The position numbers were made by a program, and so were the translations under genes. Shown piece by piece: positions 1-64,000 of a stretch of 64,000 nt of DNA (position 1 is its first letter; each line of letters begins with the position of its first letter). Location: NCBI GenBank assembly GCA_964035545.1, contig OZ037773.1, positions 3,389,751 to 3,453,750 on the forward strand, in the 5' to 3' direction. Below the pieces are notes generated by a model that was not told the origin of the DNA, did no database searches, and saw nothing but the letters and a program-made list of their open reading frames with translations. Source of the DNA: Bugula neritina (taxonomy: Eukaryota > Bryozoa > Gymnolaemata > Cheilostomatida > Bugulidae).

Positions 1-3000
1 ACGTGTGGGCCGCCTTTCTCGAGTTGTACATCGCCACAGAGAAACCCAGCGAAGAGATCAGGGCGTGAGTATCACTTCCTATATAACACAGTGCGCTATA
101 CAATGGTTTTAGTTTTAGCTGATGTACCAGTGATATCTCTTCCACTTCTACAACATATCAAATCTGTTTCCTCATACAGTGTTCCCTCTACATCTCACGG
201 TTCCATTTCACATGATTGGACCCCCATTTTGTGGCTTATGTATGTGTGTATGTGTATGGAAAGAAAATGGCCGAATGTAACGGATCAATGAGTTAAACAT
301 GGTATTCCACTATGTCATGAATTGAGGTTTCGGGACCCGCAGCTTAGTGAGATATAGAGGGGGCATTGTATTCTTGATCTTTCTTACTCACTTCCTGCCA
401 GTGTAGACTATAGTTGTGTCATGGCCTCTGGATTACACACAGACCGTGACTGTCAGGGTGAAATATTCTAGAACGTCTACTCTTGCAGGTTGTTTGAGCG
501 AGCCATCAACACGTGTGGACTAGAGTTCAAGTCTGACAGGATCTGGGACATGTACATCGACTGGGAGGTGAAGAACAACCAGCTACTGAACATCACTCAG
601 ATATACAGACGTCTGCTCGCCATACCTACTAAAAACTACACCATACACTACGAGAAGTATGTCCTTCCACTGAGCACTACAGGATTCATGTTGACTTTTG
701 TGACAGTGGCTGTTTGCCATTATTTGTGTTGTTCTTTTTATTTTTTCATTTTAATTATATTTAGATGCGCAATTACTGGAGCTTTCTGTTTGTAAGGCAG
801 ATATTTAGAATGATTCTATAAGCAGCTCCTAGCGGGGGGGGGGGGGTGGTGACTGAGTGCAGTAGTTTGTGGTCCTTGAGTTTGAAGTTGGAGTTTGTTG
901 AAACCCTAAACCCCAAACCCCAAGCTTGGAGCTGCTCATAGCACCATTCAGATATTTAGAGTAACATTTCAGCTCAAACAGAAATCTGCTACTGGATACT
1001 ATGTTGTTATTTGTTGCGTTGCAGTGCAAAGGAACACGTAGAAAAACACGAGTTGTGGGAAATTCTCTCCCCTGAAGATATGAAAGCACTTAGGGTGAGA
1101 GCCAATGCTAGCCTCACTTCCAACACAGAAGGTGAGGGGGAGGAAGAGGGCAAGGACGCCCCTCCCGGTACTGCAGGAGACGAGGTTACAACTACCGCTG
1201 TCGATACGACAGCTGAAGATGATGTAGAGAGTGATCCACGTGAGTTAGCATTGGAACACAGGCTAGGCAGTGTTGTGTAGTTATCTAATAGAAGCACAGG
1301 CTAGGCAGAGTTGTGTAGTTATCTAATAGGAACCCAGGCTAGGCAGAGTTGTCTGTCTGGCTAGCTGCTAGCTCTCACTTCCTGTCATCTATTTAAATAA
1401 GTCATGTTGAGTGAAGGTAGACTGGCTTTCTTATTCGTTTGTCTAGTTTGGAGTAGTCTTCCCCTGGCTACTCAATCTGGGTCATTTTACTTAATTTAGT
1501 ACACACTAGAAATCTCCAGTTTTTAGCTATTTTTTCCAATTTAGCTGCTAATGACCATGGCTTTTTGCCCAAAACTAGTAAAATATGAATGGACACACCT
1601 AAATAATCAAGGTTCTGCTTAATTTTGCTTGATTTCCCATGTTTTTTTCTAATTATTCAGTCACTTTTGATTTCGGAGTTATGGTTTTTTCATAACACTT
1701 TGCAATCAAAAGTAGCTGAATAATTAGGAAAAAACCTAGCAAATCAAGCAAAATTAAGAAGAACCTTGATTATTTAGGTGTATTCATTCATATTTTACTA
1801 GTTTTGGGCAAAAGCCTTTGTTTATTAGCAACTAATTTGTGAAAAATAGCTAAAAACTGGAGATTTCCAGTGTGTACTAAAATTAATAAAATGACCCATC
1901 TCTTATGCACTCTGTAATGGTGTATTTCTAACTTGCTGTGTTCACAGAGACCATGTCGGAGGTGGTGAAAAAAGCTGCCAAGGACCTCCTACTTGCTGAC
2001 TTTGAACTCCTGGCTACACACAACGAGAAGGAGGTGAAGCTGCGTTGGGCTTTCGAGGATGCCATCAAGCGTCCGTATTTTCACAGTAAACCCCTCGGTA
2101 TGTCTCTTCTTTCACAGTATACCCCTCAGTTTCAAAAGATTTTTTATAATTATTAAGTTTATAGGACGTAAAGATATGTACCCAGCAGAATGTAGGAAAC
2201 CATAAGCATCATATAAATGTACATTTCTTTTACTTAGTTTTTTCATGGTGCTATATTGGCATTAAAACATGCCAAATGGCAGACAACACTACTATCAGTC
2301 TACAATTTTTACAATGGTGTTGGAATAAGTGAAACTTATATTGAAGGAGTTTTAAATTTATTCTGTTGTATGGTATACTCGTGTAGATAGCACACAGCTG
2401 AAGAACTGGAGGCGGTACTTAGAGTTTGAGATAGCCAATGGGGGTGAAGATAGAGCCATCTTCCTGTTTGAGAGATGTATGATAGCTTGTGCCCAGTATG
2501 AGGAGTTCTGGCTGAAGGTACTTGACACACATTACTGTGTCTTAATAACATTTCAGTTTTCTCTTACTCTATACAATCACTATATGTTACAGTAATATAT
2601 TGCTCTATGTATATATAACCACAGTTCAAGTGTATATTACAGTAATATATTTTTGGTTTAGGTGTATAATACAGTGGTATATAGCATGGCAATACATGTA
2701 AAGTCTGTTAGCTGTGCTGAACAGTGTGATATTGTGTCTTAGACTACAGTCCTTGGTGTATATTATACTGTAGCATGTATATAAAGGTATATATGTATTG
2801 CCATATGCAAAGCAAGCATATATTACTGTGGTCTCTGTATGCAACACACATACATATATTACAGTACACATACCTATATTACAGTACATACGTATATTAC
2901 AATGCACATACGTATATTACAGTACACATACCTATATTACAGTACACATACCTATATTACAGTACACATACCTATATTACAGTACACATACATATATTAC

Positions 3001-6000
3001 AGTATACATGCGTATATTACAGTACACATGCGTATATTACAGTACACATACTTATATTACAGTACACATACATATATTACAGTACACGTACCTATATTAC
3101 AGTACATACGTATATTACAATGCACATACGTATATTACAGTACACATACCTATATTACAGTACACATACCTATATTACAGTACACATACCTATATTACAG
3201 TACACATACATATATTACAGTATACATGCGTATATTACAGTACACATGCGTATATTACAGTACACATACATATATTACAGTACACATACATATATTACAG
3301 TACACAACGTATCTCGAGAGTCTTAGCCGACACACAGACGTAAGGAATGTCTACACGAGAGCCTGTCGCCAACATCTCCCATACAAAGCATCTATTCACA
3401 TCACCTGGGCCTTCTACGAGGAGCGTCAAGGTATCCCATAATTCTCGTTTACTGACAGCTTTATGAGTCATACTCAAGTTTCGTACTATTTGTAGTCGGT
3501 CGTGTAACCAACAGCTTGTCTGTACACTGCTGTTGACTGTTGAATTGTTTGTATTCCTTCATTATTTGTATTTATTGGAGTTGTCTTCTAATTGTGCAGG
3601 AAACTTTGACGAGGCCCTGGCGGTCATTTCCAACATAGAAATGCAGACTACAGACAACATGTGTGTGTTGAATCACAAGCTGAATCTACTCCGTCGTCAC
3701 GGCGATGACCTCAATGATCTCTTCACATCCTACATAGACAAGAAAGAGCTCAATGCTGACTGCGTGAAGCTTTTGACGAGCAAATATTCTCGATACCTTC
3801 TAAAGGTACCTCCACTCATTCATACTCTGTGTCACTTCGTGTCACTCTGTGTCACTTTGTGTCAGTGTCAGTAGGTGTCACTTTGTGTCACTCTGCTTCA
3901 CTCTGTGTCACTCTGCGTCACTTTGTGTCACTGTCAGTAGGTGTCACTCTTACTAGGTGTCACCTTATTTATATATAAATAGATTTCTAATAATGGTTCA
4001 AGACCAAAACTGTATTTGCTCACCGCTCGACATATTTGTTTACTTATATTTTCAAATTTCTTGTGTGTCTAGAATCTAGTTGTTTGCATGTTTAAGTTTT
4101 CTAAGTCAAACTGTATTCACTCCCTGCAAGACATGTTATTTTATTTCTATTTCTAGATAAAAGGAGATGCTGACAAGGCAGCAGAAGTATTGAAAGATGC
4201 AATCACCAAGAATCCAGTAAGTGTTAGTCTTAGAGTAGAGAACTCCTGTCTTGTTTACAAAATGGTCAAACAACTTCTCGAAGCCACTGTTATGTACATA
4301 AACACACAGACACTGCTTATGCTCTGTACTTACCATATAGAAATACTGTTTCTGAAACGTATCACCATGCATTGTACAGATGCCACATACAAATAGTATG
4401 TCCACCTTCACGCTAAGTTCACACTACTGAGTGTTTCACCTCTAGTATTTGGTATGATATATAAACCAAATAAATCTGTTATAAAAAGTAGATTTCACCT
4501 AAAAACTGTTGCTAAGTAGTAAAGCTCAAAGTCAGGTTTTAACTGGCATATAGTCTAGACTCTAGAATGAGTTGGTGAATAGATATATGTATTCAAATAA
4601 GTTTTTATGTGGTCATTACTTTTTATTTCTCACAACAATCAGTATCCATAATGCATTTACTGTTTGCTCTGCACACCACATATTATTCTATTTTTAGCTG
4701 CACGAGCCGTTCTACACTCAGCTCCTAGATGTAGAATATCAGAGACAGCCTCTCGACGAGGATAAGGTTCTCGCTGTGTTTGAACTCGTCAACGCGAGCT
4801 CTTTGTCTTCGGAGATAAAACAGAAGTTCTACTCGAGACGCTACGAGTTCATAGACGACCTTGGTTCAGATGTCACAAGGTCAGTGCATAGTTTTACTGC
4901 CGAGTGTGGTGATTGGCTATCGCATCAAGCCCGGAACTTGTGATATAATCAGTATATAATGTAAAAACTCACGCCGGTTTATAGTCACCATCCCTGTGAG
5001 AACCAGGCTAAGGGCTTATTCAGATGTGACACAGGAGCAATTATGACTGGATGCTCTTCCTAACATCACCCATGGCCTTTACTGGGGTTTGAACCCATGA
5101 CTTCGTGCTCACTAACCAAACGCTCTAACCCCTAGACTACGGCTGCTCTCTCAGTATAGACTGTGGTCCTAGTCGTATTTTAGTAAAGCTGTATACTCAG
5201 TCTTTTGCTGCATAAGAGTTGTTTGGTTGTTTCCTAGCAACAGCTCCATAATGCCAAGGTTATCTTCTACAAGTACCTAATAAGTGTGATTTGTTAATAA
5301 TTATGCAGAGTATTTATATTTATTCCATTCTATTATAACTTCACGATATTCTCCTGGTGATTCAAAACCATTCCACCAAATTAACTCAATATTTTACTCC
5401 TCGTTCACTAATTATTTTGCCATTTGAACTAAATATATGTTGTGTTTGTTACTATTTTTATCTTTCTTTAAAGTGAATACATACCAAGCAAAACCCAAAG
5501 CACACATTCCCTTTTAAATATGCTGCTGCTGCTGACATTCTGTGGCAGAGATTATTGGTTGTAATTATTATTGATTCTTTGATTTATGTTTAGAGTAGGA
5601 AGGCTGCCAAAGTTCTATAAATAGTTGTATCCAGTTGAGCTGAATGTTCTCTGAGCAGCATGTTATTAATGTGGTGTCGCCTCCGCTGTCTGTGTATGTG
5701 ACTATGTGTTGTGTTGTATAATAGTGTTTCTGTTAATTTAGGTTGTACTCCCTCTACCAGGAGCTGGAAGAAAATATGTCTGCTGCATCTAAAGATAAGA
5801 AACGAGCTCACTCTGCTACTCCCAGGTACGTTGTACTCACCTGTGTGAGGTCATACCTGGAATAGTTACCCGTGTGATATAATACCTGTATTTATGTGTA
5901 CTAGTATATCTCCATCTTCACTATTATATAGTACACTCTTCACTATTATATAGTACACTCTTCACTATTATATAGTATACTCTTCACTATTATATAGTAT

Positions 6001-6762
6001 ACTCTTCACTATTATATAGTACACTCTTCACTATTATATAGTATACTCTTCACTATTATATAGTATACTCTTCACTATTATATAGTACACTCTTCACTAT
6101 TATATAGTATACTCTTTACTATTATATAGTACACTCTTCACTATTATATAGTGTACTCTTCACTATTATATAGTATACTCTTCACTATTATATACAATAC
6201 TCTTCACTATTATATAGTATACTCTTCACTATTATATAGTATATTCTTCACTATTATATACAATACTCTTCACTATTATATAGTATACTCTTCACTATTA
6301 TATACAATACTCTTCACTATTATATAGTATACTCTTCACTATTATATAGTGTACTCTTCACTATTATATAGTATACTCTTCACTATTATATAGTATACTC
6401 TTCACTATTATATAGTATACTCTTCACTATTATATAGTATACTCTTCACTATTATATAGTATACTCTTCACTATTATATAGTATACTCTTCACTATTATA
6501 TAGTGACAAGACTGTGGATGCCAAGAAAGCCAAGACCTCGATGTATACTAACAACGGCACTGCTGCCACTGGGGCCTACTCCAGCCAATCGTATCATCAG
6601 CAGCAGGCAGCCAACTACGGCAGCAGTGGTCAGGACTGGAACTCGTACTACCAGCAGCAGGGCATGGACTACAGTCAGTACGGGGCATACGGCCAGCAAG
6701 GCTACTATCAGCAGGGCTATGGCGGGTACACAGGCTACGACTACAATACTGGCTACTATTAA
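1..6762 (+). CDS. PRPF39: PRPF39, pre-mRNA-processing factor 39 (5' truncated by window)
   Basis: U1 snRNP-associated splicing factor (Prp39 family) made of HAT helical repeats; acts in the nucleus in 5' splice site recognition. Exons seen: 3-64, 489-656, 1025-1239, 1948-2097, 2387-2517, 3301-3430, 3600-3805, 4157-4216, 4698-4879, 5742-5825, 6504-6762; all junctions are GT-AG and phases match. Diagnostic stretches are RAINTCGLEFKSDRIWDMY, KRPYFHSKPL, YEEFWLK and RACRQHLPYK, colinear with vertebrate PRPF39. An acidic linker is encoded near 1120-1235. The last exon encodes a Tyr/Gln/Gly-rich tail ending TGYDYNTGYY, similar in place and composition to the Tyr-rich human tail. The N-terminal part lies before the window. 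Introns 5 and 10 hold large minisatellites that supply the acceptor; intron 3 holds a fold-back element and intron 9 a SINE. No canonical AATAAA was found close downstream. Confidence 0.95.
231..374. repeat. dispersed repeat, copy a
   Basis: This part of PRPF39 intron 1 resembles 7955-8083. Shared words include AAAATGGCCGAAT, ATCAATGAGTT (copy b ATCAGTGAGTT), a CTTAGTGAGATA-like block and GCATTGTATT in the same order. Similarity continues weakly upstream of both copies, around the word TTGGACCC. No terminal repeats or coding potential were recognised, so the class is unknown. Confidence 0.6.
1479..1897. mobile_element. fold-back (long inverted repeat) MITE-like element in PRPF39 intron 3
   Basis: Two arms of about 200 bp are near-perfect inverted copies around a short loop near 1675-1705. 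The left end reads GGGTCATTTTA and the right end reads TAAAATGACCC. Inner matching blocks include CTCCAGTTTTTAGCTATTTT, TTTTGCCCAAAACTAGT and ACCTAAATAATCAAGGTTCT. Both ends are flanked by ATCT, a possible 4-bp target-site duplication. No open reading frame is present, so it would be non-autonomous. It lies wholly within an intron (1240-1947) and would fold into a long hairpin in the pre-mRNA. Confidence 0.85.
2844..3300 (+). repeat. 20-bp minisatellite carrying the 3' splice site (PRPF39 intron 5)
   Basis: About 23 copies of a unit close to TACACATACCTATATTACAG run directly into the exon that starts at 3301. Each unit ends in ATTACAG or a near variant, an acceptor-like sequence, and the last one is the acceptor used. 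The exon also begins TACACA, as the unit does. A higher-order duplication of about 218 bp is visible (2873 onward matches 3091 onward). The array has no stop in any plus-strand frame, which explains long repetitive reading frames here. Confidence 0.95.
3828..3962 (+). repeat. degenerate 10-bp tandem repeat in PRPF39 intron 7
   Basis: Roughly a dozen variants of TCTGTGTCAC/TTTGTGTCAC begin about 20 bases after the donor at 3806. GTCAGTAGGTGTCAC-like variants recur. The array is close to, but does not include, the 5' splice site. Confidence 0.8.
5010..5150 (-). mobile_element. tRNA-derived SINE in PRPF39 intron 9
   Basis: On the minus strand the head (about 5145 down to 5080) reads like a tRNA: GTAGTCTAGGGGTTAGAGCG resembles the D-arm/A-box region and GGGTTCAAACCCC is a B-box/T-arm. 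It is followed by a tRNA-unrelated tail with GGAAGAGCATCCAGTC, like the tails of several animal SINE families. It is inserted antisense in intron 4880-5741. No target-site duplication could be assigned. Confidence 0.7.
5911..6503 (+). repeat. 22-bp minisatellite carrying the 3' splice site (PRPF39 intron 10)
   Basis: About 27 copies of a 22-bp unit occur, each with a short pyrimidine-rich stretch CTCTTCACTATT followed by ATATAG. A few units have ATACAA instead. The final unit (AG at 6502-6503) is the functional acceptor of the last exon, which starts at 6504 and continues TGACAAGACTGTGG. Nearly every unit is therefore a candidate 3' splice site. Confidence 0.95.
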
Positions 6763-7639
6763 ACTTTAGCCTGTGATACCTATATTCCACGACAACCTCA
6801 ACATTTCTACTAACAGTGTTTCTCCTGCAATCTTATGCAACAATATAAGATCTTATGGCTATGAAAACCTTTTTAGTAAGAAATGTTGACGTTTTGTATA
6901 TAATTTGTGTATAATATCATGAGAGACAAGTTTATATTGCTGGTAAATTTAACATTGATCTTTTTCAGTCTACATTGTTATACTTATAGTTGTGCTATTC
7001 AAATATACTTGTACTCTATAATCAATATACATGGACTAGACAGCAGTTTTGTTATTAATTAATCACTTATACCCTGGTTTAAGTCAACACCAGTGTTATG
7101 TTTATGATAGACATCTTGGCATAGCCAGACACTTGGCCTATGGTCTGCTTCTTTCAGCTGAAATATTTGAAATTCTTGAGAGGTTATGCTGCTGCCCTGA
7201 AGCTGACTGAGTCTGTTGTATAAATGGAGAGAGTTCACGTTGGTGTTTACTTGATAAACACAATGTGATACTTTACCTGCTCTATTTACTCCTGCATGTT
7301 GTTGTTACTCTACCCCACTATTGATGAGGTCATCCAGGGCAGCTCCAGAATATGAAAAGTTACACGATTTTTAGCTTATATAACATGTAAGTATAAAAGA
7401 CAAGAAGGTATTCACCTCCTCATGTGAACTAGGCCTAGAATTTCTCCTGTTACGCTGAGACAGCATCTTTCTAAGATTTGTTGGGTTGATTTGACAAACC
7501 TATCTGATAACCACAGTGCAAAATGCCTTCTCACCATTATACACAACATTTCCATCTTTGGCCTTTTCCATCTCTCTTTATAAAGATATAGATGTCTACC
7601 TCAAGTATATACCTTGATATAATAAAATTCACAGTGCTG

Positions 7640-8083
7640 TGTGTTAGGAAATGCATCTAATTGCTCCCTCTGTAGCTTACGAATCCCTTTCCCCACAAAG
7701 TTTCATAGGTCATAAGAAGGGTTTGGACCCACTTTTGTTGAAATGCCATCAAGACTCGGTTGTATAAACGTGTCAATTTCAAATTTTGGGTAGCGCTGTC
7801 ATTAATAGGGAAGGTATCTCTTGTGTAACAGGTGGGTGTGAAATCTACGTTGCTTTGATAGTAATTGGACTATAAAGGTCAAATACAATGGGATATAAAT
7901 TGTCAAATTTAGATTAAATGGTCAGAAGTAATTTAATATTGCGTAGGTGTATGCACGCCTATATGTATGTGTGTAGGGCCAAAATGGCCGAATTTAAGAA
8001 TCAGTGAGTTCAATTTGGTAATCTAATTGAAGTTTACGACCTGTGGCTTAGTGAAATAGGGAGAGAGCATTGTATTTTCTATA
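7640..8083. repeat. dispersed repeat, copy b
   Basis: Longer relative of 231-374. The clearest match is 7955-8083, with TATGTATGTGTGT, AAAATGGCCGAATTTAAG, a GTGGCTTAGTGAAATAG block and GCATTGTATT. A weaker upstream match around TTGGACCC near 7724 suggests copy a is internally deleted relative to this one. Confidence 0.55.
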
Positions 8084-9286
8084 ATGACAGGTATAAGTTT
8101 AGGGTTTTTAGACATATTATTAATAAATTACACAAAGGTAGTTGTTTGTAGAGGCATCCAGTGTAAATTCCTTCAAGCTAATGTCACATTCCAATAGCAT
8201 AGCTCACAATACAGGCAATATTAATTGCGTAAACAATGAAGAAGTTGTAACCATCACTATGATGGCTACACAGAAAGCTCTTTGTTGAATGGCATCTTGA
8301 AACCAGAGCTAGTTGTTATATAACTGTACATTCTTGAAATACCTTGTTTGATGACGTCCTGACCACCAGAAATAAAATTAATTGAAAAACTACAACAATT
8401 ACTAGTAAAGAAAGAAGGTGTTCTATAGTTGAGTATTGAGGCATTTCCTAGTGTAAGAATAATATTTGCATTAAACTGGTTATCTATTGCAAGTGCTGTC
8501 TATAATGGTAGGCCACACACACAAACCCTTAACTTGGGTTATCTTAAGGTAGACAACTGTATAGGTATATATATAATTCTTTTCCTTAGAGCCAAGGCTA
8601 TGCTGCATCAACACTCCATCAGATCTATCCTTCAATTTTTAAAGCTTATACTAAATAGTTTATCTGTATCATAAAGTGTCACAGGTCTCTCAATGCTAAG
8701 GTTTCCTTTTCAACAGATGAACATTCTCAGTCCAGTTCTCTAATTAGCAATACATCATGCACTGTGTGGGCTGACTTTAAGTTGACAGGAATGCCAGGCA
8801 TGCTCCTGTAATAACTTCCTTTATTATTCAGTGACCTTCTGATATTCAGCTTTATTTCATTCCAATTCTATGTTTATGCTATGTAGCTGCTTAAAATACT
8901 TTTTGCAGATATTTAATTAGAGAATGTTGAGCTGTGTTGATTACATTACAGCGTAGTAAGTATTGGTTATGAAGTCACACCCTAATCTTTGGGGGTATGT
9001 GCGGGCTAGGTAAATTGCTGCCTATAATTCCAACAATCAGTTGCCGAAAAAGCAAGCTCAACCCCACCCTCCCTCTCTCATCTCTTGCCTTAAATCAAGA
9101 TGCCTAACATAAGTAATAAGGTAATTAATGAAACAAGCTGTCTGGTCCACATTTAAACTATTAAAGTTTGGTTATAGCATGCTGCCATAGAGGTGTTGAT
9201 CTAACTCATGTGATGGTGTCAAACCCATCAGCAGTTGGTGGCATTAAGTACATCCTGTTGTGAGCCCTTCTTTGCTATTCAACTCC

Positions 9287-9313
9287 ACCCCTCCCCCCAC
9301 CCCCCCCCCCCCC
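9287..9313 (-). repeat. poly-C tract (G-rich on minus strand)
   Basis: A run of 14 cytosines at 9300-9313 follows ACCCCTCCCCCCA. Further C runs occur near 9819-9860, 9926 and 9991. On the minus strand these are G-runs that could form quadruplexes; function is unknown. Confidence 0.8.
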
Positions 9314-11314
9314 ATGTATGCTTTCAGCATGCAGTTTTAGGCAAAGTTCATTTTGACTGAGAGGTTGATGTTTACATGTCACACCTCTATTACATATTAT
9401 ATAATTAAGCTATTGTCTCTTGCAAATTATAACAAATCCAGTAATAGTCTTACTGTAAACGCAGCCCTGAAGATTAGCTGAATTTTGCATTTGGTTCAGT
9501 TATTACTCAGTTTACAGATAAAAATTATTCCTTTACTTTATAATAATGCAAGAATGAACAGTAGCTGTTGCTACAACAAGCAATTGTTGTTTAAAATAAC
9601 ATCAGCAGTATGCTAGATGCCAAAAGTTCACCTGGCATACCTAGCACTCTAAATAATAGAGTCAGTTGTAATTGTGATTTCTGTTATCAAATAAACAAGC
9701 TATATAAGAATTGTTGATGTGGTTTTTTCCATGAAATTTGACAGGGTGTCAGCCTGGGCTTCCCATTGGTCGACTTGAGTTTGCTGTTGTTAGCCTTAGC
9801 TTAAACACAACCACTGACCCCCCCCCCCTTGCTACATTCTCTGTATCTTCCCCCCCCCCTGTTAGCACTTGATGACTCATGTGGTGGTCATCTGGATCAA
9901 TAATTCACTTTCTGTGAAATATTCAGCCCCCCCACTCTATTACTTTAGAATCTAGTCTAAATAACTTTAAAAAGTCTTGACTTAACATCCCCCCACCCTG
10001 CTACATGACAACCTTTCACAGATTCAGATGTAACTAAAACTCATTGGCTACTATTATTGCTGCTGATTTAGCTGCTGTAGTGTATACCAGCTGCAACACG
10101 TTACTGACATTACTACCTGCTAACATGTTCACTACCATGCCACACTATATTCTTTCTCCAATATATATCGAGGATAACTTTGGATAATTATTAAATCCTG
10201 CTGGAGAAAGGGGCTCAAAAATTTTACAAGAAAACCAGGGCCAAATTTAAAAAACTTGAAGTTCTACATGCATATAATATGAAACCTACGGTCTAATTTT
10301 TCTATATTTGTTTTACAACAGTTACATAATGAGTAAATGTGTTATCATAACGACTCCCTTTTGACTCATTACAATACGGTTATAGTAAGAACGCAGTTAT
10401 TCAAGGCATCATTTCATGACATCAGTGATAATAAAAATTAAAGCAAAGTATTTCTTAATACAAGGCTGCGTCCTGTATATTTTATAAGGCATGAGTATAA
10501 AATTAAACTGAGAATTCTTAAAATAATACAGCTGGTCTATTGTAAGAATGAAATAAACTGCCTAGGCTGGTAACCGATTCAATAAAAATACAAGTCATGA
10601 GACATACTGTAATTCCTCAACTGTACCACATAGTTTTTGCAGCTGAGTCAGATACAGTTATGCTAGCTTGTACCAGTGAGTAGATGTTTAGTCCTCAATG
10701 AGATGCATGTTGTTGGTAATAAATTTTAAGCAGTCTGAAGTTGGTGAAAATAAAAACAATAATTCTTTTATTTAGTCGCTTGCATGTAGATGTGTTTTGA
10801 GTTAGGAATTTGGTGCTGCCAAACTTATTGGTAACCAGGCAGTATTGTTATTATACTTCTGTTATTATATAACTTACTGAATTTTATTGAAATATTTTAA
10901 AATCTAATAAATCACTAAACTTGTACAACTATGCTGTTGACATTTTATACAAAACCATTTTAACTAAGCTTTTCATTTTTATTGCAAGTTGAAACAGCTG
11001 CTATCATTTGGAGAACTACAGTAACACTAGTTTAGCACCTTATTGGTTCTTAACCAAGGCTACCATAATTAGTCAGGGACTAAGTACTCTGCCCTCTAGT
11101 CGTATGAAGAATTAGGCTAAGTAGTGAAGAATTTGGTATATAAAGCGCTGTACAAACTGAATAACAAGAAAAGCAATTAGTGCACTGAGCTAGAAGCTAG
11201 TGAAACAAACTTCTTGAAAAAGTTACATAAAGTATTTTACAGAAACTAGAATTAACGATCCTATAGTGAACTTAACATTAGCACTTATATTCCTGTGATA
11301 GTAAAACAAAAGAA

Positions 11315-14300
11315 ATGGATTCACTGTTAATCGCTCTATCAGTGATCATGGTAAGTGAAACTTTAGTTCTAAAACACTTACAATATTTTGTTAGTAACTT
11401 TTATCTATACATAATTGCAATTCTTAAACAGATATTTTCATATTTATATGATGGAGGTTAAAATTGGTTTCCATATTTCTTAGTGTCTGTTATTTCTGCA
11501 ACTTTGAGAAATGAATTGCTTATCTGAATAACATTGCCGTAATATCATTATACAATTTGCAAATCCCTGTGATGTAATAAAAATATTTTTGAAATCTAAG
11601 CTATTTTTCATTCTTTCTATTAAATTAATCAGTTATCCTTTGTAATACTAGAATTGAATCCGAATTACACAAAACATGTGTTTTCAATTTATTTATTCAA
11701 CTCTACGAGGGCTAACACATCTCCACCAGACTTTGTGTCTAAAATCATAGGATCACAGTTTATTTTCAAGTAATTGATTTCAGATTTGCATTCAATCAAT
11801 TTCTCATGTCCTGTTGTACTGAAGGATGTTTTCAACTGAAAAGTGTATTAAGCAAAATGTTAAAAAGCAACTAAAAATGATTCACTCCTATCAATGATTC
11901 AGAGTAATATTCCGATTTTTATGTCATTTCAGCTGACAAACGGCGCAGCTTTCCACATTCCAGGGGAAAAAAACTCTCAACAAGTCAAATTGGTGCCAAA
12001 CTCATTCCAGATTATGATACAGAACTCTGTGCCTACTTCCATACCTCCCGCACAAAAGAAGCCATCTCTCAAAGTCAAGTCATCTTCTCTTGACTCAGGT
12101 ATTTACATTACATCAGCATTTTATTTTGCATCTCAACAAATTCAATGCTAAAGTCACATAATACGGCCACAGGTGTGGAGTAAAGCAGCGAAAATTGTTG
12201 ATGCCCACTAAACAGCTAATAACTAGACCACCCATCTAAGCAAATTTCTATCCTTTATTAATACTTGATCATGCGTAAGAATAACAACTGAGTGTGTGTG
12301 AACTTACGTGACATATTATGTAATTAATATTTGTATACAAAGAAATGAAAAAAGTGAATAAGTAAAATATGCCAAGCTAAAGGTAATTAGTTAAACGATA
12401 CATGGCCTGTCAACCTTAACACCTGCTTAGTGCTGCATAAGACAACAACTTTAAACAAACACTAGTCACTGTGTAGTAACCAACACCACTCTGTTTAGAC
12501 TTTTTTGACGTAAGAATCTAATCATTTTAATTATCTAAAAGTGCTTTCATTAGTTACCGATACAAATAATATGTTGACTTTAATTACAACCTCTAAATCA
12601 ACATACCTCAGATTCAAGCATGGCTAATAATGAGCAAAACCAAACTGCTTTTAATTGGGGTATAGCCGTGTTTTGATACTGTCAGATTAGTGGCTGTAGA
12701 ATTTTTATTAACTATGCTCCATGTTTATTGGCTTCATTTCTGACGAATCTCTCCCTCACTGCACGTCATCGTGCAGTTTGAGACGTCATGACCTAATTCA
12801 CCCCTCTCAGCATCGCAATGTGCTAATCACTAACAAGTTTACACTCAGTCATTTGTAAATAAAGGTAGAAAAATTGCAAAAGAATAATTCTATGAAGGCA
12901 TAGCATATTAGATGATCTTTCTGCTAGGATTATATATATATAGACACAGAACTACTGTGAAACTGAGCTCATCGTTTCCACATTAGATATTGTAGGTCTA
13001 GATAAACTTTAGAATAGTATAAATAGCTCTTGAACTTTGTTTAAAATAACTGCTAGGTTAAAGGAGGTGCTATGTAATGTAATCGGAGAATAAAAGAAAG
13101 GAAAGGTCACCCACATTACCTGCAATTACAGTTACTCACTAAACCTAATCATCAGCATTTCCTAATTAGTGAAGACATTCCAGGCAATCAAGATATTGCA
13201 TTACATACTCTTTCATATAATACATGACTTCTGTGACGGTCATGGATTTTTCTGCTCAATTATTCCTAAAAAACAGTTAATTTCTTTTGATTCCTTACAA
13301 GAAATGAGTGTTTCATACCTCATTCACTCTATTATTACTTGTCTTAATAGAATTTAACATTTTTTTCAGGAGTTATCTCCTATCAGTCTGATGGAGGGTA
13401 TAAGCAATGGTGGCCCACACAGCAGAAAGAGGAAGTTGTGTCTTGCCATAAGTCATGTCCTTATGGATACGAAGCAGACGTGGAGGGCAATGAGCTCTGT
13501 AAATGTAAAGATCCTTGCAAGGTGAGACGAATTGATGTCGTCATATAATTTAATTTACAGTTCTGTTTCAACAACAGTGATGATATCTTCAAATAATTTG
13601 CTTTGTTAGTGCAGCACCTAGCACTGAAATCTTGCCAACCCTTTAAGAAATAGTATAGTTACCGTTTGAAAAATCAATGTTTTATAAATTATTGAAATTT
13701 AATCAGTGTGTTTTGAATAAGTCAGTGGAAGTCTTTGTCAAGCCTTTTACTCACCTGATGACATGTACGTCTGCACTTGAAAACCAATTTGATTCACACG
13801 TCTGCGGACAGCAGGGAGCTGTGAAACTCTGTTGGTAAACATTGAGTCACCAGCTGTTAGTTATTAAAGTCTCTTAAGCAAATATTTAGTATACTGACCA
13901 ACAGTAGTCTTACTTCAGTACCAAGGGATGTAAGAACTTCAATACGCTTTAGTGCAGCACTGTTAACTTTTATAAACAAGTATGTAGTCAGCATGCATTC
14001 ACTTTTGATTAACATCAGATTTCTTAAAGTATTTATTTTGTTCGCAGGGAGTCGAGTGCTTTGGTGGAATGAAGTGTGAACCAAAACGAGAGTGCTTGTT
14101 TGATCAGTGTCATTACACAGCTGTGTGTAAAGGTAAGGCAATTCATATAATGAACTGTTCTTGTAGATTTTGTAAGTTTTTGATATACAAAACTTGAACT
14201 CAATTTTCAAGGTTCAATTATAACTGTAGACTCATCCATGTCACATGCATTTATTTAAAGAGTTTATATTCCAAAATTACAGACATGAAAACATGTTTCG

Positions 14301-15331
14301 AAATTCAGTGTAATACTGGTCTTAAAAAATATATGTATGAACAAAAGTCAGAACTCTGTAGGATTATTTAAAAGAAAATATTATTTAAAGTATGTACAAA
14401 GTAGTGTAAAAAAGTCATGTGATGAAAAAGGTTTAGCAATGCCGTTAATTTATGTATAGCTGATGACATCTGCTTGCTGCCAAAGCCAAAGTTCACATTC
14501 ATGTGCGAAAAGCTGTCAAAGAGATACTACTTTGACTCTAAGAGAGGTCTATGCCGAAAGTTCTGGGGATGTGAAGAAGTCACTGGCAATAGCTTCGACA
14601 GCAAGAAGGAATGTAAGAAGTCGTGCTACAGCAGAGACGAGAAGTTGAGAGACAGGAAGGAGAGAGTTCAGCAGAAGACCAGTGACGACAGCTCTTTGCC
14701 TGGTAAGTGTGGGCAGAAACTGTTGGATAACTCAATGCAATTTATGTAATAGTATTTTATGTGTTTTAGTAATTGTTTTTATCTATAATTTAAGCTACAG
14801 AATGATTTTGATTAAATATTTTCAAACAATACCATCAGGCTTGAATACCATATTGGATTGACTTTGTGTTTTGAGCTCCAACTACCAGTGCCTCTGCATG
14901 TAAAATATATTGGGTTGGTGTAATCGCTTCTATGTTTTCAATTTAAAATTTTAAATGTTGTCCTATAGCTTGTAATTCCTTACTTTGTAGAGTCGAGTGA
15001 GTTGGAGAGTCAGGAGATGAGCAACGTTATTCCTCAGTATTTAAACGTGCCTTCAATCAACAGAATGTCTGAGGATTTTGAGGAGACAAATAATCAAATC
15101 GATACAAACATTCAACAACCCTACTCAATGTTAAATCAACAGGTCCTGGGGCTAAACCAGAACACCGGGTGTCCTGATGAGAATCCGTATGAGTTGTGTC
15201 CTTTTGACCCTTGTGCGGGATGCAACAATCCCAACATCCAGTGCTTCATTTCCTTCTGCGGCAAATGTCAAGCCATCTACATAGACCTGAGTTCAGGAGA
15301 AGCTAGCAACAGATTCGCTGCCGTCTGTTGA
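11315..15331 (+). CDS. secreted antistasin-like / Kunitz / Cys-rich multidomain protein
   Basis: Exons 11315-11350, 11933-12098, 13370-13521, 14048-14132, 14460-14702, 14991-15331 encode about 340 aa. The start (MDSLLIALSVIM) opens a signal peptide completed by exon 2 (LTNGAA), so the protein is probably secreted. Residues about 93-117 resemble an antistasin repeat (SCPYGYEADVEGNELCKC). Exon 4 encodes a further six-Cys stretch (118-146). Residues 151-202 are a Kunitz (BPTI) domain with six Cys and the motifs CLLP, RYYFD, GLCRKFWGC and GNSF. After an Asn/Gln-rich linker, a C-terminal Cys module contains CPFDPCAGC and FCGKCQAIYID, a pattern often found at the end of metazoan protease-inhibitor proteins. 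Known Kunitz and antistasin domains inhibit serine proteases, but Glu follows the second Kunitz Cys (the P1 position), so trypsin-type inhibition is doubtful. Each domain has its own exon. Confidence 0.85.
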
Positions 15332-16004
15332 GCAACTGATGACGCGTCAGGAAGGAGATGGAAAGTCAGGAAGTTGACAAGGCCGGCCGAAGGTCACACT
15401 TGACCTGTGAAGTTGGGAATGGACAGCAAGTGCAACATCGGCTATAGACAGTTTTCTTACATTCAGCTGACAGAGCCCTTGTGCGCTGCTGCGTATGATA
15501 TTATATAAAACACACATTGATCTCAGGGAGGGTGGAGCAAGCACCCGAATTTATTGTAAATATTGTGTATAAAATTCAGACTATAGTTAAGTTTGAAGCA
15601 TTGATAATTATTAGAAGCAGATTTGGGGCAGTAAATTGCTGGCAGTAACTGTTGGGCTTGTGCTGTACAGCATACCTGTGCACTAAGACAATAGAATAAT
15701 TGCATTTTCACTTAACACAGCGGAAGAGTGGTGCAGTGCATTATTCTCTTAATTAATACAATATTGTATTTTATTATAATAGATTTCACGTTTTTTCTTA
15801 GTCAACCTTCATTGACTAAAACTCGTGCATTTCTTAGGCATGTCCTAAGCACGGTGTACGAAATGCAATATTATATTATAGACTCTGATAAATTATATTG
15901 CCATAGATTTCTATGTTGTTAGCTCTTTTTTGTACATATTATTGTAATAATCTTTTCTAATGTTTTTATATTTTTGAAGGTAGTTTTGTATAGCCACGAA
16001 TAAA
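15332..16004 (+). other. 3' UTR of the Kunitz gene, ending at an AATAAA signal
   Basis: The non-coding tail after the TGA contains a canonical AATAAA at 15999-16004, preceded by T-rich sequence. It is the only strong polyadenylation signal close downstream of this gene. Confidence 0.6.
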
Positions 16005-16392
16005 TTTAATTTCTCTAAAATTAATATATAACAAGTTTTGTTAGACAATAATTATATTTTCGACTATTTGTAGACACAACTAAAACTGCAAGTATTAATT
16101 CTAGATTCAATTTACCTATCACTCAACAGAAGGTAAAATAAAGTTGGGTATATGCAAATGTAGCACACAGTGCACTTACATTAACCATACATTACAAATA
16201 TTCACTATATACCCATGATTACAAAAATGACTATAGTAGCAGTGTACCGTATTAATTTCTGGTGTGCATTGCTGGGTTAGATATAATTCTTTACTTACAT
16301 TTGTTTCCAAGCTTAGCATTATGCAAATGGATTTGTCATTCAATGATTGGAACCAGTTGCATCGAAAGTGTATATTGCTGAGTTACCCAGTA

Positions 16393-16452
16393 GCTCCTGT
16401 GGTGTAACGGTAGCTTGCAAGCTGGAGGTCTCAGGTTCAAATCTCAGCAGGG
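16393..16452 (+). mobile_element. tRNA-like SINE head (partial)
   Basis: CCTGTGGTGTAACGGTAG resembles a D-arm/A-box and AGGTCTCAGGTTCAAATCTC a B-box/T-arm, but the segment is too short and too poorly paired for a working tRNA. The words CTTGCAAGCTG and AGGTCTC are shared with the minus-strand element at 63350-63420, so both belong to one tRNA-derived family. Confidence 0.6.
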
Positions 16453-16556
16453 TAAAATTATTTTATAGAATGAAGCCACAACCATAAGCTCATGAATACA
16501 AACCATAACCACAAATTCATATGTAGAAGGAAATTCGTTCTTGATGCGAAGTCATG

Positions 16557-16892
16557 GAAACTCAGTGTTGCCAGCACATAAGTGGTCCAAGAAAAAGGGG
16601 ACTTGTCCCCTCTCTTTGGTGATTATCGATTCTATATTTAGCTATCTAATATCTTGAAAGAGTTTTCCTATTTCTTTTATAAAGCTAAGTAAATGTATAC
16701 TAGTTAGCTATATAGGTATGAAACGCAGTGTTGCCAGCACATAAGTGGTCCCAGAAAAAGGGGGACTTGTCTCCCCCTCCCTGGTGACTATCTATTCCAT
16801 ATCTAGCTATCTAATATTACGTTAAAAGAGTTTTCTTATTTCTTTTATAAAGCTAAGTAAATGTATACTAGTTAGCTATATATGTATGAAAC
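16557..16892 (+). repeat. tandem duplication, two units of about 163-168 bp
   Basis: Unit 1 (from 16557) and unit 2 (from 16720) share CAGTGTTGCCAGCACATAAG, a GAAAAAGGGG-ACTTGTC block and AAGCTAAGTAAATGTATACT with few mismatches. Both end at TATGAAAC. No coding content. Confidence 0.9.
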
Positions 16893-19800
16893 TTTTCTGT
16901 AAAGTCAGATGTTTGTTATTGTATTGTTAAAGATCACTTTACTGTACCTAATCATCTTTGTTTTTGTTCATTGCCATGGTACATATATATTTGTTCAATT
17001 AATTTCTAATTTTGTGTAAAATGTAATGAACTTAGTATCCTTGTATTAATAGCACATGCAAGCGAAAGGTTCAAAGCTTTTTACACTTTCATTAGCAAAA
17101 GTATAATAAACAATAGACAAAGATGAATTAAAGGCACAAAAAAAACTTTTAAAAGTGTTTATAGGAGAATTTATGTATAATCTCATTGAACAGGTTAAAA
17201 TGAGATAGGTACAGCATGCATTGAAAAAGGTGAAGAAGTTGATGTATTGATTGACGCAGGGGAGTAACAAGGAAAAAAGAGTTGAGATATAGCCATCAAA
17301 GAATATTATATATAATTGGAAAAATACAACATAATATGAATGCAAAGAGCTTGGTGGATAGAATCAAAATAATCCAAAAGGGGAGCTAGCTAGTAAGTAA
17401 TATATATCTTAGAGAATTTCTATAAAACCGTAAAAGCTAGTAAATTATTGTAGAAGCATGAATTGCGAATACAAAACTGTGTTACAAGTCATGACATAGA
17501 CTGATCTATTTCTGTAAATGCTACTATATTATATGGAATTTGCTTTACGTAAACATATGAATGAATAACTATATATATATAATAACTGTGCCTATTCACC
17601 TGAATGTATAACTACAATAATAGTAATTACCATCTAATTAAATGAATCGATAATCCGGAATCCGTAACTTAATCATCAGACTTATTCTTTGTTTTTCTGT
17701 GCCCGAAATTAGCTGCAGATGCATGATTAAGTATTACTATGTATAATGTATACTACGCAATATAATATATAATGTAATAGTATACAAAACAATATATAAT
17801 GTAATATACAAAGTAGTATAATGGCTGCATAATTTTCAAATTATATAAACTTTAATTTAAGTTTGGTATGTAAAACCATCAAGTTTTACTAAATTGCTGG
17901 TGTTGAAAGTATACAATATTTGCACATTGAGATATGGCTTATAACTGAAGCAACTGCAGAACCTTTATTAAATTAGATACACGTCTTGCCATAGATCTAA
18001 TTTTCACAAATTCTGCCTATTAATAGACTGGGTGCTTTCGCATACTATTTTAGCTGTTTCTATTTGCTAACTCTTTGGTGTCCGCTCAAACATACAGGAT
18101 GAAGTTACACTAATATAACATTTTGTTTCTGTGACAGAAAATTTCAATAGCTTGTGATCTTTTGTTCTTTGGTGCATTTTGGTTCAGATGTCTTCCTGTC
18201 TTAAAAGATATAGTGTTATTTGTTATATTTTTTATCTAGATTTTCTCAATTTGTACTTTAATGCACTTGCCTCAAATTTAGAGCTCAGATAAAACATCTT
18301 TATAAACGTTGTTACTCTGCATATCTACTGAGATTGAAATGTTTGCCGTTAGCTTTAAGTATACAAAAACTAGCTTAAATAGTTTCATATTTAAACTAAA
18401 AATTAAATCTACCAAACTCAGAAGTTGATATGTACAGAGCTCTGCTCTTAAAGTTGCATCACCAATCTCTTAGAACTACAAGGCATCATCATGTATTGAT
18501 TGCTACAGCATGTGTAGAAATTAGTGCTTAACTCAATTATTTTGCTTGATGAATGTGTTGTTATAGTAAAATGGTTGGTGTGTTCTCATTTCTATTAGGT
18601 AAAAATTTCTATTAATATTAATAACTGATTCACGCAGCTAGGGTGGAATGTTTAAAAAAAAGCAAGCCGCTTATAATTGTCAAATCCTAATTAGGTAAAA
18701 ATTTGTTGTTATTGCATAATATATAAATAGAATAGCTGACCATCAAAATATTATGTGGCAACACTCCGAACAGTGAGTGATGATTACATAACATTATACA
18801 ACAATCCCTTACAGGTTATTTATAGTCACAGCTATATTAACTTGCTTCTGCTGAAGGTCATCCTATTATAAGCATGTTTCCACAGGAATTGAAGTATGTT
18901 ATATAATTCTAATGAAAAGTCAGTATTTAGTATATTTGAATAGAATTTGTTGAATTAGACTGGCAGGTTTATTATTTCTTTTTTATATTTACTATCAATG
19001 AACCTGAATACTAAATCCTTAAATAATCTAGAAAAATACCAACAATACCCTTTAAAATTGCTAATCAACTTTGATCAATGTGACTTAACAAACATGATAC
19101 CTATTAAAACTTCATCGAAACCATCAGTACCTCATCGTATGGCTCAGTAAATAATTGTATTAACTACTATATATCTCATTGTAATTACTGAAGCTCACAT
19201 GTAAAGCACACCGAATGCTGTATTTCACACACATGTGATTTGTAAGAGTTGTAAAGTAACTTGTCAAGTCATAGCATGTGCTTGCAGGCATATTTTTTCA
19301 CATGGGGTGTGATGTCACTAGATCAGGTGGCTATTTATTGTTTATAGCATACGTAATTTGTTTTTGGTGAAATACATGATAATCAAGTGCACATCTTAGC
19401 ACGAACCTAGATGAAAACATCAATATCACGAGCTTGAACTCTGTATGAACATTCCATAGCTGGAACACAGAGATCTGAGGGCCACACTTACACCGTATGT
19501 TATTATAGATAGTAAGTGAGGTATTATTGCAATATGTTGTAACTGACCATTAGTTAACTCAACATAGGAATGTAAATGCTTATACACACTCTTGTTATTT
19601 ATTTTCTTTCTTATTTTTTATAAAGGTTCATATTATGATGAATATTGCAACTGTAACCAATATGTTGAGTTTGAAGAATATTACTAATGTGAAAAGTTGT
19701 TGTGAACATGTGATCAAGCTGTCCTCCATCTGTAAATATTGACAAGATCTATTAAAGACAGCAGGTTGAGTTTACAGCATGCGCAGGTCAGCTATTTACA

Positions 19801-20568
19801 ACAAACTCAAGTCCAAAATATTTACAATTCAAGAGTTGTCTTCTTTTTGCATTTGAATGAGAAGATTTCAAAGTACACACTAGCGGCAAATCAAGTTATA
19901 AGAAGCTTGTTTTGACCAGACAAAGTCATACGAGTTGGAGTTGTAAAAACTTGCACTATTTATTAGTTCAGTGTACAAAAGTATGAAATATTATTTTAAT
20001 ATTTAAAAATTTTTCAGGGGACTCTGACAATTACTGAGGCTAACATAACAGTTATCACACAAAAGCTGACTATTTTCAAAGATTCAAGTTGAGACAATTC
20101 CCACTATATCCAGCGTAAACCTGTCATGTCCTGCAGCTACGTTTCCATCTTGTCTACAAACCGACATTTAACTTGATTAAACAATGTTAAGAGTAATCAA
20201 TACCCAATAAAATCAATATATAAATATATAATTCTATGAAGCATGCGAGCTTTAAAATCATGTATTCAACTGCTCGAGAAAAACACGACACATCTTAACT
20301 GTAACCAACAATCCCGCCTAAATGCACATCCTGTTCAATTAAGTCACTCGTTAGTATGTAAAAGTTACATTCAACAAAGACACACAACTATTTTCACCAA
20401 ATAGAAAAACCTTTCCAAAAGTGACGCTATGAAATTCACTTGGCAAAACGTTATGTTACTCAAAACTAGACTATAAACTACTATACGTGACGCGAGTAGT
20501 CAGCATATACTGGTCAGATAACTCCAACAAAATAAGTCCTGATGGGACAATAAATATTTGTTTCAAAA
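16893..20568. other. intergenic region without recognisable genes
   Basis: AT-rich DNA with AT-only microsatellite-like patches (for example 17735-17820). No exon with conserved content was seen on either strand; the longest open frame (17046-17345, minus) is low-complexity and hydrophobic with no family signature. The distal part should include the MRPL28 3' UTR. Confidence 0.55.
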
Positions 20569-21334
20569 TCATTGCTCACCAATTTTCAATTTTGCTATGA
20601 GCTGTTCGGTGAATACTTCTTTTAGAGGTCTTGGTTTACTCTTCTGCTTCTCTAACTCTTCCTGTTTTTCTATAGCCTCTTCTTCAGATAATCCGAGCCA
20701 TTCCACTTCCTCCCGACTGTATGTGATATACTTCTTATACTTGTCATATATCTACCAACATATCATTACGGTTTACACTATTATGTCAACTAGCCCGAGT
20801 TCTAACACACACAGGTATCAAGCTACAACTACGCATCATAAAATCCTGAGAAATATAAATTTACATTTAATCTAAGTTGACTTTTCGCATACGGCAATGA
20901 GTAAGAATGTAGAGTCAACTAAGTGACTCAGCTTCAAGTGATTGGAGTTGCCTTACCTTTTCTCTTTTCCCGGCATCATTAGGATAGAGGGACTTGTCCA
21001 TGAGGGCCTCCAACATTCTCTGTTTCAGCTTTAGGGCTAAATTTGAATTGAGATCTTCTTCCGGCGTCTAAATACAACTGACCAATGAAAACACCAGCTC
21101 ACAATAATATAATATAATACACTTTAAATATGATGAATATATATATATATATATATATGCTCGTGACTACTAGGTGACCCCTAGAATCACTTGAGCACTC
21201 TGGCTTGAGTTTACACACCTTTTAAATATGCTTTAGTAAAACTATAAGTTTCACTATTGCGAAGGTGTGGGCCATGGTACTCTGTTCTGTGCTGATGAGG
21301 GGACAAATCCCAAAACAGCTGCTGTCCACAGATT

Positions 21335-21388
<54 letters not shown>

Positions 21389-22571
21389 TATTACATAATA
21401 TCTACCTGTAAGATATACGAGTCTAGACCGAATGCATCATCTATCAGCTGCCAGGCTCGATCAGTCACAGTGATCTTCAGATGCTTGTCTAAGATTTCGC
21501 TGTAGAGTATCGCCTCTCGGAAGTGGGGAACCCAGATCTTGGGAGCTCTAGAATATATGAGCACTGTAACCTCGTTGCTGCCGTGTGAGAACCCTACTGC
21601 CGCATAGGCATGCTGCCACTGTGACTTTACATGTCACTGAGAAGTGGAACTATTGACATACTGCACCATGAAAGTCTCCAAACAGAACGGTCATCCAATG
21701 AACAAAAATTTAAATAAGAAAACATAATAAAACTCTGGTGTGCTGAGTAACTGAATGTTTAATACCACACTGTCAAATTGATGAATTTTTTTCCACTTGA
21801 GTAAACACAAAGTGGACAACTCCAAAGCACCACATTTGTTTTAAAGCAAAACACAAAGAGACAGCTGTCTGTAAATTTTTTCCTCTTATGATTGAAAAAG
21901 TATTCCAACTTACAGCTAGATAGTAGAGATATAAATAATAAGAGATAAGCTGGTAGTTGTGGACAGACAACTCTACTGCCTCACCTTGCAGCCCGGTATC
22001 GCCTCTGCACATATCCCTTTATGATTCCTTCACCTCCCCATAGTCCTTGGTCCGCTTCAGCTGGGAATATCAATGGGATGGGACGGTTCTGGACTGGTAT
22101 AACAGTGTCTGGGTGGTGTCCTTCCTTCCAGAGCCCAGGCTCTTTCTCGTAGTGTACTGGAGTATCTGCTCCGTTCATAATAGCCTTAGCAATCTAACAA
22201 TATAATAATAGATCAATGCAATCTTAATAGATATCAAATATCCTATTGGAGAAAATTATAATGAAATAAATTATATAAGCTATAGAAATTGCAAACTTCA
22301 ATTTCTAAGAAAGTCAAAAGTTCCTTGAATCATTTTTAGCTTTGATGAGGCAAACTAACATTTTAAATCGGTTCTAACTAAATGTCTTTAACTAAATTTC
22401 CAGAAGAGATTTTAATATTGGTTAAAAACATGTCAAGTCATCATCTGTTACCCGGATTTTGCGCTGCTTGTAGTGATCAGGAAGTCGGGCACGTACACCA
22501 ATCTCCCATCTTCTCAGAGATTTAGGGTTACAGAAACCTCTGATAAGTTTTGGATATACAACACTTGTCAT
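20569..22571 (-). CDS. MRPL28: mitochondrial large ribosomal subunit protein bL28m (MRPL28)
   Basis: Structural protein of the mitochondrial 39S ribosomal subunit. Exons in transcript order: 22571-22452, 22193-21985, 21547-21406, 21067-20957, 20751-20569; phases all match and the product is 254 aa (human about 256). Colinear motifs are TPVHY, RPIPLIFPAEADQGLWGGEG, HFREAILYSEILDKHLKITV, DAFGLDSYILQ, TPEEDL, and a C-terminal YDKYKKY...EEVEWLGLSEEEAIEKQ...EQLIAKL block as in vertebrate MRPL28. The start is the ATG at 22571, giving MTSVVYPKLIRGF; its short basic N-terminus could act in mitochondrial import. Transcribed divergently from FNTB, about 2 kb away. Confidence 0.93.
21137..21386. repeat. 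two (TA)n microsatellites in MRPL28 intron 3
   Basis: (TA)n tracts lie at 21137-21158 and 21338-21386. Both sit in one intron; the second begins about 20 bases from the donor of the exon that ends at 21406. Confidence 0.95.
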
Positions 22572-24621
22572 GCCTTGTAACTTCTACTTTCTAAATTCTT
22601 CTGACCAGTACCTAAAATAGCAGACACACACTGTGGTGCTGAGTACATGTTTTAAAACTCCAAATTAAGTCTTTATCACACAGATCAGGTTTCTATGTAC
22701 AACAAACTTGAAAAAACACACCACAAACAACACATGGATACGAAGAAAGTTTTTATATAATATTTACTTCTGCCGTTATTAACTGTAGATTTTTTGATAA
22801 TAATTGCCTAAGATTCGAATCAATTTTAACTTTGAAATAATATTGATAGCAGATCAAAATGAAATACTAATAGTAATTGTAAAGTGAAATATTTCAAACA
22901 ATAATTATAGTATCGATGAAAATATAATTTAAGTTTAAGATCGACTTGGCTTAAAATTGAAGTTACTTTCCTACAATTTAAAAAGAAAATTACAATAGGC
23001 ATAGCCAATATGGCAATAACTAAAAGTATAAGTACAACCATAAGTATTAGATTTAGTATAACTATTAAGTATTAACTATTAGCATTACTATTAGTATTAG
23101 TCATACATAATAATAATCATATGACGGTTAATACTATCACTAGCTTAGCTCAACAGACACACCGAGTGATGACCTCAAATGCTTCCGTTGTGACCGCATA
23201 TGCAGATCACTGATAGGACTCAGAAGTCATCAAGCTACTCACAAACAGCTGTAAGCAGACATCATACTTTACTTGGAGGGATAGCAAAGAGAGAGACTAT
23301 TAGTATTACTATTACTAATACTAATACTAATACTATTAGTAATAGTATTAGTATTAGTATAATAATAACAGTAATTATTACATTCACCATAACTAATAAG
23401 ATAAGTATAATTATTAGTAATGCTTATAGTTATACTAGAGGGTATAGTTTATAGCTGTTCCAGTTGGTCAAAGTGGAAGAATAACATTAAGTTTAACTGT
23501 AACTGTTAGTGTTAGACGCAGAGTTAGTGTTACTGTTACTGTTAGTGTTACACTAACTCGGTAACTGTAAGAATAAGAGTTAGATAAATGTAATTACTAC
23601 TAGTCCTAAATTACTGAAAGTAAAATTAAATGATAACTGACAAACATCAAACAGATCTTACTCTAACTTCAAGCTAGAATAAACATAAATATAAATATAA
23701 AATAGAAATTCAAGTTGCACTTTTCAGCTCAAACAAATGAAAATTTTATTGAAGTTGACTCAACCTTGACCTAGTATGAAAGCATTTGTCATTGAGAAAA
23801 ATTGACAGCTTTCAGAATGATACCCAATGAATAGGAGAGAATATTTTTAGTTCAGTTTTGATAACGCTATCTTTGTAGCGATTCTTTGACGTCCGTACCG
23901 ATAATTTGTGCAAACTCTTGCTAGCACGCACGCAAATTTAATACATGTGCGATATCTGTTATTTTATACCTACGTGCGCTTTAATTTAAACCGAGTAATG
24001 TTCATCCAGTTTTGTCAGTTTCCAATCTTGCTAATGAATTTGATGGTCATAATTATAATATTAATAATAATGATAAAGATTATAATTTATGTAATGGATT
24101 GCCTATTGTGTTTTCATATTACTATTAGTACTGCATTTACTATTAGTATAACTATAAGTATTAGTATTAGTATTACATTTAGTTTTACTGATTTAGTTTT
24201 AGTATACCTAAAATCTTTTATTATTATTACTCATTGCTTATAGTTATTAGATATAGTATAAGTATAACATTACAAATAAGCCTATTACTAGAGTATTAGT
24301 AGTAGTACTATAACTATAGTAATGGTCGATAAATCTATAACTAGAACTTACAAGTTAAAGCTGTTTTCTTTAAAATGCATGCTTTTTACCAGTTCTTACT
24401 GAATTTGTTATTAAGTCAGCATCACAAAATAAACGTCAACAAAATAAATCCTCGGCAAAAAGGTATAAAAAGTTTCATCATGAATTATGCAACTTAATTT
24501 ACATTCTAAACATTCATTTGATTTTTAGGACTTGCATTTATGATGCTGATATCTGTCCATTACTGACCCCCCAAAAACAAGGTAGACTACTATTTTGATA
24601 CAAAAAACTGCTACAATCACC
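22572..24621. other. MRPL28-FNTB divergent intergenic region with degenerate TTAGTA repeats
   Basis: About 2 kb between the two start codons. Segments 23040-23110, 23296-23440 and 24120-24320 are built from imperfect TTAGTA/TACTAA/TATTAG words on both strands; 23500-23580 has TGTTAGTGTTAC-type variants. No gene was recognised. Both promoters must lie here, but no core element could be assigned. Confidence 0.65.
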
Positions 24622-27600
24622 ATGGATAATCTAAGGTGTGTGAACTCAAAGAGAAACTCGTGGTTATTTGACGCTGAGCATGTTTGGACATCAACCACAA
24701 TGGATCAGGTAAAATACTCTACATAATAAAATATTGAGGCTGCTGCATGTAAAGGAGGTACTGCCAGCACTAAGTATAGCTATGATGTAATTTATAGATA
24801 GAAGTTGAGGAGAACGTGCAGGACATCTATGATGCCTTTCAGGAGAAACTGTTGACTGAACCAGCAGAAGGTGATCTACAGAGAATTCCAGAGTAAGAAT
24901 GATAAACGCTTATGTTTTTGGTGAAAAGTTGTTATCATGTTTTGAGTTGCTATAAATCAGGCTGTATTAGTTTGAATTCAAATAAGTTTAGGGTGTTAGT
25001 CGATACATGATATATTATGGGAGAGGTATAGGTTAGACAAGTGGACAACAGAACTGGCGTGCCATAGTAAGGGTACAGTAAAAGTCTTTGTGTATCTAAT
25101 ACTAAGAAATACTAGCTTTTGTTATATAATTTTTTTTGCATTTTTTTGCTCTACAAATTATATTTTATATACTCATTTTCATGTGAATGGAACATGTATT
25201 CTGTGAGTTGACCTCATATTGTGGGAATTAGGCTCTTTCTGAGTGTGAAGTTCATATTTATTTTAATGCCCAACTACAAAATCAAAACTGTCTTTTTTGT
25301 TTAGAGAGTTATTATTGAAAAGGAAAGCCTTGGAGAGTTTCCTAATGAAAGGTTCAACAAACCTGCCTGGAAGTTACTGCTGTCTAGACGCCAGTAGGCC
25401 GTGGCTATGTTACTGGATAGTTCACAGCTTAGAGCTGTTGGGTATAGAAGTCCCTGCTTCACTTGGTTCCAGGTTTGTGTCATCAACTCTATATTTAGTT
25501 TGAGCATCTCTATTTTTAGGCACTAATAACACCGGCTGTACATGTTCTAGCTCATGCTTAGAAGAGAAGCTAGTAAATTGAGTTTGCGAAAGTCTTTTAA
25601 TTTAAGCAGTCTGAAAAATAATTTGCTTCTATTTAAAATTTTCATGTTAATTTTCTGTTAAATAATATTATATCAATATGGAATACTTGCGAAATTATTC
25701 AGTATTTAAACTTTCTGTTTATTTATAGAATGGTGAAGTTTTTGGGTAAATGTCAATCAGAAACTGGGGGTTTTGGAGGTAGGTAGATTTCTTGTGTGTA
25801 CTCTTTATATTAAGCTGGTATAACTGTGACTGATAATGACTCATACTGTACCTGTATACATCATGAAGTGTTTTTCTAGGAGCATACAACTCCTAATTCC
25901 TCTCACACTGTAGGTGGTCCTATGCAACTGCCCCACTTGGCTCCAACATATGCTGCAATAAGCACTCTCTGTATTATTGGCACCGAAGAAGCTTATGCTG
26001 TTATAGACAGACACAAACTGTACGACTTCCTCTTACAAATGCACCAATCAGACGGCTCCTTTATTATGCATGAAGGAGGAGAAATAGATATTAGGTAATG
26101 TCTGATATAATATTTTATAATTTTTCCGGATTTTTCTTTCGGAAATTTTTGCTAATTATTTTTTTTTTTCTATATCTATATGGTTTTAAATTGTGTTGTA
26201 CAAGTAATTAGAGTTAGCAAACCTTTGATTGTCATTCCATCAGATAGTGTTTGATAGGTTGTTCAGTGTTTCAGTTATGACTCTATGATATCTATAGTTA
26301 GTAATATGTAAGCAAAACTTATACCGGGAGTTATCTTCTCTTTAGAGGGTGTTATTTAGCTGCAGACGTTGCCAGATTAGTCAATATAGTTTCAGAAAAA
26401 TTGTTTGAGAACACAGCTCAATGGATTGTACGGTGAGGTTTACTCAACATCAAAATGCATTTTGTATGATAATAGCATATGTCATATAATATAATATATT
26501 GAATATATAAACTTTATATAATTTCTATTGACATGTTTCAGTTTATAGTCGTTGCTAATATGATGGCTGTTGTTGAAGTTTTCCTTTTAAATGCTAATAA
26601 TAGACTGCGAAGACTAGGGATCTGCTATACCAATTTATTCAGCAAACTAAGTCTGGAATATCTAGTGCTTCTGTTTAAATCTGTGCCCGTAAAGTACTAC
26701 TATTGCGTGTGCTCAGGAATTTTGGATGAATGAATTTATTAGCATAATTTCTCTGACAGATGTCAAACATATGAGGGGGGCTTTGGAGGAGTTCCCGGCA
26801 TGGAGGCACATGGTGGTTATGCTTTTTGTGGGATTGCAGCTCTCACCTTACTGGGTCATGAGAGATTGTGCGATGTCGATGCTCTTCTGGTAAGTTACTG
26901 TGGTTATGTGGTATCAAACCTATCATGGGTTGTAATCACTTTATGACGTAATCTTGTTTTAATGTATATTTTGTTACTTTATAGCATATTTATACAATGT
27001 ATAGTAATTAAACCTCATATTTATGACTCTACTTTTTTGGAGTTGTCAGTTCATGTCTGGTGGTTTTAGCGCTGGACTGTAAATAGGCAGATGCAGTTTG
27101 AGGGTGGCTTTCAAGGACGTACCAACAAATTGGTGGACTCGTGTTACAGTTTCTGGCAATCAGCTATTATTCCGGTAATCTCATCAATGACTGAGTACAA
27201 CACACCGAAATCTCTCTTCCATAGCGGCGCACTGCAAGAGTACCTGCTTCTGTGTTGTCAACACCCTTATGGAGGCTTCATAGATAAACCTGACAAGTTA
27301 GTAGATGCCCAGTATTGGGGAAAATTTAACAAGCTGTGTATTACTACTCATTGCATAGTTTGATAATTTAGTTTTACTTTTCACCTATTTATTTAACAAG
27401 TTAAAGGAAACTCAACAGTTTCAATAAGGAATTGTTTCCTCTTACTGCGGGAATCTAAGTTAGTCATAAGTAAAAACAGCGGAAACAACTTTCAATAGAC
27501 TATTTAATTGCTTTAATAGTTTTAAAAATTTTATTAAATTGAAATTTTTATTGACAGATCTTCTCACTACAATAACTTCACAATATATTACACATATATT

Positions 27601-28317
27601 ATAGAGCAATGCCGATAGGTTTGCTACTGTATGTAGACATAGAGACTATTATAGAGCAATGCTGATAGGTTTGCTACTGTATGTAGACATAGAGACTATT
27701 ATAGAGCAATGCTGATAGGTTTGCTACTGTATATAGACATAGAGACTATTATAGAGCAATGCTGATAGGTTTGTTACTGTGTGTAGACATAGAGACTATT
27801 ATAGAGCAATGCTGATAGGTTTGTTACTGTGTGTAGACATAGAGACTATTATAGAGAAATGCTGATAGGTTTGCTATTGTGTGTAGACATAGAGACTATT
27901 ACCACACATGCTATTCGTTGAGTGGACTTTCTATCAGTCAGAACTTCACCGGTTCCTCTGCCACTAAGCCTCATGTCATCGGAAAGTCTGACAACCTCAT
28001 GGTTAGTGCCCAGCATATAACCTTCTATTACTAATAGATGCACTGTGATATGGTACTCATTCTGTATTAACTGTTGTGTTCCCGTATTGGCCTGCTGTGT
28101 ATGCGGGTGTGTATATCTATATATGTATATGGTCTAGCTAGGACTTAACTTTGAATACAACTTACGTTTTAATTCACCAGTCTGGATTAATATTAGAAGT
28201 TATCCTGTACTAATTTCTATGTTGTAGATTCCCGTCCACCCAGTCTACAACTTGGGTATTAAATCAGCAATTCGGGCCACTGATTATTTTCAGAAGTTGC
28301 CTTCAGTTAAGACATGA
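24622..28317 (+). CDS. FNTB: protein farnesyltransferase subunit beta (FNTB)
   Basis: Catalytic beta subunit of the cytosolic Zn-dependent enzyme that transfers farnesyl to CaaX-box cysteines; it works with the alpha subunit (not in this window). Exons 24622-24708, 24798-24892, 25305-25472, 25729-25778, 25914-26094, 26346-26432, 26760-26889, 27070-27296, 27887-28001, 28228-28317; 409 aa against about 437 in human. Prenyltransferase alpha-alpha barrel repeats are seen as CCLDASRPWLCYWIVHSLEL, GGFGGGPMQLPHLAPTYAA, SDGSFIMHEGGEIDIRGCY, EGGFGGVPGMEAHGGYAFCG and QFEGGFQGRTNKLVDSCYSF. All three zinc ligands are present: Asp289 and Cys291 (LVDSC) and His348 (YYHTCY). The end (PVHPVYNLG...ATDYFQKL) matches human but lacks its final acidic tail. 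Exon 9 begins inside a 50-bp repeat array. A candidate AATAAA is at 28751-28756. Confidence 0.96.
27601..27900 (+). repeat. six 50-bp tandem units spanning the FNTB intron 8 / exon 9 boundary
   Basis: Six units of exactly 50 bp start at 27601, 27651, 27701, 27751, 27801 and 27851. Each carries an acceptor (TGTATGTAG or TGTGTAG) followed by ACATAGAGACTATT, the first 14 coding bases of exon 9. In the last unit these are real: AG at 27885-27886 and exon from 27887. The array therefore copies the intron-exon junction itself. Confidence 0.95.
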
Positions 28318-28750
28318 GGCCGTTATAATGATGTTGTTTGTTATCTGTAAAACATGTACTCTACTCGTACTTGTTGCTTTGTGTCAACGGCTTACAACAG
28401 TTTAAATATCTATATCTTCTGTCCTACTACGATTTATTCTAAAATATTCACTAGTTAAATGACCACCCAGAACCACGGATTTTGTTTTAAGAAAAGTTTT
28501 TTAGGCAGCTGTAATCAAATTTTATCAAAGTTTTTTACTTCCAAGTTTTACAATGAACTTTGGCTGTGTGTTGACTAACCTCATTACAGCCACCACGAGA
28601 AAGGCTATTATCTAATATGATTACATTATTTTCCTAGTCAAACTACCAACTGGCAACCATGTTTAAATTGGTCAATGTTTTACTGAATTGATGTCCACAA
28701 ATTAGCACTCAAGTATGCAGTGCATTTTATATTGATTGTTATTTGTGCAG

Positions 28751-28756
28751 AATAAA
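28751..28756 (+). terminator. candidate FNTB polyadenylation signal
   Basis: AATAAA about 430 bases after the FNTB stop, in the same orientation, and before the convergent GANAB 3' end. Confidence 0.45.
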
Positions 28757-29458
28757 ATGTCATAAAAGTTGAAGATTTCTAGTTTTGGATATAAAAATAA
28801 TTCCAGTTTGAAACTAGCTTCTAATTACAACTATGAATATATCCCACAATGCAGGAGGAAACAACACACAAAAGGATTTCATAAGGTGCAGTAATTTGTT
28901 CAACTGGCATTTTCCCTATTATAACATGAGGGGTACTTTTCTGATGCACATGCCTTAGTCATTCATTAATTTTTAACTTGAGGTAACCGAATATCTTGTA
29001 GAATGAATAGTATTATACAGCGAGTAGAAAACTCCTAATGATTCTAGTTAATCATGACTAAGCTGATGGAAGTGTGAAAGACTTTATTATCAAATTATAG
29101 AACTAGTGAAAACTGGCAAATATTGCTATATTAGACTGCATTGTAGCCCATAATTTTATCACTAAGTTCAAAATGGCGATACAATACACACATTTCTTAG
29201 GAGGTGGTCACAGCTAAACGTGATTGCCACTAATTATTATTACTGTAAACTAAATGATCATAATAGAGGTAATTCATGTACAATAGTATTGATAGATTTA
29301 TAAGGTACTGGTTGCACTTCTAGTGGCTAAATAGCATAATTCTACTGCTTCTGCTTGTACATGAAAATGCATTGAATTAGTCAATAAAAACATGTGCTGT
29401 ATAATAGTATGGAAGATTAGAATGCAGGTAAACACTACATGGTACAAAATAAGGCAGT

Positions 29459-32400
29459 CTATTGTGTGCGGATAGTCATGGTCCAATCATCAGACATATT
29501 TACAGCAGGTTTACGCACAGTTAGTATTTGCATTCCCTCTTCATATTTAAAACTTAGCTCTTTATCCACTCCTGTAAAATAGAAGGCATAAACATATGAC
29601 TGGCAAGATGAGGGGGGACAACTTCAAGTGACCTTGAACAAAATTGCATACATGTCTGAAAAAATACCTGACCGGTCTTGGCCCAGGTTTTTATTTTAGT
29701 GACATAATCATAAAGCTAATCATCCAATCAGTAATCTGTATATCAAAGTACAATGTTACTAGGAAGAGAGAAATAGGTAAGTAAATCAAGCATTGCATGA
29801 ACATACCCTTAGAGCTCAGAGTGACTTTCGTTGGTTTGCTGGAATACCCAACAATCTTCACTGACTCCAATATTGATTTAGTTCTAAATGTGGTTGAATC
29901 TATTGCACTACAAAGAAACCAACACAACATATAATTCAACAATGCAAAGGGTTAGAAAACATCTCCATTGTTGAAATAGTTTATATCATCTAAAGTCTAA
30001 ACAATCACATAGGCTCAAGGAATTTCCTGTTAAACATTGTCAAATTAACTGCTGAAAACCACAACATTGTCAACTTGACTCCTGAAAACCACAACATTTT
30101 AGATTGACAAGTGTATCATCACTAGCTAGTGAAACTTTCTAACAGAATTCAGTAACCAACCGGATAAAGCCTTTCAACAGCTGCACACCCAAGAAATGTA
30201 TTACTATGCTGTCTACTACCCTGGGAAAAGGTAAGTGAAGATTTGCACGTACCTGCTAGTAAGGACACTGTTAGTGAAAGAAAACTTTCTATAGAGGTAG
30301 TGACCTTGTCGGTATTGGAATGATTTATAATCGTCTATATATAACTGGCCCTCGGCTGCACCCTACACAATAGCAAACAGATTATTACAAGCTGTACTCT
30401 CTGAAGAGCTTGGAGTTACCCTCCCTCCAACAGTGAAACTACCTAATGATAATCAAAGTTTCACTGGCTGTAGCAAGTGTTAGTTTGCATAGCAACCTCG
30501 AGTAAAGACTATATGCTAAAAAGGTAACGTTAAACACAGGATATTGAATAAGATAGTGTATATTAGACGTAATTCATACATACTCTGCCATTTGCAATAC
30601 TCAGGATTCAAATTAGCAAGTGCTAGTAAGTATAATTGTCAATATGTATACTTGAAAAATCAAAGACATATTACGTTATTGATGGCAATGTCCATGTATG
30701 ACGCTACTTGATATAGTAAAAATAGTACTCCATTTACTGTAGAAATTTTACCCACAGATTTAACAACGCTAGAAAGGCATTTTTTAGCCCTGGAACTACG
30801 GCCTTACCTTGGAGTCTAAGGCTACAATTAAAGTATAAGGATCATCAGTCATCTGGGTGGTAGATCGCCTCACCCTGTCCTTGCGGGGTACAATATAGCC
30901 CCCTCGATAGAAGTGTGGCACACTGGCTAAGGTTACTGGCAAATAAGCCTGCAAAACAAAAAGATAGAGAATATTAGCAATACATGCTGCGGCCATTTGC
31001 TGTTTTGACCAATTGCATCTATGTGCGAAGAGAAAAATACATCCAATCAGAATCAACTAAAATATGGTCCTTCACAGAAATGGAATTAAATAGGATACAG
31101 CAGATTATAGTCTAGGAGTATTGAGCTAATCTAACAAGCAAGAAGTATATAAAATATTCCTGGCGCAAAGTGCTGACTCACCTTGCTGCCTCCTGGAATC
31201 CTCCTAAAGTCGTCAGCGGAGTACCAGACGTCGTAGCCGTCTCCGGCGAAGTTGACGTTGACACCAGTAGCACCTTCCTCCGTCACAGTTCTGACTAGTA
31301 TAGCAGGACCTGCAGTAGTCAGTATGTACACTTATACCATTAAGTAAGTCATAGTTGAAACTTAGGGCTTATACCAACTCTAAGCTTATGCTTGAAACAG
31401 GAATAGAATTGCTTTAACGCTGAGTGTCTATTCTATAGCTACTAAGCTGTACAAGTCAATGGATATACTAGAATACGCTCAAGGAATATTCATACCCAAC
31501 ATGAACTGCTCGTCCTCAGCAAATCCGTTAGGGTCTTTAGGGAACTCCACCCACATGGGGCGGGCTGGAGGTATGCCTTCCTTCTCGTTCACATAGAATA
31601 GGGTGTACCAATACGGCAATAATTGATATCTACAGAAAATAGGAAAACACTGATATCCAGAGAAAGAAAGGAACAATTAATGCAGAAACTATATGCAGAA
31701 AGCAGACAACAACTGATATCTACAGAAAATAGTCAACAGAAAGTATTCAACAGGAATTAGTGAACAGGAAGTATTCAACAGGAAGTAGTCAACAGAAAGT
31801 ATTCATCAGGAAGTAGCCAACAGAAAGCATTCAACAGGAAGTTGTCAACAGGAAGTAGTCAACAGAAAGTATTCAACAGGAAGTGGGCAGTAACTAATGT
31901 CAACAAAACATGTGGTAATATCTCAAGAACATATGAAACTTGTAACCTATTTCTATAAAAGCAACAGCTGATACTTTGAAATAAACAAAATATGACACCA
32001 TGGACAAAGTTGAAAAGCTAAAAATCAAAGCAGAATCCTATAGAGCATTAGGTATGCTATAAGGAATCTGTGTAAAGCATACGGCACCTGGTTATGATGG
32101 CATCTCTGATGATATTTCTGTTTTCCTCTGGCAATAACCAGGGTTCTCTTCTCCGTGTGTCTAAGTGAGAGTGGGCGCGATAGAATGGGGTAAAAGCGGC
32201 AGTCTACAAAGAGAGGCCAGCAACTAAGGCTATTCTACTCTACAGTTGATCTCCAGAAGACACAACAAGGCAGGATCTATAGCCTACAGTTTACCACCAC
32301 CAAGCAGAATAACCAAGTGCTGATAACTCCAGTAGCATATAACTAGTAGTATATAACTAGTAGCTTGTATATAACTAGTAGCTTGTATATAACTAGTAGC

Positions 32401-35400
32401 TTGTATATAACTATTAGTTAGTATATAACTATTAGCTAGTATATAACTATTAGCTAGTATATAACTAGTAGTCAGTAGTATAGTATATAGACAGTTACCT
32501 GGTACCAACGAGTGACCAGCTCAGCACTGGGGTTCCGGAAGAACCCGCCAACATCGGCTCCAGTGAAGGTGATACCTACAGAGTAAAGACAATTCAGCTG
32601 ACATGTCACAGTATAGAGAATCTGACTGAAATATCGTTCACAGAAAACTTGCAATATGTAAATTTCAGCAGCCAAACTCTGAAACACACACATATTAGGT
32701 TCTGGTTTTTCAAATTCAGTGACACAACACAGGAAATGTTATCTTTGGATTGTAGGCAAAATATTCTATCTCCTGCATACTTGTGGTAAAGGAACCATTT
32801 ACCTGTAACAGACTGAGAGAGAATCATAGGAATGGATATCTTGAGGTGGCTCCACTCCCCCATGTTGTCGCCTGTCCACACAGCGCCGTGTCTCTGTGAG
32901 CCGGCATAGAAAGCTCTGGACAGGACGAAGGGTCGTAGTGAACCCCCAGATCTCTGCACCAAACCCTCAGATGTGGCTTGTTGCTGTCGAAAATGACGAA
33001 ACAAGTTGAGAAAACTCATCCAAATAAAACAAACATTGACATTTGATGCAATCCAATGCTCTGTATTTGTTTCATCAGAATGGCTGTTTGCTCAAATTTT
33101 ATATGTTTTATTTCAAAATATGAGACTCAAGGAAAGAAGCTGACAGCAAGAAACACACTACACGCACCACATAGAAGCCGTAGAGGTTGTGAACATCTCT
33201 GTGCTCCCAGCCGTCCGCGTGCACCGCATCTTTATGCATCGTAATCTCCGGGCCGTTGAATACACTCGGCTCGTTCATGTCGTTCCAAGTGTAAACATCC
33301 TCGCTGGTGCCTTTGTAGTCCTCGTAGTTGAACTTAGATGCCCACCAGCTTCTCATGTCAGCTCTGGTAAAGTCAGGGTACGAGGAGGACCCTGTAATGG
33401 ACAACGACTCATTAGTAAGAACTCAAGCTAATCTAGATGACTCTTACGTGCAAGTAGTAGGAGAGAAAAAACAACCCTCGCAAAGTGCTTTCTCTAAAAA
33501 AGGATAAATTTTTAAAGTGGAGCCCCTGTACTCTATCCGCAGAGTACACACGTTTGTAAAGATAAGCAAACACCCCCCAAAGGAGCAAGAGTGGCATATG
33601 TCTGAATGTTTATGGTCCATTATAATATTTCGTAACTTATTCATCACACCTGATGGGAGAAGAGTGTTGGAGGTGATGGAGCTGTGAAAACTATTGCAGC
33701 GCTATAAATATAGGTCTTACAGCCACAGCCAATAGGAACTACCAACACATGCAGCTGCCTTTACAGCACCCGACACCACAACACCGACAGCGCGGCAGCA
33801 TAGAATGATCACCTACCGGGCCAGCACCAGCCGTCAAACTCTTTCCCGTCTCTCTTGACAAACAAGTCCCTGTCCTTCAGCTCCTTGTATATGTGGTAGT
33901 TGTCATCTCTCTTGATATGGGGGTCAACAATAGTCACCAACTTCCTGCCAGTTGACTTGAGTTTAGCCACCATGTCGTGGGGAGTAGGAAACTTGCCCCC
34001 GTCCCACGTGAAGTACCTGTTTCAACATGTCAACAGTCTGCTGATGGTATATAAGCAGAAGGTACAACTTTAAGCTTTTAACTGAATGCTGGAGGTTGCA
34101 TGTCATTAAGCACTTCTTTGCATTCAGATCAGCAGACTTACTGATTTGAACCAACATGGTGTTTTGCACGTGAATCGTAGAAAGACCAAATTGTTAAAAA
34201 TTGAAGAATTATTTTTATTTTACAGAAATTTCCTCCATTCAGCATTATGCATGCATTTCTTTTATTCACGTATTTTCAACTTCAAATTTCTTGAAGACCA
34301 TCAAATCTAGAAAGCAGTTTCATATAACAACGATTCTTGTAATACTTGAAGAGTCACAAACCGTTTCCCATCAGTGTGCTCGATGTCTAACCACACAACA
34401 TCCAGAGGAATGTCATGGAGCTCGTAGTTGTCATGGATCTGCTTCACGTCTGCCTCGTCATTGTAGTTCCACCTGCTTTGGTGGTAGCCGAGAGAGAAGA
34501 TCTACAGAAAGAGAGAAGATCTACAGGATAAGAGAAGATCTAGAGAAAAAGAACATCAATAGAAAGAGAATATATACATAGAGATGGTGTCTGCAAAGAA
34601 AACTAATGGTAAGAGTACTACAACCAAGGAGCCCTTAACGCAATAGAAATAAATACACTATCCGTAGAAAAAGCTTTTGGGAGAAACAAACTAAAGAAAT
34701 ATTATAATAAACGAACTTACGGGAGGCAAGTTGGTGGTGCCCGTCAAACTAGCGTACTGCTTGAAGAGATCAATAGGGGAAGGTCCCATCATAACGTAGA
34801 GATCGATGACACCGGATTCAGCTACCCACCTCGTATCCATCTGCAAATGAATGTAAAGGTAAAGCTAATGGCAGCAGCTGTAATAGTAACAATGATAGTA
34901 GTAGCAGCAGCAGCAGCTGTAGTAGTAGTAGTGGTAGTAGTAGTAGTAGTGTTAGTGGTAGTAGTAGTACTAGTATTAGTACTAGTAGTAGTAGTAGTAC
35001 TAGTAGCAGTATTAGGAGTGGTACACAGTACCTGAGGAACAGTGTTATCTTGAGTCACAAAGTCTACCAGTTTTCCCAGAGTAGACCTGTCTGCTTTACT
35101 AGATCTGACGTCTACCCACATCTCACTAGGATTATTCCAGAACACACCTGTAACGCGTGACATGATGTGTAAACAACAATCAACTTGTAGTATACCGTAT
35201 ATAGACATGTATCCCTGTATACGCACGCATAGACAGTGTACACTATGGGTACGTGTGTGGAATATACATATTAGTAGAAATTGGGTCAAATACTAATTCA
35301 GGGAAAAGCGATGCAAGGGAAATGGTGATTGGCTGATTGACCAATGCTCATGTGTTAATTATAAGCCCAACTTACTACACTGTAGGTACACACACACGCG

Positions 35401-38400
35401 CACGCACACACACACACTAGTATCACATAAACTAGTTAACAAGACGAGATGCATTGTGAACTAACCAATGGTGCGAGCTGCGTTGTGGGCCAACATAACT
35501 GGGACTGAGCCGTACAGCGCCATTCCATTATCTAACTCGTACTCAAACACATCCAGATTGTACAGTCTGTATGGATCACGGTCTCTGCAACACAATGCCA
35601 ACAGTGAACACACTGTACTAAGGTCAAGGTGAGATTGGTGACCTTGTGTAGAGGTTGCATAAGGAGCATAGAGTGAACACACTATATGCCAGCTGTTGTC
35701 AAGCGAGCAAAGTAATTGATAAACAGACACAGAGAGTTGTGCGCTCAACAGCGCTGAACAACAAAACACTTACACAGTGGATCGCAGAGCGAAAGAATCC
35801 CCGTGTTCTGGGATGCCATAGACATGCTCAAACCCGGTAAACGTGATGTCAACTCCAATAGAGGTGGGACCTGCAGTATACAAAATACAGCTTTCAATGA
35901 ACAAAAGTTTCTCTGTGTGAGTAACTAATAGCGAGCGAGTAACTAACAGTGAGTGAGCGTTGATTCATATAACAGTTCAAGTAAGTTTGTTATGGGGAGG
36001 TGAGGTGGAATTATAAATGCAAACCATCACCTTGAAAAGTTACAAGAATAACCTTAAGAACTTACCATTAGGCTTTGCGTCGTTGTGGGACTTGTATTTC
36101 TCCTCCCACATTGCATGCTCCTCCTGTAAACAACCAACTGTGGTTAATAAAGATACAGCAACGTGCAGACGAACGTAACACAGACACATAAAACTAGGTC
36201 ACACTCACTTCCTCTTCTGGCTTAGCCTCTTCTTCCTGCCCTGACTCTGCATCTGCTGGCGGTGGCTCCTCCCCTTCTGGTTTCTCTCCATCCTCGCTGT
36301 CGGCTGGTGGTTCAGGCTCGCTCTTGGACTCTCTGAAAGGGGAAGTAATCCAACTGAAAACTCTACTAGCTAAGCCAGAGGTAGCTTGTACAGTAGATGA
36401 AAGCATACCCCTACAACATCAGCCCTATCACCTGTTACCAACAAATACCACAAGTCAGAGTGCCAGAAACTAGTTTATCACAACGAGCTGCGAGCTATAT
36501 TGCTAAGTATAGCAGAATCTGTGAGTATTAATTAACTTTCGGAGAAAATCAGCCTTCAGCTAATTTGTACAGATCATCATTTCACCAGTTACATAGTAAA
36601 TAGTAGCTTTCCTTGTTGCTCTCGCCAATGTTGAAACAGAGGTGTCGAGCAGGACAACCAACAATCTAAATCAATCCTCCACTAACTGTAGCTGTCTACA
36701 CAAGAAGAGCAAACGACATGCTCTGTGTACAGTGAGCAGACCAGACACAACAATCTTAATGACACACAGGTCCCACACCTTGAGAGATCATGCAGAGGCA
36801 GCTGAATGCAAGCAGATTGCAGAGTAGAACTAGAGTTAACACAAGCAAAGCACCGTCACCCAATCAGGACGTGACAGTGAAATGTGAGCTCAGCATATGG
36901 TCTATTCTACTTGCCTCTGATGAAAGTACTGCGAGTTTAGTGAAATATCATGCGAAACAGGCTAATGGTACATCAAATTATATTTAATTTGCCTCAGGAA
37001 AATCACTTACTCATAATTTTTTTCACAAATATAAAATAATTTCGATTTTCGAGAAAAATACTAGAAACTGTCATCACTATAGTCATGCAACTTAAGATGT
37101 CAATAATTTAGCAAGGAAAAAAGCACCAGAAAGACAAAATGTGGAAGAAGTTTCATTACCACGCAATACTTGAACATTTCAATTATGTAATATTTAGATT
37201 TATTTTCCAATAACAATTACAGCAAGAAGCTTTTAATGGGAGCATTGCAACTCGAAAGGAAAAATTCACATAAAATGCTGTATACCAGGCAGGATCGGGT
37301 ACAGAGTAATAGAGACTAAGAAACCCCACTACCCTCCTAAATACATACAAGCAGTGAGCTGCAGGCCGCTAGAAGCTATTGTATGTCTATACAATACTCA
37401 CGGCTTCAATCGAAGATGTTCAAACTTCATGAGTCCCCGAGAGTTGAGCTGCAGCACAGTCGTATCTCCAGATAACACCTCGACTAGAAAAGGAGACGTA
37501 GCTTTCACAGTGGTCTCCGTGTTGGGCAGGGAGAGAGTGAACGCCTCGGAGCTCTGAGATGCTACTGAGAACCTGCAACAGTATCAACAGTATCAGCATC
37601 AGTGTGTGCTGCAACAATAGCGGCAGCATCAGTGTCTGCTGCTGTTACTAAGTGCACTGCTGACTCTAGCATACTTACTTTGAAATTTTAGATTGCAGCT
37701 GATGTTCCAAGACGACGTCCCCTGGGGGCACTTCATATCTTGGTTTGATAGGTGACTTCTCATTCATGTGTACCCTAACAATACCATTGCTATAGCCCGT
37801 TAGCTTCACCACAAACACTGCAACAAATAAACAGGTGAGTTAATCCTTCACATTGGCCAATAAATTGCCGAGACTGAAAAGTCACAACATAGTGTCTACA
37901 GAGAAAATGCTTCTTGAATTACATTTTAAACAGGAAATAATATTCAAATTATGAACAAACTTTATGCAAGAGAATAGAGGTAGAGTAAGTTTTACATAAA
38001 TTGTGTAAAGCTATACAGAATGCTTTAAAGAGTCTGCTAAAACTAGTCAAATGATCACACAATGAAATAGAACATTGCAAGAATTTGGAGGAAGGTCACT
38101 AGTCGTTCTCAACTTGCGACAGCTAAAATAACTATTCGGTACTCACAGATGTCATATTTGGTGTTCTTAACGTCAAACTGTGCGCTCTCAGATGATACTA
38201 CTAGACTGTCTGCCACCAGGTGGTAGTGTGGAGTTGCTGGAGCAGTATAGGCTCTCTGCCTCCTGCACAGCACACATATCATATATATGCTAATAATATA
38301 ACTCATAGCTTATAACAGTCATCAAAACTCAATGTTTCAATGAAAGTCAATTTACTAGTGCCTTAAACAGAGTGTTGATTATCTCTAAAGTAATTTCATT

Positions 38401-38536
38401 TTTTTACTCTGCAGTGAATAAAATTGTTATCTTACTTGCAGAATCCACTTTCATCACAAGTCTTGAAGTTATTTCTATCTACTGCTAGAGCAGAGTTTAT
38501 AAACAACAACACGAAGAGTACTGCACAAACTTTCAT
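29459..38536 (-). CDS. GANAB: glucosidase II alpha subunit, GH31 (GANAB)
   Basis: ER glycoside hydrolase (GH31) that removes the inner glucoses from N-glycans; works with a beta subunit (PRKCSH family) in the calnexin cycle. 22 exons by low-high coordinates in transcript order: 38436-38536, 38147-38262, 37679-37817, 37402-37572, 36209-36410, 36066-36123, 35774-35870, 35466-35584, 35032-35147, 34721-34840, 34362-34501, 33817-34016, 33168-33391, 32803-32983, 32499-32575, 32088-32203, 31496-31629, 31182-31309, 30808-30948, 30253-30362, 29807-29907, 29459-29571; phases match throughout and give 967 aa. The N-terminus [18 protein letters not shown] is a signal peptide, followed by the family motif [14 protein letters not shown]. 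The catalytic nucleophile is Asp564 ([10 protein letters not shown]) and the acid/base Asp640 (WTGDN). Other landmarks are [35 protein letters not shown] and [11 protein letters not shown]. The exon at 36209-36410 encodes a Pro/Glu-rich acidic insert, in the same place as the variable acidic segment of human GANAB. Confidence 0.97.
31625..31885 (-). repeat. acceptor-derived repeats in the GANAB intron before exon 17
   Basis: On the minus strand the acceptor context TTTTCTGTAG plus exon start ATATC (31625-31642) is repeated at 31714-31731 and, degraded, near 31649. Upstream, 31733-31885 is a degenerate array of about 14 bp, in plus-strand form TCAACAGGAAGTAG/TTCAACAGAAAGTA. On the transcribed strand it is a series of pyrimidine-rich blocks such as TACTTTCTGTTGA. 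Confidence 0.75.
32334..32475. repeat. 18-bp tandem repeat in a GANAB intron
   Basis: About seven to eight variants of TATATAACTAGTAGCTTG lie in intron 32204-32498, starting about 25 bases inside the donor of exon 32499-32575. It is near, but does not contain, the splice site. Confidence 0.85.
34489..34551 (-). repeat. about 20-bp tandem repeat containing a GANAB 3' splice site
   Basis: Three variants of AGAGAAGATCTACAG (plus-strand form). On the minus strand each reads CTGTAG or CTCTAG followed by ATCTTCTCTC. The copy at the exon edge is the true acceptor (AG at 34503-34502) plus the first exon bases. Confidence 0.8.
34865..35025. repeat. triplet-repeat-filled GANAB intron
   Basis: The intron 34841-35031 is nearly all degenerate (TAG)n/(CAG)n on the plus strand, with blocks such as GCAGCAGCAGCAGC and GTAGTAGTAGTAGTAGTG. 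Only short flanks next to the splice sites are unique. Confidence 0.9.
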
Positions 38537-39882
38537 AGTAGTGATTTCCCACCTGCAAGTGCAACATCAACATGAACATGGTGAAAGCATTAACATATAA
38601 TTTGACATACATCTATATTTTATCAATTCAATCATTAAATGATTCAATTAAAATGATTCTATTTAATTATGACAGAAATATCAATATTATTTAAATTTTA
38701 GTAACACTTATACCAATAGCCTACTAAAACAACTTGAATATTTTATTTTTAAAGTTATTAGCAATTGTAAATCATAATGAAAATATGTCACATTCACTAT
38801 CACTATGACTATCAATTTCAGTATAACTATAATAATTATAAATTAATATTATAATATAAATAATAAAACTAAATTTAATATCAATTATGTAATGGTAATG
38901 CTAATAGTAATACTAATAGTCATAGAGATGGTGCATTATTAGTAGTAATACTAAATCTAATAGTAGTACTAATAAGTATTAGCAAATGTAACACTAATAC
39001 TAATAGTAATGGTAATAGTAATACTAATAGTTATACTAACAGTAATAGTAATACTAGTACTAGTGGTAGTAGCAGCAGCAATACTTTAACATTAACATAT
39101 AGTTATACTTATACTAGTTATAGTTATACAGTTACACATTGACAGTACGCTTACCACTACACTAACACGAATACTATTACTAATACTGCAAGTAAGAGTA
39201 AGTGTAAGTGTAGCTGTAACACTAACACTAACAGTAACTGTAACAGTAACTGTAAGTCATAAGTGCAACTGCAATTCCTGGCCACTGTGACACTGACTGG
39301 GCCCTGGGCAAGGCAGTTAGAGTTTGCAATATGAAAACTCATAAAATTAAATAGTAATTGCGATAGTCAGCCACTAATAAAGACAAAATGAGAAAATTCA
39401 AACATGCATTAGACTCGAATTTGCTATTGAAATCACTATGAGCAATGACTATAAGAATAAACAATGAATGAAATCCTTTACCATTGTCTTTCGGCCATGA
39501 TGATAGTAAATGTAGTCTTACCAAAATTTATGAATCATGAAGAGGATACATTTTTAAAAAAAGAAACGAGTATCAAAATAATAAATAAATAAATATTTGC
39601 TCAAAATATAGGCAACATTTATACAACAAAAATTATTATGCAAAAAAACTTTGTTTTATTAAAAAAATAAATGCTTTATATAAAGACTATATCTGCTGTT
39701 ATCAGCGATTCCGATAAATTATATTCTCGAAAGTTTGGTTTCCGAAATCGGCATGCCCTATGGCCTGTTAAATATTTGTCACTGTAAGACTCATTCAGAT
39801 TTACTTTTTCAAAAGCTGCCCATACAACTAATAACTATTAAAGAGTCATACGTTTTCAAAAATTAACTAATTTATTTTTTAA
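38537..39882. promoter_or_regulatory. divergent promoter region of GANAB and GPATCH4
   Basis: The two start codons are 1.35 kb apart, head to head, so both promoters and 5' UTRs should lie here. The middle (38810-39250) is made of degenerate TAATACTAATAG/TGTAACTGTTAC words like those at 23040-24320. No TATA box or other core element could be assigned with confidence, so the regulatory call rests on gene arrangement alone. Confidence 0.4.
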
Positions 39883-42800
39883 ATGTCACGCAACAAGATA
39901 GATGACAAATCTTTCGGTTACCGACACTTATGTGAAAGGGGCTGGAACGACGGTATGAAAATAAAATTCACTTTGACTTTCACTGATCACTCAAACTTTC
40001 AGTTTGGGGTTCACCCAAATTAAAATTCAATTATTTTCAGTACAGAATTAAAATATTGAAACTAAATTAAAGTTTTATAAAATTGAATAATATTATATTT
40101 ATTAATATAACCTAAACCTTAACGGGCTAACCATGATTATAGTTTATTTTATATTTAATTTTATGCCTATACTTAGTCTTATACTTATAGTTATACAGTA
40201 TAACTTATAGTTATACTATAACTATTACTATAAGTATAGCTATAAGTATAAATATAAAATGAACTATAATCATGGTTTAGGTTATATTAATGAATGTACT
40301 ATAATTCAATTTTATAATACATTAATTTAGTTATAGTATCAGTATGACCATGAGTATGTGGGCCACTGCTGAATCTCAACAGTCAACACTACACTCAATC
40401 TCATTACATTCAATAATTTGTTTTCAGTTGAGTTTCATCTGCCAGATCCTTAGAATATATTTTAGTTCATTTTTTGTAGTTATACTTTTGCTCAAAGTGA
40501 GACTGAGAGTGAGTCTTGCTTGTACTTTCTTAACAAAATAAAAAGGTAATTGTCTGGCAGCTGGTAGTTGTTTGATTCTTTTGGTTATTGTCATTGAAAT
40601 TCACTAGAATTTTAGTTACAAACGTTAATGTATAGCTGGCAGGAATAATTAATATGTTAGGAGTTATTTAGTTGATATATTAGTTATCAATTCTGCCATA
40701 TGTAATAAAATTGTGTGTCATTTGTAGGTGAAGGCCTGGGTCGAGACAATAATGGAACAGCTGATCCCATAAAAGTGAATGTATGTAACGCTCTTACCTT
40801 ATCTAGTTGGATAATTACATAAGTTTTTAAAATAATTTATGAATAAATTTATAAATAACAGTATTTCTACTTGAAATTTGTTATTTAGCTGAAACACGAC
40901 AAAGCTGGCCTTGGGCATGATATTAGTAAAACTTTCACCAACCAGTGGTGGGACCATGTGTTCAACAAAGCGGCTGCTAAGCTCTCTGTAGAGACTGGCG
41001 AGGAGGGGGTGAAGGTCACTTCTAATTCCGATATGTCTGAAAAACAAAAGGAAAAGTTGAAAAGAAAAGTGTTATATGGAAACTTTGTGAAGGTGAGTAA
41101 ATGGAGGACATGTTTTCTACTTAACTTTAAGGTTTACATCGACATGATATACATGTCATTGGATAATGCTCTGGACGCTACTATTGTAGGGGTCCACTCT
41201 AGAGTTTGGGCAGGAAACACATGAGGTACAAGAAGCACCTGAGGAGGAGTGTCCACCGTCAGCTGTTTCTGTGTATGTTTCTAATATTTTCACTCTAACT
41301 CTAGCCGTTCAACTTCAGTTTGTAGTTTCACTTTCGTTATATAACTCTGTGTGTCTGTTGTAGTTTCTATCTCTTAGTGGACTTGTTTGGCTTTCTAGAT
41401 AATCAGCTTTCGTTTCACTGTGGCATTATTTCCAGTTTCATGTTTAAGACTGTTTTACAAATACGTAAAAATATGATTAGTTTTTTGTTTTCCGGTTTTA
41501 AGTCTTCAAGTTCAACAATAAATAATTTATTATATTGTTGAAAATTTAGATAATTTGGCTTCAGTGTTGTATTTTCATTGTTTGTTACTCATTGTCTACT
41601 GCCTGTGTTTACACTATTACAGGCTAACAGATGATCAGTTGCTGTTGGCGTGTGGAGGGCGAACAGCGCATAAGTGAGTATTTATAATGTGAAGCCTACT
41701 TTGTTATAAATAATTACATTCTCGTGGCAAATCTAATATTAATTTGCATTTACTAATTTACTTGTTAAGTCATCTCTCACTGTACTGAGTTGTTGCACAC
41801 ATCTTTCAATCAATTACTGTAGAGGTGCGAGGCACGGTTTCAAGATGAATGGTAAACTAGCCAGACTGGAACAGCAAGACAGCTCAGGGTTTCTAGGAGA
41901 TGAGGAACTAGTTGTTAGGTATGAACTAGTTGTTAGGTATGAACTAGTTGTTAGGTATGAACTAGTTGTTAGGTATGAACTAGTTGTTAGGTATGAACTA
42001 GTTGTTAGGTATGAACTAGTTGTTAGGGATGAACTAGTTGTTAGGTATGAACTAGTCGTTAAGGATGAACTAGTTTCTATGTTTATATTTTCTCTTATTT
42101 TGTTGTTTAATTAAGAAGAACCTGTAACCTGAATGTAAACACAAGTTATTTGCTTTTTATTTACTAAAAAGCTTTAAAGTATGTATTGGTCACAATTAGT
42201 TTTTAATACTGATTGTTTTAATAAAAGTTTTTTGTTGAATTAAGTAAGTGAATAAATGCTTGAAGAATTGTACTACATTATCCATACTATACAATTTTTA
42301 GACATAAAACGAAAAAGTCTAAGAAAAATAGAGACGATGAGAATGTGGAGGTGAGTCATAATAAATAGTCAGGGACAATACCACGAGTTTCCAAAGAGTA
42401 CCTCCCAAGTTCTGTGATGCAAAATATTCTGCAGGCTGTAGCACTCCAGTTGAAGTATTTATTACTGCTAAGTACTGACTATTCATGTATCTGCAACTTT
42501 ACACACAATCAAGAATCTATAAAGCCACACAAATTAGAAAACTGTGGTGTGAAAATCACTAGCAATCTGGCAAAAGGTTGCTATGTCTATGTTCATAGCT
42601 TGACATGTATATTCAGTTCATAAACATTTGAGTTACCAACATATCATATCACAGAACTATAATAATGAAGTGATGCTCATTAACTGTGAACTTTTTTGAA
42701 GGATTTCTAAACCTCACTTTATATTTATATAATATAAATTTCTGTATTTTCCTATTGACGATTGTTCAACATATTTTTTATTGATTTCTGTGGCTTTAAT

Positions 42801-43038
42801 GCTTCTAGCATGTTAACCTGGTGTGTGTAGTGCAAATGGCATGGCTTACTACAGAAATGAAATATGATTTCTCATGGGTTTCAGTTTTATCCTGTAGGCA
42901 CAACTTTCAGATGAACCAAGTGAGACGAAAACTAAAAAGAAGAAGCATAAACACAAGAGAGTTAAGGATTCATCATATGAAAAATCTGAGGAAGTAGATG
43001 AAATAAAACCTAAGAAGAAGCGCAGAAAAGATAGGTAG
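39883..43038 (+). CDS. GPATCH4: G-patch domain-containing protein 4 (GPATCH4)
   Basis: Nucleolar G-patch protein, a class whose G-patch binds and activates DEAH-box helicases. Exons 39883-39952, 40728-40780, 40889-41092, 41190 or 41214-41272, 41623-41673, 41823-41918, 42302-42350, 42898-43038; about 240 aa with the shortest forms (human about 446). The G-patch is split over exons 1-3: RHLCERGWNDG, EGLGRDNNG, then AGLGHD. Family motifs follow: FTNQWWDHVFNKAAA, LYGNFVK, LTDDQLLLACGGRTAHK and MNGKLARLEQQ. The C-terminus is a short Lys-rich basic tail (KTKKKKHKHKR, KPKKKRRKDR), much shorter than in human. Exon 4 has two in-frame acceptors 24 bases apart. The exon 6 donor is repeated every 18 bases (see 41905-42075). 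A candidate AATAAA is at 43437-43442. Divergent from GANAB. Confidence 0.92.
40073..40318. repeat. long inverted repeat (fold-back) in GPATCH4 intron 1
   Basis: The left arm (TTTATAAAATTGAATAAT..., TTAATATAACCTAAACC, ATGATTATAGTTTATTTTAT) is repeated inverted on the right (ATAAAATGAACTATAATCAT, GGTTTAGGTTATATTAA, ATAATTCAATTTTATAA). The left arm carries about 14 extra bases between AACC and ATGATT. The centre is a TATAGTTATAC-type self-complementary stretch. No reading frame is present. Confidence 0.85.
41905..42075 (+). repeat. 18-bp repeat carrying the GPATCH4 exon 6 5' splice site
   Basis: About 9.5 copies of GAACTAGTTGTTAGGTAT. The junction TTAG|GTATGA recurs every 18 bases, with GT donors at 41919, 41937, 41955, 41973, 41991, 42009 and 42045. 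Two copies have GGAT instead of GTAT and would not work. 18 bp is six codons and the array stays open in the exon 6 frame, encoding ELVVRY units. Confidence 0.95.
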
Positions 43039-43442
43039 TGGGACTTCATATTCTTTAGTTCAGAGAAGATATTGTGCTGATCTTCATGATATTCATGGGA
43101 GGGAGACTTGCATGGCAAAGTTATCTCTAGCTCTTATTCCACTTTTTGTATACCAATTGAAAACTTGAGATGTACTGGACCTACTTATTTTAGAAGATAT
43201 GCGCATCAGAAAAATCAATTTGATCACCCAGGAAGGACAAAATGCACCACTCGAATATAAATGGTGCCTATTCCAACATTTTTGTCTTCCAACACTGTGA
43301 TATTTTTTACATTATGCAAAACACAGTGTTAGTAAAGCTCAGTTTATCTCAGGCCATCTTGTGATGAAAGAGCTTAGTTGCAGTAGACAATTTATTTATT
43401 ATTACCAATGATTTATACTTTGTCTTTTGACTTCAAAATAAA

Positions 43443-45463
43443 AAATTAATTTACTAATATTAAGCTCCATGAAATCAATACAGGTTATTAATATGCGCAC
43501 CCATAATGTATGTCAAATATAATATATTGAGCAATGCAGCTAAGCTAAATCAACTATAAAATTATTTCAGTTGATGTCTATTCTTTTAACAACCTTGATA
43601 TTAGTTTATTAAAGTTTCAAATATTATAATTTAGTTTGCAAGTTACCTCCCCTGTAAGTTTCTCTGGATGACGACTCCTATAATCTAATGATTCTATATA
43701 AGCAGCTAAGAGTTGGGGGTGACTGGGTGTAGAACATAACTTCTTCTGTTTCATTTCTAATCAAGAGCATAGGCTATTCTCAATTTCTCCAGTACTGTAC
43801 TTACCTCAACAGTGTATGACTCTGCTATGTATATTACCAAATACACAGTGGCAGCATTTCATCAGGTTCTTACCAATCACAGAGAATGTCAAGCTAAACA
43901 GACCTCCCTGTTGTCATGAATACATGTAAACAGTTGTGTAACACTTTCAACTACTTCTATCAGTCTAATCTTTTCTAGTTAGCTGTTGCATTAAGCAATA
44001 TATTTATTATAGCTTTGACTTCACATATGTCCATCATGAATATTATTATGCAATGTTTGTTACAAGTTGTAAGTACCATCAATGTTTTTCATTGGTTATT
44101 GTAGGTAATGAACAAGTTTCTAAAATGCTCATGATTATATCATTTTATAATATAGACGCCATGGTTTATTTCCTGGCTACTAACTAATTAACAAGCATGT
44201 TTAAGCCAATCAAAATGATTTTCAAATTTAGTTAGAGCTAAACTAGCTATTATATCACCTACACCGTGCCGTGGACTAGCGTGATGAGTCTATCCAGTTC
44301 TTAGATGAAAGTCATGTCATTATCTTCTCAATTAAGCCTTTTATTGAAAAAATAATTGCATATTTTAGATTTATAATAAAATCATTATAAAAATAGCATG
44401 TTCTAGAATATTCACTGCTGACAATCTTGAGTTAGGTGGAGCTAGAGTCAAGTTGTGAATCAATAATATAATTGTTCTTCAATTGCCTATTTTTAATAAA
44501 AGTTGCATGATGCAACTTTTTACTTTATCAATTTACCTCATTATGGGATGTTCTTAACAGCTTTTCTTATCATATACTATAATTATAAAGTTATGATATA
44601 TAATCTGTAGGCCTACATATTATATGCCTTTCTGCAGCTAAGCTTAATTTCAGTTCATTTGAGTGTTGTGTGATTTGGACTGAGAAATCATATAATTTGG
44701 CCAATAATTGTCTTAAGGTTGACCTGCATTTAACACTCTATGTGAAGATAGAGGGCACTCAAGTCCTCTAAGTTTTTACAGTTTCAGTGTAATGGTGGTG
44801 AATGCAGAAATTGCTAGCAACAATTCTATATATGGTGTGGTGGTTCGTGGAACTACCAGCAGCACAACATGTAGGGTCGCGTAATTGACCCGGAACAATG
44901 GATAGCCAATTAGCGTAGTTGATAGTTAGCAGCAATTGTAGTTTCCCGCTGCTAACTCAGTCGAAGCTAGAGTGTGAAATAGATTAGATGTGTAACTTGT
45001 TTGGAAATAATGTATCGTGTTTTTATAATGTATAGTTGTGTATAAAATATACTCGTTCACTCGACTTATCCTGGTGCAGTTCTATAGTAGATAAATAGAC
45101 TCTCTGGATAGCACATCAACCCTAAATCTGAAAATCTTAACAATAGAAAATGAAAACAGTTGCTAATGTAGACTACAAGTATAATCAAGTTACAAGGTGT
45201 GCATGTGTGGTTAAGTTATTACTTGGTGACTGCATTAACTTTGATATTAGTTTATTTTAGTTACTATTAATAAGAAAATAGACCACAATAACCAAAATTG
45301 TATTCTTTTGATAACAAAGAACATTATAAAACATTTAACTTCAAATACACAACACAAAAATACAATGACTTAGGCTGCTGAACATTTGCTTTTTTAAAAC
45401 AGTAAATGAAAATAAAGTTCTAAAAATAAAAGTTTTATAATTTGTGTGAACAGCTGTAACACA
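43443..45463. other. intergenic region without recognisable genes
   Basis: No conserved exon was seen. A short stretch at 43691-43735 (GATTCTATATAAGCAGCTAA then GGGGGTGACTGGGTG) resembles 810-865 in PRPF39 intron 2, so it is probably another small dispersed repeat. A somewhat GC-richer block lies at 44870-45080. Confidence 0.5.
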
Positions 45464-45469
45464 TTTATT
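45464..45469 (-). terminator. candidate polyadenylation signal of GPCR-A
   Basis: TTTATT on the plus strand (AATAAA on the transcribed strand), about 130 bases after the stop codon. Confidence 0.5.
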
Positions 45470-45600
45470 TAATAACTCACTCTTAATATATGTTATATCA
45501 TAAGCCTATAGCACATATCACAGTTTAGGAACTACTTAAAGTGTTATATCACCAGACTTGCAACTTTAAAGTACTTGCGTATCTTAATATTTGCATGTAG

Positions 45601-46572
45601 CTAGTTGGGACCAGCCTGTGGTGTGACAGCATTGCCCAATTTGCACCTGAGTAGTTTGTTCAGGTGTCGAATGTATGAGGGGTTTAAATAAATAAACAAA
45701 ACTACATTCAAAACTCCATATAATCCTTGGATTATGAAAGCACTCAAGTCAATTAATTTAGTTTTTCCCTCAGGCAGCTCACCTAGTTTCCTTGCACCCA
45801 TGGTAATAACTGTGGGAAAGAATGACAAGTAAAACAAGACGCTTGTCAGCAACACATATTTTGCTGCCTTTTCAAGTTCTTCATCGTCTGCAGGTTGAGC
45901 TGCTCTGCGAGACATCCGTTTTAGTTCCACACCCACTTTACCCAGAGTTACTATGGTTACTAAGGCAGATATACCGAGAAGTATGAACTGCACAGCAGCT
46001 GTTAGGGGAGTCTGGTTAAAGTGCGTCAGTCCAATATCATTGACACAGAATTGTTCAAAATTGAAAGAGTTTACCATAACTGATATCACAAAGCTGACAA
46101 TCCAGATGAAGATGTAACCAACTTCTAAGTGCTGGATGAGCTTGTTGGTTGTGTATTTGAATGGTGTACAGATTGCGACATACCGTTCATAACTTGCTAA
46201 AGCGAGGACGGAAAATCGAGTTGTCACGGATATAAAAGTTGGAATTGCAACTCCCACGAGAAATATTTTTGAAAATTCTTCTTCCAGCTTCAAAACGAAA
46301 TATTTCAGTGAACAATCCACTTGTAGAATAAACATTGAACTAGCAAAAATATCAGATGAGCCAATATTCACCAGAGTCCAGAAGTACTTCTTAGCCCTTA
46401 ATTTTTTAATAAAAGAAAAAACAACAATGTGTAAAACGTTTACCAATATTGTCACCACATTGATGCTCACGATAGCCTTTGACCAATTTTTGTAGCCACA
46501 TACTTCTGAAACAGTTAAGTTGAAACACAACAGGCCACTGTTTGCGGTTTCATTGGAGTCAGTCACATTCAT
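45601..46572 (-). CDS. GPCR-A, rhodopsin-class seven-transmembrane receptor
   Basis: Intronless gene of 323 aa. The extracellular N-terminus has NxS/T glycosylation sites (NVTD, NETA, NLTV, NWSK). Seven hydrophobic segments follow in order: TM1 about 33-55, TM2 around YFWTLVNIGSSDIF, TM3 ending in YERYVAICTPF (the E/DRY motif as ERY), TM4 (VGYIFIWIVSFVISV), TM5, TM6 (KYVLLTSVLFYLSFFP) and TM7 (GLYGVLNVVLFIYLNPSY). The TM7 NPxxY motif appears altered to NVVLF. A Cys before TM3 (QVDC) and one in loop 2 (QFCVND) could pair. The third loop MSRRAAQPADDEE is shared with GPCR-B. Ligand and coupling are unknown. An AATAAA lies on this strand at 45464-45469. Confidence 0.88.
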   Translation of the reverse strand: MNVTDSNETANSGLLCFNLTVSEVCGYKNWSKAIVSINVVTILVNVLHIVVFSFIKKLRAKKYFWTLVNIGSSDIFASSMFILQVDCSLKYFVLKLEEEFSKIFLVGVAIPTFISVTTRFSVLALASYERYVAICTPFKYTTNKLIQHLEVGYIFIWIVSFVISVMVNSFNFEQFCVNDIGLTHFNQTPLTAAVQFILLGISALVTIVTLGKVGVELKRMSRRAAQPADDEELEKAAKYVLLTSVLFYLSFFPTVITMGARKLGELPEGKTKLIDLSAFIIQGLYGVLNVVLFIYLNPSYIRHLNKLLRCKLGNAVTPQAGPN

Positions 46573-47109
46573 GGCTCCTTTATTTGGTAAAGATACTCAA
46601 TAAATATTCTCAGAGCATGACTGCCACTAGAAAGATGGACTCTTGAAAGCTGAAATGACATATAGGAGCATATGTGATAACAAATTGTCTTTTTCTACTG
46701 ACATTTAATAATCTATTAGTACTGCATGGTACTATATGAATCCTCGCTTCTTACATCTTATATTTATCTTTTTTTGGTTTTATTTATATTTCCAACTAGA
46801 GATTTAATTAGAAACAGGCCAAAAATGTAGGATGTGACCCAAAACGCTGAAATGTCAAAAAGGGGGATAATAGTGAACCACAAAAGGTGACAACAGCGAT
46901 AGTGGTGAAGGCCAAAAAAGGTGAAAAGGAGGATAATTTTGAGGGTGTGTTTGAGTATTTAAGCTTATTTAATTATTTAAACAATGCTTATAGTATCGAA
47001 TTGAATAGACTATAGGATAAAAGGCGTAGACTTAGTCTTATCCATCATAGTTACAGACATTTATAATTGGAATGTCCGTAATTTATAGCATAGACTTGTC
47101 AATTGGTTA

Positions 47110-47148
47110 TACACACACGCACACACGCACACACGCACACACGCACAC
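47110..47148. repeat. (ACACACGC)n microsatellite
   Basis: Alternating purine-pyrimidine run of about 39 bp upstream of GPCR-A. Confidence 0.95.
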
Positions 47149-47393
47149 TTCTAATATAACTTACCGTTAGGTTAATCACTCCTGCAAGACTGTAATGGAT
47201 TCCTAACATATTAAAAACTCACAGCTTCCCCTTCTCCTCTCTCTTTACTGCATCTCCTCTCCAGCAGGCACTCTTATATACCCAGCATATTATCAGTAAA
47301 GTTAAATGTTCACTATTGTCTCACCACACAGAGCACACACCCTGTACTGTTATATAACAAAATTGATTTTTTTCCTCAGTTTTGCCCTGATTA

Positions 47394-47950
47394 CATGATG
47401 AAGAGAATAGCTCGTTAGCAATAAATACACTAATGCATGGTTTTACTTCTAAAAATATGTTACGTTATAAACTCATATCTATAGCAATTATTTCAATTAA
47501 GTTTATAGAAAGTATGACAGTTTGAATAAACTCAAATTATAATAATGAACCCATCATGCTCATTATATTATAGATATAAACAGTGTCAACAGCGTCATTG
47601 ATTGTTAGTATAATGGCATATAAGGTCATGTAATGTTGATAAGAAATTGCTACCATGATGCTACCATGCTGCATGATAAAGAGAATAGCTCGTTAGAAAT
47701 AAACTCACACAATCTAGAATAGTTTTACGTCTAAAAATATTATGTTACATCATAAACTTATACATATAGCAATTATTTTAATTAAGTTTATATCTATATA
47801 AAGAGTATAAATTTGAATAGACTCTAATTATAATGATGAATCCATTCATGCTCATTATATAGAAATGTAGTGTCAACAGCATCATTGATTGGTAGTAATA
47901 ATATATAGGGTCAGGTAATGTTAATAAGAAATGATCACAATGATGCTACT
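47394..47950 (+). repeat. tandem duplication, two units of about 278 bp
   Basis: Units starting at 47394 and 47672 share GAGAATAGCTCGTTAG, ATATAGCAATTATTT/CTATAGCAATTATTT, AATTAAGTTTATA, CATGCTCATTATAT and a GTGTCAACAGC(G/A)TCATTGATTG block in the same order. No coding content. It lies between GPCR-A and RhoGAP1. Confidence 0.9.
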
Positions 47951-49574
47951 GCAATGCCTACTTTTAATTTTCTAATTATAACTGCTGATCCATTAACAAA
48001 TATTTTTTCTTAAAATAATTTTGACAAGTCGCTGCTTTACAATGACAAGTTAGTTATGAGGACCTTCAGAAATTTATATTTAAATTTACACTTTGTGTAA
48101 CTAGTGAAAACTAAAATACTATTTCATCAATGGTATTTAGCAATAGACTTTCAACTTAAAATATTAACAGTATTTTATTTAGTCGTACTAATGGGGAACA
48201 GGTAGTAAAGCCTGAAGTTAGATGATATTGCGTCATAGAATTATTTCACTCTCGAGTCTAGAACGTTTGACTGACACACTTTTAATTTTAACCTATAGTA
48301 ATTCTCTAATTATGTTTTGAGTTATTTTCTCATGGACTCTGCTAGGATATGGCTGGCCTAAGAAAATTAAACACACTTGTATTGAAGTTATCCCTCTTAG
48401 AATAATCATTGAAAATAGTAATGTTGTTGTGCCTGCTACCATAATTTAGCTTTATGACTATGTTTGTCTATGAAATATTACTATAAGCTTTATTATTTGT
48501 AAATTTCCTCAGTAAATGTTGTTCACTGTCTCAATTTTGACTGATGAATTGTTGAAGTTTCGTGTGATTAACTACTAAGTGTGGGTTATGCGTGTATATG
48601 ATCGAAGCTAGAACGTAACTCTTTGTGTATATGAGAAGCTAGAACATAACTCTTTGTATCTTTCCTAAAGAGAGAGCTGTGATTTATTTGTTTGAGAATA
48701 AGTATATTTATAAGACTAACAAGTAACAGAGATATCCAGATAAAATACTCATTTGTAAATTTTGTCCATATTCCCAATTTTGACTATGCTGAACTACCAA
48801 TTACCACCGGCCTCCAGATAACACCAAAACCATAGGTATACTAATCTTCGTAAATAGTTTTATGAATATTTATATGATTATTTCAACAGATGTAATTAAT
48901 TACTATACCTGTATTTTAAGGGTAAAGATATTTTAAGAAAATGTCTTTGCTATAATAAAGTTGGTGACTACTTTTAATTTAGAATCAACATATCTTGTTG
49001 GTAAACTATCATAAGAAGTTGTGTTGTTAATGAAGCTATACTAATTTAAAATGGAATATACTTCAGTCTTTTAAACTGAAGTGCTGTACAACAAAAATGT
49101 TAAGGTAACCTTAGTCTACTTAAAGAGAATAATATTCCCTAAAGTTGTTTATAAGGTTAGAATTATGAATGATAGGCTTGACATTAAAATTTTAAGCTTA
49201 TTAAATTAAAATAGATCTATCATCTACGATAACAAATTTAAAAAAAATTGTTACAAAAAGTTGCATGCATTTCTTTTTAAGCAATTCGCCACAGCTATAA
49301 CTTTTTTAGTAACAATCTACTAGTAGTTTATTAATTCTAGTAGTTAGGAATTCATGAGTTATGCGACATTATTCAGACAATGAGAAAGACATCATGTCAT
49401 GACTCTGCGTAGTTTGATTTGCTCTGCCTCAGTATACAGATGCTTCTATCTTTTATTCTGCTAATCATAGAATCAGCGTTTAAAATTTATATTATATACT
49501 TACTTCAGTATCGCACTTAATAATATTCCTGTAATTTGATTGTCAGGTCTTTCTAGTGCTCGACATTTCCTTTG

Positions 49575-49605
49575 CTGCTACATATTTTCTCTCTTGGATA
49601 ACAAG
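49575..49605 (+). promoter_or_regulatory. conserved 5' UTR exon end and upstream block of RhoGAP1
   Basis: The RhoGAP1 start codon sits three bases after an acceptor AG (49845-49846), so a 5' UTR exon must lie upstream. GCTACATATTTTCT...CAAG|GTTAGTG, with donor at 49606, is conserved at 58037-58066 in unit 2. The block before it (49380-49470) is also conserved, including TAGTTTGATTTGCTCTGCCT, consistent with a shared promoter region. Confidence 0.55.
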
Positions 49606-49848
49606 GTTAGTGAACAAACACTTTCTATAGCCTAATGTTTTTATACCTTAATTAGTATGAAACTGTAATACAATATATGAAATATTTGCAGTTTTTTTTC
49701 AATATATAGTGTTTGTATGTAATTAGTTAGGAACACACAATATTTGTCCATATTTGTGTGTCGAGTCTATGGTAGCGTTATTTGTTGTAATTTTGTATGA
49801 ATAGCATATTATAAATGGCTGATTATTATTATGTGTTTATTTTTAGCC

Positions 49849-52800
49849 ATGGGCTTCTTTAGCAAACTATTTACGAGACGAGCTTTTGCAGCCTCCGCCA
49901 ATAAGAGTGTTGATAATGCAGCAATCGAGAGGTCAGTCTAAAAATTTCATCTTTAACAGTTTTCACAGTAATTGTTTTAGTAAAGTACATTTAGTTATTT
50001 TATTTTTTTTAATATTGGGAGTTATATCTTTTATGCTCCACCTAGCATAAAACTAATAGGTCTTCGTTATGAGAGGCACATCTGTGTCATATAAGTATGT
50101 ATAGCTAAAATTAATGCACAGCGTATATTTATTCTTGGACTTGTTGTTTTTCTAGTTAAGACCTAATGGCTGTCTGCGCTCACCGAAAGGGGTGGTGTAA
50201 ATCTCATTGCACATTGCACATTTTTAAACTTACAAAATAATTATGCTTTTCAAGTCCAACATCTAACATCTGTTTTAGTAACCATATTTCAACTGCAATC
50301 TACTGATTTTAAGTTGAGAGCTGTATATAGTGTATACCCGGTATTCTTTTAGACTAGAGTTTGAAGTTCCATTAAAACGGGTTTTTAAAAGCAATGAAAT
50401 CCCAGTAACACTCCTGGTATGTACTAATTAATATTATCAAATACATGCATTAAATTTATCTTTAATTCTTGAGGACTGTATGAATGGTAAAGCATATGTT
50501 TGTAGCTAGCAATCATGTTCCAATGCTCTCTTGTAGAATATCTTCATGCAAATTGCTCTAACTGGCATTTCACAAACAGGAATATTCCGGCAGTCGGGTA
50601 GTGCAGGGGAAGTACGCCGTCTCTCAGACTCTCTGTCAGCAGGACAGGAATTCGACCTGCAAAGTGTGGGCATCCACTCACTATGTTCTGTAGTGAAGGT
50701 AGGAGAGTTAGTCATATGTAACTCATTGTTTCAATTTATTTATATATAAAACAGTCTAAAAGTTCGCGAATAAAATCTTTCACAAAAGAGGTAGCATTTT
50801 CAATTAGTTAGTACCATTACAGTTAAATATGTACAGGACTACGACTGGTATAGGTGTGAAAGGTGTGAATTACAGTTAAATATGTTTGCATTAAAATGTG
50901 CTACTTTGTCAAATATTATATTTTCAATTCTCTTCACTCTAAATACCTATGAACCATGTCGGCAATGCAACAGAGCAGTGGCAGTGCTGTACTGTAGTGG
51001 TGTGAGTCTGCTAGTGTATAATATGGTTATGATAATACATTACATTACAGAAGTTTCTTCTCTCCATACCTGGTGGCCTTCTCGGCAAGCAGGTTGAAAA
51101 GAAATTGTTGAACATTGTGAAAACCAGAGAACCAGCAAAGAAGAAAAAGAGAATAAACAAGTAAATTACCAATGCAATGCAGAGTTAGAAAGTTAATAAT
51201 TTCATTTGCTGTGTGCCCTAGTTTGAGCCTTTCTTATTACTTGCATCCAAATAATGTTGCTAATTGGTTTGGGACATCATATGTAATTTCATGTGTTTTT
51301 AACTACTAGTTATTTTGCATCCTTTATAAGTTTATACCATCAGCAGGGCATATTTTGAGCAAAGGAAACTTGGAATCTTATTTTCTTTTGGTAATATTTA
51401 GAATTTGTATTTTTTATTGTTTCTGCTTTTAAATTATATTATAATTTTACAGACTTCTGATGTCTCTCTCAAAGCCGGTCAGACAACTCCTGACACTGAT
51501 GATAGGACTTGCCTTTTGTGTATGTAAGCGTCAAAACCTGCCATTTGAAAGTTTGGCTAAATCTATTGCCGGATCCCTGTTTGGGTGAGTGTTTATTATT
51601 TGATGTGATAAGTTTATTATTCAGTCTGAGTCAATGTAACAAATATTCACATAGTTTTTTACTTATTTGAAAAATTCATCTGCTAGAATCTGCATTTGAG
51701 TATAAAAAGTCTTGCTGTATGCCAAGATATTCAAAACATTTATAGAGCTGCACCTATTATCAAATAACAATATTTATGTAGGACATAAGCTAGCTGTTTA
51801 CAGTGTTTTAATTGATATACAAACTAAACAGTTTGACTGATGTTTTGAAAAGTTTTAGTTAGTTATTGATTTAAATAATTTATTAGGAACAGTAATAATG
51901 ACCAGTGTAAGATCAAGAAAGCAGTTGAAGTAGTGGAGCTCTTGTTGAATTATTTTCCACTCACCTCTGTGTTTGGTCTGGAGAATTTGAATCAGTTTGC
52001 TGATCTGACAAAGACAGGGTCTGTAGAGAAAGATATGTTCCAATTGACAAGATGTGATAGAGGAGATGCTAAACCCATGAAGGTAAGATCCAGATTTTTT
52101 GTATACTATGTAATTTCACCTGCGTAAACAATTTTATAAAAACTGAAGTCGACTTATAGCTGTCTTAGCTCTAACAGCGTTTTTATTTCTTGTTGAACCA
52201 TAAAATATTTTTGCATCTATTACACACTATATATCATAATATAGAACACAGTAATATAATATATTGCAGTGGTATTCTACTATTACATATGCTCCCATAA
52301 CAAGTAATGTAATATCTCTGTATACAGTATACATAGCACTTTCTTGCTATAACCATAACCATTTGTCTTTAGCCTACTCTGCCATTCAATGAATTCATAA
52401 AGTTATATAATGAAGAAGCAGAAAAACTTATGGCTAAAAGTTTGGAGCGACTGAGAAAAGTATGTCATGATTATATAATTTCATGTCTGTTCGGTTTTGC
52501 AACATTCTTTTGACTAAATTATTGCAGTATTGGTTTACCCAAAACATTTTTTCAAATTTCCTCTAATTTAGAAACTGTCTATTATTCATTAGTGATCCAA
52601 CTAAACTTTTTTATGCCTATTATTATTATTGGTTTCCTCAATGTTATATTTTATCACTTTTTGTGTTACAACCTTTATTTTTAGTTTTTCAGTTTTACTC
52701 ATTCAACTGATGCAAACTATGCTAGTCTATTCTATTTCCTATACTCTGTCTTTTCACATTCTTCTAGAGATCCGAATGGTTCCTTGATCAAACCAATCAG

Positions 52801-53049
52801 TTTGCTGCAGTATACCAACAAATTGTGGTAAAAGTAATCACCAGCTCTGATAGTCTACCATACAATCCTCCTAAACCAAGCACCATCTCTGTCTCATCTC
52901 CTCTCTTAGAGAAATATCCACCACCTCCGTATCCATTTGCTCTCACCACAACCAACTCTGAACCTGTACTTCCCTCGTATCTACAATTCACATTTCCTGC
53001 TGATTTTCATGGTCCGAGCCGCACAACTTCTGCACCAAGCTGCCTCTAA
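49849..53049 (+). CDS. RhoGAP1, ARHGAP20/TAGAP-like Rho GTPase-activating protein
   Basis: Predicted to stimulate GTP hydrolysis by Rho-family GTPases. Coding exons 49849-49931, 50353-50416, 50537-50698, 51051-51160, 51453-51584, 51887-52082, 52373-52459, 52768-53049; 371 aa. The RhoGAP domain spans about residues 30-210: the arginine finger is Arg67 (TGIFRQSGSAGEVRRL), the Lys helix is VVKKFLLSIPGGLLGK, and NLPFESLAKSIAGSLFG aligns with the late 'NLA...FG' motif but has Ser173 where Asn is usual. SIPG and the GIFRQS context resemble ARHGAP20/TAGAP. The N-terminus MGFFSKLFTRR is basic-hydrophobic and may bind membrane. The Pro-rich C-terminus contains PPPPY (329-333), a WW-ligand type motif. 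AATAAA is at 53582-53587. Confidence 0.88.
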
Positions 53050-53581
53050 CAATCTTGCTATCTCACCTTTGTGCTACTCATACTCCATCTTCTAGAACAT
53101 TCTAGTGGATGTGTTATCCTACTCTACAGTGTAGCCATGTAATGGTATTTAAATTGTTCTTCTATATTCACTGCAAGGATTCGTTCCTTAAAAGCTGCAA
53201 TTCCTGTGATGAAGGAACTTTATTTTTAGTACTTTATTTATTGTCGCAGTGACAGAATGTAAGTAGTCATCTAAGTTTGTGCAATTAGTAATACGCAGCT
53301 ATTTTTTCTTTAGCTTCTAAATATTTAGTTTATTATCATGTATTTATTATATGCATCCTACACGTAGTGGTTGCTCAACTTATTAACACTTATTTTTAAT
53401 GAAACCTATTGAGGGAGCTTAATTCTGTGCATTCTATGTAATTGTTACTTTTCTGCAGATTTATCCACTTCTAATGCTCTGACAACTACAATATTATATC
53501 CTAATTTTAAATAAGAGTTCTATATAAATTATACTAGATGGTGTCTTAAGTCATCTATTCAATGTTTGTTATTATCTGTGC

Positions 53582-53622
53582 AATAAATGTTACTAGTATA
53601 ATCACAATTCATCAATTTTATT
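53582..53622. terminator. converging polyadenylation signals of RhoGAP1 and GPCR-B
   Basis: AATAAA for RhoGAP1 is at 53582-53587 (+). The reverse-strand AATAAA for GPCR-B is at 53617-53622 (-). The two 3' ends should nearly abut or overlap. Confidence 0.55.
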
Positions 53623-53967
53623 TTAACAACATTAAAATCGAAGTCATATTAACATCTATAATATGTTATTGTTTCATAATTCATTCTCTCCTCATAGTCT
53701 GATTATAGTTCATTGCAGTCTTATATTCACAACTAAGGAAACTAGAAGAATATGTTATGATAAATACTATTAATTATTGAAGTATATATAGCAAATCCAA
53801 TCACAAACAAAAACTATACATATGAAAAAAATTTAATTATGGCCATCTTTTACGTAACAAATATTTGCTTTGAAGCATCACTATTACAAATTGTTACTAC
53901 TGAAGTGATATGAACGACATTGTTACTGAAAAAAATGTTCTGTCTCATCTCCTTTGAGAGTTGCTGC

Positions 53968-54912
53968 CTATATTGAAGGGGTCACGGCAGCAGTTTTTTT
54001 ACCTAACACGACTTTCCTCACTTGTTTCAAATAAACAGGGTGTAGGTAGACAAACAGAAGCACATTGAAGATGCCGTAGAGTGACTGATAGATGTAAAAT
54101 ACACCAATTCCAGCTTCTTTCTGCTCTACAGTTAGTTTGGAGTGTTGCTTGATTAGAATGGCGATATTCCCTATGGCATAGGAAGAGTAGAACAGGATGC
54201 TAGTGAACAGTACGTACTTACTAGCTGTTTTCACCAAATCATCTCCAGCTGGCTGAAGCGCTCTGTGACTCATTCGCCTCAACTCTAACCCCACTTTGCT
54301 GAGACATACCATTGTTGCTACTGTCGGAATAAAATACAAGAAAAACACAATTACCGTTTTAGCTGCTGTTTGAACCTTAAATTCTGAAATTGTGAAACAC
54401 TTTTCAGTTCCTTCAAAGAACCCAATTTGTAAAATTGTCATGACCGCCAGACAACCAACCCAACAACCACCAAAGAAGCGTCCAATGTTTTGAACAACTT
54501 TATTCGTCTCATAGTTGAAGGAATCGCAAAGCGAAACATATCTTTCGTAGCTAGAAATCCCAATCAGATAAGTACGGAGCAATGAGACTGTTTGTATTAT
54601 TGCTTCCATAGCAGAGTTTGCAATGCTGATTACATGTTGGCTCTGTTCATTTATTGTATCTTCTAAGGCACACGTAGCGATAACAGCAAATCCAATACCC
54701 GAAACAACATCTGAGGCTCCACCATGCACCAGCACTTGATAGTATTTACTCGACCTTAACGATTGAATAGTCCTCAGCACAATGAGATGTAGAATGTTTA
54801 TTAGAATACCAATACAGTTGATAGTCAGGATAAAGCCTGATACCGTGCTTCCATCACATATGTCTGTTACATTAAAACATTCATTGTAAAAAGTGTAATC
54901 TGAGAAATTCAT
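53968..54912 (-). CDS. GPCR-B, rhodopsin-class seven-transmembrane receptor
   Basis: Intronless gene of 314 aa, clearly paralogous to GPCR-A though well diverged. The N-terminus has NFS and NVT glycosylation sites. TM1 is FILTINCIGILINILHLIVL; the TM3 end carries SSYERYVSLCDSF (the ERY form of E/DRY). The third loop RRMSHRALQPAGDD and TM6 KYVLFTSILFYSSY correspond to MSRRAAQPADDEE and KYVLLTSVLFY in GPCR-A. TM7 GIFNVLLFVYLHPVY again has NVxLF in place of NPxxY. A Cys before TM3 (ATCALED) and one in loop 2 (EKCFTI) may form a disulfide. Both paralogues end in a similar AVTP-containing tail. Ligand unknown. Confidence 0.88.
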   Translation of the reverse strand: MNFSDYTFYNECFNVTDICDGSTVSGFILTINCIGILINILHLIVLRTIQSLRSSKYYQVLVHGGASDVVSGIGFAVIATCALEDTINEQSQHVISIANSAMEAIIQTVSLLRTYLIGISSYERYVSLCDSFNYETNKVVQNIGRFFGGCWVGCLAVMTILQIGFFEGTEKCFTISEFKVQTAAKTVIVFFLYFIPTVATMVCLSKVGLELRRMSHRALQPAGDDLVKTASKYVLFTSILFYSSYAIGNIAILIKQHSKLTVEQKEAGIGVFYIYQSLYGIFNVLLFVYLHPVYLKQVRKVVLGKKTAAVTPSI

Positions 54913-55531
54913 TGCTGTTTATATACAGAAAACAGAAATGAGCAACTTGTTACATGAGTTTGAAAATGGAAACTAAAAGCGTTTTAATACTTTACAAATA
55001 GAAGTACGATAACTCAGTTTGCATTGAACATTTACATTTCTTTTGATTATATTTTCAATCAAGTATAACATGTGAACAGTTTCACTTTTAATTAACAGCA
55101 AAGTGATCATTTACACAAAACAAGACAAAGGATAAAAGGCTGCGCGCAAGCCATTACCAACTTTCATCATCATGTTACTGAAAAATAAAACAGCACAGCA
55201 TAATAATATTAAACAAGCTTGTGATGTTTGTCGACTGAAATAAAATGGTAACTATTTTAAAACTTGCTGACATGCATACACTAGACACTTTTTACCTACA
55301 TTAGACACTGTTACCTGAGTCTTTGATATAAAAATTATAAATAATATATCAATAGTTTAAGAAACAAATATTACTGCATAAAATAAAGACTCAATTCACA
55401 TAATGTTAAACATGGGGACATAGTTAATGTTAGTTGGTAACTTTACAATGAATAAACAATTCATTTGAGTTTAGTATTTATGGCAATATTTATGCAGTAT
55501 ACCTCAGCATTAATATTAGGCAGATAAAATC

Positions 55532-55567
55532 TGTGTGTGTGCGTGCGCGCGTGTGTGCGTGTGCGCG
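55532..55567. repeat. (GT/GC)n microsatellite
   Basis: Alternating GTGTGTGCGTGCGCGC-type tract of about 36 bp, potentially Z-DNA forming, upstream of GPCR-B. Confidence 0.95.
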
Positions 55568-58329
55568 ATTATGACATTGTTTTAGTATTTGACTTGCTCT
55601 TTCTCTTATAAAGTAAATAAACTATTTTTAATACCCAATGATCGATTTTACACTTGGTACGTGATGAATACTATTGATTGAAAGATCTTTGATTTTTTGT
55701 AATATTTACCAATGCTTCGGTGATATCACAAAAAAATCTAAGGCCAGATATCATAATATAGAGGTGATACATATGCTTTATTTACTGCATAATCAAATAC
55801 AGCTTTTTAATTCAAGCAAAATCTGACATTTTTTCTGCTAAATCTGTTATCATCTTATATATCTCATCTAAACCCATTTTTTAGATCTTGCTGTAACTAC
55901 ACTTCCTTAGGCTATCAGGAAATACAAAACAAAATTATCTGCCTTCTCTTGTAGTCTTTAGTTGCCATCTTGTCTAACACTACTTGACACCCACTATATT
56001 ATATATAGCTGTGATTCAATACAATTATTCACAGATAATTTATTTTTTTTAATATTATACCAATATACTCTCTGGAATTGTGTTCTCAACTAGTTGGTTG
56101 AGGCCTTAGCAATGCAGATGAAGCATAAAACCATAACACTATAATATACTGCCAATGCATTGTAAGTTTATACACTCAAACTTTATGTTTCTCTTTACCA
56201 CATTCTATTTTATTTCCAGCACATGACTATTTACCCATCATATAATTTAAATAACCACACAGGCCACACATACATCATATGTACTTCATATTGGTATGGC
56301 TAAATACACTCAGTTGGTAGTTGTGCTCTCTCTGTATGACAAGCCCCCCCCCCCACTTGCAGATTCGAATGCAATACAATCCATTGTAGGAGCTACATAA
56401 CAAACAATGCGTTGTCGGCAGGAACAAAATTTTAATTTATTTAATGCACAAATCAGGACAAAAAGTTAAAAGTTGCTCAAAATTCATAAAAATGTATTAT
56501 ATATGGGGTAAATTTATGTGCTGATTCTCAATATTCACAGCAAACAAAGTCTAGAAATGGTCATGTAGCATTAGAATGCAAAGTCATTGTCAAATTAGCT
56601 AAATATATTCAAATAAAAACATAGGTAAATAATATATATGAACAGTGATATATTTACGCATTTAGAAATGTGTTTGAACTGCATTCTACTCATTAGGAAC
56701 AAACTCCTTAATTTGAAACAAAAGTTTATTTCTCCATCTCTTCATGCATGTGACTTTACCAAGCTAGGCATGTGTTTGTCTCAATCTGTAGCCAGAGCTA
56801 CTATATTCTTTTGTGCAACTAATACAAATAACAATACGTTTTCCTCAAAAACATATAGCAATAAACTTTCAACGGGACTCAAGACATAAACAATATTTTA
56901 TTTAGCCTTATTCCTATGAATGTGGAAGAGCTATATAGTAGCTAGAGCATAAAAGTAATTTTCTATTCCTTATAATATCTGCTAGGATATGCTAGCCCTA
57001 GAAGCTAAATACACTTGTACTGGAGTTATCCCTCTTAGATGAATTATTGAGAATGGTAATTTTATTGTGCCTGCTAATATAATTTAGCTTTATGACTATG
57101 TTTGTCTGTAAAATAATGCTATAAGCTTTATTATTTGTAACTTTCACCTGCTAATTTTTAATTCTTTTAATATTCACTGCTGAATTATAACCAGCCTTCA
57201 GATAACACCAAAACCATATAGGTACATTAGTTAGGTAAAATCATAATGCTATTTATGGTCTATAATATTTAGTATATTAGAAAGTTTATTGAATCTTTAT
57301 ATTATGATTCAACAGATTCAATCAATTATTTTAAAAAAATAGCTTTTTTAGGGTAAATATAAATAGTGTATGTACATATTTTTACTAATAAAATTAGTGA
57401 ACACTCTTAATTTAGAATTCATATGTGTGGAATTGGCAAACAATAATAAGAAATTGTATTTTTAATTTAAGCTATAAGAATCTGAGATGAAATATTATAA
57501 CTTACTTTATTTAGTTTTATAAAATTAAACTGAATTGCTTCACAACCAAAATTATAAGGCAACCTCATTTCATTTAGGAGGAATAAAAATATTACTTAAA
57601 ATTGTTTAAAATGTTTTGAGATTTGAACTCACGAAAACAAATGAGAGCAGCATTAAAAAACATTGCTGAAAAGTTCATCAACATTATATTAAGGTTTTGC
57701 ATCATTTATTTGTTTTTATTATTTAACTACAGTAACAATCCTTTTGTAGTCACAATGAAAACTAATAGTTTACTAACCATACTAGTTAGGAATTCATGAG
57801 TTATGTGGCATTGATCAAACAATGAGAAAGACATCATGTCATGACTCTGTGTAGTTTGATTCGCTCTGCCTCAGAATACGGATGCTTCTATCTTTTATTC
57901 TGCTATAACCATATAGAATCAGTGTTTAAAGTTTTTACTTTATTTAATTATACTTTGTGCTTAAATCACATTTCTGTAACAATTAATTGTCAAGTCTGTG
58001 TACTACTTGACATTGCAGTCAACTCGGTTCCTTTTCTGCTACATATTTTCTGTCTCGGATAGCCAGGTTAGTGGACAAAAAGTTACTGTACATAGCCTAA
58101 TGTTTTCATAAACCAAATTGTAAAAAAATGCAGTATTGCCTAACTATAATACAGTATATGAAATATATTTGCATTTTTTTCAGTATATATTTTTTGTATC
58201 AGCTAAATTAGAGCATAAAATATTCATCGCTTTTTTGTGTGTTGAGTCTATGGTAGCGTTATTTGTTGTGATTTTGTATGAATAGCATATCATAAATGGC
58301 TGATTATTGTCATGTGTTTATTTTTAGCC

Positions 58330-61300
58330 ATGGGCTTCTTTAGCAGACTATTTTCTAGACGAGCTTCCACAGCCTCCGCCAATGAAAGTGTTGATAATGC
58401 AGCTATTGAGAGGTTAGTCTGAAAATTGCATCTTTAACAGTTTTCAAAGCATTGTCTTAGTAAAGAACCCTTAGTAGTCATGACTATATGTGCCTTCAAA
58501 AGTGGCAGTAATATGTTTTTTTGTTTACAATAACATAAGTTTCTAATTGGTCATCATTATGAGAGTTGTGCAATGGAAGTATTTAGTGAAGATTATTATT
58601 TACACTTGGACCTCCCGTTTTGAGTCAAGACCTATACCTGCATGCTGTTTTTACGTGTGGAAATTGCATTGGAAAGTTTGGCAAATATAGTTCATTACAC
58701 ATTGTACAATTTTGAATTTTCAAAACTTCTCTATTCGTCATGGTATTTGTTAAGCAGCAATTTTTATTAACTATATTTCAACTGTAATCAGCTGGTATTA
58801 CGTTTATAGCTATAATAGACCTATGTATAATCAATAATCGGAAATGTTTTAGACTAGAGTTTGGAGTTCCATTGAAACGAGTCTTTAGAAGCAATGAGAT
58901 TCCAGTAACACTCCTGGTATGTCATCCTTTACTAGCAACTCTTCGAGGCTAATAAATAATATATTAAATACTATATACTAAATACTAAATACTAAATATA
59001 TTAATACTTGAAGACTGTATGATTGATAAAGCATTTAGGTTTGTAGCTACTATACATAGCAATCATGTTCCAATGCTCTCTTGTAGAATATCTTCATGCA
59101 AATCGCCCTGACTGGTCTTTCACAAACAGGAATATTCCGGCAGCCAGGTAGTGCAGGGGAAGTACGCCGCCTCTCAGACTCTCTGTCAGCAGGACAGGAA
59201 TTCGACCTGCAAAGTGTGGGCATTCACTCACTATGTTCTGTGGTTAAGGTAAATTACTAAAAATAACAATATAGAAAGGCGTTCACCCATTCAGCTAATT
59301 AATAGCTATTTTTTCATAAAACTAACTTATATTTTTCAAGTTTTTCTTTATTCCAAGTGCTTAATAAAATTGGGATTACTTAAATAAAATATACACATTA
59401 TATGCTTAACAAAATATATTTAAATTATTTATTAAATTTCCTTATATGTGTCTACCCTAAACTTTATGTCCTTTTCAATATATCAACTTTAAACTTTAGG
59501 CAACTGATATATATGTTAAATGATACAACTAAACTTTTTGTGGTACCAGTTAATATGTTAGACTTAATTTTTTACCACTGGTTACTTTATTTTATTTCAG
59601 AAATTTTTGCTTGCCATACCAAATGGTCTGCTTGGGAAACAAGCTGAGAAAAAATTTCTGAGTGTCATAAAAACTCAAGACTTGGAAAAACGAAAAAAGA
59701 TGGTTCATAAGTGAGTGGATCAGTTTATCACAATATAGACAATTTTCCAACAATTTACTGTTCTTGAACTTGAAACCCCTCTGTTTCAAAGAACATTATA
59801 GTCCATGACCTTTTGTATAGCACACTAAATAAAACTGTATTGCCTGGTATAAACTGTTATAACTAATTATGTCATTTACTTACATGCCTGTTACAAGTTT
59901 AGCATATCTGGCTTTTAAAATGTACAAGTAATTTGATGAAAAATGGTATACTGAGTCTATAACCTTTTTAAATTATAGATTTTTAATGTTGTAACTGCTT
60001 AAAGTCATTTTGAAGATTATTTTGTATTTCACAAGTCACAAATAAGTCTTATGAAAACTTTCTTTGTCACTCTACAGACTTCTCATGTCTCTCTCAAAGC
60101 CGGTCAGACAACTCCTGACACTGATGATAGGACTTGCCTTTTGTGTATGTAAGCGTCAAAACCTGCCATTTGAAAGTTTGGCTAAATCTATTGCGGGATC
60201 TCTGTTTGGGTGAGTGTTTCTAAGTTTAGGTATTTCTTTCTCTTTGTCTTGGTCAATGTAAAACATTCATACCCCCTAGATACACTTTTCCACTTTGAGA
60301 ATGTCTCTTTGCCCAATAGGAGCCAGACGTAAGTTTTTGAATCAAGCACTGTTTGATCATTGCCACAATGTATACCGTGGTATGATTCGGCCAGGATGTT
60401 TTAAAAACTGGCTGAAATTTTACGTTGCGACCTATAACGGTATGGCAAAGTGTGTCTATAGGTGTTAGTTTTTAATTATTAATTTATAAATTCATCTGCT
60501 AGAATATATGCATTTGAGTATGAAGTTATACTATATGCCACAATATTCAAAACATTTATAAATCTGCACCTATTATCAAAAAACAATATTTATTGTATTA
60601 CATGAGCTAGCTGCTTACAGTGTTTTAATTGACATACAAACTAAATAGTTTGCTTGTTGTTTTGAAAAGTTTTAATTAATTACTGGTTTAAATCATTTAA
60701 TAGGAACAGCAATAATGACCCGTGTAAGATCAAGAAAGCAGTTGAAGTAGTGGAGCTCTTGCTGAATTATTTTCCACTCACCTCTGTGTTTGGTCTGGAG
60801 AATTTGAATCAGTTTGCTGATCTGACAAAGACAGGGTCTGTAGAGAATGACATGTTCCAATTGACAACATGTGATAATGGAGATGCTAGACCCATGAAGG
60901 TAATATAACATTTCAATTATACCTATAAACATTTCTCATATACTGTTATATATTCCCTATAAACATTTTTATGAAATAATGAAGTTAGCTTATAACTATC
61001 CTAGTCCGTTAGCTTGTTTTTCATTGATCTAACCCTTAGCAGCATTTTAATTTCTTATATGGTATTGAAACATAATATAATATATTATTGCATATTTTGC
61101 AAAATGTCCATGCTTTATTGTAATATGCAATACTGCAATCGCATATTCTACTGTTACATATGCTCCCATAACAAATAATGTAATGTCTCTGTGCAGTAAG
61201 TATATTTGTAGTAGTTTCAATTGCTATAACCTGAATAATTTATTTTTAGCCTACTCTGCCATTCCATGAATTCATAAAGTTATATAATGAAGAAGCAGAA

Positions 61301-61957
61301 AAACTTATAGCTAAAAGTTTGGAGCGTCTGAGAAAAGTATGTCATGAATATTCAAATTCATGTCTGTTTAACTTTGCAGTGTTCTTTTGACTAAATTATT
61401 GCAATAATATATAACCCAAAATAAATTTTCATTTTCTCAAAAACACGCGAACTGTCTGTTATTTATTAGTTTTCCAGCTACACTTTTTCCATGTTTATGT
61501 TCATTGTTTTCGGTATAAACATTTCTCCAATGTTGTATTTCATCACTTCATTTTATAGCATTCTTTTGCTGTAAACCTTGCATTGTGTTTTAATCTATTC
61601 AGTTTTACTCATTCAACTGATGCAAACTATGCTAGTCTATTCTTTTTCCTACTCTGTCTTTTCACACTCTTCTAAAGATCCGAATGGTTCCTCGATCAAA
61701 CCAATCAGTTTGCTGTAGTATATCAGCAAATTGTGGTAAAAGTAATCTCCAGCTCTGATACTCTACCATACAATCCTCCTAAACCAACTACCAACTCCGT
61801 CTCATCTCCTCTCTTAGAGAAATATCCACCTCCTCCTTATCCATTTGCTCTCACCACAACCAACTCTGAACCTATACTTCCCTCGTATCTACAATTCACA
61901 TTTCCTGCTGATTTCCATGGTCCAACCAAAACTATATCTGCACCAAGCTGCCTCTAA
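58330..61957 (+). CDS. RhoGAP2, tandem paralogue of RhoGAP1 with a damaged last splice acceptor
   Basis: Coding exons by homology: 58330-58412, 58853-58916, 59087-59248, 59601-59710, 60078-60209, 60704-60899, 61250-61336, and a last exon expected at 61676-61957. The 5' UTR exon ends at 58066. The arginine finger (TGIFRQPGSAG) and the Ser in place of the late Asn are kept. The acceptor of the last exon reads TTCTAA instead of TTCTAG in copy 1, so AG is lost; reading upstream in frame meets a stop at once. A site 33 bases downstream (AG at 61707-61708) would keep frame and drop 11 residues; the nearest AG (61676-61677) would shift frame. The rest of the last exon is intact, including PPPPY, so either a new acceptor is used or the damage is recent. 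AATAAA is at 62065-62070 and 62315-62320. Confidence 0.82.
60273..60463. mobile_element. small insertion with imperfect terminal inverted repeats in RhoGAP2 intron 5
   Basis: About 190 bp absent from the aligned RhoGAP1 intron. The left end CCCTAGATACACTTTTCC and the right end, read inverted, CCTATAGACACACTTTGCC, are imperfect inverted repeats. It looks like a MITE that arrived after the gene duplication. No coding content. Confidence 0.6.
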
Positions 61958-62064
61958 CAATCTTTACAAACTCTCCAAAGTCTGTGCTCTTTGCCACTTA
62001 TTGATAAATTGTGACAATGTTCTATAAAGCTTGCTACAATCACAGCCTTTCTCTTGTTTTACAT

Positions 62065-62070
62065 AATAAA
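62065..62070 (+). terminator. candidate RhoGAP2 polyadenylation signal
   Basis: AATAAA about 110 bases after the stop; a second is at 62315-62320. Confidence 0.45.
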
Positions 62071-62870
62071 TATATTTATTGATTGGATTATGACCAGCCA
62101 TAATATTTTCATGGTTAGTTTTACTACTTTAGTTCCTCATCAGCTGATATCTTATTTAATTTTCTCTCAATGGACAATCATCAATGTATACTATTGCGTT
62201 GAATTGCTAATGACATGTTCTGTTATAGTCAACACCTTTATTTATTCTCTGCCACACAATCTCTTTCATGTATCTATTAATGTGCAGCAACCTCTGCAAC
62301 TTTGTCATTGTTCCAATAAAACAACATATTGTTCTCATATATAATATTATTATATACTCTTTTTCTCCTGTAAACTAGAAAAACTACTTTACACTCTAAT
62401 CTTGATAAATGCTAGTGATTAAGAAGAGGTTTTCAATTTCTAGATATCACCTATATATCTTGGTGATATCACAGAAAATATAGAGCCAGATATCATAATA
62501 TAGAGGTGATACATGCTTTGTTTACTGTAAAATCAAATAATGTTGTTAATTCAAGTAAAGCTTGATATTTTTCCAGCCAAATAATATGTTATATCATGTT
62601 ATATTCAGTCTCATCTCAACTCAATTATTTAAATTTGTTGTAACTATACACTTCCTTAGGCTGTCACATGATTATCTGCCTTCTCTTGTAGCCTTTAGTT
62701 GCCGTCTTGCCCATCACTATACTTGGACCTACTATATATAGCTGTGATTCAATAAAATGATTCACAGACATTTTATTTTTGAATAATATAACAATATCCC
62801 CTGGAACTGTGTTCTTAACTAGCGAGTTGAGGCCTTAGCAATGGCAAAGAGGCAAATAATAATAAAATAA

Positions 62871-64000
62871 CAATATTATGCCAATACTCTCGGGTTGCCC
62901 TAAAATATTATATGTTTAAAACTTCCTGCGTATAGATTGCTCAGCAAAACTTCATTACCGAATATAAATTAGCAAAAAGTATACACAAGACTGTACTAAG
63001 ATGGAAAACAAAAAAGTACACAAACAAAGAGAGGTAGTAAACAAGTAAAAGAACAAAAGTAGTCATGCATACATGACACACATTAGTTGTTTTCACAAGT
63101 AGATTATTGGCTATTTATAGCCCAATGCAGAAAAGCAAGTGCGGCCACATCTGCTCTGGTTTGGTTTGACTCAGTAGCCATGACTTCCTGCTTTACAAGT
63201 ATATCTCGGAACTCATATTGTGTCAGATAAGTTGTTGTGAATCATTGAGCTGAGCAGCTGCTGAGGAAGTAACTGAGAGTTAAAAATATAGACTCACTCT
63301 GTCAGGTCAATGACATGTTCCACAGGAAATAGAGATATAAAACCTTTACCCCCACTTGAATTCGAACCCGAGACCTGCAGCTTGCAAGCAGGCGCACTAA
63401 CCATTACACCACGGGACTACTTGGTAAGCGCAACATTACAAGAGATAATTAATACATTGCACCAAGTATTGTCACTTTTTTGTAGTTCTAGATAATGTCG
63501 TACATGGCTAATTGTTAACAAAAGAAAACAGCTTTGACATAAAAAACCAATAGTTTATATTTTCATACACTTACTGTTTACTGCATGATACAAAACTTTG
63601 TAATATTTTATAATAATCATTGTCATTTCTATAGAAATACAACATATTTTCATGTTATTTGACTTGAAGTATGCATAACTCTCTCCTTTCCTGCTCATCG
63701 CCTCACACTTTATATCAGCCGGCTGACATCTTCCAGTCATGTATTTAGTGTGTTACCAATCTACTATAGTATCATTGAGTTTATGCGTATGTCACAGGCT
63801 AATTATAAACATCATAATTGAGAAAAACATTCTTATGTGATATAATTTATAATGCCTAGAGTTTTATCACATGACTCAGCTATTTCTGCAACACTTAGCT
63901 TGGGTGAGTCACCTGCATGATAGCCTAGGCGTATCTAAACTACAACATAATATGCTGTAGGAACCCGGAAACAACTGAAGCAGTCATATATGTCTCCCTC
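62871..64000. other. terminal intergenic region
   Basis: No gene was recognised apart from the tRNA-like element at 63350-63420. The open frames here overlap that element or are low-complexity. Confidence 0.5.
63350..63420 (-). mobile_element. tRNA-like SINE head or tRNA pseudogene
   Basis: On the minus strand GTCCCGTGGTGTAATGGTTA gives a good D-arm/A-box and GGTCTCGGGTTCGAATTC a good B-box. The acceptor and T stems do not pair well and the anticodon loop is not standard, so a functional tRNA is unlikely. It shares CTTGCAAGCTG and AGGTCTC with 16393-16452. Confidence 0.6.

What the first reader, a model, noticed from the sequence alone, without database searches (positions are those of the whole stretch)
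2844..42075. Splice-site-anchored tandem repeats recur across unrelated housekeeping genes
Six splice sites in PRPF39 (two), FNTB, GANAB (two) and GPATCH4 have a tandem repeat whose unit contains the splice site itself, often with adjoining exon bases. In PRPF39 and FNTB the last unit is the functional acceptor. Unit lengths (14-22, 18, 20, 22, 50 bp) and sequences are unrelated, so this is not one repeat family. It suggests a mutational process that expands intron-exon junctions, or tolerance or selection for redundant splice sites. About 50 introns are visible, so six is a high rate. I know of no name for this pattern.
Basis: partly seen in the sequence, partly recalled or inferred. Interest (0 to 1): 0.85.

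Follow-up and report, generated by a model that had tools for sequence, protein, structure and literature searches.

The report
Minisatellites straddling splice sites ("mirages")
In this bryozoan-like genome some short tandem repeats in introns run across the exon edge and copy the splice site many times; the pattern is already known as "mirages" in lancelets, and outside the window studied it was no more frequent than random repeat placement in introns would give.

Summary
At five of the six named sites (PRPF39 twice, FNTB, GANAB, GPATCH4) a tandem array contains the functional splice site plus 1-15 exon bases. At the sixth (GANAB, 31630) the junction is duplicated, but the nearby 14-bp array lacks the AG. 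Six more cases turned up in 18 other 10-kb stretches of the assembly (SMC2, ERMP1, a P-type ATPase, ACO1). The pattern has a name: lancelet papers call it "mirages". The host is most likely a bryozoan.

A special process at splice sites is not shown. Of 47 intronic arrays, 11 span a junction. Random placement within array-collapsed introns expects 10.6; a null pooled over each gene expects 6.1 (P = 0.03). The excess comes from the window (5 of 9); elsewhere it is 6 of 38, against 9.2 or 4.9. Splice-signal columns are not significantly more conserved. Best reading: a genome rich in intronic minisatellites, some of which began on an exon edge; the exon-proximal copy is probably used and the rest spliced away. 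Still open: why strong arrays sit in introns rather than intergenic DNA, and why they cluster in certain genes.

The parts
2846..3306 (+). PRPF39: 20-bp array (x23) whose last copy is the functional acceptor TATATTACAG|TACACA; 6 exon bases in the array; 20 other AGs in the array score no more than 1 nat below it
   Evidence: no gap at the junction in the protein alignment
5915..6504 (+). PRPF39: 22-bp array (x27) ending in the acceptor TATATAG|TGACAAG; 1 exon base in the array; stops in all three frames of the array
   Evidence: exon edge rests on gene model and frame
27597..27901 (+). FNTB: 50-bp array (x6) whose last copy holds the acceptor GTGTGTAG|ACATAGAGACTATTA; 15 exon bases of a conserved segment in the unit
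   Evidence: no gap at the junction in the alignment to solved FNTB
34491..34569 (-). GANAB: 19-bp array (x4) holding the acceptor TTTCTGTAG|ATCTTCTCTCT; 11 exon bases in the unit
   Evidence: no gap at the junction in the alignment to solved GANAB
41905..42075 (+). GPATCH4: 18-bp array (x9.5) beginning with the donor GAACTAGTTGTTAG|GTATGA; 14 exon bases in the unit; 18 bp = 6 residues (ELVVRY), open in frame through the array
   Evidence: G-patch domain in upstream exons
31622..31884 (-). GANAB: acceptor junction ATTTTCTGTAG|ATATC with one further copy about 90 bp upstream in the intron, followed by a 14-bp array (31722-31884) whose unit lacks the AG
32347..32471 (-). GANAB: 18-bp array (x7) inside an intron, 27 bp from the donor; does not contain the splice site
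3824..3948 (+). PRPF39: 10-bp array starting 18 bp after a donor; does not contain the splice site
1255..1352 (+). PRPF39: 38-bp array (x2.6) starting 15 bp after a donor; does not contain the splice site

Best explanation
These are mirage-type minisatellites. Short segments of intron (about 10-50 bp) undergo tandem duplication and then expand by slippage or unequal exchange. Where the first duplicated segment straddles an exon edge, later copies carry the splice site and a few exon bases. Such arrays survive because the exon-proximal copy keeps its original exon context and is the one used (last copy for acceptors, first for donors), so the other copies fall inside the intron and are removed. 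No special targeting of splice sites is needed: once arrays are collapsed, array-bearing introns are short enough (18 of 47 rows at or below 150 bp, median 199) that random placement puts nearly a quarter of arrays on a junction. Shown: the arrays, the place of the functional copy by protein homology at five junctions, recurrence in other genes, and the fit to random placement within introns. Inferred: the duplication mechanism, neutrality, and that the exon-proximal copy is the one spliced (no RNA data).
For: Eleven junction-spanning arrays in eight genes with different units: PRPF39 (2), FNTB, GANAB, GPATCH4, SMC2, ERMP1, P-type ATPase, ACO1. No gap at the junction in protein alignments for FNTB (49), PRPF39 3300, GANAB (62), SMC2 R|LYN (63), ACO1 DFT|GVP (64). 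11 of 47 span against 10.6 expected within collapsed introns, P = 0.51; placement score not different from uniform, KS P = 0.24. No significant constraint on splice-signal columns, P = 0.35, 10 of 11 arrays testable. Periods divisible by 3 in 4 of 11, about one third. The same anatomy is described in lancelets, where RT-PCR suggested regular splicing.
Against: The window alone exceeds expectation (5 of 9 against 1.4, P = 0.005). Introns with collapsed length above 150 bp give 7 of 29 against 3.0 (P = 0.02; 3 of 21 against 1.9 outside the window), shorter ones 4 of 18 against 7.6, so the overall fit averages two opposite deviations. A null pooled over each gene expects 6.1 of 47, P = 0.03 (all). 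Most gene models are my own ab initio predictions with hand edits. No transcripts, relatives' genomes or second haplotype were seen.
Confidence: 0.67

Rival explanations
1. A mutational process acts preferentially at exon-intron borders, for example through transcription- or splicing-linked DNA structures, so arrays are born there.
For: Window: 5 of 9 spanning against 1.4 expected. Gene-pooled null: 11 of 47 against 6.1, P = 0.03. Introns with collapsed length above 150 bp: 7 of 29 against 3.0, P = 0.02 (all). In the window, arrays scoring at least 100 lie in introns and not in intergenic DNA: 8 against 0, P = 0.0012.
Against: Outside the window 6 of 38 span, against 9.2 (intron null) or 4.9 (gene null, P = 0.37); long introns outside the window 3 of 21 against 1.9, P = 0.29. 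The length split is post hoc, and at least one long intron (SMC2, L008) is long through a later insert.
Confidence: 0.18
2. Redundant splice sites are selected for, because several acceptors or donors make splicing robust or give in-frame isoforms (GPATCH4 18-bp units would each add ELVVRY; the PRPF39 20-bp array is open in the exon's frame).
For: 80 internal sites score no more than 1 nat below the functional site over 11 arrays. The GPATCH4 array and the PRPF39 20-bp array have no stop in the relevant frame.
Against: No significantly lower variation at splice signals (10 of 11 arrays testable, P = 0.35); 7 of 11 periods shift the frame; the FNTB and PRPF39 22-bp arrays carry stops in all frames.
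Confidence: 0.05
3. The arrays mark introns recently created by tandem duplication of an AG/GT proto-splice site (Rogers model).
For: The model has support in some Drosophila introns (PMC2891723, passages) and was proposed for lancelet mirages (PMC3087553, passages). In the P-type ATPase (L014 1691-1825) units read CAG|GTAAAG, acceptor-like and donor-like at once.
Against: By TRF edges, the opposite splice site of the same intron lies outside the array in 11 of 11 cases. Intron ages and similarity of the two ends were not tested.
Confidence: 0.05
4. Assembly artefact: collapsed or inflated repeats from sequencing.
For: Array lengths in an assembly can be wrong.
Against: Arrays have distinct, imperfect units; three junction flanks that I searched each gave one match in the assembly; for lancelet PGBD5 the authors say re-sequencing argues against assembly error (passage).
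Confidence: 0.03

Closest known systems
Mirage minisatellites of lancelets (Adh3, globins BflGb6 and BflGb9, troponin C, PGBD5)
   Same: [quoted passage not shown] many copies carry the splice signal; unit length varies between genes (Adh3 10-72 bp; globins about 150-160 bp); reported not to disturb splicing (PMC3087553 and PMC3902484, passages).
   Different: Here the host is most likely a bryozoan (best FNTB hit Watersipora subatra at 72% identity; the other named animals among the 120 hits listed have 50-59%). Here 11 cases in 8 genes were found in 244 kb, with a placement test that the passages I read do not report. Haplotype or somatic length instability, reported in lancelets, could not be tested.
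[quoted passage not shown] potato RdRp PMC4974935)
   Same: Tandem duplication involving splice signals.
   Different: There one exon duplication makes a new intron; here introns are lengthened by many short copies. PMC2891723: passages. PMC4974935: listing and start of abstract only.
Ordinary intronic minisatellites / VNTRs
   Same: Period, copy number and unit variation.
   Different: Only those that reach over a junction carry copies of the real splice site.

Membership tests
mirage minisatellite | Minisatellite-like tandem repeat spanning an exon-intron boundary | tested here: met
   Five arrays in the window and six elsewhere; junctions backed by protein alignment without a gap at the junction in five cases
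mirage minisatellite | Many, not all, copies contain the AG or GT splice signal | tested here: met
   80 internal sites no more than 1 nat below the functional site over 11 arrays
mirage minisatellite | Both 5' and 3' exon borders can be duplicated | tested here: met
   6 acceptor and 5 donor arrays
mirage minisatellite | Correct splicing is not disturbed | not testable with these tools
   No RNA data; only protein homology indicates the exon-proximal copy
mirage minisatellite | Length instability between haplotypes or in somatic tissue | not testable with these tools
   No second haplotype found for the three sites searched, one match each
intron gain by proto-splice-site duplication | Donor and acceptor of the same intron derive from two copies of one duplicated segment | tested here: inconclusive
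   By TRF edges only one of the two sites lies in the array in 11 of 11 cases; similarity between the two intron ends was not measured

The most novel reading that the evidence does not exclude
In this bryozoan lineage exon-intron borders are mutational hot spots for minisatellite birth, seen in introns of normal length (7 of 29 arrays against 3.0 expected where the collapsed intron exceeds 150 bp), linked to transcription or recombination, so that splice-site copies accumulate faster than elsewhere in introns.
Probability: 0.17. Interest if true: 0.7.

Novelty: new member of a known kind. Interest (0 to 1): 0.38.

Why it matters
In the papers I read, mirages were described only for lancelets. 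Finding junction copies at 12 of 312 junctions in a sample of a distant animal suggests that the structure arises wherever a genome makes many intronic minisatellites. It offers natural tests of splice-site choice: more than 20 near-equal acceptors in a row with, by homology, the exon-proximal one used. It warns gene annotators about arrays at exon edges. A claim of a junction-specific mutational process would need more than this window.

Tried and rejected
Not upheld: junction-specific enrichment as a general claim. It holds in the window (5 of 9) but not in the other loci (6 of 38), so the window may be a favourable draw. Not upheld: selection on internal copies. Rejected: one repeat family (units differ). 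The first gene finder ran into nonsense exons; it was rewritten with length priors and other gene-boundary costs. The first GPATCH4 model had a wrong second exon, corrected by reading; the exon with the array was not affected. A search for a second haplotype with other array lengths gave one match each. The Daphnia tandem-repeat paper (PMC3152781, passages) has no occurrence of 'splice' and reports units above 8 bp as rarer in introns than elsewhere, unlike here.

Correction made on review: the first placement test (expected 11.5 of 47) used multiples of the true period for seven arrays. One search repeats it with the smaller periods (expected 10.6) and also the gene-pooled null (6.1 instead of 7.0). 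The gene-pooled P fell from 0.07 to 0.03, so I raised the junction-targeting rival from 0.15 to 0.18 and the novel case from 0.15 to 0.17, and lowered the main explanation from 0.70 to 0.67.

Rows dropped: of 67 arrays that passed the thresholds (period at least 8, copies at least 2.5, score at least 60, microsatellite-like units removed), 47 lay in introns that I curated by hand and were counted. The other 20 were intergenic, unassigned, coding (L004, 45-bp repeat) or in uncertain gene models. Hand edits are in the scripts; three intron ends are off by a base or uncertain (L008 6947, L010 121, L014 1022). Of 156 introns, 152 are GT-AG. TRF edges miss a degenerate last copy at L010 3014, which the 16-mer test finds; counting it would make 12 of 47.
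Full report
What was checked. The window lies at G000:C9:3389751-3453750 of a 215.8-Mb assembly in 295 contigs, nine of which are 10.9-35.6 Mb long. The best hit of its FNTB is Watersipora subatra, a bryozoan, at 72% identity; the other named animals among the 120 hits listed have 50-59%. I take the host to be a bryozoan; this is an inference from one protein.

The six sites. TRF confirms the arrays. A gene finder that I wrote and trained on this sequence recovers PRPF39 and GANAB well; FNTB and GPATCH4 were assembled by hand. Five arrays contain the functional splice site, with 6, 1, 15, 11 and 14 exon bases: PRPF39 acceptors at 3300 and 6503, FNTB acceptor at 27886, GANAB acceptor at 34502, GPATCH4 donor at 41919. 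Protein alignments show no gap at the junction for FNTB, PRPF39 3300 and GANAB. The sixth, GANAB 31630, has a duplicated junction and a neighbouring 14-bp array whose unit lacks the AG.

Recurrence. In 18 stretches of 10 kb taken at 1.0 and 5.0 Mb of the nine large contigs, six further arrays span a junction: SMC2 donor (L008 4222) and acceptor (L008 6273), ERMP1 donor (L010 1098), P-type ATPase acceptor (L014 1700) and donor (L014 5457), ACO1 donor (L019 6459). Identities: SMC2, ACO1, ERMP1 and Cation_ATPase domains. The alignments show no gap at the SMC2 acceptor (R|LYN) and the ACO1 donor (DFT|GVP). A test that does not use TRF finds a copy of the junction 16-mer in the same intron at 12 of 312 predicted junctions (2 mismatches), against 0 of 312 for reversed and 0 of 312 for exon-interior 16-mers; with 3 mismatches 15, 0 and 1 of 312.

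Is the splice site special? Arrays lengthen introns, so the fair comparison is the intron with each array collapsed to one unit. Over 47 arrays in curated introns, 11 span a junction and 10.6 are expected (P = 0.51). Window: 5 of 9 against 1.4 (P = 0.005). Other loci: 6 of 38 against 9.2. Collapsed introns above 150 bp: 7 of 29 against 3.0 (P = 0.02), of which outside the window 3 of 21 against 1.9 (P = 0.29); shorter ones 4 of 18 against 7.6. The length split was made after seeing the data. A null pooled over all introns of each gene expects 6.1 of 47 (P = 0.03), and 4.9 of 38 outside the window (6 seen, P = 0.37). All, which corrects. I conclude that no general attraction to splice sites is shown; a modest one, up to about two-fold, is not excluded.

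Function of the copies. Inside the 11 arrays, 80 other AG or GT sites score no more than 1 nat below the functional site. Splice-signal columns vary about as much as other columns (0.048 against 0.058 expected, P = 0.35; 10 of 11 arrays testable). Periods divisible by three: 4 of 11. The GPATCH4 array is open in frame and would add ELVVRY per unit; the PRPF39 20-bp array is open in the exon's frame; the PRPF39 22-bp and FNTB arrays carry stops in all frames. Use of internal copies would thus often break the protein; the simplest reading is that the exon-proximal copy is used and the rest is intron.

What is uneven. In the window, arrays scoring at least 100 are 8 in 20.9 kb of intron and 0 in 27.4 kb of intergenic DNA (P = 0.0012); at the lower threshold of 60 they are 9 and 3 (P = 0.03). 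Arrays occur in 41 of 147 introns of the 19 genes with at least three predicted introns and are unevenly spread (permutation P = 0.0002): SMC2 12 of 16, P-type ATPase 8 of 14, ERMP1 5 of 7, against none in several other genes. Stretches at 1.0 Mb hold 46 arrays, those at 5.0 Mb 9 (paired one-sided P = 0.02, noticed after the fact). Minisatellites near chromosome ends are known in other animals (recalled), so recombination is a candidate cause; nine pairs are too few to say more.

Comparison with the literature. Tandem repeats spanning exon-intron boundaries are called mirages in lancelets: globins and Adh3 (PMC3087553, passages), troponin C and PGBD5 (PMC3902484, passage). The original Adh3 paper is known to me only through these and recall. 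Two searches with bryozoan terms (15 of 104 papers listed; 12 of 585 listed) showed no paper on this structure in bryozoans among those listed, which is weak evidence of absence. The pattern meets the structural features of mirages that I could test, so I file it as a new member of that kind, in a lineage for which I saw no earlier report.

Noticed in passing
L002-L019 (C1-C9 at 1.0 and 5.0 Mb): Minisatellite arrays are about five times as many in stretches 1 Mb from contig starts as at 5 Mb (46 against 9).
   Followed up: partly
L008:7520-8830: An insert of about 1.3 kb, with end sequences repeated in inverted order, splits a 15-bp array of an SMC2 intron in two, so the array is probably older than the insert (read).
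   Followed up: no
L012:888-1437 and L012:4745-5181: The same 40-bp unit forms two separate arrays 3.3 kb apart, outside predicted genes.
   Followed up: no
window 49849-53049 and 58330-61957: Two neighbouring paralogous genes (RhoGAP-like by recall) with similar exons; no array passing the thresholds lies in either.
   Followed up: no
G000 contigs C295, C6, C17, C196, C65, C4: Eight COX1 matches: one on C295 and a very similarly scoring one inside C6, both with 9 TGA (mitochondrial, C6 perhaps a nuclear copy), and one without stops on C17, perhaps from a bacterium.
   Followed up: no
L014:1691-1825: P-type ATPase acceptor array whose units read CAG|GTAAAG, so that copies are both acceptor-like and donor-like; compare dual-specific splice sites of polyubiquitin (PMC10809524, start of abstract seen).
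   Followed up: no
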